A stretch of 64,000 nucleotides of DNA, taken from Acidimicrobiia bacterium. GTDB taxonomy: Bacteria > Actinomycetota > Acidimicrobiia > Acidimicrobiales > Aldehydirespiratoraceae. The position numbers and the translations under genes were made by a program. The DNA lies in assembly GCA_022820805.1 (NCBI GenBank), contig JAJEEV010000009.1, positions 1 to 64,000 on the forward strand. Reading direction: 5' to 3'. Under the pieces are notes generated by a model. It was not told the origin of the DNA. It did not search any database and saw nothing but the letters and a program-made list of their open reading frames with translations. Positions within the stretch are counted from its first letter, which is position 1, and each line of letters begins with the position of its first letter. Below, piece by piece: positions 1 through 64,000 of the stretch.

Positions 1-108
1 CACAACCACCAGCGGCTGCACACCCATCTCGGCGACGTCCCGCCGACAGAGTTCGAGGCGGCCTACGCTGCCCGAAGACCCGACCAACAAACGGTTGGAA
101 ACCAATAA
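1..108 (+). CDS. IS3-family transposase (OrfB), C-terminal end only
   Basis: Frame 1 is open from the first base to a TAA at 106-108 and gives 35 residues beginning HNHQRLHTHLGD. This is the typical end of IS3 OrfB rve-type (DDE) integrases, which finish with a Y/HNxxRxHxxLGxxPPxEFExAY pattern; the catalytic residues lie upstream, outside the window. It would catalyse cut-and-copy transposition of the element. The tail is the normal length for the family, so the gene itself may be intact to the left. It points away from the broken DUF4007 gene it interrupts only in the sense that the two are on opposite strands and meet at 139/140. Confidence 0.8.
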   Translation, partial: HNHQRLHTHLGDVPPTEFEAAYAARRPDQQTVGNQ

Positions 109-139
109 ACCGACCCTCCAAGAAAGCCAGGGCGGTTCA
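1..139 (+). mobile_element. Right end of an IS3-family insertion sequence (partial)
   Basis: The window opens inside an IS3-family element. The end of its transposase reading frame is at 1-108. After a short spacer the element ends in GGGCGGTTCA (130-139), which resembles the TGAACCGCCC-type terminal inverted repeat of IS6110-like IS3 members read from the right end. The sequence changes immediately at 140 into an unrelated, oppositely oriented gene fragment, so the boundary is well defined on this side. The left end lies outside the window, so the inverted repeat and target duplication cannot be checked. Assignment to the IS3 family is from the transposase tail plus the terminus. Confidence 0.75.
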
Positions 140-426
140 CAGCCCTGATCGCCGAAGAGCGCATGGCCCCTGCGGGTGGGCACGAACTGCGGCGCTCGCC
201 GGTTCGGGGACTGCGGATCCTCAGTGATGAGCTTGGCGGCGAGGCCCCAGAAGCGGATGGCCCGCACCATGTTCTTTCCCACGCCTATGACCACCGGGGC
301 ATCCTCCCGGCCAAAGGCATAGGGGTCTGCGGCGGCCACCGAATAGGCCTTACGGAACCAGCCGTAGCGCGGGTGGAACGTCTCGTGGCGGGCGAACGAG
401 CGCACCGCTGCCTCAGCCAGCCTCAT
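140..426 (-). pseudogene. DUF4007 (SspB-like) protein, truncated by IS insertion
   Basis: On the minus strand an ATG at 426-424 opens 96 codons with hallmarks of DUF4007 (PF13182): FARHETFHPRYGWFRK at residues 11-26, then GREDAPVVIGVGKNMVRAIRFW at about 39-60 in which GVGKNMV and IRFW are the signature. Family members run to about 280-320 residues, so roughly two thirds are missing. Homology stops exactly where the IS end begins, near an FGDQGC stretch that normally precedes a GWDPYxED motif. The frame then runs on through the IS to the window edge without a stop, making a meaningless fusion. DUF4007 proteins are known from phosphorothioation-type (Ssp/Dnd) modification loci, and a cysteine desulfurase gene lies 217 bp upstream on the same strand, which supports that origin. 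Confidence 0.75.
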
Positions 427-643
427 GGGCCGGCCCCGCAAGTCATGGCATGAAGATAGCCCGCCCCTGTGACGTCGACCTGGGTCTGTATGTAGCTGAT
501 GCCTACGGCATATGCGGTTCAGTGTCCCTCAACAGGGTGAGTTCATGGCTAGAGCTACACATCGACACTTTCTGTCATTTCAGAACGGATGGCTGCGCAC
601 AGAGAACCGCAGCGAAGAACCCACGGTCACTCGCAGGCTCCGG

Positions 644-1792
644 TTACGCCATGGAGCGGACGCGCTCCACGGCGTCAGCTACTGCCCGTATGGCTGCGTC
701 GATCTCGATCTCCGTGGTGAAGCGGCCGAGGCTGAAGCGTACGGACTCGAAAGCGGCCTCGTGCGACAGGCCCATGGCCACGAGCACTCCCGAAGGCTCG
801 ATCGATCCGGCGCTGCAAGCGCTGCCGGTGGACACGGCTACGGGATCCATGTTGGACATGACCGCTTCGGCGTCGGCGCCCTCGAAACGGATGTTGGCCG
901 TATTGGGCAGCCGCCTCGACGCATCGCCGTTCTGATGCACGTCTGCGAGCCGAGAGTCCAGCTCGTCAACGAGGCGGTCGCGCAGGACGCCGACTCTGGC
1001 TGATTCCGACTCTCGTTCATCGGCGGCGATACGAGATGCGGCACCGAGTCCCGCAATCCCGGCGACGTTCAGCGAGCCTGAGCGCAGGCCTCGCTCGTGG
1101 CCACCGCCATGTATCAGCGGCGATAGTCGTGTCAGCGCATGACGGGTGCCGACCAGCGCTCCGACCCCACCAGGGCCACAGATCTTGTGGCCGCTCACCG
1201 ATACCAGGTCTGCCCCCATGGCCGCCATGTCGAAGGGCGTGCGACCCGCCATCTGGGTGGCGTCGCAGTGGAACATCGCCCCGGCGGCCCTTACCCGCTC
1301 GGCGATCTCGCCCACAGGGTTGAGTACGCCGGTCTCGCTGTTGGCTGCCATCACCGACACGAGCAGGACGTCTGGCCCGAGCAGCTCCTCCACGGCGGCG
1401 GGATCGACGAACCCGCCCGGGGTCACACCGATCACATCGAGCTTCACGACGCCAGAATCGGACAGCCAGCGAGCCGTGCGGGCCACCGAGGCATGCTCAA
1501 CCGCCGACACGAGCATCCGCGGGCGGTCCTCCGGGGCGGCCTCGGCCGCGCCTCGCAAGGCCAGGTTGTTGGCCTCCGTCGCGCCCGCCGTGAAGACAAC
1601 GCCTGCCGGCCGCCCGCCGACCAGTCCCGCCACATGCTGACGGGCCTCGTCCACTGCGGCAGCCTGCCGGCGCCCGAAGCGGTGCACCGACGAGGCGTTG
1701 CCCACCTCGCCCGCAAGCACCGGCGCCATTGCCTCGAACACCCTGGGATCAAGCGGCGCCGACGCGTTGTAGTCGAGGTACACCTCTCTCAC
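644..1792 (-). CDS. Cysteine desulfurase, DndA/SspA/IscS type
   Basis: PLP-dependent enzyme that strips sulfur from L-cysteine and holds it as a persulfide for transfer. From the GTG start it has 382 residues. LDYNASAPLDPRV opens the fold. H100 (VEHAS) stacks on PLP, K203 in SGHKICGPGG is the Schiff-base lysine, and C326 in STGSACSAG is the persulfide cysteine in the short-loop arrangement. I chose GTG at 1792-1790 because GGAGG lies 4 nt upstream (1797-1801); an in-frame start at 1837 lacks this. The gene sits upstream of a DUF4007 remnant and there are no isc/suf genes nearby, so a DNA phosphorothioation role (DndA/SspA) is more likely than housekeeping Fe-S assembly, but the sequence alone does not separate the two. 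Confidence 0.85.
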   Translation of the reverse strand: MREVYLDYNASAPLDPRVFEAMAPVLAGEVGNASSVHRFGRRQAAAVDEARQHVAGLVGGRPAGVVFTAGATEANNLALRGAAEAAPEDRPRMLVSAVEHASVARTARWLSDSGVVKLDVIGVTPGGFVDPAAVEELLGPDVLLVSVMAANSETGVLNPVGEIAERVRAAGAMFHCDATQMAGRTPFDMAAMGADLVSVSGHKICGPGGVGALVGTRHALTRLSPLIHGGGHERGLRSGSLNVAGIAGLGAASRIAADERESESARVGVLRDRLVDELDSRLADVHQNGDASRRLPNTANIRFEGADAEAVMSNMDPVAVSTGSACSAGSIEPSGVLVAMGLSHEAAFESVRFSLGRFTTEIEIDAAIRAVADAVERVRSMA

Positions 1793-2181
1793 ATGTCCTC
1801 CGGTGTTCTTCTGGCCGGGCATCAAGCGCAGCGCCACACAGGTCGTTCCGGACCGTATAGGCCCTGCGCGCTAAGTGACCGAATCCCTGCTCGAACGCTA
1901 CCTCCGAGTCCGAGTCGAGGCGCGGAGCGACAGCCTGGCTCGCCCCGCGCTCATGTCTGTGTGATCGACAGGGCGCTGATTCATGGGAAGCCGAATGATC
2001 CGAGTCAGGTGCTGATCACGCTCGACTTGATCTGTCTATATCGAATTGAATTGAAATAGCAGCTGCAATACGGTACGATACCTAGACGCCGTGGAGTTAG
2101 ATCGTTTGGTCCGGCTCGACGGCCTCGGAGCAGCCGATCTGGCGCCCCAGCCGATCAACCTCGAACGGACGGAGGGCCGGG
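1793..2181. other. 389-bp intergenic region with one clear promoter
   Basis: No convincing coding sequence is seen on either strand. The stretch 2030-2080 is conspicuously AT-rich for this genome and carries the promoter described separately. The remainder may contain the minus-strand promoter of the cysteine desulfurase gene, but I could not identify it. Confidence 0.6.
2051..2079 (+). promoter_or_regulatory. Sigma70-type promoter for the coiled-coil protein gene
   Basis: TTGAAA (2051-2056) and TACGAT (2074-2079) are separated by exactly 17 bp inside the most AT-rich patch of the region. Transcription would start near 2086, leaving a leader of about 95 nt before the ATG at 2182. Both hexamers match the vegetative consensus closely. 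No operator-like repeat is evident. Confidence 0.6.
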
Positions 2182-2589
2182 ATGGCAGCGACACAAGCAC
2201 AGCGCGCTGCGCTGTACGCAAGCCTGGTGGACTCAATGGGCGAAGAAGCCGCAGACACCCTCATGGACCAGCTCCCGCCCGGCGGCTGGGACCAGATGGC
2301 CACCAAGGACGACCTCGCCGGACTCGAGTCGCGTCTGCAGGCGGGCTTCGCGGAGGCGGCCAAGGAGCGGGCTGAGAGTCACGCCAAGCTTGTAGAGAGC
2401 TACGCCGACCTGAAGATCGCCATGCACGAGGGCTTCGCGGAGGCGGCGAAGGAGCGGGCCGAGATCATCAAGTCCCAGGCCGAGATCATCAAGATCCAGG
2501 CGAAGCAACTCTACGTGATCGTCGCGGCCATCGCCGCGGCGACCATCTCGATCTGGATCGCCCTGTTCACGATGACGCCGGGCAGCTAG
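2182..2589 (+). CDS. Small coiled-coil protein with C-terminal membrane anchor
   Basis: A 135-residue protein of unknown function. Residues 1-45 are amphipathic and include an ATKDDLAGLESRL segment typical of short coiled-coil proteins. Residues 50-110 form a charged helix with an internal duplication: GFAEAAKERAE occurs twice, 29 residues apart (DNA copies at 2344-2372 and 2431-2459). A single hydrophobic segment (about 112-131, VIVAAIAAATISIWIALF) ends the protein, so it is probably tail-anchored with the coiled coil in the cytoplasm. The ATG has GGAGGG (2170-2175) at good spacing and a promoter at 2051-2079. Such proteins resemble the loosely defined DUF1640/CCDC90-like group, but I do not recognise a specific family. 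The ankyrin gene follows after 26 bp. Confidence 0.75.
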   Translation: MAATQAQRAALYASLVDSMGEEAADTLMDQLPPGGWDQMATKDDLAGLESRLQAGFAEAAKERAESHAKLVESYADLKIAMHEGFAEAAKERAEIIKSQAEIIKIQAKQLYVIVAAIAAATISIWIALFTMTPGS

Positions 2590-2615
2590 CCAAGCCGGTT
2601 CCGGCAGAATGGTCC

Positions 2616-3467
2616 GTGATGCCTGATGGCGACGATGAGCGGGTTCAGCCTGCTTTGCATGCCGTCCTGACCGGCGATGCCGCTGGGCTACAGGCAGCCC
2701 TGGAGGCCGACCCGGGGGCGGTGAACCTAAGGATCGGCGAGAACACGATGCTTGAGATGATGACCCAGCCTGAGGGCGGGCCGCCATCGTCGGAGGTGGT
2801 CGAGGTGCTCATCGATGGGGGCGCCTACCTGGACCGGACCCTCAATCTCGCCGGGTGCTGGAACCTGGCCGATCTCTGCGCCCAGCTTCTGGCCGCCGGA
2901 GCCGACCCCGCCGCCCGCGCCGACGCCGGCATCACCCCGCTGGAGTCCGCAGCCATGCACAGCTCCACCGAAGCCGCCGACGTGCTCGTCGCACACGGCC
3001 TTCACCGGCCCACCCTGTGGCTGGCCGCGGCCACGGGGCTTCTCACCGAGGTGAAGGCCTGGGTCGCGCCCGACGGGTCGCTGCAGGCTGCTCCCGGCCC
3101 GTACCGTCCCGACTGGGCCGACGTGGGCCGGCCGGCCGGCGCGCCGCCGACCGACGATCCAGCCGAGATCGTGGGCGAGGCCTTCGTGTTCGCAGCCCTC
3201 AACGGTCGCCGTGATGTCGTCGACTACCTCCTCGGCGCCGGAGCCGACATCGATGCGCGCCCCTACCGGAACACGACGGCACTGCACTTCGCGATCCAGT
3301 TCCAGCGCCCCGAGATGGTCGGCCACCTGCTCGATCGGGGCGCCTCGGTCACCATCGAGGACGCCAACCACAGCTCGGATGCCTCCGGCTGGGCCCAGGC
3401 GTGCGACGACGGCAGCGAGGCCGCCGCCACAATCCGGGTGCTGGTCGGAGCGGCCCGCACGGGCTGA
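2616..3467 (+). CDS. Ankyrin-repeat protein
   Basis: 283 residues with at least three recognisable ankyrin units: AGITPLESAAMHSSTEAADVL (about 107-127), a unit around FVFAALNGRRDVVDYLLGAGAD (about 190-212), and NTTALHFAIQFQRPEMVGHLLDRG (about 218-242). Weaker units precede them near residues 10-60. No signal peptide, catalytic domain or membrane segment is visible, so it is probably a cytoplasmic protein-binding scaffold whose partner is unknown. GTG (2616) and ATG (2619) are consecutive in-frame start choices and no strong ribosome site separates them. It lies 26 bp after the coiled-coil gene on the same strand and may share its transcript. Confidence 0.8.
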   Translation: MMPDGDDERVQPALHAVLTGDAAGLQAALEADPGAVNLRIGENTMLEMMTQPEGGPPSSEVVEVLIDGGAYLDRTLNLAGCWNLADLCAQLLAAGADPAARADAGITPLESAAMHSSTEAADVLVAHGLHRPTLWLAAATGLLTEVKAWVAPDGSLQAAPGPYRPDWADVGRPAGAPPTDDPAEIVGEAFVFAALNGRRDVVDYLLGAGADIDARPYRNTTALHFAIQFQRPEMVGHLLDRGASVTIEDANHSSDASGWAQACDDGSEAAATIRVLVGAARTG

Positions 3468-3509
3468 AGCACCAGCCCGATCGTCCGACCGTTGGTCCCC
3501 CCCTCCCGG

Positions 3510-3596
3510 CTGCCGGACGGCACCCGCGGCCCGGGCAGGCTTGCTCGGTGGGCTCCGATCGTTAGTCCGGCGTCACCGCTGGCGGACGGCACCCGC
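3510..3596 (+). repeat. Short imperfect direct repeat between convergent genes
   Basis: CTGCCGGACGGCACCCGC (3510-3527) recurs as CTGGCGGACGGCACCCGC (3579-3596), 17 of 18 identical and 69 bp apart. Each copy is preceded by a CCGATCGT-type sequence. The repeat lies between the convergent ankyrin and SDR genes. It could be a degenerate duplication or part of a bidirectional terminator; no clear hairpin plus T-tract was found. Confidence 0.4.
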
Positions 3597-3607
3597 AGCC
3601 AAGCCGG

Positions 3608-4414
3608 TCAGTGGGTTATGAAGCCGCCGTCTATGCGGAGCACTTGGCCGGTCATGAAGTCGCTGTCGGACGAGCACAGGAACAGCACCGTGCCCACGAT
3701 GTCCTCAGGCCACGCCTGGCGGCGCAGCGCCTGGCTCTGAGCCACCGCCTCCATCCGGTCCGCGGCGATGTGCTCGCCCACCGTCTCGGTGTTGGTGACC
3801 CCCGGCGCCACCGCGTTGACGGTTATGCCGTGGGGGCCGGCTTCGCCGGCGAGGGCCCGGGTCAGCCCGATCACCCCCGCCTTGGACGTGGTGTACGCGG
3901 CCATCTGCGCCGGCCACACCAGATCGGTGCCCAGCGCCATGTTGGAGGAGACGTTGACGATCTTGCCGCCGCCCTGGCGCTTCATGTGGGGAAAGACCGC
4001 CTTGGCGCACAGCCACGAGCCCGTCACGTTCACCCGCTGCACCAGCTCGAACTCGGCCAGCGGCACCTCCCAGAACGGGGTCCGGGGCTCGTCCAGGAAA
4101 CGGAACATCACCGCGGCGTTGTTGATCAGGATGTCCACCCCGCCGAACCGCCCGACCGCGGCATCCACCATCGACTCGACCCCACCCTCGTCGGTGATGT
4201 CGACCTCCACCGCCAGCGCCTCGCCGCCGGCGGCCGTAATGCGCTCAGCAGTGGCCTCCGCCTCGGCCCCGCGAACGTCGGCCACCACCACCCGGGCGCC
4301 TCCGGCCGCCAGCGCCTCGGCATAGGCCGCGCCTAGACCCCCGACCCCGGCTCCGGTCACGATCGCGGTCCGGCCCGCGAAGCGCTCAGTCACCCGACTC
4401 TGCAGGGCTGTCAT
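3608..4414 (-). CDS. SDR-family NAD(P)-dependent oxidoreductase
   Basis: Classical short-chain dehydrogenase of about 268 residues. It carries the Rossmann nucleotide motif TGAGVGGLG near the N-terminus, LINNAAV, the catalytic serine in VNVSSNMA, and YTTSK for the Tyr/Lys pair, with an IDGGFITH C-terminus. It should oxidise or reduce an alcohol/ketone with NAD(P)H; the substrate is not predictable. The ATG at 4414 overlaps the upstream DUF2339 gene by 29 bp. A GTG at 4393 would give an 8-bp overlap, so translational coupling is likely either way. It is the last gene of a minus-strand unit with the DUF2339 protein and an aldehyde dehydrogenase, and a two-step alcohol-to-acid oxidation with that enzyme is conceivable. 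Confidence 0.85.
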   Translation of the reverse strand: MTALQSRVTERFAGRTAIVTGAGVGGLGAAYAEALAAGGARVVVADVRGAEAEATAERITAAGGEALAVEVDITDEGGVESMVDAAVGRFGGVDILINNAAVMFRFLDEPRTPFWEVPLAEFELVQRVNVTGSWLCAKAVFPHMKRQGGGKIVNVSSNMALGTDLVWPAQMAAYTTSKAGVIGLTRALAGEAGPHGITVNAVAPGVTNTETVGEHIAADRMEAVAQSQALRRQAWPEDIVGTVLFLCSSDSDFMTGQVLRIDGGFITH

Positions 4415-7322
4415 CGGATGCCGCGGGAGGCACCGGCGCAAGGTAGCCCACGATCAGCAGCAGCACCCCCACCACGATGAACGACACCACCCGGCCCAGC
4501 GCGCTGAGGCTGCTCAGATCGACCAGGAACAGCTTGGCCACCACCACCGCCATCCACGACGCCCCCGCCACCCACACCGACCGCCGGACCATGCGCACCC
4601 CGGCCACCATCCCCGACAGCGCGATCACCGCCCACAGGATCGACAGCGACGTCTGCAGCTCGGTGGAGTCCCACAGCGACACGAAGTCCCACGGCACGTC
4701 CAGCCAGTGGCTCACAGTGCGGGACGTCTCGGTGGTGGCCAGGACCACCGCCAGCACCGCCAGCGCCGGCGCCCAGCGGGCATCGGCCAGCTCCTGGAAC
4801 GGATGGTCCCACTCCGCCTCGGCCAGCCTCCGCCAGGCGATCAGCGCCGCCAGCTGCAACCCGACAAGCACCGTCAGGGGGTTCAGCACCGGCAGGTACA
4901 GCAGCGGCCGGGTGTCGCCCTCGTAGGAGACGGCCGCACCGAGCACCACCACCGCCAGCACCAGCAGCAACGGACCCGCGAAAGCCAGCAGATAGACCCG
5001 CCAGTGGGCCGCGACCGGCCACGGCAGCCAGCGGCGTCCGGCCATCGCGGCGCCCGCCAGCGCCATCACGCAGGCCGTCGCCGCGAAGAACGGCCACACA
5101 GCCTCGGCCACCTCGTCGACCTGCCAGTACACCTCCACCGCCACGAGCACTGCCAGCATCCAGCATCCGCCGGCATGCAGCACCGCCACGACGGGGCGGA
5201 ACGAATCCCCCCTGCGATGCAGGAACAGGTAGTGGGCCGCGAGGGCGGGCGGCCAGGCGGCCCACCCCCACCGGTCGAGGGGATGGGTCTGCGTCAGCAG
5301 CGACACCACCAGCATCAAGGCCAGGGCCGGCAGGATCAGGAGCCCCAAGGCCTCGAGCTGGGGCCACCGCAGCCGCCGGGCCGCCAGCGACCCGAGGACG
5401 AGGGAGCCAGCTACGAACCCCAGCGACGCCGAAAGCTCGCCGCCGGCTGGCAGCTGCTGGGAGACCTCCATCAAGCCGCCCGCCAGCCACCAGGCGGTTC
5501 CCCAGCCGAGCGCCAGCCAGGCCGGGAGCTGATCGGAATCGTCGCGCTGCGCCCTGCGGCTGAGCAGCCAGCCCGACGCCAGGCCCGCCGCCGCGATCAC
5601 CAGCGCGCCCAGGAAGTGCTCGTTCACGATCGCCGGGGCATCGTCCGGGTAGGGGAGCGACTCCCCCAGGTGCGCCGCGAAGGAGGAGGCCGCCAGCACC
5701 TGGAGCAGGGCGCCGCCGCCCAGCGCGAGCAGCCGGCCGCGCCGGCAGCCCAGCCAAACCAGCAGCAGGCCCTGCGCGGCCCACACCGTCGACGTGTAGT
5801 AGGAGTCCAGCGCGAGCGGGACCGCGATGGCGCTGAACGTCACGGCCAGTCCGGCGTAGGCCTCCGCCAGCTGGCCGCGGTCGGTGCCCAGCCGGCGCGA
5901 CGCCAGCGCGAGCCCGCCCTGCACGGCCGCGAGCGCGGCTGCGCTCACGGCCAGGCCGTACTCCGTGTGCCCCACCGCCAGCTGCTGGAGCCACAGTCCC
6001 ATGAACGGGGAGCCAAACAGCAGGGGCGCGGTCCAGGCCTCGCGCACGAACGGCATGCCCGAAGGCCGCGACTCGCCGAACAAGCCCTTGAGGTCGACAG
6101 CCTCGCGCACTGCGAAGACGGCCGGCAGCACCATGTACATCAGCACGAACAGCGCGATGAACGGCTGCGCGGAGACCCAGTCGTCCTGCTCGTAGCGGTT
6201 CGACAGCCAGAAGGCGCTCAGGCTGAAGGTGAAGCCGGCGCCCAGCAGGTTGAGCTCGGGCCAGGTCTTGAACCAGGCCACTGCGAAGATCGCGGCGTTC
6301 AGCACGGCGAAGAAGCCGAAGACGACGACATGGTCCTCGGGCTGGGAGTACGTCAGCACCGGCGCCAGGAACCCGCCGATGATGCCGAGCACGGCCAGCG
6401 ACCGCGCGTCCTGGATCACCGACAGCGCTCCGGCGCCGATCGTGATGATCACCACCGCCGACGCCGCGGGCACGGCCGGGAGGACGTCGTACACCGCGAA
6501 GGCCGCGTACGCGGTGACATAGAGCACGGCGACGCCGCCGCCCTGGAGGCTGAGCCCGTAGACCGGTCGCCGTCTGCGCTGTCGCCAGCCGACGACCAGC
6601 AGTACCAGGCCGAAGACGGCCGCAGCCGCCAGGCGCACCTCGATGGTCAGCTCGATGATGCCTCGCCGGTGGGCCTCCCGGAGCAGCAGCCCCACCCCGA
6701 CGAGAGACACCAGGACGCCCACCTTCACCGGGGCGTTGCCGGTGGTCACCCATTGCTTGACCCAGTTGACGACCCACGAGATCGGATCCGATGGCTCCCT
6801 CGCCGTACTGGGTCGAGCGGTCGGAGGGCTGGTGGTCGCAGTGCCGGTGACCGCGGGCGCCGGGGCCTGGGGCGCCCGGGTCGACGGGTCCGGGGGAGCA
6901 GACGACTCCTCGGCCGGACCGGGCGGAGCCGTCGCAGTCACAGCAGGTTGAGCCGCCGCGGGCACGCTCGGTCGGGCCTCCGCGGGCGGGGTGGACGCGG
7001 CCTCTGCCTCGGCGGCCGGTGCCTCGGCGGCCTGTGCTGCGGCGGCCTCAGTCTCGACGGTCTGAGCCTCGCCCGGCTGGACCGAGCGCCCGAGTCTCGT
7101 GAGCCAGGCGTGGGTCTGCTGGGCCCACGCCTTCATCTCGGTGGCCCAGACCTGGATCTCACCGACCCGGGCCTGGGCCTCCTCGACCTCCTTGAGCCGC
7201 CTGCGAAGATCCAGCTGCTGTCCAGCCAGAAGGCCGATAGCACCCCCGGCCAGCAGACCGGGGAAGCCCCCGGCCAGGGCGCCCAGCCCTGCGCCGATCA
7301 GAGCGAGCAGCGCGGTCAGCAT
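4386..7322 (-). CDS. DUF2339 large multi-pass membrane protein
   Basis: 978 residues. An N-terminal glycine-rich hydrophobic hairpin (1-35) is followed by a charged, probably coiled-coil segment (about 38-85). A Pro/Ala/Thr-rich low-complexity linker (about 90-175) then leads to roughly 25 closely packed membrane helices from residue 200 to the end. The stretch starting VNWVKQWVTTGNAPVKVGV and the GLSLQGGGVAVLYVTAYAAF segment match the DUF2339 family, whose members are usually 800-1000 residues and have no established function. It sits 7 bp after the aldehyde dehydrogenase gene and overlaps the downstream SDR. A cell-envelope role is only a guess. Confidence 0.85.
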   Translation of the reverse strand: MLTALLALIGAGLGALAGGFPGLLAGGAIGLLAGQQLDLRRRLKEVEEAQARVGEIQVWATEMKAWAQQTHAWLTRLGRSVQPGEAQTVETEAAAAQAAEAPAAEAEAASTPPAEARPSVPAAAQPAVTATAPPGPAEESSAPPDPSTRAPQAPAPAVTGTATTSPPTARPSTAREPSDPISWVVNWVKQWVTTGNAPVKVGVLVSLVGVGLLLREAHRRGIIELTIEVRLAAAAVFGLVLLVVGWRQRRRRPVYGLSLQGGGVAVLYVTAYAAFAVYDVLPAVPAASAVVIITIGAGALSVIQDARSLAVLGIIGGFLAPVLTYSQPEDHVVVFGFFAVLNAAIFAVAWFKTWPELNLLGAGFTFSLSAFWLSNRYEQDDWVSAQPFIALFVLMYMVLPAVFAVREAVDLKGLFGESRPSGMPFVREAWTAPLLFGSPFMGLWLQQLAVGHTEYGLAVSAAALAAVQGGLALASRRLGTDRGQLAEAYAGLAVTFSAIAVPLALDSYYTSTVWAAQGLLLVWLGCRRGRLLALGGGALLQVLAASSFAAHLGESLPYPDDAPAIVNEHFLGALVIAAAGLASGWLLSRRAQRDDSDQLPAWLALGWGTAWWLAGGLMEVSQQLPAGGELSASLGFVAGSLVLGSLAARRLRWPQLEALGLLILPALALMLVVSLLTQTHPLDRWGWAAWPPALAAHYLFLHRRGDSFRPVVAVLHAGGCWMLAVLVAVEVYWQVDEVAEAVWPFFAATACVMALAGAAMAGRRWLPWPVAAHWRVYLLAFAGPLLLVLAVVVLGAAVSYEGDTRPLLYLPVLNPLTVLVGLQLAALIAWRRLAEAEWDHPFQELADARWAPALAVLAVVLATTETSRTVSHWLDVPWDFVSLWDSTELQTSLSILWAVIALSGMVAGVRMVRRSVWVAGASWMAVVVAKLFLVDLSSLSALGRVVSFIVVGVLLLIVGYLAPVPPAASDDSPAESGD

Positions 7323-7329
7323 GCCCGGG

Positions 7330-8796
7330 TCATGGCGCCGGCTCGGCCAGCGTCTTGATCTCGAGGAACTCCTCGAACCCGGCCACGCCCATCTCCCGGC
7401 CGATCCCTGACTGCTTGTAGCCCCCGAACGGGGCGTCGGGACCGTAGTAGACCCCGCCGTTCACGCTGACCGTGCCGGTGCGGATACGGCGGGCCACCGA
7501 CCGGGCCCGTTCGGAGTCGGCGCCGGCCACCGCGCCCGACAACCCGAACTCCGAATTGTTGGCGATGCGAACCGCCTCGTCGTCGTCGCCGTCATAGGCG
7601 ATGACCGACAGCACCGGACCGAACACCTCCTGCTGGGCGATGGTGTCATCCTCGCGCACACCAACCAGCACCGTCGGCTCGTAGTAGAAGCCCTGCGGCA
7701 GGTGCTCGGGCCGGCGCCCGCCCCGCACCACCGTCGCTCCCTCCGAGCGCGCCGTGGCCACCAGACCTTCCACCTTGGCCCGCTGCCGCTCGCTGATCAG
7801 CGGCCCCATCAGGTGCGACTCGTCGGTCGGATCGCCGTAGGGCAGGCCGTCGAGCGTCGCGCCCACCGCGTCCACCACCGTGTCGTGCATTGCGGCCGGC
7901 ACAACCAGACGGGTGGTGATGGCACACCCCTGGCCGGCGTGGGTGCACACCATGGCCGCGGCCATCAGCCCAACCGTGGCCACGTCGGCGTCGTCGAGCA
8001 CCACGTAGGCGCTCTTGCCGCCGAGCTCCAGGAACACCCGCTTGACGGTGTCCGACGCGGCGGCCATCACCCTGCGACCCACCGCGGTGGATCCGGTGAA
8101 GCTGATCATGTCCACATCGGGGTGGGTGGTCAGGACCTCGCCGGTTGAAGCCCCAGAGGACGACAGCACGTTGACCACACCGGCCGGGATGTCGGTGCGC
8201 TCCGCGATCAGCCGCCCCAGAGCCAGCGCCGACCACGGCGTGTCGGGCGCGCCCTTGAGCACGACCGTGCAGCCGGCGGACAGCGCTGGGGCCAGCTTGG
8301 CCAGGTTGATCTGGGTGGGGAAGTTGTAGGGGGTGATCGCGGCCACCACCCCGGCCGCCTCCCGCTCGATCCAGCGCCGGTGCGAGCCGTACACCGACTC
8401 GGCCACCCCCAGATCCTCGGTCCAGTCGTAGGAGTCGAGCAGGTCGGCGTGCCAGCGCACCATCTCGACCGGGGCCTCCAGCTGCGGGCCGCCCCGGGTG
8501 AGCATGATCGGCGCGCCGGCCTCGGCCACGGTGATGGCCCGCATCTCCTCCATCCGGAACGTGAGCGCGTCGTGCAGTTGGCGCAGGCAGTGAGACCGGA
8601 AGGCGTGGTCACGGGACCAGCCGGAGGTGTCGAAGGCCCGGCGAGCGGCGGCCACCGCGGCCTCGGCGTCCTCGGGAGTGGCGTCGGCGGCAGTGCCGAG
8701 AATCGCCTCGGTGGCCGGATTGATGGTCGCGAACACGGCGCCGCCGGCGGCGTCCACCAGCTCGCCGTCGATCAGCAGCTGCCGCTCATGCCACAT
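7330..8796 (-). CDS. NAD(P)-dependent aldehyde dehydrogenase
   Basis: 488 residues, the normal length for the ALDH superfamily. N158 (PYNFP), the general base E257 (LELGGK) and the nucleophile C291 (GQGCA) are all present. The cofactor-site segment reads VVLKGAPDTP rather than the common VxKPSExTP, but the lysine (K181) is kept. It should oxidise an aldehyde to a carboxylate; substrate range is unknown. It is the first gene of a three-gene unit (ALDH, DUF2339, SDR). TAGGGT lies 12 nt upstream of the ATG and may be a -10 element giving a very short leader. Confidence 0.9.
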   Translation of the reverse strand: MWHERQLLIDGELVDAAGGAVFATINPATEAILGTAADATPEDAEAAVAAARRAFDTSGWSRDHAFRSHCLRQLHDALTFRMEEMRAITVAEAGAPIMLTRGGPQLEAPVEMVRWHADLLDSYDWTEDLGVAESVYGSHRRWIEREAAGVVAAITPYNFPTQINLAKLAPALSAGCTVVLKGAPDTPWSALALGRLIAERTDIPAGVVNVLSSSGASTGEVLTTHPDVDMISFTGSTAVGRRVMAAASDTVKRVFLELGGKSAYVVLDDADVATVGLMAAAMVCTHAGQGCAITTRLVVPAAMHDTVVDAVGATLDGLPYGDPTDESHLMGPLISERQRAKVEGLVATARSEGATVVRGGRRPEHLPQGFYYEPTVLVGVREDDTIAQQEVFGPVLSVIAYDGDDDEAVRIANNSEFGLSGAVAGADSERARSVARRIRTGTVSVNGGVYYGPDAPFGGYKQSGIGREMGVAGFEEFLEIKTLAEPAP

Positions 8797-8878
8797 AGAC
8801 CTGGGCCAACCCTACGCCGGGTCCCCCGAGATTGAGTGCCGGAGCGATGGCGCCGGCGACCGTGGCTAGGGGCCGGGG

Positions 8879-10030
8879 CTAGTCGCGGGCGGGCTCCTCG
8901 AGCGGGTCGAGGTCGAGCGGGACCGGGAGCGAGCTCCGGTCGACGAACAGCCCCGAGGTGGCGCTCGTGCCGGCCAGCGCGTCAGCGGCCAGCAGCACGG
9001 CGGCCGCGGAATAGGTGGTCCGCTCCTGATCGGGGTAGCTGACGTTGGACGGGAAGGCCCGGCCGGTGAGGTAGCTGCCGTCGGGCTCGCGCAGGCGTTG
9101 CGCCCACTCGAACAGCGACAGGGCGGCGCCCCGGTCGCCGATCGCGAGGTAGGCCATGGCGCACTCGCAGGTCTCGGCGGTGGTGACCCAGTCCTGGTTG
9201 CTGACGCAGCGCACGCCCTCGCCCTCGTGGACGAAGACCCTGCGCCGCGACGCCAGACGGAGCCGGGCCTCGTCCCCCCGCAGCACGCCGGCCAGGACCG
9301 GGTAGTACCAGTCCATGGCCCAGCGGTCCTTTGGAGCGAACGCCTCGTGGCCGCAGTGGCGGACGGTGTGCACCAGCCGGGCCAGCGCCAGCTCCCAGCC
9401 GGGCCGCTCCTCGCCGAGCTGATGGGCGGCGGCGAGGCCGCATCGCAGGCTGTGGCTGATGGACGAGGACCCGGTGAGCAGCGCGAACGGCCACGGGGTG
9501 CCGTCGGCGTGGCGGGCCCACAGGATCTCGCCCCTTGGTGTCTGCAGAGCGAGCACGAAGTCCAGGGCCCGCTGCACCACCGGCCACATCTCGGTCAGGA
9601 GTCCGGCATCGCCGAAACGCAGCCAGTGGTGCCACACGCCCGCGGCCACATAGGCGATCGTGTTGGCGTCGAGCTTGTCCTGGTCGACGCCGTCGGCGGT
9701 GTAGTACTGGTGCCAGGCTCCGTCGGGCCGCTGGATGCGGGCCAGCCACTGGTAGGCCGCGTCGGCCTCGGCGCGGCGTCCGGTCACCGTCAGGGCCATG
9801 GCCGCCTCCACGTGGTTCCACGGGTCGGCCACGCCGTCGGCGAAGCGCGGGATCATGCCGCTGGGAAGCTGCACGGCCGCGATCGTGTCCGCGGTCCGGT
9901 CCGCGTCGGCCCGAGACAGCAGCCCTGCGACCTCGGGCGACCTCGGTGCCGCCCCGTCGGTCTCGTCCAGCCCGGGCGAGCTCCCGTTGGTCAAGCCACT
10001 GCTCGTGCGCCGGAGCGGTTCAGGCGGCAT
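8879..10030 (-). CDS. Alpha/alpha-toroid (prenyltransferase/squalene cyclase-like) protein
   Basis: 383 residues rich in His and Trp with repeated helical hairpins such as AYQWLARIQRPDGAWHQYY (about 92-110) and LFEWAQRLREPDGSYLTG near the C-terminus. QxPDGxW-type repeats are typical of (alpha/alpha)6 toroids, a fold shared by terpene cyclases, prenyltransferase beta chains and some glycoside hydrolases. The DxDD motif of squalene-hopene cyclases is not evident, so 'prenyltransferase' would be only a label. The ATG overlaps the methyltransferase stop by 11 bp, so it is the third gene of a glycosyltransferase-methyltransferase-toroid unit. A role trimming or modifying a glycan or glycolipid made by its neighbours is plausible. 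Confidence 0.65.
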   Translation of the reverse strand: MPPEPLRRTSSGLTNGSSPGLDETDGAAPRSPEVAGLLSRADADRTADTIAAVQLPSGMIPRFADGVADPWNHVEAAMALTVTGRRAEADAAYQWLARIQRPDGAWHQYYTADGVDQDKLDANTIAYVAAGVWHHWLRFGDAGLLTEMWPVVQRALDFVLALQTPRGEILWARHADGTPWPFALLTGSSSISHSLRCGLAAAHQLGEERPGWELALARLVHTVRHCGHEAFAPKDRWAMDWYYPVLAGVLRGDEARLRLASRRRVFVHEGEGVRCVSNQDWVTTAETCECAMAYLAIGDRGAALSLFEWAQRLREPDGSYLTGRAFPSNVSYPDQERTTYSAAAVLLAADALAGTSATSGLFVDRSSLPVPLDLDPLEEPARD

Positions 10031-10799
10031 GGGCCATCTCCTCGCGGTTCAGCGCCTGCGCCGGCCCCGACACCTGAGAGGGCTTGTCCGCGTACACGAC
10101 GACGCTCTTGCCCAGCACCGGGTTGAGCAGCCGTTCCGAGGCCGCGGTGACGAAGGGCCGTTTGGTGATGTCCCAGGCCAGCAGCCGGTGGTAGGCGCCG
10201 ACGAGGCGGTTCTCCTCGATGCCGCGGTTGGGGCCCACCGCGCAGCGCAGCCACCAGTACGGGCTGTGGAGGGCGTGGGCCCGATGCCAGCGGCCCGGCC
10301 GCAGCCCCGCGGCCGCGAGCTTGCGAGTCAGGTCCCGCAGCCGGTAGATCCGCACGTGGCCGCCCGGAACGGCCGGCGCGTGGTAATCGCTCGACAGCTT
10401 CCAGCACACCGTCTCGGCGAGCCACGACGGGACGGTCACCGCCAGGCGGCCTCCCGGGCGCAGGACCCGGGCCAGCTCGGCGAAGGCCGTGTCGTCGTCG
10501 GTGATGTGCTCGAGCACCTCCGACGCGATCACCCGGTCGAAGGAGCTGTCGTCGAACGGCAGTCGGAGCGCGTTGCCCTGCACCGGTGCGGCCATCACCG
10601 ACTCGTCCACCTCGCCCTCGGCCACCAGCAGCCGGGCCAGGTCCCGGACCTGCTCGACCTCCGGGCGGGCCAGGTCGCAGGCCACGACTTCGGCGCCCCG
10701 CTTGAGCGCCTCATAGGAGTGCCGCCCGAATCCACAGCCCAAGTCCAGCACCCGCTCGCCAGCGTGGACGTCGAGCCGGCCGTAGTCGACGGTGAGCAT
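10020..10799 (-). CDS. Class I SAM-dependent methyltransferase
   Basis: 259 residues. Motif I VLDLGCGFGRHS near residues 17-28 binds S-adenosylmethionine. The acidic strand-2 residue is in VVACDLARPE, and LPFDDSSFDRVIASEVLEH is the typical post-II region of ubiquinone/UbiE-type methyltransferases. The C-terminal half is Trp/His-rich (PYWWLRCAVGPNRG) and may shape a lipid or glycan acceptor site. The ATG at 10799 overlaps the glycosyltransferase stop by one base (TGATG), so the two are translationally coupled. The target is unknown; the context suggests O-methylation of a sugar on the product of the GT4 enzyme. Confidence 0.88.
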   Translation of the reverse strand: MLTVDYGRLDVHAGERVLDLGCGFGRHSYEALKRGAEVVACDLARPEVEQVRDLARLLVAEGEVDESVMAAPVQGNALRLPFDDSSFDRVIASEVLEHITDDDTAFAELARVLRPGGRLAVTVPSWLAETVCWKLSSDYHAPAVPGGHVRIYRLRDLTRKLAAAGLRPGRWHRAHALHSPYWWLRCAVGPNRGIEENRLVGAYHRLLAWDITKRPFVTAASERLLNPVLGKSVVVYADKPSQVSGPAQALNREEMAHAA

Positions 10800-12100
10800 C
10801 AGAGGACTGCCGCCCCGGCTTGTGCCGCTGCGGCGAGGGACGCGTCCTCCAGCACGGCGCGATACTGCTCGACGGTCCGCTCCGCGGTGTGGCGCCACGA
10901 CCACTGGTTGATGACCCGCAGGCGACCGGCCGCGCCCACCCGGGCCCGGGCGTCGGGATCGTCCAGCGCGTCCCGCAGCACCGCGGCCAGCGCCTCGGCG
11001 TCGCCGGGCTCGGTCAGGAAGCACGTCTCGCCGTGGACGCCGGCCACCTCGGGCAGCGCCCCGCCGGTGGTGGCCACCAGCGGCACCCCGCACGACATGG
11101 CCTCGATGGCCGGCAGGGAGAAGCCCTCGTACAACGAAGGCACCACTGCCAGCTCCGCCTCGGCGTACAGCTCCACGATGCGGTCGTCGGAGACCCCCGA
11201 TACGAAGGTGACCGCGCCGGCCAGGCCCAGCTCCGAGATGGCCCGGCTGGCCGCCGAGTCGGATTTGGCCCTGCCGATGATGGTCAGCTCCAGATGGCGC
11301 TCGGTGCGCAGCTTGGCCACCGCCTCCAGCAGGAAGCTCAGCCCCTTCATGGTGACGTCCGCGCTGGCGGTGGTGATCAGCCGGCCCGGCACCCGGGCCA
11401 CTTCGGGCCTCGGTGAGAACAGCTCGGGATCGACGCCCACCGGCACGACGTGGATCCGCTCCGGCGGCACGCCGTGGTCCTGCGCGATGTCTCGCTTGGA
11501 CGACTCCGAGACGGTCAGCACCCTGGGCAGCCGCTTGGCCACCTGGGTCTGCATCTTGGTGAACGCGTACCAGCGCCGCTTGCCGATCTGCTCCCTGATG
11601 GTGCGGGCGTGGGCCAGCTCGAGGCGGCGGTCCACCGTGATCGGGTGGTGGATGGTCTCCAGCAGGGGCCAGCCCTGGCGCTGCATGGCCAGGATCCCCC
11701 ATCCCAGAGTCTGGTTGTCGTGGACGAGGTCGAACTCGCCCCGGCGCCGGAGCAGGTGCCGCCAGGCCCGCAGGCTGAACGCCATCGGCTCGCTGAAGTT
11801 GCCGGTCACGAACGACACGTGCTCGGCCACGTCGATCCAGTCCTTCAGCTCCCAGGCCCTGGGTTTGCGCATCGGGTGCGGCGGGGCCCAGATGTCGAGC
11901 CCGCCCAGCTTCACGAGCCCCACCCGCGGGTCGAGCTCGGGATAGGGAGGACCGCCGAGAACGGTGACGTGGTGGCCGAGGTCCGTCAGGGCGGACGACA
12001 GGCGGCTCACGTAGACGCCCTGACCGCCGACGTGGGGCTTTCCCCGGTAGGAGAGCATGGCCACGCGCAGGAGGGCCGGCTGGTCCGCTGGGGCGGGCAT
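10799..12100 (-). CDS. Family 4 glycosyltransferase (GT-B fold)
   Basis: 433 residues from the ATG at 12100. The N-terminal domain opens with VAMLSYRGKPHVGGQGVY, where the GG loop binds the donor phosphate. The C-terminal donor domain has PVGVDPELF, the GLSFLLEAV region and the EGFSLPAIEAMSCG motif (E-x7-E) of retaining GT4 enzymes. It probably transfers a nucleotide-sugar residue to an envelope lipid or glycan on the inner membrane face. I chose 12100 because it starts 4 bp after the Lnt-like gene; an upstream in-frame start at 12142 would overlap that gene by 38 bp. GT4, methyltransferase and toroid genes overlap in one unit, so they probably act on the same molecule. Confidence 0.88.
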   Translation of the reverse strand: MPAPADQPALLRVAMLSYRGKPHVGGQGVYVSRLSSALTDLGHHVTVLGGPPYPELDPRVGLVKLGGLDIWAPPHPMRKPRAWELKDWIDVAEHVSFVTGNFSEPMAFSLRAWRHLLRRRGEFDLVHDNQTLGWGILAMQRQGWPLLETIHHPITVDRRLELAHARTIREQIGKRRWYAFTKMQTQVAKRLPRVLTVSESSKRDIAQDHGVPPERIHVVPVGVDPELFSPRPEVARVPGRLITTASADVTMKGLSFLLEAVAKLRTERHLELTIIGRAKSDSAASRAISELGLAGAVTFVSGVSDDRIVELYAEAELAVVPSLYEGFSLPAIEAMSCGVPLVATTGGALPEVAGVHGETCFLTEPGDAEALAAVLRDALDDPDARARVGAAGRLRVINQWSWRHTAERTVEQYRAVLEDASLAAAAQAGAAVL

Positions 12101-12104
12101 GGCG

Positions 12105-13673
12105 CTAGCTCTTTCTCCCGGGCCTGAAACGGTTGAACACACGGCCGAGGCCGAGCGCCAGCGAGAGCGTCAGGACCGAGGCCAGAGCCACGGGCCACGC
12201 TCCCAGCCGGACCGCGAGCGTATCGCCGTGGCGCAGTTCCACGGTCGTCTGGATGACCCTGCTCTCGGACACGCCGGTCCGCTCGATCACGTTGCCGTCG
12301 GGGTCGATGACCGCGGAGAAGCCGGTGGGCGCGGCCTGCACCACCCAGCGGTCGGTCTCGATGGCCCGGAGGCGGCTGGAGGCGATCTGCTGGGACTGCA
12401 CCACCGTCAGCCAGTAGCTGGAGCCGTTGGTGGGGTTGAGCAGGATCAGGCCGTCACCGCCGCCCACCCCGTTGCGGGCCCGGTGGTCGAAGAAGATCTC
12501 CCATGAGATGGACACGGCCAGCGGACCCAGCGGCGTCTCCACCACGGCGGGCTCGTCGGAGGGTCCGGCCCGGAGGTCACGCGGCGGCAGCTCGTCGCTG
12601 AAGCGCTCCGCAGTGGAGCGCAGAGGGACGTACTCGCCGAAGGGGACCCGCTGGACCTTGTCGTAATGGTCGCCCTCGGTGCCGTCGGGAAGGTAGACGA
12701 GCGAGTAGTTGAGGTTGGCCCGGCCGTCGGGGCTGCGCTCGAAGAAGCCGGCCAGAAGCACCGTGTCCAGCTCACGGGCCAGGTCCGACAGCCTGGCCCG
12801 GGCCTCGGCGTCGGTGAGCAGCGGCTGGTCGCAGCGGGCCGGCGTGATGGCCGAGTTCGAGCTGGGATGGACGACGTCCTCAGGCCACAGCACCAGGTCC
12901 ACCGGGGCCTCCACCTGCTCGTAGGTGGTGTTCAGGTGGCGCTCGAAGACGGCCCGCTGCTCGCAGATGTCGGCCCTGGTGTTCTGGGGCCCGCCGCCCT
13001 GAACCGCTGCGACCGTGACAAGGGCATCGCCGCCGGTCGCAGCCGCCGAGCCGCCGGGAGCGGCCGCCCCGGCGAACCCCGCCGCGACGACCACGGCCGC
13101 GCCGATCGCCGCGGGCCTCAGGCTCCCGGACAGGACCGAGGCCAGCGTCACCCCACCCACCGCCGTCAGCGCGGTCAGCAGCAGCGGCCCGCCGATCCGG
13201 GCCGCCGGCCCCAGCGGGCTCGACACCTGGGCCATGGCCATCGTGGCCAGCGGCACGCCTCCGAACGGCCAGGTCCAGCGGAGCAGCTCGGCCAGCACCA
13301 GCGCGGCGCAGAACGCGGTGCGGCGGCGGTGGTCGGGCGGCACCAGCGCGCCGGCCGCGGCGTGCATGGCCGCGAACCCGACCACGGCAAGGGGCCATCC
13401 GACCAGGGTCAGGTCGATCATCCAGACCGTGGCCGGGCCCAGCCAGCTCACACTCACCAGAGCCGACCGGCCAACTCGCTGCCAGACGCTGGCGCCGGCC
13501 AGCAGTTCGACCCACAGGGCCATGCCCACGAAGGCCAGCGGCCAGAACCCCCACGGCGGCAGCGACCCCGCCAGCAGCACCCCGGCCAGCGCACCGCGGA
13601 CCCAGGGCGGGCCCCACCTCAGCGGCGACCCGCTGCCGTCGCTGCCCGCGCGCTCGCTCTTGGCTTGTGCCAC
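12105..13673 (-). CDS. Apolipoprotein N-acyltransferase-like membrane nitrilase lacking the catalytic Cys
   Basis: 522 residues with the Lnt layout: about six N-terminal membrane helices (25-200), a periplasmic carbon-nitrogen hydrolase domain (220-485) and a final helix (about 492-512). Two of the three catalytic residues are in place, E265 (LWPED) and K339 (YDKVQRVPFGEY). The nucleophile position, normally Cys in a C-(Y/F)-E motif, is S390 in SISWEIFF. Lnt transfers an acyl chain to the N-terminal cysteine of lipoproteins; with Ser here it may be inactive, slower, or act on another substrate. It precedes the GT4 gene by 4 bp and follows the cyclase by 33 bp. Actinobacterial Ppm1-type Lnt domains join to polyprenol-phosphate mannose synthase, but no such domain is seen here. 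Confidence 0.8.
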   Translation of the reverse strand: MAQAKSERAGSDGSGSPLRWGPPWVRGALAGVLLAGSLPPWGFWPLAFVGMALWVELLAGASVWQRVGRSALVSVSWLGPATVWMIDLTLVGWPLAVVGFAAMHAAAGALVPPDHRRRTAFCAALVLAELLRWTWPFGGVPLATMAMAQVSSPLGPAARIGGPLLLTALTAVGGVTLASVLSGSLRPAAIGAAVVVAAGFAGAAAPGGSAAATGGDALVTVAAVQGGGPQNTRADICEQRAVFERHLNTTYEQVEAPVDLVLWPEDVVHPSSNSAITPARCDQPLLTDAEARARLSDLARELDTVLLAGFFERSPDGRANLNYSLVYLPDGTEGDHYDKVQRVPFGEYVPLRSTAERFSDELPPRDLRAGPSDEPAVVETPLGPLAVSISWEIFFDHRARNGVGGGDGLILLNPTNGSSYWLTVVQSQQIASSRLRAIETDRWVVQAAPTGFSAVIDPDGNVIERTGVSESRVIQTTVELRHGDTLAVRLGAWPVALASVLTLSLALGLGRVFNRFRPGRKS

Positions 13674-13706
13674 CGTGCTCAGCCTCTCGCCAGTCCCGGC
13701 GGTCGT

Positions 13707-14513
13707 CTAGCGGCCACCCAGCGGGTCGCCCAGGCCTTCGTTGCCTCCGGTCCCGAACTCGTCGAGTTCGTTGCTGAGCTCGTTGAGCTCCTCGCTGAGT
13801 TCGAGGGTGAGCTCGTTGAGCTCGTCGCTCAGCCTGTCCAAGTCGCTGCCGCGCTCGTCCACCAGCCCCGAGGGCATGAGCCGGTGGACGCCGGAGACGG
13901 GGCCCACGCCGCGGATCCGCACGGTCACGTCGCCGATGCATGTCACCCAGTCCGGCAGGCTGCGAATGTCCGTGGCGGTGTAGATCTCCCCGGCCGGGGC
14001 GGCTGCGCACAGCTTGGCGGCCAGGTTCACGGGCTCGCCGACGTAGTCGTCGCCCTCGAAGAGCAGGGCCTCGCCGGTGGCCGCGCCCACCCGGATCTGC
14101 ATGCCCCGGCCCGAGAAGTAGTGGATGAGGTGGGCTGCCAGCGACAGCGCGGCGGCGGCGCTGGTGGACACGAACATCGCGCCGTCGCCCAGCCACTTGG
14201 CGACCCTCACGCCCCGCTTGGCCGCGACACTGCGGGTGATCCTTCGGAAGTCGCCGAGCATCGCCACCGCCTCGTGGGGTCCGTGTGAGCGCGTGTATGC
14301 GGTGAATCCGCAGAGGTCGGCGAAGCAGAAGGTGCGGGTGACGCTGAGGTGGCTGTCGCCCTCGGGCAGTTCGTCGGGATGGACGGTGATGAGGGGCGGG
14401 CTGGCCTCGGCCCACTCGCGGGCCGGTCCGGTGTCGGGCGCGACGAGCGGGGTCAGCACCTGATCGGCTTCAGGGGGGTCCGGGGTGGGGTTCACGCTTG
14501 GTTCGTCTATCAC
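13707..14513 (-). CDS. Class III adenylate/guanylate cyclase-like protein
   Basis: 268 residues. The cyclase homology domain covers about 55-210. Metal-binding D66 (CFADLCGF) and D110 (KWLGDGAMF) are kept, as are the purine-contacting K106 and the transition-state Asn N163 (VNLAAKL). The partner Arg of the N-x3-R pair is replaced by K167. Residues 222-268 are a Glu/Leu/Asn-rich tail (DELNELTLELSEELNEL) that looks like a coiled coil, possibly for dimerisation. It begins at GTG 14513, whose GTGA overlaps the hemY stop, which makes it co-translated with haem genes. There is no membrane segment or sensor domain. cAMP production is the default guess; the Arg change leaves activity open. Confidence 0.82.
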   Translation of the reverse strand: MIDEPSVNPTPDPPEADQVLTPLVAPDTGPAREWAEASPPLITVHPDELPEGDSHLSVTRTFCFADLCGFTAYTRSHGPHEAVAMLGDFRRITRSVAAKRGVRVAKWLGDGAMFVSTSAAAALSLAAHLIHYFSGRGMQIRVGAATGEALLFEGDDYVGEPVNLAAKLCAAAPAGEIYTATDIRSLPDWVTCIGDVTVRIRGVGPVSGVHRLMPSGLVDERGSDLDRLSDELNELTLELSEELNELSNELDEFGTGGNEGLGDPLGGR

Positions 14514-15922
14514 AGCACGAGCCTCATCACGGTCGCAGCTGCCTGCTGGCCGCTGCGAATGCATGCCGGCAGCCCCACGCCGCGAAGCGCGGCACCGGCC
14601 ACCGTGAGCCCGGGCGTCTCGCTGGTCAGGCAGGCCTCCACCGCCCCGACGCGCTCGAGGTGGCCGGGCCGGTACTGCGGCAGAGACCGCTTCCAGGGCC
14701 TGAGGCGGGCTTGGAACCAGCCCCCGGCCGCGGCGTCGCCGCTGACGATCCCGGCCCCGGCGAGTTCGCCCGTGAGCGCCGACACCAACTCGCCGGAGCT
14801 GAGGTCCATCCACCGCCGGTCGTCGGTCCGCCCGGCCGAGATCCGCAGCACGGCCAGGCCCGCCCGGGCGTAGTGCCGCCACTTGGAGGACGACCACGAG
14901 CATGCCGTGGTCAGCAGGCCCTGGCTGCGGGGCACCAGGAAGCCGCTGCCGTCGAGCGGCCGGGTCACGTGCTCGTCGGGGACCACGAAGATGGCCAGCG
15001 CAACGTCCGCGTACTCGATCTCGCCGAGGGTGCGGGCCGCGTCGGGCGAGAGGGGTTCGAGCAGGCGGGCCGACTCCCACGCCGGGCAGGCCAACACCAC
15101 CCCGCCGACCTCCATCGATCCTCTCGCAGTGGTCACCTGCCAGCGGGTGCGGGCCCCGGCGGCGGGCGAAACCCGTCGCACCGGGGTCGAGAGGCTCACC
15201 GCGTCCCCCAGCTCACCGGCGAGGGCGTCGACCATCCGGGTGACGCCGCCTCGCACGCTCCGGAAGACCGGTGACGCCGCCGCACCGGTGCCGGCGGCGC
15301 CCCGGCGGCCGGCCGCTTGAAGCGCAGCGCCGAGGGGTCCTCCCCGCCGGGCGGCCTCATAGAGGGGCGGGGTGCAGGCCTCGATGCTCATGCGATCGGC
15401 CGACCCGGCGTTGATCCCGCCCAGCAGCGGGTCTACGAGGCGCTCGAACACCTCATCGCCGAGTCGGGGTCGCAGCACCTCGCCCACGGTGGCGTCGCCA
15501 GCCAGCGGGTCGGCTTCGCGGGCCAGGCCGGCGCGCAGCGTCTCGACACCCGCCTCCGAGACGATGCCGGTGCCCTCGACGGCCTCAGCGGACCATGGGA
15601 CACCCAGAACCGACCGGTCCGGCAGCGGAAGCAGTCCACCGTCGAGGAAGAGGCAGGCGCCGCTGGTGGCTGGTGTCACCAGCTCGTCGCCGAGCCCGAT
15701 CCGGCGGCACAGCTCGGCGGCCGCATCGTCGCGGGCCACGAACCCGTCAGGACCCGAGTCCACGGTGAGGCCGCCGACGAGCGACCCGTCGATGCTGCCG
15801 CCGGGACGGTCCCCGGCCTCGAGCACCACCGCATCCACGCCCCCGCACTTCAGCTCGTAGGCCGCGGCCAGGCCGGCGATCCCGCCGCCGATCACCGCAA
15901 CCCGGCTCGTGCCCCCGGTCAT
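14510..15922 (-). CDS. hemY: Protoporphyrinogen/coproporphyrinogen III oxidase (HemY/CgoX)
   Basis: 470 residues. The FAD-binding Rossmann motif VAVIGGGIAGLAAAYEL opens the protein, followed by EAGDRPGGS and DSGPDGF. The C-terminal FAD segment reads LTVAGAALRGVGLPACIRSG, as in bacterial HemY. The enzyme removes six electrons from a porphyrinogen with O2; in actinobacteria HemY usually acts on coproporphyrinogen III (CgoX) in the coproporphyrin-dependent haem pathway, which I assume here. The hemE gene directly upstream supports a haem operon. A GTG at 15934 would overlap the hemE stop in a GTGA; I list the ATG at 15922, which directly precedes the FAD motif. Confidence 0.9.
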   Translation of the reverse strand: MTGGTSRVAVIGGGIAGLAAAYELKCGGVDAVVLEAGDRPGGSIDGSLVGGLTVDSGPDGFVARDDAAAELCRRIGLGDELVTPATSGACLFLDGGLLPLPDRSVLGVPWSAEAVEGTGIVSEAGVETLRAGLAREADPLAGDATVGEVLRPRLGDEVFERLVDPLLGGINAGSADRMSIEACTPPLYEAARRGGPLGAALQAAGRRGAAGTGAAASPVFRSVRGGVTRMVDALAGELGDAVSLSTPVRRVSPAAGARTRWQVTTARGSMEVGGVVLACPAWESARLLEPLSPDAARTLGEIEYADVALAIFVVPDEHVTRPLDGSGFLVPRSQGLLTTACSWSSSKWRHYARAGLAVLRISAGRTDDRRWMDLSSGELVSALTGELAGAGIVSGDAAAGGWFQARLRPWKRSLPQYRPGHLERVGAVEACLTSETPGLTVAGAALRGVGLPACIRSGQQAAATVMRLVL

Positions 15923-15930
15923 CGGGCGGG

Positions 15931-16998
15931 TCACCCCGTCTCGGAGCGAGGCGCGGGTCGGACCTCTCCCTCGTCGTGCACGAGTTGCACCACGCGGGCC
16001 AGCACGTCGGGATCGCTGCTCGGCAGGACCCCGTGACCGAGGTTGAACACGAAGCCGGGATGCCCGCCGTTGGAGGCCAGCACAGCCCGGGCAGCCTCGC
16101 AGGCCGCCCGCTCGCCGGCCAGCACCACCGCGGGATCGAGGTTCCCCTGCAGCGCCCGGCCGGGACCCACCCGGCGGCGGGCCTCGTCGATCGGCACCCG
16201 GAAGTCCACCCCCACCACGTCCGCGCCGCAGGCGCCCATCTGGTCGAGCAGCTCGCCGGTGCCCACACCGAAATGGATCCGCGGCACGCCGGAGTCGCCC
16301 AACGCGTCCAGCACCCGGGACGAGTGGGGGGCGACGCCGCGGCGGTACTGGTCGGGCGACAGGGCTCCCGCCCAGCTGTCGAAGAGCTGCACCGCGGCCG
16401 CACCCGCCTCCACCTGCGACAGCAGCGAGGCGATGGCGAGGTCGGCGAGGCGATCCATGAGGTCGTGCCACAGCGCCTCGTCGCCCACCATCAGGGCCTT
16501 GGTCCGCTCGTGGTGGCGGGACGGGCCTCCCTCCAGCAGGTAGGACGCCACCGTGAACGGGGCGCCGGCGAAGCCGATGAGGGGCACGTCGAGGGCGTCC
16601 ACGGCCCTGCGGACGGTCTCCACCACGTAGGGGGTGTCGGCGTGGGGATCGAGGGGGCGAAGGCGGTCGAGGTCGCGCCGGGTCGCGAAAGGACGCCCCA
16701 CGACCGGGCCGGTGCCGGGCACGACCTCCACGCCGAAGCCGACGGCGTGGACCGGCACCACGATGTCGCTGAAGAGGATGGCCGCGTCGACGCCGTAGCG
16801 GCGAACGGGCTGAAGCGTGATCTCCGCGGCACGGTCGGGGTCGGCGATGGCGTCGAGGATCGAGCCGTCACCGCGCACGGCCCTGTACTCCGGCAGGGAC
16901 CGGCCGGCCTGGCGCATGAACCAGACCGGCACACGCTCGTGGGGCCGGCTGCGGCAGGCCCGCACGAAGTCGCTGCCCTCGAATGGCCGGCTGCTCAT
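15931..16998 (-). CDS. hemE: Uroporphyrinogen decarboxylase (UroD)
   Basis: 355 residues, the usual length. The signature PVWFMRQAGRSLPEYR lies near residues 24-39 and carries the substrate-binding Arg residues. The catalytic Asp region is AAILFSDIVVP and the second signature GFAGAPFTVASYLLEGG is near 145-161. It decarboxylates the four acetate side chains of uroporphyrinogen III to give coproporphyrinogen III, in the cytoplasm. The downstream hemY/cgoX uses that product directly. A patatin-like gene lies 23 bp upstream on the same strand, which may put it in the same transcript. No strong ribosome site is seen before the ATG. Confidence 0.95.
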   Translation of the reverse strand: MSSRPFEGSDFVRACRSRPHERVPVWFMRQAGRSLPEYRAVRGDGSILDAIADPDRAAEITLQPVRRYGVDAAILFSDIVVPVHAVGFGVEVVPGTGPVVGRPFATRRDLDRLRPLDPHADTPYVVETVRRAVDALDVPLIGFAGAPFTVASYLLEGGPSRHHERTKALMVGDEALWHDLMDRLADLAIASLLSQVEAGAAAVQLFDSWAGALSPDQYRRGVAPHSSRVLDALGDSGVPRIHFGVGTGELLDQMGACGADVVGVDFRVPIDEARRRVGPGRALQGNLDPAVVLAGERAACEAARAVLASNGGHPGFVFNLGHGVLPSSDPDVLARVVQLVHDEGEVRPAPRSETG

Positions 16999-17021
16999 CG
17001 CGTGGAGGCGTCGGGGCCTGT

Positions 17022-18206
17022 TCAGCTCGCGGCGCGGCGCAGCATGCCGGCGAAGCGCAGACCGGCCCGGTCCGAGAGGAGGCGACGCACGGCCCGATCG
17101 GCGTCGGCGGCCAACTCGGCCCGCCAGACCTGCGCAGGGTGGCTGCGGTCGGCCTCCTCGCCGGCGTGGCCGGTGCGGTCGACGTCCGCGTCGTTGCCGG
17201 TGTCCACCAGCTCCACCCCGTCGGGGTCGGGTTCCACCACCAGCACCGCTATGCCTCTGCGGCGAAGCCCCTCCACCTCCTCGCGCAGCTTGTCGTCCAC
17301 CCATTGACGGCGGGCCACCCTGAAGGCCCGGCCGTCGGACCACGCCGCCTCCAATGCCTCCGACCACCAGGCTCGATCCGATGCCGGCGCCCGGGACTCG
17401 CCCAGCCCGACGCCGTCTCGCGCCTTGATCCAAGCATCCGACAGCGAGCCGCGGACCGTCGACCATCCTGCTGCGCCGCTCATGGGTGACGACACCACGA
17501 CCAGGTCGAAGGCGGGGGGACCCATCAGGTCGGCGTTGGTGTAGGAGTGCACGCCGCCGTCGACGTATCGCTGCCCGTCCACGGTGACCGGCTCGAACAT
17601 GGCCGGGACGGCGCAGCTGGCCCGCACCGCCTCCGCCGCAGTGGCGGCGATGTCGTCGCGTCCGAACACCACTCTCTCTCCGTCGGACAGCCGCACCGCG
17701 GTCACCCAGAAGGCCTCGGCCGGCCAGGGCTCGGGATGCAGTTCGGCCATGCGCTGCTGGAGGGCCTCGGTGGTCCGGGTGCCCCTGGGCAGCAGGCCCA
17801 CGGCCGCATGCAGCGGTCGGGTCTGCCAGGGGGGCCAAAGAGCCCTCGCGGCGAGGGTCGGCGACTGGGGCCCCTGCTCGTTCCAGTCCCGTTCGCTGCG
17901 GCCCTCGCGGTAGGGGGTGGTCACCCGGTCGATGATCTCTTGCCCCTCGTCGCTCACGGGCTCGCCGCGTCGATGGGCATAGAGGTCCGTCGGCGGGATT
18001 CCGGCCCGCAGGCACAGGCCGGTGATGGCCCCCGCCGAGGTTCCCAGGATCAGCTCGGCACGCCGGGCGTCCCAGCCCGTCACCGCATGCAGTGCCCGGA
18101 CCACGCCCGCGTGCCACGCCTCCGCGGCCGCGCCGCCCCCGCTGAACACCAGGCCCACCGACAGCACGTCGTCACCGCCGTTCGGGGCCGGCTCGGTCGG
18201 GTCCAT
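17022..18206 (-). CDS. Patatin-like phospholipase
   Basis: 394 residues. The oxyanion-hole glycine run FSGGGAAAEAWH is at about 21-32, the nucleophile is S57 in GTSAGA and the dyad aspartate is D216 in VDGG. All catalytic elements of bacterial patatins are therefore present. It should be a serine lipid acyl hydrolase acting on phospholipids or other acyl esters in the cytoplasm or at the inner membrane face. There is no signal peptide. TATCCT lies 7 nt upstream of the ATG, a leaderless-type promoter. It is divergent from helD and 23 bp upstream of hemE, so it may lead the haem transcription unit; a functional link with haem synthesis is not obvious. Confidence 0.85.
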   Translation of the reverse strand: MDPTEPAPNGGDDVLSVGLVFSGGGAAAEAWHAGVVRALHAVTGWDARRAELILGTSAGAITGLCLRAGIPPTDLYAHRRGEPVSDEGQEIIDRVTTPYREGRSERDWNEQGPQSPTLAARALWPPWQTRPLHAAVGLLPRGTRTTEALQQRMAELHPEPWPAEAFWVTAVRLSDGERVVFGRDDIAATAAEAVRASCAVPAMFEPVTVDGQRYVDGGVHSYTNADLMGPPAFDLVVVSSPMSGAAGWSTVRGSLSDAWIKARDGVGLGESRAPASDRAWWSEALEAAWSDGRAFRVARRQWVDDKLREEVEGLRRRGIAVLVVEPDPDGVELVDTGNDADVDRTGHAGEEADRSHPAQVWRAELAADADRAVRRLLSDRAGLRFAGMLRRAAS

Positions 18207-18213
18207 GCAGCCG

Positions 18214-18219
18214 AGGATA
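18214..18219 (-). promoter_or_regulatory. Leaderless -10 element for the patatin gene
   Basis: TATCCT on the minus strand is followed by exactly 7 nt and the ATG at 18206. This TANNNT-N6/7-start spacing recurs at several genes in the window and fits transcription starting at the first base of the start codon. No convincing -35 is seen. Confidence 0.45.
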
Positions 18220-18323
18220 CGGGGATAAGATCGACAGTTCCCTCGAAGGCCCGGGATCCGCTCGCCCAGCGGCTCGCCGCTGTCCGGCGGACCCGGTTCA
18301 CAACCCCGTCGGTCGGTTCAGCC

Positions 18324-20501
18324 TTGACCAGTCGCCATCCCGATCTAGAAGTCGAGCAGGCCTACTTCGACCTCGCGCACGCCTGCCTCGACACGGCCCG
18401 CGAGCGGGCCACCATGGCCACGTCGGTATTCCGCACGGGCCGTGGCGGCACCACGCAGGCCCGGTTCGAGCGCGAGGCCATGCTCGAGGCCGCCCTGGCC
18501 CGGCTCACCAGGCTCGACATCGGGGACCGGTCGCTGGTGTTCGGGCGCATCGATCCGGCCGACACGGGCGAGCGCTTCTACATCGGGCGCGTCGGGCTGT
18601 GGGATGCCGATCACGAACCGATCGTGGTGGACTGGCGGGCGCCGGTGGCCGAGCCCTTCTACCGCGCCACCGGCCGTGAGCCGCTCGGCCTGGAGCGCCG
18701 GCGGCACTTCGCGTCCCGGGGCAGCACGCTGCTGGGCATCGAGGACGAGTTCTTCGGCGACAAGGCCGCCATCGGCCTCGACATCGCCGACCGGGACTTC
18801 GACAGCTCCGCCGACGGAGCGGCCGCCGGCGGTGACGGCTCGCTCGGCGGCCGTCCGGTCTCGGGTGCTCTGATCGCCTCGCTGGAGGCTGCCCGCACCG
18901 GCCGCCTCCAGGACGTCGTGGCCACCATCCAGGGCGAGCAGGACAGGGTCATCCGCTCCGAGCTGCCCGGCGTGCTGGTCGTGCAGGGCGGGCCGGGGAC
19001 GGGCAAGACGGTCGTGGCCCTCCACCGGGCCGCCTACCTGCTCTACACGCACCGGTTCCCCCTGGAGAGCCAGGGAGTGCTGGTGGTGGGGCCGAACCGG
19101 CTCTTCCTCGCCTACATCGAGCAGGTGCTGCCGTCTCTGGGAGAGGCCGGGGTCGAGCAGGCCGTGCTAGCCGACCTGCTCAGCCCGGCGGTGCGGGTGG
19201 CGGGCCTCGACGACGAGGCCGTGGCGCGGATCAAGGGCGACCGGTGCATGGCCGGCGTGCTGCGAAGAGCGGTGCGCGACCGCCGCCGGCCGCTGCGCCA
19301 GGACCTGGTCGTCGGCTACGAGTTGCAGCGACTCAGCCTCACCGTGGAGGAGTCCGCCCACATCGTCGACGACGTCTCCCGGCGGGCCCGCAAGCACAAT
19401 GCCGGCCGCAGGCTGGTGGAGGAGGCGTTCTTCGCCGCGCTGGCCGCCAGCGGCCGCCGCGCCGCCGACCCGGCCGAGGTCCGGGAGAGCCTCTCGGATG
19501 TGATCGAGGTCCGCGAGGCGCTCGAGTGGATGTGGCCCGTGCTCACGCCGGCCCATCTCGTGAACGATCTGTACGGGTCGAGGGCTCTGCTGCGCTCGGC
19601 CGGAGCGGGACGGCTCGACGACGACGAGGTCGAGCTGCTGTACCGGCCCCGGCCGGGTCACGCCTCGGAGGTCACGTGGTCGTTCCAGGACGTGCCGGTG
19701 CTGGACGAGGCGAGGGCGTTGCTGGGGTACCGGCCCGGGCACCGTGACGAGGACGCGGTGCTGACCTACGGCCACATCGTGGTGGACGAGGCCCAGGACC
19801 TTTCGCCCATGGAGCTGCGCATGATCGCCCGGCGCAGCCTCAACGGCTCGATGACGGTGGTGGGCGACATCGCGCAGGCCACCGGCTCCTGGGCCCACGA
19901 GGACTGGGAGTCGGTGCTGGAGGGCCTGCCCGACCGGCGCCCGCCGCGCCGGGTCGAGCTGACGCTGGGTTACCGGATCCCCGCGCCGGCCATGGAGCTC
20001 GCCAACCGGGTGCTGCCCTACGCCGCCCCCGGCGCGATGCCGCCCGAGACGGTGCGCACCATCGGCGACGAGCCCCGCGTCGTGCCGTGCGGCCGGGCAG
20101 CCGCCCGGAGCGGCTCCGACGGCTCCGCGGCCCCGCTGGCCGAGACGCTGGCGGAGGTCATCGCCGAGGAGCGGGCCGAGATCGGGGAGGGCAACGTGGC
20201 CGTGATCGTGCCCGACTCGCTCCATGAGCGGCTCCGGACCGAGCTTCAGGAGCGTTCGGTGGTGTTCGTCGGCCCCGGCCGGGCCGGCCTCGAGCAGCCG
20301 GTGACGCTGGTGCCGGTGCGCCTGGTGAAGGGCCTCGAGGTCGACGCCGCGGTGGTGGTCGAGCCGGCCCGCATCGTCGCCGAGGAGTGCCAGGGGGTGC
20401 GGTCCCTGTACGTGGCCCTCACCCGGGCGACCAAGCGGGTGACGGTGGTGCATGCCGAGCCCCTGCCCGATGTGCTCACCGAGCCTTCGGCGGCAGCCTG
20501 A
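18324..20501 (+). CDS. helD: HelD-type UvrD/Rep-like RNA polymerase-recycling helicase
   Basis: About 725 residues. An N-terminal helical arm (EVEQAYFDLAHACLDTARER) and the DxxxGERFYIGRVGLWD module precede the split motor. Walker A QGGPGTGKTVVALHR is near residue 222, Walker B/DEAQD (IVVDEAQDLSP) near 487, and C-terminal motifs are LVKGLEVDAAVVVEP and LYVALTRATKRV. In actinobacteria HelD removes stalled RNA polymerase from DNA using ATP. The only sensible in-frame start upstream of the conserved N-terminus is TTG at 18324; ATG at 18414 would delete the helical arm. Divergent from the patatin gene. Confidence 0.85.
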   Translation: MTSRHPDLEVEQAYFDLAHACLDTARERATMATSVFRTGRGGTTQARFEREAMLEAALARLTRLDIGDRSLVFGRIDPADTGERFYIGRVGLWDADHEPIVVDWRAPVAEPFYRATGREPLGLERRRHFASRGSTLLGIEDEFFGDKAAIGLDIADRDFDSSADGAAAGGDGSLGGRPVSGALIASLEAARTGRLQDVVATIQGEQDRVIRSELPGVLVVQGGPGTGKTVVALHRAAYLLYTHRFPLESQGVLVVGPNRLFLAYIEQVLPSLGEAGVEQAVLADLLSPAVRVAGLDDEAVARIKGDRCMAGVLRRAVRDRRRPLRQDLVVGYELQRLSLTVEESAHIVDDVSRRARKHNAGRRLVEEAFFAALAASGRRAADPAEVRESLSDVIEVREALEWMWPVLTPAHLVNDLYGSRALLRSAGAGRLDDDEVELLYRPRPGHASEVTWSFQDVPVLDEARALLGYRPGHRDEDAVLTYGHIVVDEAQDLSPMELRMIARRSLNGSMTVVGDIAQATGSWAHEDWESVLEGLPDRRPPRRVELTLGYRIPAPAMELANRVLPYAAPGAMPPETVRTIGDEPRVVPCGRAAARSGSDGSAAPLAETLAEVIAEERAEIGEGNVAVIVPDSLHERLRTELQERSVVFVGPGRAGLEQPVTLVPVRLVKGLEVDAAVVVEPARIVAEECQGVRSLYVALTRATKRVTVVHAEPLPDVLTEPSAAA

Positions 20502-20563
20502 TTACTGTGCGGCAGCCTCAGTCCTGCGCGGAAGTCTGAGCCGCTGCCGTCAGGGTGTCTGGG

Positions 20564-20594
20564 TTGACGTGGTGAGGATTGCTGGCGTTAAGGT
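20564..20594 (+). promoter_or_regulatory. Leaderless promoter of the ABC ATPase gene
   Basis: TTGACG (20564-20569) and TAAGGT (20589-20594) are spaced by 19 bp, and the ATG at 20602 follows the -10 by 7 nt. Transcription is predicted to start at the A of the start codon. No ribosome-binding sequence is present, which fits a leaderless mRNA. This is the best formed of the leaderless promoters in the window because it also has a -35. Confidence 0.6.
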
Positions 20595-20601
20595 ATAAGG
20601 C

Positions 20602-21804
20602 ATGCTTGATAGCGCCGCGGCGCCGGTCGCTCTGGAGGCTCGATCCTCGGAGGCTGCGACCGCACAGGTGCAGCAGCGACGCGGTCGTTGGATCGTCGCC
20701 GATGATGTGAGCGTCACCCTTGGGGGGGCGCCGGTCCTCCGCAGCGCGACCATCACGACCGAAGCTGGCCGCACGCTGGCGCTACTCGGTCCGAGCGGAT
20801 GCGGTAAGACGACCCTGCTGCGGGTGCTCGCCGGGCTTCAGCGGCTCGAGTCCGGTCATGTCTTCATAGGCGGCAGGCTGATGTCGGGGCCGGCGGAGCC
20901 GAGGAACGGCTCGGCCCGCAACGGAGCCTCACGCAACGGAAGCTCCCGGAACGGGAGTTCGCCTCACATGGTGCACTTGGCCGCCGACAAGCGGGGCGTG
21001 GGCATGGTGTTCCAGGACTGGTCGCTGTTCCCGCACCTCACCGTGGCTGCCAATGTGGCCTTCGGCCTGCCCCGCTCGGAGCGCCCCCGCAGCCGGGTCC
21101 TGCCCCGGCCAGCGTCGCGCCGGGTGAGAGATCTGCTTGACATGGTGGGGATCGCCGAACTGGCCGATCGGCTGCCGGGATCGCTGTCGGGCGGGCAGCA
21201 GCAGCGGGTGGCGCTGGCCCGGGCCCTGGCGCCGCAGCCCTCGGTGCTGCTTCTCGACGAGCCCTTCTCGAGCCTCGACACGACCCTGAGGGTGGAGGTC
21301 CGGGCCGAGGTGGCCGCACTGCTGCGGGAGCTGGAGGTCACCTGCGTGTTCGTGACCCACGACCAGGACGAGGCCTTCGTGCTCGGCGACGAGGTGGCCG
21401 TCATGCGTGACGGGGCAGTGATCCAGCAGGCCGCGCCGGCCGTGCTCTACGAGCAGCCCGCGGATCTCTGGCTGGCCGGCTTCGTGGGTGAGGCCGACAC
21501 CGTTCGTGGCCGGGCCGAGGGCGATGTCGCCCACACGTCCCTGGGACCGATGCGGCTGCGGTCGCCGGCGCAGGGAGCGGTGGACGTCCTGGTGCGGCCC
21601 GAGGAGCTGGCCCTCACCGAGGGGGAGTCAGGCGTGGTGGATCACATCGAGTTCTTCGGCCACGACACCCTGTACTACATCCGCTCGGCGGACGGCGAGG
21701 TGCTGCGCTGCCGGACCACCGGCGCTCCCCGCTTCCGGCTCGGGGCCACCGTCGACCTGTGCCACAGCGGGGTGAGCACCGTCGCCTTCCCCCGCCCCTC
21801 CTAG
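20602..21804 (+). CDS. ABC transporter ATP-binding protein (FbpC/PotA type) with RNG-repeat insertion
   Basis: 400 residues. Walker A GPSGCGKTT (63-71), Q-loop FQDWSLFPHL, signature LSGGQQQRVALARAL, Walker B LLLDEPFSSLD and switch His in THDQDEAF are all intact. The C-terminal third (about 300-398) is a TOBE-like regulatory domain, so the family is Fe3+/polyamine/thiamine importers. Residues 101-120 are four tandem five-residue units of the form RNG(S/A)(A/S) (DNA 20902-20961, four 15-bp copies) inserted before the Q-loop, unusual for the family. No permease or binding protein is adjacent, so it is an orphan ATPase serving components elsewhere. Its stop overlaps that of the convergent Rieske gene in a shared CTAG. 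Confidence 0.85.
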   Translation: MLDSAAAPVALEARSSEAATAQVQQRRGRWIVADDVSVTLGGAPVLRSATITTEAGRTLALLGPSGCGKTTLLRVLAGLQRLESGHVFIGGRLMSGPAEPRNGSARNGASRNGSSRNGSSPHMVHLAADKRGVGMVFQDWSLFPHLTVAANVAFGLPRSERPRSRVLPRPASRRVRDLLDMVGIAELADRLPGSLSGGQQQRVALARALAPQPSVLLLDEPFSSLDTTLRVEVRAEVAALLRELEVTCVFVTHDQDEAFVLGDEVAVMRDGAVIQQAAPAVLYEQPADLWLAGFVGEADTVRGRAEGDVAHTSLGPMRLRSPAQGAVDVLVRPEELALTEGESGVVDHIEFFGHDTLYYIRSADGEVLRCRTTGAPRFRLGATVDLCHSGVSTVAFPRPS

Positions 21805-22847
21805 CTAGAAACCCCCGCGCCGGCCTCGGCTACCAGGTCGGCCAGCATCCGGCGCATCTCCAGGGTGATGCGGTCGGCCTTGGAGTGGTACTCCAGCGCG
21901 GGCACCAGCGGCACCGCCTTGGTCTGGATCCGCTGCAGGAGCACGCTGTCCTCGGCGGCCACGGCCTGCTGGAAGGCGACCGCCTCGGCGATGGGGCCGG
22001 GCTCGTCGGGGATGTCGTTGCGGTAGTCGGTGCAGTACAGCCGGGTGGTGGCGGCGTCCACCGGCTGGTGGCAGAAGCTGATGGTCAGCACCATGTCGGG
22101 GTAGCCGATGCGCAGGTACACGTGGTGGGGGGCGGTGAAGATGAACAGGAGCTCCCGCTCGACCACCTTGTAGTCGCCGTCGGCGCCCATCGAGTCGTCC
22201 AGCGCCTTGGTGAAGTGCCGGTGGCTGGCGGTGAAGCGCCAACCGTCGCGCTCCATCTTGTAGTCGCGCACCAGCTTGTCGTCCTCGTCGCCGAAGGTGG
22301 CCAGATGCACGAACGGCAGGTGGCCCAGGTCCAGGAAGTTGTCTGCCATCTGGGCCGCCCCCGCGTTCCACTCCGACGGGTCCAGCGGGCAGTTCACGAA
22401 GCTGGGGTCGTCGTGCTCGGGCACCTCGGGCAGCGGCGCGATCGGGTCCTCGGGCGCAAGCCACACCAGGTCCAGCGACTCCGTCACCCCGGCGGCCGCG
22501 GTAGCGCAGGCCCGAGCCGGTATGGGCAGGTCCGGGTCCACCGCGGGGATCTCCACGCACGTGCCGTCGGCGGCGAACCGGAAGCCGTGGTAGGCGCAGC
22601 GCAGAGTGTCGCCCACGATGGTTCCCGCGCTCAGCGGCGAGTAGCGGTGCGGGCAAGGGTCCCGCAGCGCGGTCAGCTCTCCGCCCAGGCGCACCAGGCA
22701 CCAGCGCTCACCGAGCAGGTCCACCGCAACCGGGCCGTCCGCGCCGACGTCGGCGCTGCGGGCCACCGGGTGCCAGCAGCGCCGCAGGGCCGGGTGCTCG
22801 TTGTCGATCCAGGAGGTGTTCCAGGATGGGTCGGCAGAGGCGTTCAT
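21801..22847 (-). CDS. Rieske non-haem iron oxygenase (single-component alpha-type)
   Basis: 348 residues. The Rieske [2Fe-2S] ligands are C65/H67 (CPHR) and C84/H87 (CAYHGF). The mononuclear iron site DNFLDLGHLPFVH supplies D173, H176 and H181. The short length and DNFLDxxH motif resemble vanillate-demethylase/CndA-like oxygenases that O- or N-demethylate or hydroxylate aromatics, rather than classical dihydroxylating enzymes. It needs a reductase, which is not encoded in the window. A strong site (AAGGGGGA) precedes the ATG. It is the last gene of the leftward unit after two amidohydrolases and a PanB-like protein, so it probably acts on the same aromatic or heterocyclic substrate. Confidence 0.88.
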   Translation of the reverse strand: MNASADPSWNTSWIDNEHPALRRCWHPVARSADVGADGPVAVDLLGERWCLVRLGGELTALRDPCPHRYSPLSAGTIVGDTLRCAYHGFRFAADGTCVEIPAVDPDLPIPARACATAAAGVTESLDLVWLAPEDPIAPLPEVPEHDDPSFVNCPLDPSEWNAGAAQMADNFLDLGHLPFVHLATFGDEDDKLVRDYKMERDGWRFTASHRHFTKALDDSMGADGDYKVVERELLFIFTAPHHVYLRIGYPDMVLTISFCHQPVDAATTRLYCTDYRNDIPDEPGPIAEAVAFQQAVAAEDSVLLQRIQTKAVPLVPALEYHSKADRITLEMRRMLADLVAEAGAGVSS

Positions 22848-22867
22848 CGGTCCCCCTTGCGTCCTTG

Positions 22868-24358
22868 CTAGTCGGCGGCTCCGAAGGCTGGAGTGATCCG
22901 GGCCAGCCGCTCCACGGGCACCGGTCGGGCCATCTCGTAGTCGTGGATCTCGGTGAGCACGTCCACGTAGCGGTCATAGAAGGCCTGGCGTTCGGGGAGG
23001 CCCTCGTGGAAGCGTCGCTGCAGGTCGCGGGACCGCTCGCCCATGGCGCCCTCGTCGACGCGGGTCGAGCGGCCCTCGGAGACCATCACCTCGCCGTCGA
23101 CGATCACGGTCTGCACCGACTGTCCGTGCTCGGCCAGGACCAGGCTCGTGGCCAGGCCCTCGGCGTGCACCGGCACATGGCGCTCAGCGTCGAGCAGCAC
23201 GATGTCGGCCGCGCTCCCGGGCTGGAGCGAGCCCAGCGGCTGGCCCAGCGCGGCCGCCCCGCCTCGCAGGCACATCCTCCAGATCGCGGGGGCCTGGGGC
23301 CAGTGCCGGTGCGATCCGTGCAAGGTCTGCAACAGCGTGGCGAACTTCATGGCCTCGAACATGTTCTGGTTGTCGTTGGAGGCTGCGCCGTCCGCGCCGA
23401 GGGCCACGCTGACCCCGCCCTCGAGCAGGTCGGCCACGGGCAGGATGCCGGACCCGCACCGCAGGTTCGACACCGGGTTGTGCACGATGGTGGCGCCGCA
23501 GCGCTGAACCGTCGCGAACTCGTCGGGGTCCATCCACACGCAGTGGGCCAGGCTGGAGCCCGGCCTCAGCATTCCGAGGTCCTCGAGGTACGAGACGCTG
23601 GAGCGCCCGTAGCGCTCCAGGTTGGCACCGATCTGGGTCCTGGTCTCCAGCACATGGGTGTGGAACCCCGCTTCGCGCTCGCGGGCCAGGCCGGCCAGGC
23701 CGTCCATCAGCTCGTGGGTGCAGCGCTGCGGAGCCGATGGCCCCACCATCGGCGTGAGCCGGGAGTGGGCGCCCTGCCAGCGATCGAAGAACCTCGCCAT
23801 GGAGTCCAGCAGTCCGGCCGCCTCGAACGGATCCCCCAGCGGTTCGGGCTTGGGGCGGGAGGCGCCCGCGAACGACATCGTGTCGAAGATGTCCAGATCG
23901 CCGATCATGGGAGCCAGCCCGGCCCGCATCCCGGCGTCGGCGTAGGCGCTCATGATGGCCTCGGAGTAGTTCTCGAAGTCCCACGGCGCCACCCAGCCGT
24001 GGTCGAGCACCGCGGTGCAGCCCGACTGGAGCATCTCCAGCGCCCCGGCCATGGCCAGCGTGTAGCGGTCCTCCGCGGTGATGGGGACCTTCCCGAACAC
24101 CGCCCACATCAGCCACAGGTCCAGCGGCAGGTTCGGGGTGGTTCCCCGGTCGAGGTTCTGGGCCGAGTGGGTGTGGGAGTTGATCAGGCCCGGCATGGCC
24201 ACCATGCCGTCGGCCTCGACCACCTCGGCCGATCCGGGGCGAAGGCCGGGCCCCACTTCGGTGATGATGCCGCCTTCGGCTCTGATGTCCGCGACCCGCA
24301 GCGGGCCCTCGGCGTCGAGGATCGTCGCCTGCCTGACCAGCAACCCGGAGTCGCTCAC
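22868..24358 (-). CDS. TRZ/ATZ-family amidohydrolase / deaminase 1
   Basis: 496 residues from a GTG start. It is a metal-dependent TIM-barrel amidohydrolase with the HxH motif in NSHTHSAQN (about 61-69), a third His in FHTHVLET, a fourth in LAHCVWMD and the catalytic Asp in ALGADGAASND. The small beta-sandwich surrounds the barrel at both ends (LVRQATILD and the C-terminal VDGEVMV). This pattern is shared by 8-oxoguanine, hydroxyatrazine, S-adenosylhomocysteine and guanine deaminases. It would hydrolytically remove an amino or similar group from a heterocycle. It starts 13 bp after the stop of amidohydrolase 2; the two proteins are clearly distinct and probably catalyse successive or alternative steps. 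Confidence 0.88.
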   Translation of the reverse strand: MSDSGLLVRQATILDAEGPLRVADIRAEGGIITEVGPGLRPGSAEVVEADGMVAMPGLINSHTHSAQNLDRGTTPNLPLDLWLMWAVFGKVPITAEDRYTLAMAGALEMLQSGCTAVLDHGWVAPWDFENYSEAIMSAYADAGMRAGLAPMIGDLDIFDTMSFAGASRPKPEPLGDPFEAAGLLDSMARFFDRWQGAHSRLTPMVGPSAPQRCTHELMDGLAGLAREREAGFHTHVLETRTQIGANLERYGRSSVSYLEDLGMLRPGSSLAHCVWMDPDEFATVQRCGATIVHNPVSNLRCGSGILPVADLLEGGVSVALGADGAASNDNQNMFEAMKFATLLQTLHGSHRHWPQAPAIWRMCLRGGAAALGQPLGSLQPGSAADIVLLDAERHVPVHAEGLATSLVLAEHGQSVQTVIVDGEVMVSEGRSTRVDEGAMGERSRDLQRRFHEGLPERQAFYDRYVDVLTEIHDYEMARPVPVERLARITPAFGAAD

Positions 24359-24371
24359 CGTTTCGCCCCGC

Positions 24372-25832
24372 TCACAGGTAGTCGACGTTGGTGCCGAGCT
24401 GCACGTAGCGGCGGGGCGCCATCTCCGCGATCATGCGGGCCCCCAGGGCCTCGGCCTCGGGCAGCAAGGCCTCCTCGTCGATGGTCAGCAGCCGACCCTC
24501 GTGCATCACCAGGCGGCCCGCCACGATCGTCGACTCGGCGTCGGTGCCCACCCCGTAGCGCACCAGCGTCGCCACCGGGTCCGTCGAGGGGGTGAGCCGG
24601 ACGTTGTTGGCGTCGATGACGCAGATGTCGGCGGCCTTGCCCGCCTCCAGCGAGCCGATCTCGTCGTCCCACATCAGCAGCCGGGCCGCGTCGATGGTGC
24701 CCATCTCGAAGGCGTCGGCGCAGGAGAACCCGTAGGGGTCGAACAGCGGCATGGCCGCCTGGTTGTGCATGATGTGCGCGATCCGCATCAGCTTCAACAC
24801 GTCGTTGATGATGGTGTCGCAGCCCAGCCCGACGGTGATGCCCCGGGCCCGCATCAGCGGCACCCGGGTGACGGCCGACATGATGTCGGTGCATACCACC
24901 GGCGCGTGGGCCAGCTTGGCCCCGGCCCCGGCCATCAGGTCGATCTCGCGGTCGGTGGTGAGCATGGCGTGGATGGCCACCAGCCGCTCGGTCAGCGCAC
25001 CGATGGAGGCCAGGTGCTCCAGGGGCCGGTGCCCGAACAGCGACACGCTGAGCTCGATCTCCTCGCGGTCGCGGTTGATGTGGGTCATGATCCCGGTGCC
25101 CCACCTCTGGACCAGTTCGTCGGTGGCCAGGTAGCGCTGGTCCGAGCACGACGGCACGCCCAGGTTGTGCACCCAGGGCCGCAGCCGCCCCTCGCCCCGC
25201 TCGAACCACTTGGCGAAGAACTCCTCGGTGTAGGCCAGGTCGTCGGCCAGGGCGGCCGGGTCGTCGCGGTACCACGACCTCTCCGTGATCTGCTCGTAGT
25301 TGCCGGCCAGACGCGACTCGCGGTCCCACATGCCCCGGGCCAGCGCGCAGCGGATGCCGGTCTCCATGACCGTCTCGGCGATCGGCTCCTCGTGGGCGAC
25401 GGTGCAGGTGGTCTCGGTCATGGTGGTGACGCCGGCCCGCAGCAGCTGCGCGAAGGCCACCTGGGCGCTGACCCTCACGTCGTCGGTGCTCTGGATGTCC
25501 TCAGCCGGGATGTAGATGCGGTAGATGTTGGGGAAGTCCTCCACCGTGCTCTCCCGGCACAGCGCCTGGGCGATGTGGTTGTGGCAGTCGATCAGCCCCG
25601 GGATCACGTAGCGCCGGGCCCCGCCGATGCGCCGGGCGCCGGGGTGAAGGGCCCTCAGCTCATCGGCCTTGCCCACTGCGGCGATGCGGTCCCCGGCCAC
25701 GGCCACCGCTCCGTCGGAGATCACCCGCCGTCGGGGGTCCATGGTCACCACCGTCCCCTCGACCAGCAGGGACACCGGCTCTGCGGCTGTGTCGGCGCCG
25801 GTCACTTCGGTGGCCGGGTCATCTCCGCCCAT
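24372..25832 (-). CDS. TRZ/ATZ-family amidohydrolase / deaminase 2
   Basis: 486 residues. The HxH motif is in DCHNHIAQ (about 82-89); later metal ligands are MTHINRDREE and VAIHAML, and the Asp is in GLGCDTIIND. GSLEAGKAADICVID at the end of the barrel is the usual amidohydrolase signature. It belongs to the same superfamily as its downstream neighbour but has diverged widely. Its ATG at 25832 has AAGGAG with a 7-nt spacer and overlaps the PanB-like stop by 31 bp; an alternative GTG (25805) would overlap that stop in a GTGA. I prefer the ATG because of the ribosome site. Hydrolysis of an amino- or halo-substituted ring, or an amide, is likely. Confidence 0.88.
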   Translation of the reverse strand: MGGDDPATEVTGADTAAEPVSLLVEGTVVTMDPRRRVISDGAVAVAGDRIAAVGKADELRALHPGARRIGGARRYVIPGLIDCHNHIAQALCRESTVEDFPNIYRIYIPAEDIQSTDDVRVSAQVAFAQLLRAGVTTMTETTCTVAHEEPIAETVMETGIRCALARGMWDRESRLAGNYEQITERSWYRDDPAALADDLAYTEEFFAKWFERGEGRLRPWVHNLGVPSCSDQRYLATDELVQRWGTGIMTHINRDREEIELSVSLFGHRPLEHLASIGALTERLVAIHAMLTTDREIDLMAGAGAKLAHAPVVCTDIMSAVTRVPLMRARGITVGLGCDTIINDVLKLMRIAHIMHNQAAMPLFDPYGFSCADAFEMGTIDAARLLMWDDEIGSLEAGKAADICVIDANNVRLTPSTDPVATLVRYGVGTDAESTIVAGRLVMHEGRLLTIDEEALLPEAEALGARMIAEMAPRRYVQLGTNVDYL

Positions 25833-26659
25833 GGCACTGCTCCTTGGGGTCTCGGGTCGTCGTCGTCCGCGTCGAGGGCTTGGAGGAACTCCTCCAGTTC
25901 GGCGCCGTCGATCTGCAGCTTGTGCTCAGCAGCAGGGTAGACGCCGGACTCCACGTCGGCCCGGTACTCGCCGTAGGCGGCCACCCGCTCGTCGTGGAGG
26001 CGCTCGTAGGCAGCCTGGAAGTCGCGGTACTTCTTGGAGTGGCGCGGGTAGTGGCCCGTGTTCGATCCCAGGATGTCCATGCTGAACAGGTACTGGGCGT
26101 CGCATCCGGCTCCCGACCCCATCGAGATCAGGAAGAGCGAGCTCCGCTGGGATATGGCGGCTGCGACCGGCTCGGGCACGAGCTCGATCTCCGCCGCGAA
26201 CGCGCCGGCATCCTCCAGGGCTCTGGCCTGGCGCCACACCCGCAGCGCGCTCCCGGCCGTCTTGCCCACCGCCCGGTAGCCGCCGTACCAGGTGCGGTGG
26301 GTGGGGATGAAGCCGATGTGGCCCACTACCGCCAGTCCCTCGGCGGCGAGCCGGGCCACCGTGTCGAGCCCGGCCGCGCAGTACACCGCGTCGGCGCCCA
26401 GGCGGTACATGGCCATGCCCATGCGCAGGTACTCGTCGGTGGTGGCGTGGACGCCGTAGGCCAGCGCAGCGATGATGAACGTGGTGGGGGCGGCCTCGCG
26501 GACCTCGCGGCTCATCATCTCGTCGGGCAGGCACATCATGTCGAGCCCCGCCTCCTCAACTGCCCGGACCTCCTCCAGAGACAGCACGAAGACGTCGGTC
26601 AGCTGGCGGTTTCCCTTGCCGGCGACGAGTTCTGCGACGGTCGGCTTGGCCCGAGTCAT
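25802..26659 (-). CDS. Ketopantoate hydroxymethyltransferase (PanB)-like protein of catabolic context
   Basis: 285 residues. The C-terminal half aligns well with PanB: VVGHIGFIPTHRTWYGGY, a LEDAGAFAAEIELVPE stretch, SMGSGAGCDAQ, GHYPRHSKKY and DVESGVYPAAEHK. The N-terminal half is diverged: the usual VGDSLGM and second metal-Asp regions are replaced by CLPDEMMSREV and AALAYGVHAT. PanB joins formaldehyde equivalents to 2-oxoisovalerate for coenzyme A synthesis; here the gene leads a catabolic unit with two amidohydrolases and a Rieske oxygenase and has no panC or panD neighbour. A related retro-aldol or C-C bond reaction on a breakdown product is an inference. The promoter region holds the TTTGAT-N3-ATCAAA operator. 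Confidence 0.75.
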   Translation of the reverse strand: MTRAKPTVAELVAGKGNRQLTDVFVLSLEEVRAVEEAGLDMMCLPDEMMSREVREAAPTTFIIAALAYGVHATTDEYLRMGMAMYRLGADAVYCAAGLDTVARLAAEGLAVVGHIGFIPTHRTWYGGYRAVGKTAGSALRVWRQARALEDAGAFAAEIELVPEPVAAAISQRSSLFLISMGSGAGCDAQYLFSMDILGSNTGHYPRHSKKYRDFQAAYERLHDERVAAYGEYRADVESGVYPAAEHKLQIDGAELEEFLQALDADDDDPRPQGAVPWAEMTRPPK

Positions 26660-26681
26660 CCCCTGAAGAAAACCACAAGAC

Positions 26682-26696
26682 TTTGATAGGATCAAA
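26682..26696. promoter_or_regulatory. Operator: inverted repeat TTTGAT-AGG-ATCAAA in a divergent promoter
   Basis: A perfect 6-bp-arm inverted repeat with a 3-bp centre sits between the divergent PanB-like (ATG 26659) and aldo/keto reductase (ATG 26705) genes. The left flank AC extends the match with the second copy at 35761-35779. TAGGAT (26687-26692), a possible -10 for the rightward gene, lies inside it, so a bound protein would probably repress. The XRE-cupin protein encoded at 28881-29492 is the candidate regulator. Confidence 0.7.
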
Positions 26697-26704
26697 CACG
26701 CTCC

Positions 26705-27640
26705 ATGCAAGATCGGTCGGACGAGGTAGAGCTGGGACGGACCGGGCTCAGGGTCGGGCGCTTGGCGATGGGCACCGCCCCGCTGGCCACGATCTTCTGG
26801 GGCAACGACGCCGGCACCGCGGAGCGGACCGCGGCCCGGGCGCTGGAGCGGGGCGTCGGGTTCTTCGACACCGCCCCCTTCTACGGGCTGGGCGAGGCCG
26901 AGCGCCGTCTGGGCCGGGCCCTGGCTGCGGCCGAGGGGCAGCCACTCCCGGTCATCGCCACTAAGGCCGGCCGCCTGCTGACCCAGGGCACCGACGGCTC
27001 CGTCGACGTGTGCTTCGACTTCAGCTACGGGGCGGCCAAGCGGTCGTTGGAGTCGAGCCTGGAGCGCCTCGGCGTCGACCGGGTCGACATCGTCCACATC
27101 CACGACCCCGACGACCACATCCATGAGGCGCTGGAGGGCACCTACCCGGCGCTGTTGGACCTGCGCGATGAGGGCGTGATCAAAGCGGTGTCTCTGGGCA
27201 CCAACTCGGTCGCCACCGCGGCCGTCTTCCTCGAGCGGGCCGACCTCGACTGCATGCTGGTGGCCGGCCGCTACACGCTGCTCGACCGATCGGCGGCGGC
27301 GCTGATCGACGCCTGCACCCGGCTGGGGGTGGCGTACCTGGCGGCCGGCGTCTTCAACAGCGGCGTGCTGGCCCGGCCCCGGGCCGGCTCGTGGTACGAC
27401 TACGGCCCGGCGTCGGACGACACCCTCGAGAGGGTCGCGGCCATCGACTCCGTCTGCCAGCGTCACGGCGTGCCGCTCCGGACCGCCGCGGTGAACTTCC
27501 CGCTCACCAACCCGGGCGTCGCCGCCGTGGTGGTCGGGATGGCCGCGCCTGCGGAGGTGGACGAGAATCTGGACGCGCTGGAGGCCCCGGTGCCCGACGA
27601 GTTGTGGCAGGAGTTGCAGGGAATGGAGATGCAAGCATGA
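26705..27640 (+). CDS. Aldo/keto reductase (L-fucose/pyridoxal dehydrogenase-like)
   Basis: 311 residues of the AKR TIM-barrel family. Catalytic D55 and Y60 (FFDTAPFYG), K87 (ATKAGR) and a His in VHIHDPDD (131/133) form the tetrad. The opening LGRTGLRVGRLAMGTAPLA and overall length fit the branch with D-threo-aldose 1-dehydrogenase, L-fucose dehydrogenase and pyridoxal 4-dehydrogenase. It would oxidise a cyclic hemiacetal or aldehyde, or reduce a carbonyl, with NAD(P). It is the first gene of the rightward unit, directly after the operator. The dehydratase gene begins 13 bp after its stop, which suggests the two act in sequence on a polyol-like or sugar-acid fragment. Confidence 0.88.
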   Translation: MQDRSDEVELGRTGLRVGRLAMGTAPLATIFWGNDAGTAERTAARALERGVGFFDTAPFYGLGEAERRLGRALAAAEGQPLPVIATKAGRLLTQGTDGSVDVCFDFSYGAAKRSLESSLERLGVDRVDIVHIHDPDDHIHEALEGTYPALLDLRDEGVIKAVSLGTNSVATAAVFLERADLDCMLVAGRYTLLDRSAAALIDACTRLGVAYLAAGVFNSGVLARPRAGSWYDYGPASDDTLERVAAIDSVCQRHGVPLRTAAVNFPLTNPGVAAVVVGMAAPAEVDENLDALEAPVPDELWQELQGMEMQA

Positions 27641-27653
27641 GGGAGCGACCGAC

Positions 27654-28844
27654 ATGAGAATCGAGAGCGTGCGGGCTGTGCTCGCCGGCTACCGCAAGAT
27701 CGACCCCGACATGGAGCGCAGCTTCGCTCTGGTGCGAATCGAGACCGACGACGGCACCGTCGGCTGGGGCGAGTCCTCTACCAACTGGGGCCACTCCTAC
27801 CCGACGGTGTTCCGGGCCGCGGTGGACGACGTGTGCTCAAGGCACCTGGAGGGACGGGACCCGCTGGCCATCCGCGATCGCATCGCCGACCTTCAGGTGG
27901 CCCTCGACGGCTACCTCGGCTGGGAGGGCCTCTCCAGCCAGACCATCGGCGCGGTGGAGATCGCACTGTGGGACATCCTCGGCAAGACCCTGGGCGCGCC
28001 GGTCCACCAGCTGCTGGGCGGCAGCGCCTACCCGATCCCGCTGTACGGCACCGGCACCACCATGTTCGAGGAGAGCGCCCAATGGCACGCCCACTACTTC
28101 GACCAGTGCTTGGACCTGGGGTTCGCGGGGGTGAAGGTACGCCTCGGCCGCACCATCGACGGCGACACCGAGGCGGTGGCCACCGTGCGTGAGCACATCG
28201 GCGCCGGCAAGTTGATGGGCGTCGACTCGTACTGGTTCCACGACCCGGACTCGGCCATCGAGCTGTGCCGGCGGATCGCCCCCTACGGCATCCACTTCTT
28301 CGAGGAGCCGGTGCCCCAGTACCAGATCGAGGGCCTGGAGCGGCTGCAGCACAACTCGCCGATCCGGGTGGCGGTGGGGGAGCGAGTCTACTCTCCCCGC
28401 ATGTACGCCGAGCTCGCCCGCCGCGACGCCGCCCGGGTCTTCGAGCCCGACGCCACGCTCACCGGCGGCATCCTCAACTGCCTGGAGATCGTCGGCATCG
28501 CGGCCCGTTCCTCGATAGAGGTCATCCCCCACGTCGGGGGGCCGACGGTGGTGGGACTGGCCGCCAACCTCCACTGGGCCACCGCGGCGAGGGTGCGGCT
28601 CTGCGAGTACGACATAGACCCCCACCAGCCCATGATCACCGACATCGGCCACAATCCCGGCCTGGCCCTCACCGACCTGGGCGGGGGGCACATCACCGCC
28701 CCCGCCGGGCCGGGTCTCGGCGTCGACGTGGACGAGGACAAGCTGGCCGCGCACCCCCACCGGGAGGGCGACACCTACGCGGAGCTGTTCCCCGAGCACG
28801 AGTCGGGCCGCACCGCGGCCGGCGCCGGACCGTCGGACGGCTGA
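27654..28844 (+). CDS. Mandelate racemase/enolase-superfamily dehydratase or racemase
   Basis: 396 residues. The N-terminal capping domain (1-125) is followed by a TIM barrel. Metal ligands are D191 (GVDSYW), E217 (FFEEPV) and E243 (VGERVY). The catalytic base on strand 2 is K161 in KVR. A His-Asp dyad of the mandelate racemase subgroup is visible as H293 (IPHVGG) and D266 (FEPDAT). Such enzymes abstract the proton alpha to a carboxylate and either dehydrate a sugar acid or racemise. GGGAG lies 8 nt before the ATG. Coupling to the aldo/keto reductase supports an acid-sugar dehydratase; the specific substrate cannot be read. Confidence 0.87.
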   Translation: MRIESVRAVLAGYRKIDPDMERSFALVRIETDDGTVGWGESSTNWGHSYPTVFRAAVDDVCSRHLEGRDPLAIRDRIADLQVALDGYLGWEGLSSQTIGAVEIALWDILGKTLGAPVHQLLGGSAYPIPLYGTGTTMFEESAQWHAHYFDQCLDLGFAGVKVRLGRTIDGDTEAVATVREHIGAGKLMGVDSYWFHDPDSAIELCRRIAPYGIHFFEEPVPQYQIEGLERLQHNSPIRVAVGERVYSPRMYAELARRDAARVFEPDATLTGGILNCLEIVGIAARSSIEVIPHVGGPTVVGLAANLHWATAARVRLCEYDIDPHQPMITDIGHNPGLALTDLGGGHITAPAGPGLGVDVDEDKLAAHPHREGDTYAELFPEHESGRTAAGAGPSDG

Positions 28845-28867
28845 CGAGCGGCCGAAAGCCCCCCGGT

Positions 28868-28873
28868 TAGCCT
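28868..28873 (+). promoter_or_regulatory. Possible leaderless -10 for the XRE-cupin regulator
   Basis: TAGCCT ends 7 nt before the ATG at 28881 and there is no ribosome-binding sequence, so the regulator may also be transcribed from its own leaderless promoter inside the unit. No -35 of good quality is seen. Confidence 0.35.
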
Positions 28874-28880
28874 CCCGACG

Positions 28881-29492
28881 ATGGCAGCCAGCGCCCAGCC
28901 CCAGCCGCAGCCCCGGAGCGACCACGACAGCCGCGCCCTCGAGGAGCTGGGCCAGGCCGTGCGCGGCCGCCGCAACCAGCTCGGCCTGACGCTGAGCCAG
29001 GTCGCCGACCGGGCCGGCCTGTCGGTCCCGTTCCTCAGCCAGGTGGAGACCAGCTTCGCGGCCCCCAGCCTCACATCGCTGTTCGCCATCGCCAGGGTGT
29101 TGGAGACCACCCCCGAAAGGCTGCTGGCCGGCCCGGTGTCGGCCGACGTGGTGGTGACGCCCCGCGAGGAGGGCCCGCGTTACGACATCACCGACGCGCC
29201 CCAGACCGCGTTCCGCCGCCAGCTCACCGGCCTGGACGAGCCGTTCAGTGCGGCCGAGTACGTGGTCGAGCCCGGCTCGCAGCTCGGCGGGTTCTTCGCC
29301 TCGGAGGGCCGGGAGATGATCCACGTGACCTCCGGGATGCTGGCGGTCGACCTCGACGACGGCGACGGCCACATCGTCACCCACCGCCTGGCCGCGGGCG
29401 ACACGATGATCTACTCCACCGCCACCCGTCACCGCTGGCACCATCTCGGCGCCGAGACCACCCGCTTCGTCCATGTCTCGGCCCCCGGCTAG
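28881..29492 (+). CDS. XRE-family transcriptional regulator with cupin domain
   Basis: 203 residues. A helix-turn-helix of the XRE type spans about 22-82 (RRNQLGLTLSQVADRAGLSVPFLSQVE, with the second helix around LSVPFLSQVET). A cupin effector-binding domain fills 110-203, including the EPGSQLGGFFA and GREMIHVTSGML strands and the AAGDTMIYSTATRHRWHH metal/ligand-site region. Such regulators (PuuR/SutR-like) sense small metabolites and usually repress local catabolic genes. It is the third gene of the aldo/keto reductase-dehydratase unit and lies between the two halves of the supercluster. It is the best candidate to bind the TTTGAT-N3-ATCAAA repeats at 26682 and 35761. Confidence 0.87.
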   Translation: MAASAQPQPQPRSDHDSRALEELGQAVRGRRNQLGLTLSQVADRAGLSVPFLSQVETSFAAPSLTSLFAIARVLETTPERLLAGPVSADVVVTPREEGPRYDITDAPQTAFRRQLTGLDEPFSAAEYVVEPGSQLGGFFASEGREMIHVTSGMLAVDLDDGDGHIVTHRLAAGDTMIYSTATRHRWHHLGAETTRFVHVSAPG

Positions 29493-29525
29493 CCCCCGAT
29501 ACCAGGCCCGCACCGTGGCGCGGGG

Positions 29526-30320
29526 TCAGGGCTCTATGAGGGGGAAGACCTCTCCGGCCACCCGGTCGCCGGTGCTCAGGCCGTGGGGGAGCATCCTCCA
29601 GAAGACGGCGGCCTGCTCGCCCAGGTCGAGGTAGCGGGTGTCGGGATGGGCGTAACGGGTCGACAGCCTCCGGAAGGGTCGGTCGGCCACCTCGCGGATG
29701 CCGGTCGAGTGGAGCATCCGGGAGTCGATGGCCACTGCGTCGCCGGCCTTCAGGTCCCAGGTGGTGACCGGGAACCCTTCGGGGTCGGCGTCGATGTCGG
29801 GGACGGGCTCCAGCTCGGAGCCACCGCCGATGGTGGTCGTCGATGACGAGAACTCGATCGGCGCGTAGGTGACACCGGTGGCGTGGGAGCCCTCCACCAC
29901 CCGCAGCGCGGCGTCGGCGGTCACGTCGTCGAGGGTCACCCAGATCGTGGCGAAGGGCCGGTCGAGGTTGTAGTAGGGGTGGTCCTGGTGCCAGGGGCTG
30001 CGCGACACCGCTCCGGGCTCCGAGCAGAACCACTGGTCCTCGATCAGCACCGCGGCGTCGGCGCCGCACAGCTCCGCGCCCAGCGCGGGCACCGGCGACG
30101 AGTGGGTCACCTCGGCGATGTCGGGGTCGTCGAACCAGCGGAACAGGTCGCTGTCGACCTTCAGCTCCCCCGGCGGCGACAGCACCCCGTAGAACTGGCT
30201 CGGGCTGGCCTGGCAGCGCTCGATGGCAGCCTGGAGGCGCTCGCACCAGCGCCGATCCAGCAGTCCTGGCACGACCACCACGCCCCGCTCCTCGAAGGCC
30301 GCCCGCCGCTCGGTGCCCAT
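29526..30320 (-). CDS. Phytanoyl-CoA dioxygenase (PhyH)-family Fe(II)/2-oxoglutarate oxygenase
   Basis: About 264 residues of double-stranded beta-helix type. The facial triad is His and Asp in SPWHQDHPYY (about 115-124) and a distal His in MLHSTG, followed by an Arg-containing strand (RRLSTRYAH) for 2-oxoglutarate. It would hydroxylate an unactivated carbon or demethylate with O2 and 2-oxoglutarate in the cytoplasm. I chose ATG 30320, which has GGAG 8-9 nt upstream and begins 13 bp after the Rieske alpha stop; GTG 30344 would overlap that gene. It closes the transporter-Rieske operon and is convergent with the regulator gene. It adds a third oxygenase type to the cluster. Confidence 0.85.
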   Translation of the reverse strand: MGTERRAAFEERGVVVVPGLLDRRWCERLQAAIERCQASPSQFYGVLSPPGELKVDSDLFRWFDDPDIAEVTHSSPVPALGAELCGADAAVLIEDQWFCSEPGAVSRSPWHQDHPYYNLDRPFATIWVTLDDVTADAALRVVEGSHATGVTYAPIEFSSSTTTIGGGSELEPVPDIDADPEGFPVTTWDLKAGDAVAIDSRMLHSTGIREVADRPFRRLSTRYAHPDTRYLDLGEQAAVFWRMLPHGLSTGDRVAGEVFPLIEP

Positions 30321-30333
30321 CGTCGTGTCTCCG

Positions 30334-31608
30334 TCAGCGGGCACGGGTGGCCGCGGGAGCGGTCATCAGCCCGGCGTAGTGGGCGAGGTAGCGACGCTGG
30401 GGCGCCTCGGAGGTGATCGGGCCGCGGATCGTGCCGTCGGTGGCGCGGTCGTCCGGGAGCCCGCGGCTCATGTCGATCCACTCCATCTCCGGTACCGACA
30501 GGCCCCGCTGGACCCGTTCGAACATGTCGAGGTCGTCGGGGGTGCCGAAGTTCACGAAGTCCTCGTCCACCCGGAGGCGCAGCAGGTCGATCTCGGGCGG
30601 TGCCCCTGGTGCGGAGGTGAGCCACAGGTTCAGCCGGGTACGGTCCACCGCCACCGGCTCCACCACCAGCAGCTGGTTGCCGACGAAGATCAGGTTCGGG
30701 AACAGCGACAGGTTCACCATGCTGCCCGTGGCCAGGTCGAGCAGTTCGGTGGCTCCGGCGTCCACCAGCGCCGACTCCAGCGGCTCCCGGAACGGCACGT
30801 CGCGCATGGTGGCCCACGGCCCCTGGGGTATGCCCGGGCGCTGGTCGACCACCATGTGGCCGTTGCGCAGAGCCTTGGACACCATCGGCGTCGATCCGGG
30901 GTCGCGGGCCAGCACCGTCTCCACGTCCACGGTAGAGCCGAGCGTGTTGTAGGAGTGGTGGGCGAAAGTGGCATGCAGGCCGTCGGCCGCGTTGTCCCAC
31001 GACAGCTTCCAGTTGCCGGCGAACTCCAGGAGCTGCGGTGAGCCCATCACCGCCAGCTCGCCGCCGGGATGCCGGTCGATGATGATGTCGAACGCCTCGA
31101 CAGCCTCACCCAGCCAGCAGTCGAGCGGCTCGGGGTCGGCGTTGAGGGTGGCGAACACGAAGCCCCGGTAGGTGGCGGTCGCCAGCCGGCCCAGCGACAG
31201 CGTCGAGTAGTCCTCCACAGGGTGGTCCGACGGGAACGGGATGGCCACCAGCTGCCCGTCGGGCGTATAGGTCCAGCCGTGGTAGGGGCACACGAAGCGC
31301 TTGGCGCAGCCACTGGACTCCGCGGCCAGCACCGTGCCCCGGTGCGCGCACCGGTTCAGGAGCACGTTCACGTCGCCGTCGCGGCTCCGCGTCATCAGCA
31401 CGGGCCTCAGGCCCAGCGTGGTGGTGCGGTAGTCACCCGGGTCGGGGATCTCGCTCTCATGGCCCACGTAGCACCAGGACGCTGCGAACACGCGGGTCAT
31501 CTCCGCCTCGAAGATCGCCGGATCGGTGTAGATGCGGCGGTGAACCCGGTGGGGCTGCACCAGCTCGCCGAAGTCGGCGACTACGGGATCGATGTTGGCG
31601 GCGGTCAT
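30334..31608 (-). CDS. Aromatic-ring-hydroxylating dioxygenase, alpha subunit
   Basis: 424 residues. Rieske ligands are C87/H89 (CAHRG) and C107/H110 (CPYHGW). The catalytic iron site is WDNAADGLHATFAHH with D209, H212 and H217. Length and motif spacing match large subunits of two-subunit dioxygenases of the benzoate/biphenyl/anthranilate group. A beta subunit gene directly precedes it, so an alpha3beta3 enzyme that cis-dihydroxylates a ring is expected. ATG 31608 has AGGGG at 7 nt; the GTG at 31614 lies too close to that site. Ferredoxin and reductase partners are not encoded nearby, so electrons must come from elsewhere in the genome. Confidence 0.9.
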   Translation of the reverse strand: MTAANIDPVVADFGELVQPHRVHRRIYTDPAIFEAEMTRVFAASWCYVGHESEIPDPGDYRTTTLGLRPVLMTRSRDGDVNVLLNRCAHRGTVLAAESSGCAKRFVCPYHGWTYTPDGQLVAIPFPSDHPVEDYSTLSLGRLATATYRGFVFATLNADPEPLDCWLGEAVEAFDIIIDRHPGGELAVMGSPQLLEFAGNWKLSWDNAADGLHATFAHHSYNTLGSTVDVETVLARDPGSTPMVSKALRNGHMVVDQRPGIPQGPWATMRDVPFREPLESALVDAGATELLDLATGSMVNLSLFPNLIFVGNQLLVVEPVAVDRTRLNLWLTSAPGAPPEIDLLRLRVDEDFVNFGTPDDLDMFERVQRGLSVPEMEWIDMSRGLPDDRATDGTIRGPITSEAPQRRYLAHYAGLMTAPAATRAR

Positions 31609-31618
31609 AGTCACACCC

Positions 31619-32215
31619 CTACAGCAGAAAGCTCGGATTGCGCACGCCGGTTGCGAGGGCGGGAACGACGAGGATCTTGGTGCGCCGCCGGAGGTCGTCG
31701 CCGACGAGTTCGTGGATCTGGTAGGCGGCCAGCTGCTGGTGGCGGTTGTGGCGGTGCTCGTCGATCAGGACGGTGGAGCGGGTCACGACACCTCGCGGCC
31801 CGTCCCAGGCCTCGACGCTGCCGACGACACGGGTGGTGCGCGACGGCGGCTGCTGGCCCCACGCCGACGGGTCGCAGCGCCACTCGATCCGCTCGGCCAG
31901 CCGCCGATGGTCATCGAGCAGCAGCGACTGGTCGTTGCCGGGGTGGGCCCGATCCGACAGCGGCACCCACAGCACCGCGTCGTCGGTCCATCCGTCCAGC
32001 CAGTCCTCGAAGCGACCGGCGTCCAGCAGCCGGGCCTCGTGGGCCAGCGCGGCCGCGGCGGTGGCGGACAGGTCCGGGTCGGCTAGCGGGCGACCGTCCA
32101 TCCCCGACAGCAGCTCGGCCAGCTCTTCGTAGCGGGCCAGGACGGCGGCCGGGGCGTCGGCGGCCGCAGAGCCGGAGGGGCCGGGGCCGGGAACGTCTGC
32201 CGCGGCGACCGTCAT
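31619..32215 (-). CDS. Aromatic-ring-hydroxylating dioxygenase, beta subunit
   Basis: 198 residues of the SnoaL-like/NTF2 fold used by dioxygenase small subunits. Typical segments are EARLLDAGRFEDWLDGWTDDAVLWVPL (about 60-86), DDHRRLAERIEWR and a C-terminal strand RRRTKILVVPALATG. The first about 25 residues are a Gly/Ala/Pro-rich extension. The small subunit is structural and helps hold the alpha trimer. Its ATG overlaps the permease stop in ATGA and it ends 10 bp before the alpha gene. Tight coupling of transporter and dioxygenase genes is direct evidence that the imported compound, or its product, is ring-oxygenated. Confidence 0.88.
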   Translation of the reverse strand: MTVAAADVPGPGPSGSAAADAPAAVLARYEELAELLSGMDGRPLADPDLSATAAAALAHEARLLDAGRFEDWLDGWTDDAVLWVPLSDRAHPGNDQSLLLDDHRRLAERIEWRCDPSAWGQQPPSRTTRVVGSVEAWDGPRGVVTRSTVLIDEHRHNRHQQLAAYQIHELVGDDLRRRTKILVVPALATGVRNPSFLL

Positions 32216-33834
32216 CGTGAGATTCCCGGAGCCATGCGCTCGAGGGTACGGAGCTCGAACGCGGCCACCAGCCAGTAGCCGATCACAGCCACGATCGTCA
32301 GGACCGCCACCGACACCCAGAGGATCTTGAAGTCGTTGCGGGTGAAGGCGGTGACCATCACCGCCCCGATCCCGTCGCCGGTGGCCAGCCACTCGGCCAC
32401 GGTGGCGCCCAGCAGCGAGGTGGGAACCGCGATGCGGGCCGAGGCCAGCAGGGCGGGCACCGACGTCGGCAGGTAGGCGTTGCGCACGTTGGCCGTGGAG
32501 GTGGCGTCGTAGGACCTGAGCACGTCGAGGATCCCCTCCGGTGTGCGGGTCATGGCCGTGTAGCAGTTGACCAGCGTCGGGAAGAACGACATCACGGCCA
32601 CGATTGCGGTGGTGGTCAGCAGGCCCCGCCCGACGAACAGGATGATCACCGGCGTGGTGACGATGATCGGGATCGACCGCAGCGCCACCGCGATCGGCAT
32701 CAGGGCCCGCTCCAGCCACGGGACCAGGATGAACACGAGCGCGGTCACCAGCGCCCCGGCAAGGCCGACCACGTAGCCCAGTGATGTGGTCCACAAGGTG
32801 GTGCCCAGTGCCCCGAAGATCAGCGAGCGGGTTTCGGCCGCCTCGGCTTCGGAGAACAACTCGGCCCACACATCGATGGGCGTCTTGGCGAAGAACGGCT
32901 CGATCCCGAACACCCACAAGAACGCGTACCAGAAGACGAACACCACCGCGATGGGGGCCAGCAGCCCGGCCAGCCGGTTGAGCAGGCCGGGCTCGACCCG
33001 GGCCACAGGCACTGCGCCCACATCCAGTGCGGGCGACCACGGGCACAGGTACCGGCCCAGCGCTCCGATGGCCAGGTATCCGCCGGTGGCTACGATGGTG
33101 GACAGCACCGCGATCACCCAGATCCGGTCGGTCTGGAGGGCGCCGAGGGCCCTGACGGTGAGGATCCCCAGGCCGCGGTGCGCGCCGGTGAACTCGCCCA
33201 CCACCGCGCCGAGGAAGGCGGCCGGCGCGGCGATCTGCAGCCCGGCGAACAGCGCCGGGACCGAGGCCCGCAGCCGCACGGTGCCGAAGGCGACCAGCCG
33301 GCCCCGGCCGTAGGAGCGGATCACGTCGAGAGCGCTGCCCGGCGCCAGGTCGAAGCCCAACAGCGCGGCCACGTAGGTGGTGAACACCACAGCCAGCGCC
33401 GACAGTGCGATGGGGGTGGCGTTGCCCGGTCCGGTGATCAGGCGCAGGATCGGGGCCACCGCGATGAACGGCAGGCAGAAGATGGTCAGCACCACCGCAC
33501 CGATGCTGCGCCGCAGCCACGGCACCAGCGTCGCGGTCACGGCCAGTGCCATGGCGGCCAGGTTCCCCCACAGGAACCCCCAGGCCGCCGTCTTGGTCGA
33601 GTGCCACAGATTGCGCAGGTAGAGGCCGCGGAACTCGAAGAACTCGGCCACCACCGCGGTGGGCGGCGACAGCCGGTACGAGCCCGCGTAGACCGTGCGG
33701 GCCAGCAACTCCCACAGCAGCAGCACTGCGACCCCGACCGCCGCACTCAGGATCCGCGGCGGCACCCGGTCGAGCCGGCTGCCTCCTGGGGGACGGGTCG
33801 GCGCGTCGGCCGCGGCCTCGGTGGCGGCGTTCAA
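32212..33834 (-). CDS. ABC transporter permease, two permease domains fused (SsuC/TauC type)
   Basis: 540 residues, about twice the usual 250-280 of this family. Each half carries a set of about six membrane helices and an EAA-type loop: LDVIRSYGRGRLVAFGTVRLRASVPALFAGL in the first and LDVLRSYDATSTANVRNAYLPTSVPALL in the second. The halves are clearly paralogous, so one polypeptide supplies both membrane subunits that normally come from a homodimer. The TTG start (33834) overlaps the ATPase stop in a TTGA. It moves substrate delivered by the NMT1/SsuA-like binding protein across the inner membrane. Confidence 0.88.
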   Translation of the reverse strand: MNAATEAAADAPTRPPGGSRLDRVPPRILSAAVGVAVLLLWELLARTVYAGSYRLSPPTAVVAEFFEFRGLYLRNLWHSTKTAAWGFLWGNLAAMALAVTATLVPWLRRSIGAVVLTIFCLPFIAVAPILRLITGPGNATPIALSALAVVFTTYVAALLGFDLAPGSALDVIRSYGRGRLVAFGTVRLRASVPALFAGLQIAAPAAFLGAVVGEFTGAHRGLGILTVRALGALQTDRIWVIAVLSTIVATGGYLAIGALGRYLCPWSPALDVGAVPVARVEPGLLNRLAGLLAPIAVVFVFWYAFLWVFGIEPFFAKTPIDVWAELFSEAEAAETRSLIFGALGTTLWTTSLGYVVGLAGALVTALVFILVPWLERALMPIAVALRSIPIIVTTPVIILFVGRGLLTTTAIVAVMSFFPTLVNCYTAMTRTPEGILDVLRSYDATSTANVRNAYLPTSVPALLASARIAVPTSLLGATVAEWLATGDGIGAVMVTAFTRNDFKILWVSVAVLTIVAVIGYWLVAAFELRTLERMAPGISR

Positions 33835-34634
33835 CTGGGGTCCGTGTCGAGTTGCACGACCTGTCCCTCGGAGCGGTGCAGGCTGGCCGAGACCGCCTCC
33901 ACCTCGGCGTGGAACCGGTCGGTGAGCAGCAGTTCACGGGTGCGGGGTCGCTCGAAGCCGATGCTGTGGCGGGCCACCACCCGGCCCGGCCGCGGCGACA
34001 TGACCAGCACCTCGTCGGCCACGTACACCGCCTCGGGGATCGAGTGGGTGACCAGGATGGTGGTGGTGCCCCGCGCCGTCCAGATCCGCTGGAGCTCGTC
34101 GTTGAGCTGCTGGCGGGTCAACGCGTCGAGGGCGCCGAAGGGCTCATCGAGCAGCAGCAGGTCCGGGTTGGTGACCAGTGACCGGGCGATGGCCACCCGC
34201 TGGCGCATGCCTCCCGACAGCTGCGAGGGCCGGGCCTTCCCGAACTCCTGCAGGCCGACGAGCTCGACCAGCTCGTCGACCGCCGCGGAGTCGTGGCGGC
34301 GGCCGACGAGTTCCAGCGCCAGCCGGATGTTGGTCGAGACCGTCCGCCACGGAAGCAGCGACGGGTCCTGGAAGGCCACCCCGATGCGCTGGCCCCGCCG
34401 CATCTCGTCGGGCGACGAGCCGTCCATGTCGATGATCCCCTCATCGGGGGCGTCCAGGCCGGCGACGAGGCGCAGCGCGGTGGACTTGCCGCAGCCCGAC
34501 GGCCCGATCAGCGCGGTGAAGCCGCCCGCGGGCACGTGCATGTCGAAGCCGCGCAGCGCCACGACCTCGCCGTCGCCCAGGGCGAAGGTGCGCCCGACCC
34601 CGACGACATCAACCGGCGCTCCCCGCCGGTCCAT
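33831..34634 (-). CDS. ABC transporter ATP-binding protein (SsuB/TauB type)
   Basis: About 267 residues with Walker A IGPSGCGKSTALR, Q-loop FQDPSLLPWRTV, signature LSGGMRQRVAIARSL, Walker B LLLDEPFGALD and switch His VTHSIPEAV. The DPSLLPW and PEAVYVADEV segments are characteristic of the nitrate/sulfonate/taurine importer ATPases. It energises import by the fused permease. GTG 34637 and ATG 34634 are consecutive start choices. It lies 38 bp after the binding-protein gene and overlaps the permease start, so stoichiometry is probably set translationally. Confidence 0.9.
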   Translation of the reverse strand: MDRRGAPVDVVGVGRTFALGDGEVVALRGFDMHVPAGGFTALIGPSGCGKSTALRLVAGLDAPDEGIIDMDGSSPDEMRRGQRIGVAFQDPSLLPWRTVSTNIRLALELVGRRHDSAAVDELVELVGLQEFGKARPSQLSGGMRQRVAIARSLVTNPDLLLLDEPFGALDALTRQQLNDELQRIWTARGTTTILVTHSIPEAVYVADEVLVMSPRPGRVVARHSIGFERPRTRELLLTDRFHAEVEAVSASLHRSEGQVVQLDTDPS

Positions 34635-34672
34635 CACCTAGAGATTGCTGCGATGCTCCGGCGAACGCTACG

Positions 34673-35707
34673 TCACAGCACGGGACCGTCGGCGTAGATC
34701 TCGGCGAGCAGCGAGCGGTCCCAGAAGTCCTCGGTGACGTTCACGCCGAGCGCCTTGAGGACGCGGATGTTGTCGGCCACCGACTGGTCGGTCCACCACA
34801 GGAAGCCGCTGGCGTCGGTCACGTCGCTGAACATCAGCTTGGTGAACTCGTGGGCTTTGAGCGTCTCGGTCTCGAGGTCCATGCCCGCGTCGGGGAACCG
34901 GTCGACGGTGACCTGCGCGGCGGTGTCGGGGTCGGCCTTGTGGTCCTGCCAGCCGAGGATCTCGCCCCGCAGCAGCGACTTCACGGTCTCGCGGTTGGTG
35001 GCCAGGGTCTCCTCGGTGACGATGTAGGTCTGGCTGTGGACCGCGTAGCCGAAGTCGGCGAACAGCATGGTCGTGTTGTCGATGCCGGCCACGGTCATGG
35101 CCACCGGCAGGTCGACCAGCCAGCACAGCAGGCAGTCGACCTCGCCGTTGACCAGCGGGGCCGGGTCGTAGTCGGCCTGGATGACCTCGATGGCGTTGAC
35201 GTCGACGCCGTTGAGCGACGACAGCAGCTCGAGGTCGAGCTGGTTGTTGAAGGCCATGCCGAGTCTGCGACCCTCCAGGTCCTTGGGCTCGTTGACCGGG
35301 TTGCTCGTGAGCGAGGCGATCACGAAGGGGTTGCGCTGCATGGCCACACCCACGACCTTGAGTGGCGCGCCGTCGGCCCACGCCTGGCCCGCGAAGTTGG
35401 CGGCCGATATGCCCATGATGGACTGGCCGGCGATGACCGAGGTGTCGGGCGACACGCCCGGTCCGCCCGGCACCAGCGTCACGTCGAGGCCGTTCGCGGC
35501 GTAGTGGCCGTTCGCGTCGGCGACGTAGGAGCCGCCGAACTGCACCGAGTCGAACCAGCTCAGGTGGAAGTTCACCGGCGTCAGGGCGGCGGGTGCGGGC
35601 TCGGAGCCCGAGCACGCCGTGATCAGGGTGCTGCCGCCCAGCAGCAGGCCGGCGCCGGCGGCGGTGCCTCCCAGGAATGTGCGTCTGGAGAATTGGTTGG
35701 TGGTCAT
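34673..35707 (-). CDS. NMT1/SsuA-like ABC substrate-binding lipoprotein with Tat signal
   Basis: 344 residues. The N-terminus combines a twin-arginine motif (SRRTFLGG, R8-R9) with a lipobox (LITAC, C32), so it is exported folded through Tat and lipid-anchored. The mature domain has HLSWFDSVQFGGSYVADANG and an LPGGPGVSPDT-like loop typical of NMT1/THI5 and SsuA/TauA binding proteins, which bind thiamine-precursor pyrimidines, sulfonates, nitrate or aromatic acids. The ATG follows GGGGGA. It is the first gene of an operon running through ATPase, permease, Rieske beta, Rieske alpha and PhyH. The TTTGAT operator lies 54 bp upstream. Confidence 0.88.
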   Translation of the reverse strand: MTTNQFSRRTFLGGTAAGAGLLLGGSTLITACSGSEPAPAALTPVNFHLSWFDSVQFGGSYVADANGHYAANGLDVTLVPGGPGVSPDTSVIAGQSIMGISAANFAGQAWADGAPLKVVGVAMQRNPFVIASLTSNPVNEPKDLEGRRLGMAFNNQLDLELLSSLNGVDVNAIEVIQADYDPAPLVNGEVDCLLCWLVDLPVAMTVAGIDNTTMLFADFGYAVHSQTYIVTEETLATNRETVKSLLRGEILGWQDHKADPDTAAQVTVDRFPDAGMDLETETLKAHEFTKLMFSDVTDASGFLWWTDQSVADNIRVLKALGVNVTEDFWDRSLLAEIYADGPVL

Positions 35708-35760
35708 GAGGATCCCCCTGTTAGACAGCCTTCGGCGGCGAGCCGCCCAAGGCTGGACTC

Positions 35761-35779
35761 ACTTTGATCACATCAAAGT
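35761..35779. promoter_or_regulatory. Operator: perfect inverted repeat upstream of the transporter operon
   Basis: ACTTTGATCACATCAAAGT has 8-bp arms around a 3-bp centre. The core TTTGAT-N3-ATCAAA is the same as at 26682-26696, about 9 kb away, and both are in intergenic promoter positions. TACTTT on the minus strand (35780-35775) overlaps one arm and could be the -10, which would make the site a repressor operator. The start codon of the binding-protein gene is at 35707. Confidence 0.72.
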
Positions 35780-35871
35780 ACCACAGGGCCGGAACCCGCG
35801 CCCGAGAGCGGCTCGGCCGGGCTCGGGGCTCCGGCGAACTCCAGGAGGGCCGCGCTGCGAGGGTTCCGCGC

Positions 35872-36573
35872 TCAGGCGGCGGGCGCGGCCGTGACCAGGA
35901 TGCGGGAGGTGGCGTACTCGCTCAGGCCCACCGGCCCGCCCTCGACGCTGAGGGTGAAGGTGCCGTCGGGGGAGCGGGCCGTGACCGTGCCCACCGATCC
36001 GGGCGTCACCCTGGCCTCCTCGAGGAACTCGAGCATTCCCGGCTGGAACTCCAACTCCTCGGGGATGCGTTGCACGGTGAAGTCCCGCCCCACGTCGAGG
36101 GTGTCCAACGTCACCATCTCGGGCGCCTCGTAGGCGGAGCCGGGGATGGGATTGCCGTGAGGGCACGTCGTCGGCTCCTCCAGGACCCGGATCATCGCCT
36201 TCTCCACCGCGGGGGAGATGATGTGCTCCCACTTGCCGGCCTCCTGGTGGGCCTCCGCCCAGGACAGCCCCAGGATGTCGGTGAGGAAGCACTCGGCCAG
36301 CCGGTGGCGCCGCACCACCGTCTCGGCCAGCGAGTGGCCCCGGGCGGTGAGCTGGATCGTGCCGCGGCCCTCCTCCACGAGGCCCTCGGCCTGCATCCGG
36401 CGGATCATCTCGGAGACCGCCGGGCGGGAGATCTCCAGCCGGTCGGCGATGCGGGCCTGGATCACCTCCAGGTCGTCCTCGGCCAACTCGAAGATCGTTT
36501 CGCAGTACTCCTCGAAGGCGGGATGCCACTCGGGCGACTCGTAGGGCGTCGCCTCAGCCGTGGTCGACGTCAT
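35872..36573 (-). CDS. DtxR/IdeR-family metal-dependent transcriptional regulator
   Basis: 233 residues. A winged helix-turn-helix (about 25-80, ARIADRLEISRPAVSEMIRRM), a dimerisation and metal-binding domain (HRLAECFLTDIL, KWEHIIS, CPHGNPIPG) and a C-terminal SH3-like domain (about 160-230) follow the full-length DtxR/IdeR order. In the metal-site helix the usual EACRWEH reads EAGKWEH, so the primary-site Cys is Gly. Such proteins repress iron or manganese uptake genes when metal is bound. TATGGT lies 6 nt upstream of the ATG, a leaderless-type promoter. Its targets are not evident here; it may be unrelated to the adjacent catabolic cluster. Confidence 0.88.
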   Translation of the reverse strand: MTSTTAEATPYESPEWHPAFEEYCETIFELAEDDLEVIQARIADRLEISRPAVSEMIRRMQAEGLVEEGRGTIQLTARGHSLAETVVRRHRLAECFLTDILGLSWAEAHQEAGKWEHIISPAVEKAMIRVLEEPTTCPHGNPIPGSAYEAPEMVTLDTLDVGRDFTVQRIPEELEFQPGMLEFLEEARVTPGSVGTVTARSPDGTFTLSVEGGPVGLSEYATSRILVTAAPAA

Positions 36574-36579
36574 GGCTCC

Positions 36580-36585
36580 ACCATA
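36580..36585 (-). promoter_or_regulatory. Leaderless -10 for the DtxR-type regulator gene
   Basis: TATGGT is followed by 6 nt and the ATG at 36573. The six bases GGAGCC in between are too close to serve as a normal ribosome site. Confidence 0.4.
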
Positions 36586-36598
36586 GGCGCGAGTGGGA

Positions 36599-37546
36599 CT
36601 ACTCGCCGTCGAGTTCGGCGATCACCGGGGCGAAGGCCTCGACGTCGGTGTTGGCGGCGCCCAGGATCATGTAGCTGAAGCCCCAGCGCTCCCGCCTCCG
36701 GCGAAGGGTGTCGGCGATCTCGGCCGGCGAGCCGATGAGCAACAGCGGGACATCGGCGACCACCTCGACGGGCTGGCCGAACATGGATGCGGTGGCTTCC
36801 AGGGCCTCGGTGGTGGCCCGGCCGCCGTCGGTGATCTGCCATGCGGCGATCAGCACGTTGAGCACCAGCTGGTCGAAGCGGTCGCCGGCTGCGGCCCGCA
36901 CCCATTCGAGCTTGGTGTCGAAGCGGTCAGCACCGAGCACGTCGTTCATGGCATCGAGGCCGATCTCGCCGGAGCGCAGGTTGGCGTTCACGCCCACTAT
37001 GTCGGCGTGGCGGCCGGCCAGGGTGAGCATCCGGCGCCCGCCCCCGCCGATGGCCACCGGCACCGGCGACTGCACCGGCTTGGGCAGCCCCTCGAGGCCG
37101 CGGATCGTGTAGTGCTCGCCCTCGAAGGTGACCGGGCCGTCCTCGAAGAGGGCGCGGATGATGTGGAGGGACTCGACCATGCGGTCGACGCGCACGCCCG
37201 GCGGGTCGTAGTCCAGGCCGGCCTCGTCGTAGTCGACCCGCTTCCAGCCCGCTCCGAGCCCGAGGTCCATCCGCCCGCCCGACAGGATGTCGAGGGTGGC
37301 CACCTCCTTGGCCGTCATGACCGGATGGCGGTAGTCGTTGCCGTACACGAAGGCGCTGAAACGCAGGTTGGTGGTGGCGGCGGCCGCGGCGGCCAGCCCT
37401 GGTCCCACCGCCAGTTGCTCGTCGAAGTGGTCGGGCATCACGAGGTTGGAGAAGCCGAGCTCCTCCACCCTCCTGGCCGTCTGGGCCCACGTCAGGCCGG
37501 GCAACGGGCCCTTCAGCTCGACACCGAATCGGAACGGATGAGTCAT
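36599..37546 (-). CDS. LLM-class (luciferase-like) F420-dependent oxidoreductase
   Basis: 315 residues of luciferase-like TIM barrel. The opening FRFGVELKGPLPGLTWAQTARRVEELGF and the FVYGNDYRHPVMTAKEVATLDILSGGR stretch match the TIGR03621-type F420-dependent family of actinobacteria, as does GGGGRRMLTLAGRHADIVG. It would transfer hydride between reduced deazaflavin F420 and an unknown substrate. TACAGT lies 6 nt upstream of the ATG at 37546, again a leaderless signature. It is divergent from lhr, whose GTG lies 58 bp away, and 25 bp upstream of the DtxR-type gene on the same strand. Confidence 0.87.
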   Translation of the reverse strand: MTHPFRFGVELKGPLPGLTWAQTARRVEELGFSNLVMPDHFDEQLAVGPGLAAAAAATTNLRFSAFVYGNDYRHPVMTAKEVATLDILSGGRMDLGLGAGWKRVDYDEAGLDYDPPGVRVDRMVESLHIIRALFEDGPVTFEGEHYTIRGLEGLPKPVQSPVPVAIGGGGRRMLTLAGRHADIVGVNANLRSGEIGLDAMNDVLGADRFDTKLEWVRAAAGDRFDQLVLNVLIAAWQITDGGRATTEALEATASMFGQPVEVVADVPLLLIGSPAEIADTLRRRRERWGFSYMILGAANTDVEAFAPVIAELDGE

Positions 37547-37552
37547 GGGGCC

Positions 37553-37558
37553 ACTGTA
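37553..37558 (-). promoter_or_regulatory. Leaderless -10 for the LLM oxidoreductase gene
   Basis: TACAGT on the minus strand is followed by GGCCCC and the ATG at 37546, a 6-nt spacing. No ribosome-binding sequence is present. Confidence 0.45.
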
Positions 37559-37592
37559 GGGGCCTGGCCGGGCGGGTGTCGCAGGGGGTCGG

Positions 37593-37598
37593 TACGGT
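37593..37598 (+). promoter_or_regulatory. Leaderless -10 for lhr
   Basis: TACGGT is followed by 6 nt and the GTG at 37605. The spacing matches the other leaderless signatures in the window; a -35 is not evident. Confidence 0.4.
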
Positions 37599-37604
37599 GG
37601 CGGC

Positions 37605-40600
37605 GTGGTGGCCGATCCGCTTGCTGGGTTCTCCGAGCCGACGCGGGCCTGGTTCACGTCGGCCTTCGCCGCGCCGACCGCGCCCCAGGCCGAGGGCTGG
37701 CCGTCGATCGCGGCCGGCGACCACACCCTGGTGTGCGCGCCCACCGGCACCGGCAAGACGCTGGCCGCGTTCCTGTGGGCCATCGACCGGCTCATGTCAC
37801 AGGACCCGGCCACCGCCGACAGAGGCACCAGAGTGCTGTACGTGTCTCCGCTGCGAGCGCTGGCGGTGGACGTGGAGAAGAACCTGCGGGCCCCGCTGCA
37901 CGGCATCCGGCTGGCCGCCGAGCGCCTCGGGGTGGACGTGCACGAGCCCACCGTGGGCCTGCGCACCGGCGACACATCGGCCGACGAGCGCCGGAAGCTG
38001 GTGCGTCATCCCCCGAACATCCTGATCACCACGCCCGAATCGCTGTTCCTGATGCTCACCAGCCAGGCCCGCCAGATCCTCGGCGGGGTGCAGCACGTCA
38101 TCATCGACGAGATCCACGCGGTGGCCGCCAGCAAGCGGGGCACCCATCTGATGGTCTCGCTGGAGAGGCTGGAGGAGCTGTGCGAGCGCTCGCCCCAGCG
38201 CATCGCACTGTCCGCCACCCAGCGTCCCCTCGACGAGATCGCCCGCTTCCTGGGCGGGTTCACCGATACAGAGGGCGGATCGCCGATGCCCCGGCCCGTG
38301 ACCGTGGTGGACGCCGGGGCCCGCAAGGAACTCGACGTGCAGGTGGTGGTCCCGGTGGCCGACATGGCCTCGCTGGGCGAGACGGTCGAGCCCCCGGCGT
38401 CGGCCGGGGCCGCAGCCGGGCCGATGCGTCGCAGCATCTGGCCCGCCATCCACCCCCGCCTGCTGGAGCTGGTGCAGTCCCACCGGTCCACGCTGATCTT
38501 CGCCAACGCCAGGCGGCTGGCCGAGCGCCTCGCCGCCCGGCTCAACGAACTGCATCTCGAGAGCGAGGATCTCCAGGCCGAGGACCCTGCTGACACCGCG
38601 GGGACCGCCCGCGACGCCGGGACGCAGAATCTCGGGTCGAGTTCTGCAGCCATACGACACGAAACCCACCCGAGATTCCCCGGCGGGACCGATGGGGCCG
38701 GTCCCATCCAGGTGGGCGAGTCGATTGGGAGCCTGCTGCGAGCAGCGCCGGCGGTGCCGCTGGGCGACGAGCAGGTGGGCTCGGGGCCGGCCGACGGGTT
38801 CGAGCTCGTCAAGACCCACCACGGGTCGCTGTCGCGCCAGCGCCGCCTGCTGATCGAGGACGAGCTCAAGCGGGGCGATCTGCGGGGCCTGGTGGCCACG
38901 TCCACCCTCGAGCTCGGCATCGACATGGGCGCGGTGGACCTGGTGGTGCAGGTGGCCTCGCCGGGATCGGTGGCCTCCGGCCTGCAGCGCATCGGCCGGG
39001 CCGGCCACCGGGTGGGCGAGCCCAGCCGGGGACGGATCTTCCCCAAGCACCGGGCCGACCTGCTGGAAGCGGCCACGGTGGTGGAGCGTATGCACCAGGG
39101 CGAGGTCGAGCACACCCGCTACCTCCGCAACCCCATCGATGTGGCCGCCCAGCAGGTCGTGGCCATGTGCGCTATGGACGACTGGCCCGTCGAGCGGCTG
39201 GCCGCGGTGCTGCGGCGCAGCGCCGGCTTCGCCGAGCTGTCCGACGACGTGCTGCACAGCGTGCTGGAGCTGCTGTCGGGCACCTACCCGGCCGAGGAGT
39301 TCTCCGAGCTACGGCCCCGCGTGGTGTGGGACCGGGCCAACGGGATGCTGCGGGGGCGGGCCGGAGCCCAGCGCCTGGCCGTCACCAACGCCGGCACCAT
39401 CCCCGACCGGGGCCTGTTCGGGGTGTTCCTGCCCGACGGGACCCGGGTGGGCGAACTCGACGAGGAGATGGTCTACGAGAGCCGCGTGGGCGAGACGTTC
39501 CTGCTGGGCGCGACCTCGTGGCGCATCGTCGACATCACCTTCGAGCGGGTGGTGGTCACGCCCGCTCCCGGCGAGCTGGGCAAGATGCCGTTCTGGCACG
39601 GCGACGGGCCCGGCCGCCCCCTGGAGCTCGGCCGGGCCGTCGGCAGCCTCGTTCGGGGGCTGCGCTCCGATGACGCCGAGACGGCCAAGGACCGGCTGCG
39701 GCAGCGCTGCGGGCTCGATGACACCGCAGCCGACAACCTCGTCGCCTACCTGGAGGACCAGTCGGCCGCCACCGGCGCCGTGCCCGACGACCGCACCGTG
39801 GTGGTGGAGCGCTTCCGCGACGAGATCGGCGACTGGAGGGTGTGCGTCCTCACCCCCTTCGGCGCCCAGGTCCACGCCCCCTGGGGAGTCGCCCTGCAAG
39901 CCCGCCTGCGAGAGGCGTGGGGCGTCGATGTGGACCTGATGTGGGGAGACGACGGGATCGTCATGCGGCTGCCCGAGGCCATCGACGAGCTCCCGCTGGA
40001 CGATCTGCTGTTCGACCCCGACGAGATCGAGGACCTCGTGGTGTCGCGCCTGCCCGAGACGTCGATGTTCGCGTCGCGGTTCCGGGAGTGCGCGGCCCGG
40101 GCACTGCTGCTGCCCCGGCGCCGTCCCGATCAGCGCACACCGCTGTGGCAGCAGCGCCAGCGGGCCGCCGACCTGCTGTCGGTGGCGGCCAAGTTCCCGT
40201 CTTTCCCGATCCTGCTGGAGACCACCCGGGAATGCCTCAACGACGTGTTCGACCTGCCCGCGCTGGTCGAGCTCATGGCCGACCTGCGCAGCCGCCGCAT
40301 CCGGATGGTGGCGGTGGACACCCCCCAGGCGTCGCCGTTCGCCCAGTCGCTGCTGTTCTCGTGGATCGCGGTGTACATGTACGAGGGCGACGCTCCGCTG
40401 GCCGAGCGGAGAGCAGCCGCGCTGGCTCTCGACCGGGACCTGCTGCGCGACCTGCTCGGCGCCGAGGAGCTCCGGGAGCTGCTCGACGCCGGGGTGATCA
40501 CCGACGTCGAGTTGGAGCTGCAGCGCCTGGTCGCCGGGGGCCAGGCCCGCGACGCCGACGAACTCCACGACCTGCTGCGAATGCTCGGGCCGCTCACCCC

Positions 40601-42317
40601 CGAAGACCTGGCGGCCCGGACCGTCCCGTCGGCGGGATCCGACATCGAGCGGGTCGCGGGCTGGGTGCGCACGCTGGTGGAGCAGCGCCGGGCCATCGAG
40701 GTCCGCCTGGCCGGGCGGGACGTGGTGGCCGACGCCGCCGACGCGGCCCGGTTGCGCGACGCGGCCGGTGCGGCCTTGCCGGTGGGGCTCCCGGCCTCGG
40801 CCACCGAGCCGGTCGAGGACCCGCTGGGCGACCTGTGCGTGCGCTATGCCCGCACCCACGGTCCGTTCCTGGCCCGCGACGTGGCCCGGTGGCTCGGAGT
40901 CGGCGAGCAGCCGGTCACGACCCGGCTGGCATCGTTGGTGGCCGCCGGCCGCCTGCTGCGGGGCGAGTTCCGGCCCGGCGGCGCCGAGCGCGAGTTCTGC
41001 GACGCCGAGGTCCTGCGGCGCATCCGCCGGCGCTGCCTGGCCGCGCTGCGCCAGGAGGTGGAGCCGGTGCCGCCCGAGGCGCTGGGGAGGTTCCTGCCCG
41101 ACTGGCAGGGGGTCGGGGGCCGGCGCCGGGGCGTGGACGCCCTGGCCGATGTGGTCGCGCAACTGCAGGGGGCGCCGGTGGCTGCGTCGGTCCTGGAGGC
41201 CGACGTGCTGGCCTGCCGGATGATCGGCTACAAGCCCGCCGATCTGGATCAGCTGTGCACCTCCGGGGAGGTCGTGTGGGTCGGCGCGGGCGGGCTGGGC
41301 GCCACCGACGGTCGGGTCCGCCTGGTGTACCGGGAGCAGGCCGGGCTGCTGGTGCCGGCCTCCGAGGCGTGCGAGGGCGCCCTGCACGACGCGCTGCGAG
41401 ACCGGCTGCGCGACCGGGGAGCATCCTTCTGGGGCGATCTGGTGGCTGCCGCCCAGGCAGCGTCCCTGCCGTATGACACCGAGACGGTGCTGGCCGCGCT
41501 GTGGGACCTGGTGTGGGCGGGCGAGGTCACCAACGACTCCCTGGCACCTCTGCGGGCCCGCATCGCCGGGCAGGCTCGCGGCCGCAGCCGCCACTCGCCG
41601 TCCCGAGCCGGCCGGTCCCGCCGGGGCCGCCTGCGGCTGGGAGGTCTCAGCGCCACCGGACCGCCGTCGGCTGCGGGCCGCTGGTCGCTGGTGGAGCCCC
41701 TGCTCAGCCCCCAGCCCGCGGGTACCGAGTCGGCCCTGGCCCGGGCTCACCAGCTTCTCGACCGCTATGGCGTGGTGACCCGCGAGACCGCCCTGGGGGA
41801 GGGCACCGACGGCGGGTTCGCAGGGGTCTACCCGGTGCTCAAGACGCTGGAGGAGCGGGGCGAGGCCCGCCGCGGGTACTTCGTGGCCGGGCTGGGCGCG
41901 GCCCAGTTCGCCCTGCCCGGCGCAGTCGACCGCCTGCGGGGAGCCCGCACCCCCGAGCCCGATGCGGCGCCGGTGGTGCTGGCCTCCACCGACCCGGCCC
42001 AGCCCTACGGGGCCGCGCTGGCCTGGCCCGAGTCCCCCGGTCGTCCGGCCCGCACCGCCGGCGCCCATGTCGTGCTGGTCGACGGAACGCCCTCGGCGGT
42101 GCTGGAACGCGGCGGACGCTCCCTGACGACCTTCGCGGGTGCGGAGTCCAGCGACGCCTGGATCGATGCCATCATCGGCCTGGTCAAGGACGGCCGGCTC
42201 CGCAAACTGGAGATCGCCAAAGTCGACGGAGTCGCCGTACGGGAGACTCCGTGGGCGGCCCGGCTGGAGGCGGCCGGCTTCACCGCCGCCTACAAGGGAA
42301 TGCTCTACCGCACCTGA
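37605..42317 (+). CDS. lhr: Lhr superfamily 2 DNA helicase (full length)
   Basis: 1570 residues, matching long actinobacterial Lhr. Walker A CAPTGTGKT (44-52), DEIH box IIDEIHAVAASKRG (about 166), SAT motif LSATQRP and motif VI LQRIGRAGHRVG are present. The winged-helix and Lhr-core domain follow, then the large C-terminal region of unknown role with RLRQR and HTH-like parts. Lhr is a 3'-5' ATP-dependent helicase linked to DNA repair. Between motifs IV and V is a poorly conserved insertion (about 320-400) that includes a palindrome-encoded segment (residues 341-358, see repeat). GTG start with a leaderless -10; a second GTG directly follows. Confidence 0.9.
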   Translation: MVADPLAGFSEPTRAWFTSAFAAPTAPQAEGWPSIAAGDHTLVCAPTGTGKTLAAFLWAIDRLMSQDPATADRGTRVLYVSPLRALAVDVEKNLRAPLHGIRLAAERLGVDVHEPTVGLRTGDTSADERRKLVRHPPNILITTPESLFLMLTSQARQILGGVQHVIIDEIHAVAASKRGTHLMVSLERLEELCERSPQRIALSATQRPLDEIARFLGGFTDTEGGSPMPRPVTVVDAGARKELDVQVVVPVADMASLGETVEPPASAGAAAGPMRRSIWPAIHPRLLELVQSHRSTLIFANARRLAERLAARLNELHLESEDLQAEDPADTAGTARDAGTQNLGSSSAAIRHETHPRFPGGTDGAGPIQVGESIGSLLRAAPAVPLGDEQVGSGPADGFELVKTHHGSLSRQRRLLIEDELKRGDLRGLVATSTLELGIDMGAVDLVVQVASPGSVASGLQRIGRAGHRVGEPSRGRIFPKHRADLLEAATVVERMHQGEVEHTRYLRNPIDVAAQQVVAMCAMDDWPVERLAAVLRRSAGFAELSDDVLHSVLELLSGTYPAEEFSELRPRVVWDRANGMLRGRAGAQRLAVTNAGTIPDRGLFGVFLPDGTRVGELDEEMVYESRVGETFLLGATSWRIVDITFERVVVTPAPGELGKMPFWHGDGPGRPLELGRAVGSLVRGLRSDDAETAKDRLRQRCGLDDTAADNLVAYLEDQSAATGAVPDDRTVVVERFRDEIGDWRVCVLTPFGAQVHAPWGVALQARLREAWGVDVDLMWGDDGIVMRLPEAIDELPLDDLLFDPDEIEDLVVSRLPETSMFASRFRECAARALLLPRRRPDQRTPLWQQRQRAADLLSVAAKFPSFPILLETTRECLNDVFDLPALVELMADLRSRRIRMVAVDTPQASPFAQSLLFSWIAVYMYEGDAPLAERRAAALALDRDLLRDLLGAEELRELLDAGVITDVELELQRLVAGGQARDADELHDLLRMLGPLTPEDLAARTVPSAGSDIERVAGWVRTLVEQRRAIEVRLAGRDVVADAADAARLRDAAGAALPVGLPASATEPVEDPLGDLCVRYARTHGPFLARDVARWLGVGEQPVTTRLASLVAAGRLLRGEFRPGGAEREFCDAEVLRRIRRRCLAALRQEVEPVPPEALGRFLPDWQGVGGRRRGVDALADVVAQLQGAPVAASVLEADVLACRMIGYKPADLDQLCTSGEVVWVGAGGLGATDGRVRLVYREQAGLLVPASEACEGALHDALRDRLRDRGASFWGDLVAAAQAASLPYDTETVLAALWDLVWAGEVTNDSLAPLRARIAGQARGRSRHSPSRAGRSRRGRLRLGGLSATGPPSAAGRWSLVEPLLSPQPAGTESALARAHQLLDRYGVVTRETALGEGTDGGFAGVYPVLKTLEERGEARRGYFVAGLGAAQFALPGAVDRLRGARTPEPDAAPVVLASTDPAQPYGAALAWPESPGRPARTAGAHVVLVDGTPSAVLERGGRSLTTFAGAESSDAWIDAIIGLVKDGRLRKLEIAKVDGVAVRETPWAARLEAAGFTAAYKGMLYRT
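38627..38678. repeat. Palindromic element inserted in frame within lhr
   Basis: GAATCTCGGGT (38627-38637) and ACCCGAGATTC (38668-38678) are perfect 11-bp inverted arms around a 30-bp centre. The base composition (AT-richer centre with TTCTGCAGCC and ATACGACACG) differs from the surrounding gene. The frame stays open, encoding about 17 extra residues in a linker between helicase motifs. It looks like a small mobile palindrome tolerated in coding sequence. Confidence 0.55.
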
Positions 42318-42376
42318 AGGGCTCGGGCCATGGCGTCTTAGCCTGAGGCGCGTCGCAAGTGGCGAGGAGACGCACC

Positions 42377-43576
42377 ATGAAGCTGCCGCCGGCGGGGGCC
42401 GTGCACGACGAGCGGGAGATCGAGGCAGTCGGCGCGGTCATGCGGGACAACCCGACCCTCGACATCGCCGACGCCACCCTCACCCTGGAGGAGCGGGTCG
42501 CGGCCAAGCTGTCCAAGCGGTTCGGGCTGATGGTGAACTCGGGATCGTCGGCGCTGCGCATAGCCATCGACCTGCTCGGCCTCGATCCTGGCGACGAGAT
42601 CATCACCTCGCCGCTCACGTTCTCCACCGACATCGCGCCCATGGTCCAGTCGGGGATAGTGCCGGTGTTCGCCGATGTCACCGCCGACACCTACCAGCTC
42701 GACGCCGACGCGGTCGAGGACATGATCGGGCCCCGCACCAAGGCGATCCTGGCCCCCAACCTGTGCGGAAACTGCCCCGACTGGGACCGGCTGCGAGCGG
42801 TGGCCGACGCCCGTGGGCTGGCGGTGGTGGAGGACTCCTGCGACGTGCTCGACAGCTACCAGCGAGGCCGGCGAACCGGCGAGCGCAGCCACATCGGCGT
42901 CACCAGCTTCGCCCGCTCCCACGCCATGACCGCGGGCGGCACCGGCGGGCTGGTCGGCATCGACGACCCCGACGCCTACGACCTGGGCTTGTCGCTGCGC
43001 CGCTGGGGCCGGCGCAGCGAGTCGTACCTCTACGGCTCGCGCCGGGGCCGGCAGGACCGGTTCTCGGCCCTGGCCGACGGCACGCCGTACGACCTGGTGT
43101 TCGTGTTCGACTCCATCGGCTACAACTTCGAGCCCAACGAGCTCAGCGCGGCGTACGGCCTCGTGCAGCTCGACAAGCTCGAGGGCTTCAACGCCCGCCG
43201 CCGGTCCAACTGGCGCCGCCTGGACGATTTCATGGCGGACCGGCCGGGCGTGACTCCGGGCCGCACCTCCCCCGAGACCGACACCACCTGGATGCGGTTC
43301 TGCTTCGAGATCACCCCCGACGCTGCGTTCACCCGCACCCAGGCCCAGGAGTTCCTGGCCGAGCGGGGAGTGCCGACCCGCATGGTGTGGACCGGCAACA
43401 TCCTGCGCCAGCCCGGCTTCGCGGCCATCGAGCACCGGGCCCCGGCCGGGGGCCTGCCCAACTGCGACCGCATGATGGACAACTCGCTGTCGCTGCCCAT
43501 CCACCACGGCCTCGAGCCCGAGCACATGGACTACATCTGCGAGCAGCTCGACGCCCTCTTCGACCGCTACTCCTAG
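42377..43576 (+). CDS. DegT/DnrJ/EryC1-family PLP protein (RfbH/ColD-like)
   Basis: 399 residues. NSGSSALRIAIDLLGLDPGDEIITSPLTF (about 54-82) and VPVFADVTADTYQLD are typical of sugar aminotransferases of the DegT family. The Schiff-base position lies in SFARSHAMTAGG, where H182 stands where most members have Lys. His at this site is known in RfbH/E1 and ColD sugar 3-dehydratases, which use PMP for deoxygenation instead of transamination, and the LTNSGSS-like N-terminus also resembles RfbH. The true activity, 3-dehydration or other PLP chemistry on a nucleotide sugar, is inferred. ATG 42377 has AGGAG (42365-42369) with a 7-nt spacer. It is alone in its transcription unit. Confidence 0.8.
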   Translation: MKLPPAGAVHDEREIEAVGAVMRDNPTLDIADATLTLEERVAAKLSKRFGLMVNSGSSALRIAIDLLGLDPGDEIITSPLTFSTDIAPMVQSGIVPVFADVTADTYQLDADAVEDMIGPRTKAILAPNLCGNCPDWDRLRAVADARGLAVVEDSCDVLDSYQRGRRTGERSHIGVTSFARSHAMTAGGTGGLVGIDDPDAYDLGLSLRRWGRRSESYLYGSRRGRQDRFSALADGTPYDLVFVFDSIGYNFEPNELSAAYGLVQLDKLEGFNARRRSNWRRLDDFMADRPGVTPGRTSPETDTTWMRFCFEITPDAAFTRTQAQEFLAERGVPTRMVWTGNILRQPGFAAIEHRAPAGGLPNCDRMMDNSLSLPIHHGLEPEHMDYICEQLDALFDRYS

Positions 43577-43614
43577 AGGCTGGGCGGAACCGAGACCCTG
43601 CGGCGAGCCGAGCC

Positions 43615-46197
43615 CTACTCGTGGGCGATGGCGTCGAGGATGTTCATCCGCCCGGCCCGTATCGCGGGCAGGATGGCGGCCAGGAGCCCCGCGATCGCGG
43701 AGATCAGTACGAACACCGCCAGGTCCAGCCACGGCACCGCCACCGTCTGCACGAACGACTCCGGCAGCGCCAGCGTGGTCGCCACCCCGAACACGGTGCC
43801 GACCGTCACCCCGAGCAGACCCCCGAAGACGGCCACGATGAGCGCCTCCCAGTAGATCGAGCGCCGCAGCTGCTTCCGGGTCATGCCCACCGAGCGCAGC
43901 AGGCCGATCTCGTGGATGCGCTCGAACACCGACAGGCTCAAGGTGTTGATGATGCCGATCAGCGCGATGACGAACGACAGGCCGATAAGCACCTGGATCA
44001 CGCGGATCAACGCCGTGAGCTGGGACTCCTGGGCCTGGCGGAACTCGGCCTGGTTCTCGACCTTCACGGTGGGATAGCGGTCGAGCACGCCCTCGATGGC
44101 CGCCCGGCTGCCATCCTGCAGCGCGGCCAGCTCGGCTTCGTCGGCGGCGCTGGCGAGACCGGCGATGCGGGCGCTGGCGAAGGCGAGGTCGTTGCGGTTG
44201 AAGTGGCTGTCCCATAGAGCCCCGTCGATCAGCCAGTTGCCGTAGATGGCTGCGTCCTCGTAGACGGCCACCACGGTGAGGGTCTCGGTCTGGTTGTCGG
44301 GGAAGGTGGCCTCGAGGGTGTCGCCCACGCCGACGCCCAGGCTCGCGGCCGAGTCGCTGTGCAGGGCCAGAGCGGTGAGCGGATCGCCGGCGGCCATGTC
44401 GCCCGAGCTCACCTGGCCGTCGAAGTGGTCGTCGGCCTGGGCCATGTCGGCGGCCACGATGTCTCGGGGCTCGCCGTTCACGCTCAGCCCGCCGAAGGCG
44501 AACTGGACCCGCATCACGCTCTCGATCTCGTCCAGCGCCTCGATCTCGTCGGCCAGTCGGGCGGGGAAGCCGGGCGGGGGACCGAAGCCGGTCTCGGCCG
44601 ACCGGATGAAGTAGTCGGCCTCCACCGCGTTCTCGATGATGTTGACGAACGTCTTCTTGACGGACTCGCCGACCACCGCGGCCAGCCCCATCAGAGCGAG
44701 GCCGATCAGGAGCGCGCCGGCGGTCGAGGCAGTCCGCCGGGGGTTCCGGGCGGCGTTGTCGCGGCCCAAGCGGCCCGGCATGCCGAACAGCGACTTCACC
44801 GGGCGCCCCAGCGCCGACGCCGCCGGCCGGGCGAAGGCCGGGCTCACGGTGTTGATGCCGACGAAGGCGAGCACGGCCCCGATCCCCAGCAGGACGAACG
44901 TAGGAGTGGTGTCCAGCCCGGCGGTCATGCCTGCGGCCAGCGCGACCACCCCGGCCGCGAACACCGTTCCGCCCGCGATCACGCGACGTCGCAAGCTTGT
45001 GGGGTCCAGCCGGAAGTCGTGGGCCAGAGCGGCCACCGGGGAGATCTTGCGGGCCCGGAGCGCGGGCGCGATCGACGAGATCATCGTCACGCCCAGCCCT
45101 ACAAGCAGCGCCAGCCCGACGGTGCGGGGCTGCAGCGTCAGCGGACCCGGTGGGAGCGGGAATCCGATCAGTTCGAGGATGGCCCGCAACACCAGGGCCA
45201 GCACGAGGCCGAGCCCGATCCCGATGATCGTGGCGACGACGCCCACGATGGCCGACTCGGTGATCACCGACCGGCTCACCTGCCTCGGTGTCGCTCCGAT
45301 GGCCCGCCACAGCCCGATCTCGCGCACCCGCTGGCCGAGGATGATCTGGAACGTGTTGTTGATGATGAAGGCGGCCACGAACACCGCGATGAACGCGAAC
45401 ACCAGCAGGATCGTGTTGAAGATGTCGACGACCTGGTTGAAGTCCTCCTCCTGCTCGGCCGCGTCGACCTCCTGAGTGATCACGCGGTAGTCGTCGCCCA
45501 GCTCGGCTTCCAGCCGGTCCTGCACGTCCGACACCTCGGAGCCCGGCGAGACCAGCACACCGATCGCCTGGTAGCCGTCCTCCATGCCGAAGAAGCGCTG
45601 GGCCTCGTCGAGCTCGAAGGCGGCCATGGTCTGGCCCAGGCCGGTGTGGGAGTCGGGGGCCCCGAAGTTGAACACGCCGACCAGCTCGAAGGGCTCGGCC
45701 GTGATAGGACCGTTGACCTCGTAGGTCTCGCCGATGCGAAGACCGTTGCCGGCCGCGGTCGACGTGTCGGTCGCGAACTCGCCGGGCGCGGCGGGCTGTC
45801 TGCCGTCGGTGATGAAGAACGTGCCCGGGTTGAAGCTGAACCCCAGCGCCGGCGGGCCGGGAGGCCTGATCGCGTTGCCTTCGCCGTCGACGATGAACAC
45901 GTTCAGGGCGCCCAGTTCAGGCTGGACCCGGTCCACTCCCTCGACGCCCAACACCTGCTCGCCCACCGCCTCCGGCACCGTCGCCCGGTCGAAGTCGCCG
46001 CCGAAGGACTGGTCCACCCGCACCGTGAGGTCGGTGCCCTGGGCGATGTCCCGCGCGAGTCCCGAGAACGTGGACCGCAGGCTGTCGGTGAGCGTGAAGG
46101 AGCCCACCACGAACATGACGCCCAGCACCACCACGAAAGTGGTGAGCGCGAAGCGGAGCTTCTTGTCGATCAGGCTGCGGAGCGCGAGCTTGAACAT
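43615..46197 (-). CDS. ABC exporter permease, FtsX/MacB type (paralogue A)
   Basis: 860 residues with two FtsX-like modules, each with a large extracytoplasmic loop. The N-terminus MFKLALRSLIDKKLRFALTTFVVVLG is a typical start for this family, and transmembrane helices cluster at about 15-40, 260-390, 430-500 and 740-855. The C-terminus is RMNILDAIAHE. Together with the ATPase two genes upstream it should export or release a lipid, lipoprotein or peptide, or act as a mechanotransmitter; ABC transporters of this type do not span as pumps in the usual way. GGAG lies before the ATG and the gap to the upstream paralogue is 19 bp. Confidence 0.88.
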   Translation of the reverse strand: MFKLALRSLIDKKLRFALTTFVVVLGVMFVVGSFTLTDSLRSTFSGLARDIAQGTDLTVRVDQSFGGDFDRATVPEAVGEQVLGVEGVDRVQPELGALNVFIVDGEGNAIRPPGPPALGFSFNPGTFFITDGRQPAAPGEFATDTSTAAGNGLRIGETYEVNGPITAEPFELVGVFNFGAPDSHTGLGQTMAAFELDEAQRFFGMEDGYQAIGVLVSPGSEVSDVQDRLEAELGDDYRVITQEVDAAEQEEDFNQVVDIFNTILLVFAFIAVFVAAFIINNTFQIILGQRVREIGLWRAIGATPRQVSRSVITESAIVGVVATIIGIGLGLVLALVLRAILELIGFPLPPGPLTLQPRTVGLALLVGLGVTMISSIAPALRARKISPVAALAHDFRLDPTSLRRRVIAGGTVFAAGVVALAAGMTAGLDTTPTFVLLGIGAVLAFVGINTVSPAFARPAASALGRPVKSLFGMPGRLGRDNAARNPRRTASTAGALLIGLALMGLAAVVGESVKKTFVNIIENAVEADYFIRSAETGFGPPPGFPARLADEIEALDEIESVMRVQFAFGGLSVNGEPRDIVAADMAQADDHFDGQVSSGDMAAGDPLTALALHSDSAASLGVGVGDTLEATFPDNQTETLTVVAVYEDAAIYGNWLIDGALWDSHFNRNDLAFASARIAGLASAADEAELAALQDGSRAAIEGVLDRYPTVKVENQAEFRQAQESQLTALIRVIQVLIGLSFVIALIGIINTLSLSVFERIHEIGLLRSVGMTRKQLRRSIYWEALIVAVFGGLLGVTVGTVFGVATTLALPESFVQTVAVPWLDLAVFVLISAIAGLLAAILPAIRAGRMNILDAIAHE

Positions 46198-46216
46198 ACG
46201 GCTCTCCGGCTCGCGG

Positions 46217-48787
46217 TCAGTCCGCGGCGATCGCTTCGAGGACGTTCATGCGGCCCGCCCGGTAGGAGGGGAACACCGCCGCCAGCAGCCCGAAGGCGAC
46301 CGCGACGACGATGAGCAGGACTATCTGCCCGGCCGGTACCGACACCCGGTCGATGACGTCGTCGGGGATGGCAACCGAGAGGGCCACCCCGAAGGCCAGC
46401 CCGAGCACCACTCCGATGATGGCTCCGTAGAGGGCGATGGTGGCCGCCTCCCAGCGGATCACCCGCCGCAGCTGGCGACGGGTCATTCCCACCGCCCTGA
46501 GCAGCCCGATCTCGTGGGTGCGCTCGAACACCGACAGCGTGAGCGTGTTGACGATCCCGAACAGGGCCACCACCAGCGCGAACAGCAGGAACACGTTGAC
46601 CAGCGCCAGCACGGTGTTCAGGTTCGACTCGGCGTTCTCCTGGAACTGCTGGCGGTCCTCCAGGTTGGCCTGGGGGTAGGCGCTGAGCACCTGGTCGATC
46701 AGGGCCTTCGTCGCCTGCGGCTCGGCGCTGTCCGCCTTGACGGCCACCCATTGCTCGAAGGCGTCGGTCGTGATCGTCTGCTGGTACAGCGACTGGTCGA
46801 TCAGCCAGTCGTCCCAGAACGGCGGTTGGGTCTCGGTGAAGACGGCTCCGACCGTCACCGTCATGGTCTCGCCGCCGACCAGCTCAAGCTCGACCGGGTC
46901 CCCGATCGACAGGCCCCAGTCCGCGGCCGCCTCCTTGTTGACGAGCAGCGCGGAGGCCGGGTCGACGGCGCTGGGGGAGCCCTCGGTGACGCCGAGGTTG
47001 GCGACCTCGCCGATTGCGGCCAGGTCGGTGATGGTCATCTCGGTCTGGAGGATCCGGTCCGGCGCGACGGGGCTCGAGATCTGCACGAGGTTCTCGTCCA
47101 GTCCGACCACGGTCCCCACACCCGCCTGCTCGAGGTCTGCGGCCAGGGTCTTGGGCACGCCCGAGAACGACTCGGTGCTGATGATGTAGTCGGCTCTCAC
47201 CGCGCTGCTGAGGCTGTCGGAGAACGTGTCCTTGAGCGACTGGCCGACCACCAGCACCATGGCCACCAGAGCCAGGCCGATGGTCAGAGCCACCGCGGTG
47301 GCCGCCGTCCGGCGGGGGCTGCGGGCCGCGTTGTCGCGGGCCAGCCGGCCCGGAGTGCGCAGGATCCGCGGCAGCGGCCCGGCCAACGCCGACACGACGG
47401 GACCGGCGATCAGCGGGCTGAGCACCGCCACCGCCACGAACACCACCGCGGCCCCGATGCCAAGCGACAGGAGCTGGGCGGTGGTCGAATCGAAGTCGGC
47501 GAACAGTCCCCTGCCGGTGAGGACGAGCCCGATGGCGGCCAGTACGGCACCCAGGATCGGCCGCCAGAGGCGGAGGTGCCCGCCGTCGTCCCCGGTGCTC
47601 TCCTGCAGCCCGGCCACCGGCGACACCCTCGACGCCTTGACTGCGGGGACCAGCGACGCCACCACGGTGAAGCCGACCCCCACCGCGAACGCCCAGGCAA
47701 CGGTGCGCGGCCGCAGCGGCAGCGGGCCGTCGGGCAGGGCGGCGCCGAACGCGTCGAACAGCGCTGCGAGCCCTACGGCGCCGAGCATGCCGAGCCCGAT
47801 GCCCGCGGCGGAGGCGGCCACGCCGATCAACAGCGACTCGATCAGCACCGATCGGCGCACCTGGCGGGGCGTGGCCCCCAGCGCCCGCAGCAGCGACAGC
47901 TCCCGCACCCGCTGGCCGAGCACGATGTTGAAGGTGTTGGAGATTATGAACGTGCTGACGAACAGCACCACGAAGGCGAACGTCAGCAGGATGGTCTGCA
48001 GCGGCCCGATGATGAACTCGAAGAAGTCGCCGAACTCCTCGGCGGCCTCCTCGGAGCTGATCACCTCAGTCCCGGCGGGCAGGATCGCCTCGATGCCGTC
48101 CCGGACGGCCTCGCGGTCGGCGCCGGGCACGGCTCGCAGGTCGATCTCGTTGAACAGGCCCTCGTATCCGAGCACCTCCTGGGCGGTGGCCGTGTCGAAC
48201 ACCGAGAACACCACCCCGGTGCCGGCATCCTCGGGGAACCCGAACTGCATGGTGCCGGTGAGGGTGAAGGTGCGGGGTCCGGTGGGGGTCACCACCTGGT
48301 AGTCGCGGCCCAACTCGAAGTCGTAGTCGGCGAACGTCCCGGCGCCGATAGCGAACTCCGAGTCCCCCTGGGGCCACCGGCCGGAGATCAGGAAGTACTG
48401 CGACAGCGACTCGTCCTCGAGCCAGTTGACGCCCGCTACGGGACCACCGAGGGTGGACACGGCCTCGCCTGAGCCGTCAACGGGGATGACGCCGTCCACG
48501 AAGAAGCGCCCCTCGGCCACTTCCACCCCGTCGACGGCCCGGATGCTGTCCACGAGGCTGTCGGGAACGGGCGGCGCGTTGGCGATCTCACCGAACCCCA
48601 GCGCGCCGCGCACCGTGAAGTCCTTGCCGGTGTTGATGTCCACGCCTATGTCGTCGAAGGTGGAACGCAGCGAGTCGGCGGTCACGAAGGCGGCCACCAC
48701 GAAGGTGACGCCCAGCACGATCGCCACCGCGGTGAGGGCGAAGCGGATCTTGTGGGCCAGGAGCGACTTGAGGGCTAGGCGCAGCAC
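46217..48787 (-). CDS. ABC exporter permease, FtsX/MacB type (paralogue B)
   Basis: 856 residues, near-identical in architecture to the downstream paralogue: MLRLALKSLLAHKIRFALTAVAIVLG start, two FtsX modules and an RMNVLEAIAAD end. The pair clearly arose by tandem duplication and each could supply half of a heterodimeric membrane complex. The GTG start (48787) lies 37 bp after the ATPase stop. Large extracytoplasmic domains (about 50-250 and 520-730) may bind the substrate. Confidence 0.88.
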   Translation of the reverse strand: MLRLALKSLLAHKIRFALTAVAIVLGVTFVVAAFVTADSLRSTFDDIGVDINTGKDFTVRGALGFGEIANAPPVPDSLVDSIRAVDGVEVAEGRFFVDGVIPVDGSGEAVSTLGGPVAGVNWLEDESLSQYFLISGRWPQGDSEFAIGAGTFADYDFELGRDYQVVTPTGPRTFTLTGTMQFGFPEDAGTGVVFSVFDTATAQEVLGYEGLFNEIDLRAVPGADREAVRDGIEAILPAGTEVISSEEAAEEFGDFFEFIIGPLQTILLTFAFVVLFVSTFIISNTFNIVLGQRVRELSLLRALGATPRQVRRSVLIESLLIGVAASAAGIGLGMLGAVGLAALFDAFGAALPDGPLPLRPRTVAWAFAVGVGFTVVASLVPAVKASRVSPVAGLQESTGDDGGHLRLWRPILGAVLAAIGLVLTGRGLFADFDSTTAQLLSLGIGAAVVFVAVAVLSPLIAGPVVSALAGPLPRILRTPGRLARDNAARSPRRTAATAVALTIGLALVAMVLVVGQSLKDTFSDSLSSAVRADYIISTESFSGVPKTLAADLEQAGVGTVVGLDENLVQISSPVAPDRILQTEMTITDLAAIGEVANLGVTEGSPSAVDPASALLVNKEAAADWGLSIGDPVELELVGGETMTVTVGAVFTETQPPFWDDWLIDQSLYQQTITTDAFEQWVAVKADSAEPQATKALIDQVLSAYPQANLEDRQQFQENAESNLNTVLALVNVFLLFALVVALFGIVNTLTLSVFERTHEIGLLRAVGMTRRQLRRVIRWEAATIALYGAIIGVVLGLAFGVALSVAIPDDVIDRVSVPAGQIVLLIVVAVAFGLLAAVFPSYRAGRMNVLEAIAAD

Positions 48788-48824
48788 GTCGGGTCGCGGT
48801 TGTGAGCGGGTCCGGCTACCGGCG

Positions 48825-49574
48825 TCAGGCGCCGAGCCGGGTCATGTGGTCGCGGATGGTCTGGGGTGTCGGGTCGGCCAGCTCGTCCACGATCTTGCCG
48901 TCCACCAGGAACACCACCCGGTCGGCGTAGGAGGCGGCCACCGGGTCGTGGGTGACCATCACGATGGTCTGGCCCATCTCGGTGACGGCGTTGCGCATGA
49001 AGCCGAGGATCTCGGCCGCGGTGTTGGAGTCGACGTTGCCGGTGGGCTCGTCGGCGAAGATGATCTGTGGCCTGCCGGCCAGGGCCCGGGCCACCGCGAC
49101 CCGCTGCTGCTGGCCTCCCGACAGCTCGTTGGGGCGGTGCTTGGTCCGGTCGGAGAGCCCGGTGGCCCCCACCACCTCGTCGATCCAGGCGGTGTCCCCC
49201 GTCTCGCCGGCGAGGTCCATGGGGAGGGTGATGTTCTCGATGGCGGTGAGGGTGGGCACCAGGTTGTAGGCCTGGAAGACGAATCCCACGTTGTCGCGCC
49301 GCAGCAGGGTGAGATCCTTCTCCGACAGCGTGGTCAGGTCGGTGTCACCGATGATCACCTGGCCCGACGTGACGGTGTCGAGGCCGGCCATGCAGTGCAT
49401 CAGCGTGGACTTGCCCGACCCGGACGGTCCCATGATGGCGGTGAAGCGTCCCTCCTCGAAGGCCACGTCGATGGCGTCGAGGGCCCGAACCTCGGTGTCG
49501 CCCGAACCGTAGATCTTGCTGGCGGCCACAGCCCGGGCGGCGGTGGCCAGTGCTTGGGTGGGGGAGGACGTCAC
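48825..49574 (-). CDS. ABC exporter ATP-binding protein (LolD/MacB type)
   Basis: 249 residues with Walker A MGPSGSGKSTLMH, Q-loop FQAYNLVPTL, signature LSGGQQQRVAVARAL, Walker B IIFADEPTGNVDS and switch His VTHDPVAAS. The DEPTGNVDS form is typical of the MacB/LolD/FtsE group. GTG 49574 has AGGAG with a 5-nt spacer. It is the first gene of the three-gene unit and powers the paired FtsX-type permeases. No adaptor (MacA-like) gene is present. Confidence 0.92.
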   Translation of the reverse strand: MTSSPTQALATAARAVAASKIYGSGDTEVRALDAIDVAFEEGRFTAIMGPSGSGKSTLMHCMAGLDTVTSGQVIIGDTDLTTLSEKDLTLLRRDNVGFVFQAYNLVPTLTAIENITLPMDLAGETGDTAWIDEVVGATGLSDRTKHRPNELSGGQQQRVAVARALAGRPQIIFADEPTGNVDSNTAAEILGFMRNAVTEMGQTIVMVTHDPVAASYADRVVFLVDGKIVDELADPTPQTIRDHMTRLGA

Positions 49575-49690
49575 AGGCTCTCCTAGCGCTGGCGGGAAGG
49601 CTCACGCCGGACTCTACGAGCGGGCCAACCCTCCCCAACCGGGGTTTTCCCTTACCTTTCCCTGAGAGCCTGGCGGCGTCGCCGATGGAG

Positions 49691-50863
49691 CTAGGCGCTC
49701 TCGTTCCGCGCGGGTGCTTCGAGGGATTCCTTCAGCTGGGCGAGGAAGCGGCCGCTGGCGCCGCCGTCGATGATGCGGTGGTCGAACGTGGCCGACACCG
49801 TCATGGTCGGCACCTCCACCGCGGCGCCGTCCCGCAGGCGCACCACCGGGCGGGCCAGGCCGAAGGCGGCGATCATGCTGGTGCCCACCGGCAGCATCGG
49901 CGTTCCGGCCAGCAGCCCGACCGCGCCCACATTGTTGACGGTGGCGGTGGGCCCGGTCAGCTCGTCGGGGGCCGCGGTGCGGTCGCGGGCCGCGGCGGCC
50001 AGCCGCAGGACCTCGGCTGACAGCTCCGGCAGGCCGAGCGCGTCGGCGCCCCGCACCACCGGCACCATCAACCCCTCGGGCGTGTCGACGGCCACGCCGA
50101 TGTCGTAGCGCTCGAAGTACTCGATCTCGTCGCCGTCGAGCCGGGCGTTCATCACCGGATGGTCACGCAGTACCGGCACCAGCAGCGCCACCAGCAGGGC
50201 GTCGAGGGGCACCCGCGAGCCGGTGCTTGCGGACGCCGCAGATCGGGCCTCCAGCAGCCTGGTGGCGTCCACGTCCACCATCGACGTGAACTGCGGGACC
50301 TGTATCGACTCGGTCATGTGACGGGCGATGGAGCGGCGGATGGCCGGCAGCCGCTCGCGCCGGCTACCGCCTGCGGACGGGGTCGGCGCGGCTGCGGCGG
50401 CCTCCACGTCGGCGACGGTGATGGAGCCGCCCGATCCGGTGCCGGCCACCGCAGCCAGGTCGATGCCCAGCTCGCGGGCCAGCTTGCGGGCCTTGGGCAC
50501 GGCCTTCACCGAGCCCGGGACGGCCGGCTGGGGCGGAGCCGGCGCGGGGGCCGGGTGCGCAGCAGCAACCGGACCGGCGGCCCCTGTTGCCGGGGCGGCT
50601 TCGGCCTCGGTGGGGACCGCCTCGCCGCGCTCGCCGATCACGATGAGGGTCTCGCCCACTTCGATGACGTCGCCGGGCTCGCCTCCGAGGGCCAGCACCG
50701 TTCCCCGGTAGGGGGTGGTCATCTCCACCACCGACTTGTCGGTCTCGACCGAGCAGATGGGCTGGTCGAGGTCCACGGTGTCGCCTACGGCGACCAGCCA
50801 CTCCACGATCTCGCCCTCGACCATGGTGTCGCCCACCGAAGGGAGCTTGAAGACACTCGCCAT
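49691..50863 (-). CDS. Dihydrolipoamide acyltransferase, E2 of a 2-oxoacid dehydrogenase
   Basis: 390 residues with one lipoyl domain (lipoylated K43 in ETDKSVVEM), an Ala/Pro-rich linker (about 80-118), an E3-binding domain (KARKLARELGIDLAAVAGTG) and a catalytic acyltransferase domain ending in TFDHRIIDGG with H362 and D366. It carries the acyl group from E1 to coenzyme A. The single lipoyl domain and HRIIDGG form fit branched-chain or acetoin/pyruvate complexes. Its ATG begins one base after the E1 stop. No lipoamide dehydrogenase (E3) is nearby. Confidence 0.92.
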   Translation of the reverse strand: MASVFKLPSVGDTMVEGEIVEWLVAVGDTVDLDQPICSVETDKSVVEMTTPYRGTVLALGGEPGDVIEVGETLIVIGERGEAVPTEAEAAPATGAAGPVAAAHPAPAPAPPQPAVPGSVKAVPKARKLARELGIDLAAVAGTGSGGSITVADVEAAAAAPTPSAGGSRRERLPAIRRSIARHMTESIQVPQFTSMVDVDATRLLEARSAASASTGSRVPLDALLVALLVPVLRDHPVMNARLDGDEIEYFERYDIGVAVDTPEGLMVPVVRGADALGLPELSAEVLRLAAAARDRTAAPDELTGPTATVNNVGAVGLLAGTPMLPVGTSMIAAFGLARPVVRLRDGAAVEVPTMTVSATFDHRIIDGGASGRFLAQLKESLEAPARNESA

Positions 50864-50864
50864 G

Positions 50865-52943
50865 TCAGCCGGCCAGGACGCGGCGGATGCCGGCGGCGAT
50901 GCGGTCGGCGGTGATCATGGAGTAGCGCTCGAGTTGCGTGGGCCCCCAGAACACGTCCATGTGGGCCACCCTCACCGGCGGCGCCTCCAGCGAGTAGAGG
51001 CCCTGCTCGCTGACCGCGGCCAGGATCTCGGCCCCGAACCCGCCGGTGGTGTGGGCCTCATGGGCCACCACCAGCCGTCCCGTCCTCTCCACGCTGGCCA
51101 GCACGGTCTCGCGATCCCACGGATACAGGGTCCGCAGGTCGATCACCTCGGCCGACACCCCGTCTTCGGTCAGAGCCTCGGCCGCCTTGAGTGCCTCGCG
51201 CACCGGCGGGCCCCACGACACCACCGTCACGTCGGTGCCGTCGCGCAGCACGCTGGCCCGCCCGAATCCGATCCGGTAGGGCTCGACCGGAACGTCCTGC
51301 TTGAGGCCTCGGTACAGCGAGATGGGCTCCATGAACACCACCGGGTCCTCGCTGGCCAAGGCCGACTCCATCAGCCCCTTGGCGTCGTAGGGGTTGGAGG
51401 GGTACACCACCACCAGCCCGGGGGCGTGGGTGAGGAACGACTCGGGGGAGTCGGTGTGGAACTCGAAGTTGTCGAGGTTGGTGCCCACCGGCAGCCGGGC
51501 CACCACCGGCGCGGTGAGATGGCCCCGGTAGCGCCACCGGATGCGGGCCACATGCCCGATGAGCTGGTCGAAGGCGGGGTAGACGAAGCCGGCGAACTCG
51601 ATCTCGGCGATCGGCCTCAGCCCGGCCATGGCCATCCCCACCGCGGTTCCCATGATGCCGGTCTCGCACAGGGGGGTGTCGATCACCCGGTCGTCGCCGA
51701 AGCGCTCGTGCATGCCCTCGGTGATGCGGAACACGCCCCCCTCCACGCCGACGTCCTCACCCAGGATCACCAGCGAAGGGTCCCGCTCGAAGGCGGAGTG
51801 CAGGGTCAGCTTGAGGGCCTCGGTCATATCGAGCCGGCGGGTCTCGCCGGTGGGTGACACCTCCGGCTCGACCGCCCACACCTCCTCGGGGTCGAGCACG
51901 GCGGCGGGCTCGCCGGCGTCGTGCTGCTCACGGTGCAACTGCTCGGCGAGCGAGGCCGGAGTTCGGGCGAACAGCTGCCGGGGCGAGTAGTCCCGCGACA
52001 CCCCGGCCCGGGCCTCCAGCTGGTCGACGAACGCTTCGAGCTCGGCTGAGATCCCGGCTCGCATGCCCTCCTCCTGGTCGGCCTCCCACAGTCCCTTGTT
52101 CACCAGGAGGGACCTCATCCGGGTGATGGGATCCTGCTCGCGCCACCGGGCCTCCTCGTCGGTGGTGCGGTACACCGGGGTCCCGTCGTAGGTGGAGTGG
52201 GGTGCGAACCGGTAGGTGTGCATCTCGATGAGGGTCGGGCCCTCGCCGGCCGCGGCCCGCTCGACCGCCTCGCGGGCGGTCTGGTACATCGCCAGCGGGT
52301 CCATGCCGTCCACTCGCACGCCGGTGAACCCGTAGCCGTCGGCCTTGGCGGCCAGGGTGTCTGCTGCGGTCTGCTTGTCGATGGTTGTCGACTGGGCCAC
52401 CTGGTTGTTCTGGCACAGGAACACCGTGGGGGTCTTCCACACTCCGGCGAAGTTCATGGCCGCGTGGAAGTCGGACTCCGAGGTGGCGCCGTCGCCGAAC
52501 ACCACCATGGCCACGGTGTCGCGTCCCTGGAGGCGCTCGGCGTAGCCGAAGCCCACCGCGTGGGGCAGGTGGGTGCCGATGGTGGCGTTGAGCCTGGTCA
52601 CCCGGTAGCGGTTGACGTCCCAGAGATCGTCATCATCGGGCACGCCCATCCACAGCCCGAGCGTGGCGATGGGGCTCATACCCCGGGCCAGCCACATGCC
52701 CAGCTCGCGGTAGGCGGAGAAGAGCCAGTCGGTCTCCCGCAGTGCCAGCGCCGCCCCTACGTGGGCCTCCTGGCCGCTCACCTGGTAGTAGGCCGGCATG
52801 CGTCCCTGCCGCTGGAGGTTGAGCAGCTTCTCGTCGGCCATCCGGGTGGTGAGCAGCAGGCGGAGCATGTCGACCAACTGGCCGTCGTCGAGATCGGGGA
52901 CCGGTCCCACGAGTTCTCCCGCCGGGTCCAGGATCTGCCGCAT
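50865..52943 (-). CDS. 2-oxoacid dehydrogenase E1, alpha-beta fusion
   Basis: 692 residues combining two usually separate subunits. The alpha half (about 1-330) has the thiamine-pyrophosphate motif VVFGDGATSESDFHAAMNFAGVW and FLCQNN. A linker with a Glu/Ala-rich sequence (about 340-395) leads to the beta half (from about 400, LVILGEDVGVEGGVFRITEGM) with transketolase C-terminal motifs (WGPPVREALKAAE). It decarboxylates a 2-oxoacid and acylates E2. The substrate is probably a branched-chain 2-oxoacid or pyruvate. ATG 52943 was chosen because AGGA lies 8 nt upstream. Confidence 0.9.
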   Translation of the reverse strand: MRQILDPAGELVGPVPDLDDGQLVDMLRLLLTTRMADEKLLNLQRQGRMPAYYQVSGQEAHVGAALALRETDWLFSAYRELGMWLARGMSPIATLGLWMGVPDDDDLWDVNRYRVTRLNATIGTHLPHAVGFGYAERLQGRDTVAMVVFGDGATSESDFHAAMNFAGVWKTPTVFLCQNNQVAQSTTIDKQTAADTLAAKADGYGFTGVRVDGMDPLAMYQTAREAVERAAAGEGPTLIEMHTYRFAPHSTYDGTPVYRTTDEEARWREQDPITRMRSLLVNKGLWEADQEEGMRAGISAELEAFVDQLEARAGVSRDYSPRQLFARTPASLAEQLHREQHDAGEPAAVLDPEEVWAVEPEVSPTGETRRLDMTEALKLTLHSAFERDPSLVILGEDVGVEGGVFRITEGMHERFGDDRVIDTPLCETGIMGTAVGMAMAGLRPIAEIEFAGFVYPAFDQLIGHVARIRWRYRGHLTAPVVARLPVGTNLDNFEFHTDSPESFLTHAPGLVVVYPSNPYDAKGLMESALASEDPVVFMEPISLYRGLKQDVPVEPYRIGFGRASVLRDGTDVTVVSWGPPVREALKAAEALTEDGVSAEVIDLRTLYPWDRETVLASVERTGRLVVAHEAHTTGGFGAEILAAVSEQGLYSLEAPPVRVAHMDVFWGPTQLERYSMITADRIAAGIRRVLAG

Positions 52944-53106
52944 CCTCACGTTCCTTCCGCTCTGCTCGCTGCGCTCGCCGGCCTTTCGGGCCGAAGCCCC
53001 TGTGAGCCGCCAACGGCGACACTCTAGGGTAGGAAACGCTTGTGTATCACGTCGTACGCCTGTGATTCCATATCTACGTCGTGCAGACAGCATGAGTTTC
53101 GCTGAC

Positions 53107-53112
53107 TAGGGT
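53107..53112 (+). promoter_or_regulatory. Leaderless -10 for the SDR-CocE-SDR operon
   Basis: TAGGGT ends 6 nt before the ATG at 53119. It is another TANNNT-N6-start arrangement. An ATCAC/GTGAT inverted repeat with an 11-bp centre lies upstream (about 53047-53067) and could be an operator, but the arms are short. Confidence 0.4.
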
Positions 53113-53118
53113 GAGCTC

Positions 53119-53937
53119 ATGACCGAGACAAGCACAGCCCGGACGGCTACAGCCGATGTTTTCGACGTGACCGGCCGCAGGGTGGTGGTCACCGGTGGGA
53201 CGGCCGGAATCGGCCTGGCGGTAGCCGCTCATCTCGTCGAATGCGGCGCCCAGGTGGTGATCTGTGGCCGCAGGCCCGAGGGCAGTGGGATCGCCGACGG
53301 CATCGGAGCCGGCTTCGTGGCGATGGACGTGGCCGACGACGCCTCGGTCGAGCGGGCTCTCGGGGCCGTGTCCGAGCGGTTCGACGCTCTGGACGCCCTG
53401 ATTCTCAACGCCGGCATCGACGACTACCACGGAGAGGTCGAGGACCTCGACATCGACGTGTTCGAGCGGGTGATCGACATCAACACCCTGGGAGTGGTGC
53501 GGGCCCTCCGTCACGGTGTGGGCATGGTGCGCGACCACGGATCGGTCATCGTCACGAGTTCGCCTGCCGGCTCGGTGGCGGCGCCGGGTATGGCCGCCTA
53601 CGCCGCGTCAAAGGCGGCGCTCGACCACCTGGTGCGGGTGTGGGCCCTGGAGCTGGGACCGCGCCAGGTCCGGGTCAACGCGGTGCTGCCCGGCATCGTG
53701 GAGAGCGAGATGGGCGCGGAGTCGGCACCCGACCTGGAGCTGATCCGGCGCATGACCGCCAACGGCGTGTTCCGCAAGGCGTCGGAGATGGCGCCGGTGT
53801 TCCACTTCCTCGTCAGCGACGCCAGCGCGACCCTCACCGGCTCGCTGGTCGGCTGCCACGACGGCATCCCGCTCGGCTACAGCCACGAGGTGATGGCCCG
53901 TCTCGCCGCGGACCTGGCCGACCCCTCCGAGGCATGA
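53119..53937 (+). CDS. SDR-family oxidoreductase (first of operon)
   Basis: 272 residues. The nucleotide motif is VTGGTAGIGLAV (about 24-35), NAG is in ILNAGIDDYH, and catalytic Ser and Tyr-Lys are in VTSSPAG and YAASK. The C-terminal tail does not end in the common IDGG(x)xP but in GCHDGIPLGYSHE. It would oxidise a secondary alcohol or reduce a ketone with NAD(P). The CocE-type esterase gene follows with an ATGA overlap, and a second SDR follows that with another ATGA overlap, so the three genes form one coupled operon; ester hydrolysis flanked by two redox steps is the likely theme. Confidence 0.87.
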   Translation: MTETSTARTATADVFDVTGRRVVVTGGTAGIGLAVAAHLVECGAQVVICGRRPEGSGIADGIGAGFVAMDVADDASVERALGAVSERFDALDALILNAGIDDYHGEVEDLDIDVFERVIDINTLGVVRALRHGVGMVRDHGSVIVTSSPAGSVAAPGMAAYAASKAALDHLVRVWALELGPRQVRVNAVLPGIVESEMGAESAPDLELIRRMTANGVFRKASEMAPVFHFLVSDASATLTGSLVGCHDGIPLGYSHEVMARLAADLADPSEA

Positions 53938-55820
53938 CCCCCCACGGAGCACCCGTGCGCGTTTCCGAGCCCGGGCGATACGAGGGCTACACCGAGGCGG
54001 TCTACGACGGATGGAACCGGTCGTCGGTGTACGTCACTATGCGCGACGGGGTCCGCCTCGCCGCCGACATCGTCCGGCCCACTCTGGCGGGCGAACTCCA
54101 CGACGACCGGTTGCCCGTGCTGTGGACCCACACCCCCTACACCCGGGCCGTGATCGATCCCGAGGGCCGAGTCGAGATGGGCCCCATCGAGGGGGCCGAG
54201 CGGATGCTGCCCCTCCTGGCCCACGGGTACGTCGTCGTGGTGGTGGACGTACGGGGCGGGGGAGCCTCGTTCGGACGCTCCGACGGCATGTTCAGCCCGG
54301 CTGAGAGCCGCGACGCCTACGAGGTCACCGAGTGGCTGGCGGAACAGCCGTGGAGCGACGGCAACATCGGCATGTTCGGCCGGTCCTACCTGGGCATAAC
54401 CCAGTACCTGTGCGCCGCCCGTCAGCCGCCCCACCTGAAGGCGATCTTCCCCGAGATGGCATGGTGGGACGCCTACGACGTGATCTACCCGGGCGGGATC
54501 ATGCGCGACGACCTGATCGCCATGTGGTCGGCCGGTGTACGGGCCCTCGACCTCGGTGTTCCGATGCTGGTCGAGCGCTGGGATGGCACACCCGCGGTCA
54601 ACCATCCGGCCGCACCAGTGGATGCCGATGCCGACCAGACGTTGATCCGCGACGCCAGGCGGGAGCACTTCACCAATCGCAACGTGATGGAGTTCGCCCA
54701 GAGCAACCCCCACCGCGACAGCTCCGAGGACGGCGAGCCGATCTGGGCTCCGCGGTCCCCGGGCCGGCTCTGCGACGAGATCTGCGCATCGGGGGTGGCC
54801 GTCTACAACTACGGCGGCTGGTACGACGGGTTCACCCGGGACGCCTGCCTGGCCTTCGCCGGACTGGACAATCCCAGCAAGCTGACGATCGATCCCAACT
54901 ACCACTGCGAGACGAACGGCTTCGACCTCGCGGCCGAGCAGCGCCGCTGGTTCGACTACTGGCTCAAGGGGATCGACAACGGCATCATGGACGAGGCACC
55001 GGTGACGTACTGGCTGATGGGTGCCGACGGGAATCCCTGGCGGACGGCCCCGGATTGGCCCGTGCCCGGCACCGACCGGGTGGCCCTCTACCTCGACCGC
55101 GGGCCGACCGGAACGGTGGCCTCGACCAACGACGGCGCGCTCGCTGACCGGCCGGCGGCGGCTGCGGCCGTGGACCGCTGCCCGGTGGACTACTCGGCCA
55201 CCACCGGACCAGCCAACCGCTGGGCCCACCTCTACGGCGGCGAGGGTCGCACGGTGGCCTTCGATGAGGGTCACCACCTCGGCTACCCCGACATGGCCCC
55301 CAACGACGCCCGGGGCCTGACCTGGACCGCACCCCCATTGCCTGAGGACCGCGATCTGGTGGGCCACCCGTCGGTGCATCTATGGGTTGACGCTGATGTC
55401 GAGGGGCGGACTCCGGCCGATGGAGCCGACGGCGTGGGGGTGGACTTCTTCGCCTATCTCGAAGAGGTCAGCCCCGACGGCTTCTCGCGCTACATCACAG
55501 AGGGGTGTCTGCGGCTCTCCCACCGAGCCACAGGTGCTCCCCCTTACGAGTACCTGGGTCTGCCGTGGCACCCCTGCGGTGCCGATGATGCGTCGGCCGC
55601 AATCGCCGATGCGGGCGGCGGACCGGTCGAGCTGGCCTTCGACCTCCAGCCGGTCGCGACTCGATTGCGGGCCGGCCACCGGCTGCGGCTGGCCGTCACC
55701 GGCGCCGATCAGGCCAGTCACCGAACTCCGCGGCTCGAACCCCCTGCGGTCGTCGGAGTCCACCGGGGCTCTGACTATCCGTCGAGGGTGGAGATTCCGG
55801 TGCTGGGAGGGTGGTCATGA
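53934..55820 (+). CDS. CocE/NonD-family serine hydrolase (X-Pro dipeptidyl-peptidase-like)
   Basis: 628 residues. The alpha/beta-hydrolase core has the nucleophile S151 in GMFGRSYLG, an oxyanion segment DVRGGGASFG near 106 and a catalytic Asp region further on. A helical lid (about 200-290) and a C-terminal jelly-roll PepX_C domain (about 385-625) complete the CocE layout. Members hydrolyse cocaine-like esters, glutaryl-7-ACA, or peptide bonds at proline. It lies between two SDR genes with 4-bp overlaps on both sides, suggesting hydrolysis of an ester whose alcohol or acid is then oxidised. Confidence 0.87.
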   Translation: MTPHGAPVRVSEPGRYEGYTEAVYDGWNRSSVYVTMRDGVRLAADIVRPTLAGELHDDRLPVLWTHTPYTRAVIDPEGRVEMGPIEGAERMLPLLAHGYVVVVVDVRGGGASFGRSDGMFSPAESRDAYEVTEWLAEQPWSDGNIGMFGRSYLGITQYLCAARQPPHLKAIFPEMAWWDAYDVIYPGGIMRDDLIAMWSAGVRALDLGVPMLVERWDGTPAVNHPAAPVDADADQTLIRDARREHFTNRNVMEFAQSNPHRDSSEDGEPIWAPRSPGRLCDEICASGVAVYNYGGWYDGFTRDACLAFAGLDNPSKLTIDPNYHCETNGFDLAAEQRRWFDYWLKGIDNGIMDEAPVTYWLMGADGNPWRTAPDWPVPGTDRVALYLDRGPTGTVASTNDGALADRPAAAAAVDRCPVDYSATTGPANRWAHLYGGEGRTVAFDEGHHLGYPDMAPNDARGLTWTAPPLPEDRDLVGHPSVHLWVDADVEGRTPADGADGVGVDFFAYLEEVSPDGFSRYITEGCLRLSHRATGAPPYEYLGLPWHPCGADDASAAIADAGGGPVELAFDLQPVATRLRAGHRLRLAVTGADQASHRTPRLEPPAVVGVHRGSDYPSRVEIPVLGGWS

Positions 55821-56659
55821 CCGGCTTGCTGGCCGGACAGGTGGCGCTGGTCACCGGCGCGGGCCGTGCCACCGGGATGGGCGAGGCGACCGCTCGGCGG
55901 CTGGCCGAGGCCGGCGCCGACGTGGTCGTCACCGACTTGGCCCGCGACCGTCCCGACCTGCGCCAGGACCCCACGCACGGCTTGGGCGACGATCTGGCCG
56001 CGCTGGAGGCGCTGGCCGCCGAGCTGCGCGACCAGCACGGAGTCAGGAGCTTCGCGGCCCCACTGGACGTCACCGATCAGGGCCAGGCCGAGTCGGTGGT
56101 CGAGCGCACGCTGCGGGACCTGGGCTCGCTCGACATCCTGTTCAACAACGCCGGTGCCACCACCGGGGTGGGCCGATTCATCGACCAGACCGAGGAGCAG
56201 TGGAACCTGTCGTGGCAGGTCAACGTCATGGGGTCGAGGCGGATGGCGCTGCTGGCGCTGGGCCCGATGATCGAGACCGGCCGGGGCGTGATCGTCAACA
56301 ACGTGTCGATCGGGGGACTGGTGTCCGATGCCGGGTACGGCGCTTACAACGTCACCAAGTTCGGCCTGGTTGCCATGACCAAGCTCATCGCCAAGGAGCA
56401 CGGCCCCGACGGGATCCGCTGCGTGGGCGTGTGCCCCGGTCCCATCGACACCCAGATGGCGGTGGCCAACCGCAGGCTGGTCGCTGGTCTGGCCGGCGTG
56501 ACCGACGACGAGGCCGGCGAGATGCTGGTCTCGGAGGTGCCGCTGGGCCGGTGGGGCACCGCTGATGAGGTGGCCCAGCTGGTGGTGTTCCTGGCGTCAC
56601 CGGCCGCCGCCTACATCAACGGCGCCCTGATCCCGATAGACGGGGGCGTGCTGCCCTAG
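55817..56659 (+). CDS. SDR-family oxidoreductase (third of operon)
   Basis: 280 residues. The cofactor motif is VTGAGRATGMGEA and NAG is in LFNNAGATTG. The active-site segment is VNNVSIGGL with YNVTK for Tyr-Lys, and PIDGGVLP ends the protein in the common SDR style. Several SDRs with TGxxxATGMG carry an expanded loop that selects the cofactor. It is translationally coupled (ATGA) to the CocE-type hydrolase and has GGGAGG 6 nt upstream of the ATG. It differs enough from the first SDR to act on a different oxidation step. Confidence 0.87.
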   Translation: MTGLLAGQVALVTGAGRATGMGEATARRLAEAGADVVVTDLARDRPDLRQDPTHGLGDDLAALEALAAELRDQHGVRSFAAPLDVTDQGQAESVVERTLRDLGSLDILFNNAGATTGVGRFIDQTEEQWNLSWQVNVMGSRRMALLALGPMIETGRGVIVNNVSIGGLVSDAGYGAYNVTKFGLVAMTKLIAKEHGPDGIRCVGVCPGPIDTQMAVANRRLVAGLAGVTDDEAGEMLVSEVPLGRWGTADEVAQLVVFLASPAAAYINGALIPIDGGVLP

Positions 56660-56688
56660 CCCGCTGGGAAGGCTGCCGGCTCAAATGT

Positions 56689-57612
56689 TCAGGTGAAGCC
56701 GGCGATCATCGACTCCTTTACTTCGACCAGGTACACGAACGTCTCGATCTGCCGCACCCCTTCAACGGCGCGAACGCCGTCGACCAACTCGGCCAGGTGG
56801 GCCTCATCGCGGTAGCTGACCTCTGCAATCACGTCGAAGCGCCCGAGCACTCTGGCCACGAGGGGTATGTCGGATACGGCTGCGATCGCCTCGGCCACGG
56901 GTCCAGCCGGACCGTCCGTCTGGATCATGAGACCGGCATAGCCCTTCACGCCCAGCACTCCGGGGCTGACGATGGTCTGGACGGTCACCACGCCGGCGGC
57001 CATGAGCCCCAGCACCCGATCCCGAGTGGCGGCGTGCGACATGCCCGCAGCCTCGGCCATCTCGGCGAATGTGGCTCGCCCGTCCGCGGCCAGGCACCTC
57101 AGGAGCTTGATGTCCGTAGCGTCGACGCTGCGCTGGCGGGCGCCCAGTCGGTGGTCGGCAATCGCCGGGTCTCGGCCGGTTTGCGACCAGTCCTGCTTGA
57201 CGAACGCCACCAGCGAGGAGGCATCGATGCCCCGCACGGCCGGATCGGATCGGGCTCCCTCAATGGCGACGTCCAACTGGCGAGCGTCACTTGCCCTGAA
57301 CTCCACAAACAGTCCGCTCGTCCCAGCCAGAATCAGGACGAACGCAGTCTCGTCCATCTTGGCCAGCCGCTCGGCTACCGGTATGACCGGTCCCTGCACA
57401 TCGATGAGGCAGTAGGCGAACTCGCCGTAGCCGAGGGCGCGCGGATCAATCCGCCCGAGGATGTGGATGGCGCCAGTGTCGATCAGCCGGATCACCCGGG
57501 TCTTCACCGCCGCCTGTGACATGCCGATGCTTCTAGCCAAGGCCGCGTAGCTGGCGCGGCTGTCGGCTACCAGGCCGTCGATCAGGGCGCGGTCGATGTG
57601 GTCCAGTTCCAT
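56689..57612 (-). CDS. Lrp/AsnC-family regulator, tandem-duplicated
   Basis: 307 residues, about twice the normal 150. Two helix-turn-helix units (ALIDGLVADSRASYAALARSIGMS near 9-32 and LLRCLAADGRATFAEMAEAAGMS near 170-192) are each followed by a RAM-type ligand domain (about 65-140 and 220-300). Such fused AsnC proteins could bind two half-sites in one chain. It is divergent from the Liv-type transporter, which it probably controls. ATG 57612 is supported by TACGAT 9 nt upstream; ATG 57669 would add 19 residues without evident homology. Confidence 0.85.
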   Translation of the reverse strand: MELDHIDRALIDGLVADSRASYAALARSIGMSQAAVKTRVIRLIDTGAIHILGRIDPRALGYGEFAYCLIDVQGPVIPVAERLAKMDETAFVLILAGTSGLFVEFRASDARQLDVAIEGARSDPAVRGIDASSLVAFVKQDWSQTGRDPAIADHRLGARQRSVDATDIKLLRCLAADGRATFAEMAEAAGMSHAATRDRVLGLMAAGVVTVQTIVSPGVLGVKGYAGLMIQTDGPAGPVAEAIAAVSDIPLVARVLGRFDVIAEVSYRDEAHLAELVDGVRAVEGVRQIETFVYLVEVKESMIAGFT

Positions 57613-57773
57613 GGCGGCGCCATCGTAGGCGCCGTTAACGCAGGGCTCAGGTAGGCGAGTCAGGGTCATACTAAGAAGCGCAGGCTGCTGATCTACTTCG
57701 GCACAGAATCTATGGCCAACTCACGGCACTGCGAACATAACCATTGCCGAAATCGCTGAGTTGCCAAGATATG

Positions 57774-57779
57774 TACAAT
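57774..57779 (+). promoter_or_regulatory. Candidate -10 of the Liv-type transporter operon
   Basis: TACAAT matches the -10 consensus closely and lies 58 bp before the ATG of the binding-protein gene. TTGCCA and TTGCCG occur upstream but at poor spacing, so the -35 is uncertain. An activator or repressor such as the adjacent Lrp-type protein may act here. Confidence 0.4.
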
Positions 57780-57836
57780 CGGGCTATCAAGACTCCCACA
57801 GATACGCGCGCTCAAGCCGCGAAGGAGGAACACACC

Positions 57837-59153
57837 ATGAGTCCCAAGTCCAGCTGGAGGGTGCTGGCTGCAGTGCTGCTTGCTTTTGCCCTGATCGCCG
57901 CGGCCTGCGGCGACGACGATGACGACGCTCCGGCCAGCGTCGAGGAGCCCGCGGCTCCCGCTCCGGCCGAGGAGCCGCCCGACGAGCCCATGGATGAACC
58001 CGCTGAGGAGCCCATGGATGAGCCCGCTGAGGAGCCCATGGAAGAGATGGAGCCTGTGAAGATCGGCCTGATAGCCCAGGTGGAAGAGCTCATGGCCTTC
58101 CCAGAGGTGACAGCCGCGGTCCAGGCCTACGTCGACTACTTCAACACCGAGCTGGACGGCGTGAACGGGCATCCCATCGAGTTGGAGGTGTGCGGCGCTG
58201 GCGACGCGGTGGAGTCCCACATTGCCTGCGCCAACGAGTTCGTGAACGCCGACGACGTCCATGTGGTGATCAACGGCGGCTTCCTGTCCAACAGCATCGC
58301 CTCGGGCACCATCCTGGCCGAGGCCGGCAAGGCGAACCTCGGACTGGGCAACGACTTCATCGACTACCTCACCCCCAACCTCTACAACTTCGATCCCGGC
58401 CTGCCCGGCCTGGCCCAGGTCTTCTTCGTGTTCGCCAAGAACCAGCGCGACGTCTCCACCATGTCGCTGTTCCTGGCCGACGACCCGGCCATCGCACCGT
58501 TCGAGCCCGCCCTGTACGCCATCGGCGAGAGCAACGGGATCACGATCACCGAGACCATCTATCTGGGGTTCGAGCCTGACCTGACCGGGCCGGTGTCGGC
58601 GGCCGACACCGGCAACGATGGCTGGCTGTTCGTTCTGGCCGACGGCGCGCAGTGCACCGCCGCCGCCAATGGCGTGGAGACGGTCGGATACGAGGGCCAC
58701 CTCTTCGGCAACGATCTGTGCCTGAGCCTCGATCTTGTCGAGTCGGGCGAGCTGGACGGCTGGGCCGGCCCGATCGTGTCGAGCGCTCCCACGGTCGACG
58801 GAGGCGCGGAGATCGACGAGATCAACCGTGTCCTGGACACCTACGGCGGCGCGGACGTGCAGACTGCGGGCCTAGGCGGCTGGGCGGTCGGTCAAGCGGT
58901 GATCGCCAGGGACCTGCTCATCGCAGGCGGCGGCGCCGACGCGACCACCGAGTCTGTGCTGGCCGCGCTCAGCACCTACTCCAGCAGCGACGTTCCCGGC
59001 TTCCCCGACGTGAGCTGCCCCGGCCCGGATCCGTGGGCCGGTGCCTGCAACACCTCTCCGCTGATGGTCACCATCGCGGACGGGCAGATGACAGCTCCCG
59101 ACGGGTTCACCTTCCTGGACTTCTCGCAGCTCAACTTCCTGCTGGAGGGCTGA
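57837..59153 (+). CDS. Branched-chain-amino-acid-type ABC substrate-binding lipoprotein
   Basis: 438 residues. A signal peptide with lipobox LIAAAC (C24) is followed by an acidic Asp run and a Pro/Glu-rich linker (31-72) containing two 24-bp tandem repeats (57984-58007, 58008-58031). The periplasmic-binding fold of the LivK/leucine type starts at about 73 (VKIGLIAQVEE). The binding domain is rather divergent from LivJ/LivK, so ligand may be an aromatic or other carboxylate. AAGGAGG with an 8-nt spacer precedes the ATG. It is followed by a strong hairpin and the fused permease gene. Confidence 0.85.
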   Translation: MSPKSSWRVLAAVLLAFALIAAACGDDDDDAPASVEEPAAPAPAEEPPDEPMDEPAEEPMDEPAEEPMEEMEPVKIGLIAQVEELMAFPEVTAAVQAYVDYFNTELDGVNGHPIELEVCGAGDAVESHIACANEFVNADDVHVVINGGFLSNSIASGTILAEAGKANLGLGNDFIDYLTPNLYNFDPGLPGLAQVFFVFAKNQRDVSTMSLFLADDPAIAPFEPALYAIGESNGITITETIYLGFEPDLTGPVSAADTGNDGWLFVLADGAQCTAAANGVETVGYEGHLFGNDLCLSLDLVESGELDGWAGPIVSSAPTVDGGAEIDEINRVLDTYGGADVQTAGLGGWAVGQAVIARDLLIAGGGADATTESVLAALSTYSSSDVPGFPDVSCPGPDPWAGACNTSPLMVTIADGQMTAPDGFTFLDFSQLNFLLEG

Positions 59154-59182
59154 CGCTCCAACAGGGCTGATCGGCTACCGTC

Positions 59183-59221
59183 GAAGCCCGGCCGGGCCCA
59201 GCGCGGGCCCGGTCCGGCTTC
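59183..59221 (+). terminator. GC hairpin between binding protein and permease (attenuator)
   Basis: A 17-bp-arm hairpin (59183-59199 and 59205-59221, 15 of 17 paired, 5-nt loop AGCGC) lies 29 bp after the binding-protein stop and 15 bp before the permease GTG. There is no T-run, so it is more likely to stabilise or partly terminate the transcript than to stop it completely. Hairpins after binding-protein genes commonly let that protein be made in excess over the membrane parts. Confidence 0.55.
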
Positions 59222-59236
59222 GGTCGGAGGGCTTCC

Positions 59237-61384
59237 GTGTTAGCCAGACTGCGTCCAACCGAACGGGTATGCGTCGCGGTTCTCGGCGCGCTCGCGGTGG
59301 CTTGGATCGTCGGCGCGCTTGCCCGTCGGGAGTTGTTCTTCGACCCGGTGCTGTTCGGCCTCGGCTCCGGCGCCATCATCGCCGCGCTGGCCATCGGGCT
59401 GGTCGTGGCCTTCCGGGCATCGGGGGTCATCAACTTCGGTCACGGCGCCATCGCCACCTACGTGACCTACGTGTACGTCTCGCTGGTCGGCGACGGCCAG
59501 TACCCCGTGCCGCCGATACCCAACCCGCTGGCACCCATCGAGGGCATCGCCGGAATCGAGATCGTCGACTTCCCGACCTTCATCAGCCTGGGCGACCCGA
59601 TGGGCAAGGCGCCCGCGCTGGTGATCGCGCTGGCCACCGCCGCGGTCCTCGGGCTCATCGCCCATTTCGCCATCTTCCGCCCGCTGCGGTACGCCCCGGT
59701 GCTGGCCAAGGTGATCGCATCGGTCGGGATCATGCTGTTCCTTCAGGCCGCGGTGGTGCTTCGTTTCGGGGCACGGGCCAAGGCGACCGAGCCGATCTTC
59801 CCCGACGACCCGGTCGACATCCTGGGGGCACGGGTCGGTCAGGATCGCCTCTGGGTGCTGGGCACCGTCATCGTCATCACCGCCGCGCTGTGGGTGCTGT
59901 TCCGCTTCACCCGCTTCGGGATCGCCACCCGGGCCGGTGCCGAGAACGAGCGGTTCACCACGCTGCTGGGCTTCAACGCCGACTTCCAGGCGGGCGTCAG
60001 CTGGGTGATGGCCTCGGTGCTGGCCGGTCTGGTGGGGATCCTGGTGGCGCCCATCACCGGCGTGACCCCCAACTTCTTCACCGTGCTGCTCATCTCATCG
60101 CTGGGAGCGGCGCTCATCGGGAGGATGTCGTCGTTCGTTATCGCCGCGGCCGCGGGCCTGATGCTGGGCGTCGTCGACCAGGAGCTGTTCCGCCTGGAAC
60201 TGGAGTGGGGCTGGATACCGGACATCGGTATCCGGAGGGCGCTCCCGTTCGTGGTGATCGCGCTGGCCATGGTGGCCCGGGGCGAGTCGCTGCCGTCGCG
60301 GGGCGCGCTCACGGTGGAGCGGCTGCCCGAGGCGTACGTGCCGCGCATCACCCGCGGCCGGATGGTCGGTTACGGGATCCTGCTCGCGGCGGCGTTCTGG
60401 CTGACCGTGTTCGCGCCCTTCCAGTACCGCGCCGGCATGCAGAACTCCATGATCGGGGTGATCCTGGCCCTGTCGCTGGTGGTGGTGACCGGCTACGTGG
60501 GCCAGATCTCGCTGATGCAGATGGCCCTGGCCGGTATCGGCGCCTTCTCGGTGGCGTCCTTCGGCACCCAGGCCGGAATGCCCCTGTTCATCTCACTGCC
60601 GCTGGCGGTGGCATCCGGTGTCGGGTTCGGCCTGATCGCAGCCATCCCGTCGCTGCGAACCCGCGGCGCCAGCCTGGCCATCGTCACGCTGGCCAGCGGA
60701 CTGGCCATGGGCGAGATCTTCTTCTCGCGCCCCGGATGGTTCGGTCTCGACCGCGGCGTCAAGACCACCGACCCTCCGGTGCTGTTCGGCATCGAGTTCG
60801 GGCCCAACAGCGACTTCATCTTCGGCGACGGCAAGATCCCCACCGGCGGGTACGGGCTGTTCCTTCTGGTGGTGGGTGCACTGTGCTGCATCTCGGTGAT
60901 GCGATTGCGACGGTCGCGCCTGGGCGAGCAGATGCTGGCGGTGCGGGCCAATGAGCGGGCCGCGGCCGCGGCCGGCGTGAACGTGGCCGCCATCAAGCTG
61001 TCGGCATTCGCCATATCGAGCGTCTTCGCCGCTCTGGGCGGTGCGCTCATCGCGTTCAACGTGGGCACCTACGGCACCGACACGTTCGGGATCTTCGCCT
61101 CGCTGACCGTGCTCGCCTTCGCCTACCTCGGCGGTATCAGCACTATCGGCGGGGCCATCACGGCGGGGACGCTGTTCTCGGAGGGCATCGGCATCGTCGT
61201 CACCAACGAGTGGTTCATCGACGTGGGGCCCTACACCGCCTATGTGGCCGGGTTCTTCCTGATCGGCACCGCCGTCTACAACAACGAGGGCATCGACGGA
61301 TTCCAGCGCAGGCAGTTCCACCAGCTGGGTCGGTGGCTGAGCCGCGGTCGAGGCCGTAGCGTGACGGAGACCTCCGATGTCTGA
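59237..61384 (+). CDS. Liv-type ABC permease, LivH-LivM fusion
   Basis: 715 residues with two permease domains of the branched-chain-amino-acid type. The first half (1-350) has the LivH-like GVINFGHGAIATYV (about 63-76) and ends with a short inter-domain stretch. The second half (about 370-690) has LivM motifs GYVGQISLMQMALAGIGAF and GAALIAFNVG. LivH and LivM are normally separate; here one chain supplies both. GTG 59237 follows GGAGGG by 6 nt. Its stop overlaps livG by 8 bp. Confidence 0.9.
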   Translation: MLARLRPTERVCVAVLGALAVAWIVGALARRELFFDPVLFGLGSGAIIAALAIGLVVAFRASGVINFGHGAIATYVTYVYVSLVGDGQYPVPPIPNPLAPIEGIAGIEIVDFPTFISLGDPMGKAPALVIALATAAVLGLIAHFAIFRPLRYAPVLAKVIASVGIMLFLQAAVVLRFGARAKATEPIFPDDPVDILGARVGQDRLWVLGTVIVITAALWVLFRFTRFGIATRAGAENERFTTLLGFNADFQAGVSWVMASVLAGLVGILVAPITGVTPNFFTVLLISSLGAALIGRMSSFVIAAAAGLMLGVVDQELFRLELEWGWIPDIGIRRALPFVVIALAMVARGESLPSRGALTVERLPEAYVPRITRGRMVGYGILLAAAFWLTVFAPFQYRAGMQNSMIGVILALSLVVVTGYVGQISLMQMALAGIGAFSVASFGTQAGMPLFISLPLAVASGVGFGLIAAIPSLRTRGASLAIVTLASGLAMGEIFFSRPGWFGLDRGVKTTDPPVLFGIEFGPNSDFIFGDGKIPTGGYGLFLLVVGALCCISVMRLRRSRLGEQMLAVRANERAAAAAGVNVAAIKLSAFAISSVFAALGGALIAFNVGTYGTDTFGIFASLTVLAFAYLGGISTIGGAITAGTLFSEGIGIVVTNEWFIDVGPYTAYVAGFFLIGTAVYNNEGIDGFQRRQFHQLGRWLSRGRGRSVTETSDV

Positions 61385-62138
61385 CACCGTTCTCGCCACC
61401 AGCGGACTCACCGTGCGCTTCGGCGGCCTGCTGGCCGTCAACGACGTGTCGCTGGAATGCCGCCGGGGACGGCTGACCGGGTTGATCGGACCCAATGGCG
61501 CGGGCAAGACGACCTTCATCGACGCCATCACCGGCTTCCTGCCCAACAACTCGAAGGGATCAGTGGTTCTGGAGGGGGAGGAGGTCTTCGGACGCTCGCC
61601 CCATGTGCTGTCCCACGACGGACTCACCCGGACCTGGCAGACGCTGGAGCTCTTCGACGACATCACGGTGCGCTCCAACCTCGACGTGGCCAGCCGGCGC
61701 CTCACCCTCGGAGGCGCCCTGGCCGACTACTTCCGGCCCCGCAGGCGCGAAGAGAGGGTGGAGGAGGTGCTCGACCTGCTGAACCTGGGCGACATCGCCG
61801 AGCGCCAGCCCCGCGAGCTGTCCCAGGGGCAGCGCAAGCTGGTGGGTGTGGGGCGGGCCCTGGTGGCGGAGTCGTCGAAGATCCTGCTGCTGGACGAGCC
61901 CGCGGCCGGCCTCGACAAGGCCGAGACCGAGTGGTTCGGCGCCCAGCTGAGGCACCTCGTGGATCAGGGCTACACCATGCTGCTGGTCGACCACGACATG
62001 GGGCTGGTGCTCAACGTTTGCGACTACATCCACATGCTGGTGTTCGGCCAGTTGACGGCCTCGGGCACCCCCGACGAGATGCGCAACAACCCCGAGGTAA
62101 TCGCGGCCTACCTGGGCCACAGCGGGGTCGAGTCATGA
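61377..62138 (+). CDS. livG: ABC transporter ATP-binding protein LivG
   Basis: 253 residues with Walker A IGPNGAGKTTFID, Q-loop TRTWQTLELFDD, signature LSQGQRKLVGVGRAL, Walker B ILLLDEPAAGLD and switch His VDHDMGLV. The TRTWQTLELFDDITVRSNL segment is typical of LivG. It couples ATP hydrolysis to import through the fused permease. Translationally coupled at both ends of the permease-livF stretch. Its ATG has GGAG upstream. Confidence 0.92.
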   Translation: MSDTVLATSGLTVRFGGLLAVNDVSLECRRGRLTGLIGPNGAGKTTFIDAITGFLPNNSKGSVVLEGEEVFGRSPHVLSHDGLTRTWQTLELFDDITVRSNLDVASRRLTLGGALADYFRPRRREERVEEVLDLLNLGDIAERQPRELSQGQRKLVGVGRALVAESSKILLLDEPAAGLDKAETEWFGAQLRHLVDQGYTMLLVDHDMGLVLNVCDYIHMLVFGQLTASGTPDEMRNNPEVIAAYLGHSGVES

Positions 62139-62175
62139 GCCGGCGGCCAGTCATGGTGGGAGTCGAGTCATGAGC
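62127..62175 (+). repeat. 35-bp-spaced direct repeat at the livG/livF junction
   Basis: GTCGAGTCATGAGC occurs at 62127-62140, where it contains the livG stop in an ATGA, and again at 62162-62175, where it holds the livF start. This looks like a short tandem duplication that separated an ancestral ATGA-coupled stop/start by 35 bp. Confidence 0.5.
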
Positions 62176-62892
62176 GAGCGCCTCCTGACCATCGAGAACC
62201 TCGACACCGGATACGACGGCGTGGCCGTGGTGCGCGGTCTGAGCCTGCACGTCGACGCGGGCGAGGTGGTCGCGTTGCTGGGACCCAACGGTGCGGGCAA
62301 GACCACCACGCTGATGACGATCTCGGGCATGGGCCAGATCCTGGACGGCTCGGTGACCATCATGGGCCGGCCGGTGCCGCGGCTGCGCCAGGCCCACCGG
62401 GTGGCCCGCTGGGGTGTGATCCACGTGCCCGAGAACCGGGGCCTGCTGTACCAGCTGACCGTGCGCGAGAACCTCCAGCTGGCCAAGACCAGCGGCAAGG
62501 TCGACATCGACCGGGCCGTCGACTTCTTCCCCGCCCTCGGCCCGTTGATGAACCGCAGGGGCGGGCTGCTCAGCGGCGGCGAGCAGCAGATGCTCGTCCT
62601 CGGCCGGGCCATCGTGGCCGAGCCCAAGCTGATGATGGTCGACGAGATGAGCCTGGGCCTGGCCCCGGTCATCTATGAGGAGCTGATGCCGGTGGTACGC
62701 CGTATCGCCGACGAGACCGGCGCCGGGGTGCTGCTGGTGGAACAGCACGTGGACCTGGCCCTGGAGGTGTCCGACCGGGGCTACGTGCTCAACCACGGCG
62801 ACCTGGTGATGCAGGGAGACGCGCGTGACCTGCTGGCCGACCGGGCCCTGCTCGACGCCAGCTACCTGGGTGTCGAATCGCTGGAGGCCTGA
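62170..62892 (+). CDS. livF: ABC transporter ATP-binding protein LivF
   Basis: 240 residues. Walker A LGPNGAGKTTTLM, Q-loop VPENRGLLYQLTV, signature LLSGGEQQMLVLGRAI, Walker B LMMVDEMSLGLAP and switch His VEQHVDLAL are present. The EMSLGLAP form of Walker B is the LivF hallmark. It pairs with LivG to power the fused permease. Separated from livG by 31 bp as a result of the small duplication. Confidence 0.92.
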   Translation: MSERLLTIENLDTGYDGVAVVRGLSLHVDAGEVVALLGPNGAGKTTTLMTISGMGQILDGSVTIMGRPVPRLRQAHRVARWGVIHVPENRGLLYQLTVRENLQLAKTSGKVDIDRAVDFFPALGPLMNRRGGLLSGGEQQMLVLGRAIVAEPKLMMVDEMSLGLAPVIYEELMPVVRRIADETGAGVLLVEQHVDLALEVSDRGYVLNHGDLVMQGDARDLLADRALLDASYLGVESLEA

Positions 62893-62915
62893 CGGCCTGG
62901 CTGACGATCGCCGGG

Positions 62916-64000
62916 TTAGTCGAGCAGGCCGGGAACCGCTTCGAGTTGCCGGGTCAAGAACCGCTGGAACTCCCACAGGGGGCGCTCCAGCGGAGAGATC
63001 GGACTGCGGGCGCCGAACGAGCTGCGGATTCGCATGAGGTTGACGATGGTCTCGTCCTCGTCGAGGGTGCCCTCCATCTGCTCTGCCATGTTCTCGGCCC
63101 AGAAGGCGGCTGGATCCGCATCGCCCAGGAAGTCAGGGTGGACGGCGACGGAGTAGCGCACCCTGGTTCGGTCGATGGTGTCAGGTTGGAAGGTCAGGAA
63201 CGAGCTCTGCGTGGGGGACACGGCCAGGAACGAGTTGGGAAAGATGCCGATCTGGAAGAACGCGTCGCGCTTGTCCTCGGGAACCGCCATGTCGCTCAGA
63301 GCCTGCATTCCTGATTCGGGGGTGGCCTTGAGGTCGTGGAATGTGAAGTTGGCTGAGGTCTGCTCGCCGAATTCCATGGCCTGCAGGGGTCCGACGTAGG
63401 GCAGGAACGTCTCGGGGTGGACCATGAAGGTGTGGAGGCTCTCTATGAAGTTCTCGACGAAGGCCTTCCAGTTGGTCGAGAACGTGCGCTCACCGGAGTT
63501 GAGGATGATGTGATCGGTCAGCCCGAATCCCTCCAGGACCGACGGCAGGCCGGCCGCGTAGCGTTCCAGCGGCTCGGCCGAGTCGTTCAGGGACACGAAC
63601 ACCAGCCCGTGCATCGTCTCCGTCCTCAATGCGTGCAGGCCTCGCCCGGTGATGTCGAATCCGTTCATGTACGGAGCGGCCAGCAGGCTCCCGTCCGTGC
63701 CGTAGGTCCATCCGTGGTACGGGCACTCGATCCGGCTGACGTTGCCGCAACCCATGAGGAGATGCGACATCCGGTGCAGGCAGACGTTGGGGAACGCCTG
63801 CAGGGTCCCGTCGCGCTGGCGGAGCACGATGATGGGCTCACCCGCGACCTCGAGCGTCAGGTAGTCGCCCGCATCGGGAAGCTCGGCCGCCCGGCAGACC
63901 CCTGTCCAGTGGGGCCGGAGCACGTGCTCCTGCTCGAGTTCGTAGAGTTCGGAGGACCGGTACGCAGCTGGAGGCAGTGTCAGGGCTTCGGTGAGAGGTC
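62916..64000 (-). CDS. Rieske non-haem iron oxygenase, alpha-type (N-terminus off window)
   Basis: Open from the right edge of the window to a stop at 62916, giving at least 361 residues; the visible start-like GTG at 63923 lies inside the conserved N-terminal region (YRSSELYELEQEHVL precedes it), so the true start is outside. Rieske ligands are in CLHRMSHLL and CPYHGW. The iron site is ENFIESLHTFMVHP, of the choline monooxygenase/carnitine-oxygenase or ring-hydroxylating type. It is convergent with the Liv-type transporter. Substrate is unknown; carnitine-, betaine- or aromatic-type compounds fit the family. A reductase partner is not seen. Confidence 0.85.
   Translation of the reverse strand, partial: PLTEALTLPPAAYRSSELYELEQEHVLRPHWTGVCRAAELPDAGDYLTLEVAGEPIIVLRQRDGTLQAFPNVCLHRMSHLLMGCGNVSRIECPYHGWTYGTDGSLLAAPYMNGFDITGRGLHALRTETMHGLVFVSLNDSAEPLERYAAGLPSVLEGFGLTDHIILNSGERTFSTNWKAFVENFIESLHTFMVHPETFLPYVGPLQAMEFGEQTSANFTFHDLKATPESGMQALSDMAVPEDKRDAFFQIGIFPNSFLAVSPTQSSFLTFQPDTIDRTRVRYSVAVHPDFLGDADPAAFWAENMAEQMEGTLDEDETIVNLMRIRSSFGARSPISPLERPLWEFQRFLTRQLEAVPGLLD

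Follow-up and report, generated by a model that had tools for sequence, protein, structure and literature searches.

Do thirteen neighbouring genes of an Acidimicrobiia bacterium form a single pathway, and if so, for the uptake and breakdown of which compound? The genes lie in a 64,000-nucleotide stretch of contig JAJEEV010000009.1 (the window, by which we mean that whole stretch), and an earlier note on this DNA had read them as a complete import-and-breakdown pathway for a probably heterocyclic compound. Our preferred reading, to which we give a probability of roughly 0.55, is that they encode uptake and degradation of a purine-like heterocycle, possibly N-methylated, under repression by an XRE-cupin protein, the order of the steps set aside. 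Taken by itself, the proposition that the 14 kb constitute one inducible catabolic regulon is made highly probable by sequence comparison; the chances that the substrate is purine-like are about even. Among the literature matches listed, no title or opening part of an abstract describes this cluster.

Gene content of the locus

Pfam and NCBIfam profile searches, together with the reading frames, place 13 genes between positions 21801 and 35707 (~14 kb), and every gene family named in the earlier note was recovered at the place given for it. The genes and two operator-like palindromes are as follows:

21801..22847, minus strand: single-component Rieske oxygenase, VanA/NdmA type (PF19112, PF00355; nearest solved chain NdmA 6icp, E 1.9e-31)
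22868..24358, minus strand: TRZ/ATZ amidohydrolase 2 (AH2), canonical deaminase motifs (PF01979, E 1.7e-49)
24372..25832, minus strand: TRZ/ATZ amidohydrolase 1 (AH1) (PF01979, Amidohydro_1)
25802..26659, minus strand: PanB-like protein (PF02548, E 4.9e-39)
26682..26696, no strand: operator-like palindrome TTTGATAGGATCAAA, separating the PanB-like gene from the divergently oriented aldo/keto reductase gene
26705..27640, plus strand: aldo/keto reductase (PF00248, E 2.2e-44)
27654..28844, plus strand: enolase-superfamily (MR/MLE) dehydratase or racemase (PF13378, E 2.6e-48)
28881..29492, plus strand: XRE-cupin regulator (HTH_3 and Cupin_2; orthologue distribution)
29526..30344, minus strand: PhyH-type oxygenase (PF05721, E 4.3e-19)
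30334..31614, minus strand: Rieske oxygenase alpha subunit, ring-hydroxylating type (PF00355, PF00848; nearest solved chain 7yls_B, E 2.6e-54)
31619..32215, minus strand: Rieske oxygenase beta subunit, 198 aa (reading frame; PF00866, E 3.3e-13)
32212..33834, minus strand: fused double permease with two BPD_transp_1 stretches (PF00528, E 5.6e-31)
33831..34637, minus strand: ABC ATPase (PF00005, E 1.1e-33)
34673..35707, minus strand: NMT1/THI5-type substrate-binding lipoprotein, SBP (PF09084, E 1.1e-37; nearest solved chains 4nmy, 3ix1)
35763..35777, no strand: operator-like palindrome TTTGATCACATCAAA; the first start codon of the importer operon follows 55 bases downstream

The genes fall into three blocks, the first running from the SBP through the ATPase, permease and Rieske beta and alpha subunits to the PhyH gene, the second from the PanB-like gene through AH1 and AH2 to the VanA-type Rieske gene, and the third comprising the reductase, MR/MLE and XRE-cupin genes. 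The cluster encodes the binding protein, the ATPase and also the BPD_transp_1 permease that make up an NMT1/THI5-type ABC importer. By eye, the SBP sequence carries a twin arginine and a lipobox, and its nearest solved relatives are one pyrimidine binder (3ix1) and one uncharacterised protein. The two amidohydrolases had been described as divergent, which is true of their sequences but not of their genes, which are adjacent and on the same strand. The PanB-like gene starts near 26659, within a longer frame (25802-27655) that we rejected as an overlong version of it; frames 25844-26686 and 31069-32220, which lie opposite better frames and matched nothing in Pfam or NCBIfam, were also rejected as genes. 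The end point originally given for the locus, 35779, includes the palindrome upstream of the importer.

A shared palindrome and its candidate regulator

Two promoter regions precede the three blocks, and both contain one and the same palindrome. In the 3.40 Mb of the organism's own genome TTTGATNNNATCAAA has just two occurrences, one at the importer promoter and one at the promoter of the divergent PanB-like and reductase genes (a backward control scan gave 0 matches). The common palindrome has two matches in the window, and 100 shuffles gave none. Among 16 same-genus genomes, all 12 with an XRE-cupin orthologue (at least 90% identity) have TTTGATNNNATCAAA at the cluster promoters, and comparison of positions puts the 23 sites in those 12 genomes at promoters of the cluster. 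Relative G010 has no XRE-cupin orthologue (best 37%), keeps most cluster genes and has a decayed palindrome at both promoters. G016, a relative from another genus, has four additional sites outside the cluster that differ from the palindrome at one position or none. The shorter core TTGATNNNATCAA occurs at four places in the organism's genome, two of them in this cluster; the third has an XRE-cupin paralogue on one side and, on the other, a lipoprotein gene adjoining the AH1 paralogue, and the fourth belongs to a purine-type locus that also encodes two PnrA-like binding proteins (G000:C34). One TTGATNNNATCAA copy, between the XRE-cupin and AH1 paralogues, is present in each of the 14 AH1-paralogue loci that were scanned, which come from 12 distinct genomes.

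PMC7901475 presents XRE-cupin proteins as local repressors with palindromic motifs, and the regulator here has the same features, namely HTH and cupin domains and a palindromic site at neighbouring promoters. Like ErfA, PsdR, PauR and their relatives in Pseudomonas, as described there, it stands beside predicted target enzymes and a transporter, with palindromic sites and few local targets; unlike them, its sites come from genome comparison rather than binding, the unit has 13 genes, and the pathway is another. In the proposed scheme the XRE-cupin protein represses both promoters, and binding of the substrate, or of an early intermediate, to its cupin domain would lift the repression.

Enzymes and the candidate substrate

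The motifs of TRZ/ATZ deaminases we take to be HxH, HxxE, H and D, with HxH, H, H and D providing the metal residues. AH2 has HTH, HVLE, AH and GADG, both in the window protein and in all 14 other rows of its alignment. AH1 keeps H84, H86, H251, H288 and D339, which are invariant in 12 aligned AH1 sequences, and has R254 in place of the HxxE glutamate. This position is arginine in all rows of at least 59% identity and in a 40% relative (L052), and glutamate in 6 of 7 distant rows (29-31%) and in 4f0r. The predicted structure model of AH1 is poor (mean pLDDT 55.5).

The gene neighbours of AH1 relatives bear on the substrate. Those at 82-83% identity (L073, L074) have as neighbours a fused permease, BPD_transp_2 permeases and additional amidohydrolases. 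One of these amidohydrolases, in L074, is guanine-deaminase-like (357 bits against a curated cut-off of 375), and in that genome an XdhA-like hydroxylase (655 bits against 780) lies nearby with YqeB and YqeC. Relatives at 64-65%, found by the AH1 scan in two Thermoleophilaceae MAGs, adjoin BPD_transp_2-type importers with Bmp/PnrA-like binding proteins, the L076 importer being read from sequence starts only. In L074, then, AH1 relatives lie near genes known from purine loci of the xanthine-dehydrogenase/guanine-deaminase type; the window cluster itself has none of these genes: xanthine dehydrogenase, urate oxidase and allantoinase are absent from the Pfam matches of its 13 proteins. Elsewhere in the genome MoCoBD_1 has 16 matches above cut-off.

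The nearest PDB chain to the single-component Rieske protein is NdmA, a methylxanthine N1-demethylase. In methylxanthine N-demethylation (NdmA/NdmB) several such Rieske proteins form a set, whereas the cluster has a single VanA-type protein, has no reductase nearby, and instead has an importer, amidohydrolases, a PhyH-type oxygenase and the PanB-like protein. Pfam and NCBIfam profiles detect no Rieske reductase among the 13 genes; in the whole genome FAD_binding_6 (PF00970) has 0 matches, and NAD_binding_1 (PF00175) has two low-scoring ones, on other contigs (27.0 and 25.6 bits, cut-off 22). A heterocyclic substrate, as the earlier note had supposed, fits both the neighbours of the close AH1 relatives and the NdmA-like Rieske protein. 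In the available text of an account of the SAR11 marine purine pathway (PMC11698098), the words "amidohydrolase" and "Rieske" have 0 occurrences.

It is possible, if rather doubtful, that the regulon is real and serves some other compound, such as an aromatic or pyridine-type acid, a compound akin to vitamin B6, or a pyrimidine (a thiamin precursor, for instance); amide or lactam intermediates would then be what the amidohydrolases act on, at a late stage. The two-subunit Rieske enzyme is compatible with this, its profile being nearest to aromatic-acid-type dioxygenases of the benzoate/anthranilate kind and its sequence resembling the Rieske proteins 7yls and 9o71, as is the importer, NMT1-type binding proteins including the pyrimidine binder 3ix1. 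Furthermore, the L074 importer, beside an AH1 relative, has as its best NCBIfam matches a putative vitamin B6 transporter, below cut-off, and the 40% AH1 relative (L052/L059) has no purine genes around it, its neighbours being sugar-kinase, sugar-type and peptide-type transport genes and a PhyH gene. However, the 64-83% AH1 relatives, in four genomes outside the genus, adjoin nucleoside-type or PnrA-like importers, some of these loci also holding hydantoinase or purine-type enzymes, and the operator core TTGATNNNATCAA ties the cluster to the purine-type locus on G000:C34.

For a purine-like substrate, the lipoprotein importer would take up the heterocycle, possibly N-methylated, the VanA/NdmA-type Rieske enzyme would remove a methyl group or oxidize the ring, AH2 would remove an exocyclic amine, AH1 may hydrolyze a ring C-N bond via altered chemistry, and the product would be oxidized by PhyH and the two-subunit Rieske enzyme. 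That the PanB-like, MR/MLE and reductase proteins might convert the carbon skeleton to central metabolites is a guess, as is the order of the steps.

The PanB-like protein resembles ketopantoate hydroxymethyltransferase (PanB) in its PF02548 match and in equivalents of H136 and E181 (E. coli numbering), but lacks equivalents of D84, K112 and E114, presumably metal and substrate residues of PanB. The name chosen in the earlier note is thus right as to family and misleading as to PanB, since these three residues are gone. None of them is kept in any of the 43 rows of one PanB-like set or the 46 rows of another (some genomes are repeated, and both sets include the window protein); the three biosynthetic PanB genes compared all keep them. 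A separate PanB gene with these residues lies on another contig of the same genome (G000:C14). The protein also scores under the NCBIfam PanB cut-offs (104.2 against 207.55 bits for TIGR00222; 123 against 272 for NF001452), and its predicted structure model is poor (mean pLDDT 44.1). In a sample of the class, 56 of 395 genomes have a PanB-like member at E 1e-30 or better; relatives elsewhere occupy varied gene settings, many not purine-like, and the many ~1-Mb, low-GC genomes of the class with the family are probably Actinomarina.

One unit or several

Co-occurrence in related genomes, the check that the earlier note had proposed, bore out the grouping: of the 13 relatives examined, 8 have the full set of 13 genes, with gene order kept, and one of the eight is G016, where the 13 lie together among different flanking genes (the stretches read there showed no HelD, ABCx, DtxR or LLM). 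The arrangement is more than chance, because gene order is kept and the palindrome has matches that the shuffles lack. Co-conservation and a dedicated common palindrome argue for one import-and-breakdown unit, as first claimed; the word "complete" goes beyond the evidence, no Rieske reductase lying in the cluster.

We consider it unlikely that the locus instead holds two or more small pathways (Rieske/PhyH with the importer; amidohydrolase/demethylase) rather than one linear route, sharing a repressor because both answer the same signal. The separateness of the gene blocks would suit such an arrangement, as would G007, in which the importer and Rieske genes are absent from the locus and the remainder, including PanB-like, AH1 and AH2, is kept, and G010, in which AH1 is absent at this locus and the importer block kept; retention of the full set in eight relatives, among them G016 with its different surroundings, speaks against it. 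That unrelated metabolic genes came together by chance and are syntenic merely through close kinship is very improbable, and we reject it: flanking genes are also syntenic within the genus, and some match the cluster enzymes in conservation (DtxR, mean 92.6% in 8; LLM, 91.1% in 4), but G016 keeps the 13 genes in other surroundings, and the organism's own genome has the palindrome at no other place than these promoters.

The MAG names suggest that carriers of the cluster are sponge-associated Acidimicrobiia, and methylated purines are known from many sponges, according to a review (PMC5793054). We tentatively propose, as a speculative extension, a new route by which these bacteria may eat N-methylated or oxidized purine alkaloids of the host with the help of two new catalysts: an enzyme of PanB fold that lacks the PanB metal site, and a glutamate-less amidohydrolase. 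Delimited by its own palindrome, the regulon is a testable unit of one importer, one repressor and eight enzymes. For carriers of the PanB-like family, pantothenate-enzyme annotation and metabolic models may be wrong at this point, because the family lacks residues that a PanB enzyme needs.

Gene content and conservation of the cluster

The gene list of the earlier note was borne out by reading frames and family searches in the window, which place 13 genes in three blocks. The genes of the importer/oxygenase block overlap or lie close together, and no Rieske reductase was found among the genes of the cluster.

Gene blocks and flanks of the cluster
35707 to 29526, minus strand: importer/oxygenase block (binding protein, ATPase, fused permease, Rieske beta, Rieske alpha, PhyH)
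26705-29492, plus strand: reductase block (aldo/keto reductase, MR/MLE protein, XRE-cupin regulator)
26659-21801, minus strand: PanB-like block (PanB-like protein, amidohydrolases AH1 and AH2, VanA-type Rieske protein)
Flanks: UvrD/HelD-like helicase; PotA-like ATPase (ABCx); DtxR-type regulator; F420-type LLM protein

Of 16 same-genus genomes, 13 (the window's own included) have an orthologue of the PanB-like protein at 75% identity or more, as does G016, from another genus. The co-occurrence that the same note had proposed to look for is present, with all 13 genes in eight of the 13 relatives examined (G003, G004, G005, G008, G009, G012, G015 and G016), G005 being counted complete though its permease ends at a contig end. 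The genes missing from G002, G011 and G014 fall at ends of the fetched stretch or contig; G007 lacks the importer and Rieske alpha and beta genes at this locus and retains only remnants of PhyH (71%) and the VanA-type gene (9%). Over matches covering >90% of length, mean within-genus identities are 93.1% for AH1 and 93.2% for MR/MLE (10 each), against 92.6% for DtxR (8), 91.1% for LLM (4), 86.4% for HelD (8) and 80.8% for ABCx (10), and the cluster is therefore not more conserved than every flank. Within the genus the binding-protein alleles form two groups, 63-75% and 93-97% identical to the window; the permeases group correspondingly (85-88% and 94-95%), and AH1 and AH2 show no such split; from these alleles, the importer may have been exchanged as a module.

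A palindrome at the two promoters

Intergenic alignment revealed a palindrome, TTTGATNNNATCAAA, in the gap separating the PanB-like gene from the reductase gene; it recurs upstream of the importer. It has two matches in the window versus none in 100 shuffles, and occurs in exactly two places in the 3.40-Mb genome (backward control, 0). Thirteen of the 16 same-genus genomes contain it, and 12 of these are precisely the ones in which the regulator has an orthologue (identity 90% or higher), counts that are non-independent because the genomes are related. The 23 sites of those 12 genomes lie at promoters of the cluster; the thirteenth genome (G001), without a PanB-like orthologue, has a single site, which falls within a gene for a class III aminotransferase. 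Most of the cluster persists in G010, where the regulator orthologue is absent, as is AH1 from this locus; one half of the palindrome is lost at its PanB-like site, and its best site upstream of the binding protein has three mismatches. Neither PanB-like orthologue nor palindrome was found in G006 and G013. In G016, seven places match with no more than one mismatch. Two of them, one exact and the other with a mismatch, stand in the PanB-like/reductase intergene; a third, with one mismatch, precedes the binding-protein gene; the remaining four, of which one is exact, are away from the cluster. On these sequence patterns, the three gene blocks very probably form one regulon (probability about 0.85).

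In G015, about 3.5 kb (L032:8085-11633) is inserted in the PanB-like/reductase promoter, splitting it, and the insertion is flanked on either side by a copy of a 37-base stretch containing the palindrome.

AH1 and the PanB-like protein

In the class sample, AH1 has a match at E 1e-90 in four of 395 genomes (own included; one at 40%). A scan of named genomes gave 79 loci. Of the 14 at >=82%, twelve come from Acidimicrobiia-type MAGs that carry all or part of a cluster like the window's, and the other two (L073, L074) have a different context. Two further loci are from Thermoleophilaceae (64-65%), 12 hold a 59-61% paralogue, and the remaining 51 are distant or partial. The metal residues are invariant in the compared sequences; the HxxE glutamate is arginine in all rows at >=40% and is kept in six of seven rows at 29-31%.

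None of D84, K112 or E114 (E. coli PanB numbering) is kept in either set of PanB-like rows (0/43 and 0/46); every row of both sets retains H136 and E181, and all five residues are present in three ordinary PanB genes taken from these genomes. We assume the residue roles of both proteins from their families. The PanB-like protein scores under both NCBIfam PanB cut-offs and is not confined to the cluster, having a member in 56 of 395 class genomes, 36 of them from one genus with assemblies of 0.6 to 1.1 Mb. Three of these small genomes, read closely (L185, L186, L189; ~1 Mb, 30-32% GC), have a PanB-like protein with the metal residues not kept, and no catabolic neighbours of it were seen. By size and GC the small-genome carriers would be Actinomarina, whose published values fit (PMC7771536). 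A relative at 44% (L046) adjoins a molybdenum hydroxylase, amidohydrolases, an M20 peptidase and a CN hydrolase; other relatives have sugar-type or unclear surroundings.

Proposed substrate and the wider family of operator-like sites

The substrate is best read, at roughly even odds, as a purine-like compound. Among solved chains, NdmA is closest to the single Rieske protein and 7yls to the two-subunit one; for the binding protein they are 4nmy and 3ix1, a binder of formylaminopyrimidine. At the loci with AH1 at 82-83% (L073, L074), a fused permease, permeases of BPD_transp_2 type and a further two or three amidohydrolases are present; in L074 one of these is guanine-deaminase-like (357 bits, below the cut-off of 375), YqeB and YqeC (both above cut-off) and an XdhA-like hydroxylase (655 bits, below 780) lie nearby, but the importer's best match is a putative B6 transporter, below cut-off, which speaks against a purine. 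Different ring compounds are allowed by other results. At 64-65%, L075 has a Bmp/PnrA-like binding protein, BPD_transp_2 permeases and a hydantoinase, and L076 has frames resembling the L075 importer genes and another amidohydrolase; at 40% (L052/L059), a sugar kinase is joined by a binding protein of sugar type, transport genes of peptide type, an LLM-like frame and PhyH.

The window's own genome has 16 MoCoBD_1 matches above cut-off, seemingly many xanthine-dehydrogenase-type hydroxylases for a genome of 3.4 Mb, as counted in that genome alone. From MAG names, we infer that the cluster's carriers originate from sponges. Sponge species fitting some MAG codes are listed in PMC8163846, and methylated purines are reported from many sponges (PMC5793054).

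The core TTGATNNNATCAA occurs in four places in the window's own genome (backward control, 0; ~0.1 expected from composition). The third is flanked by an XRE-cupin paralogue on one side and on the other by a lipoprotein gene (Pfam search without a telling match), adjoining an AH1 paralogue of 60%. All 14 AH1-paralogue loci scanned (each of two pairs being from a single genome; L084, at a contig end, left out) have one site, between the XRE-cupin and AH1 paralogues. The fourth, the operator-like TTGATGCCATCAA at C34:11652 (contig G000:C34, loci L231/L232), precedes a GCV_T gene by 55 bases, and a divergent gene for a PnrA-like binding protein starts close to it; no XRE-cupin gene was noticed around it on that contig. 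G000:C34 carries a second purine-type supercluster, made up of molybdenum hydroxylases, two VanA-type Rieske proteins, a GCV_T protein, two PnrA-like importers and an adenosine deaminase above its NCBIfam cut-off.

Pseudomonas XRE-cupin proteins are described as local repressors of adjoining metabolic genes, and palindromic motifs are given for those with several sites (PMC7901475); 'TTGA' and 'ATCAA' have no occurrences in the main text of a motif survey (PMC12565409). Through the distribution of TTGATNNNATCAA, a putative operator core, the regulator family is linked to loci for heterocycles, one of which is of purine type.
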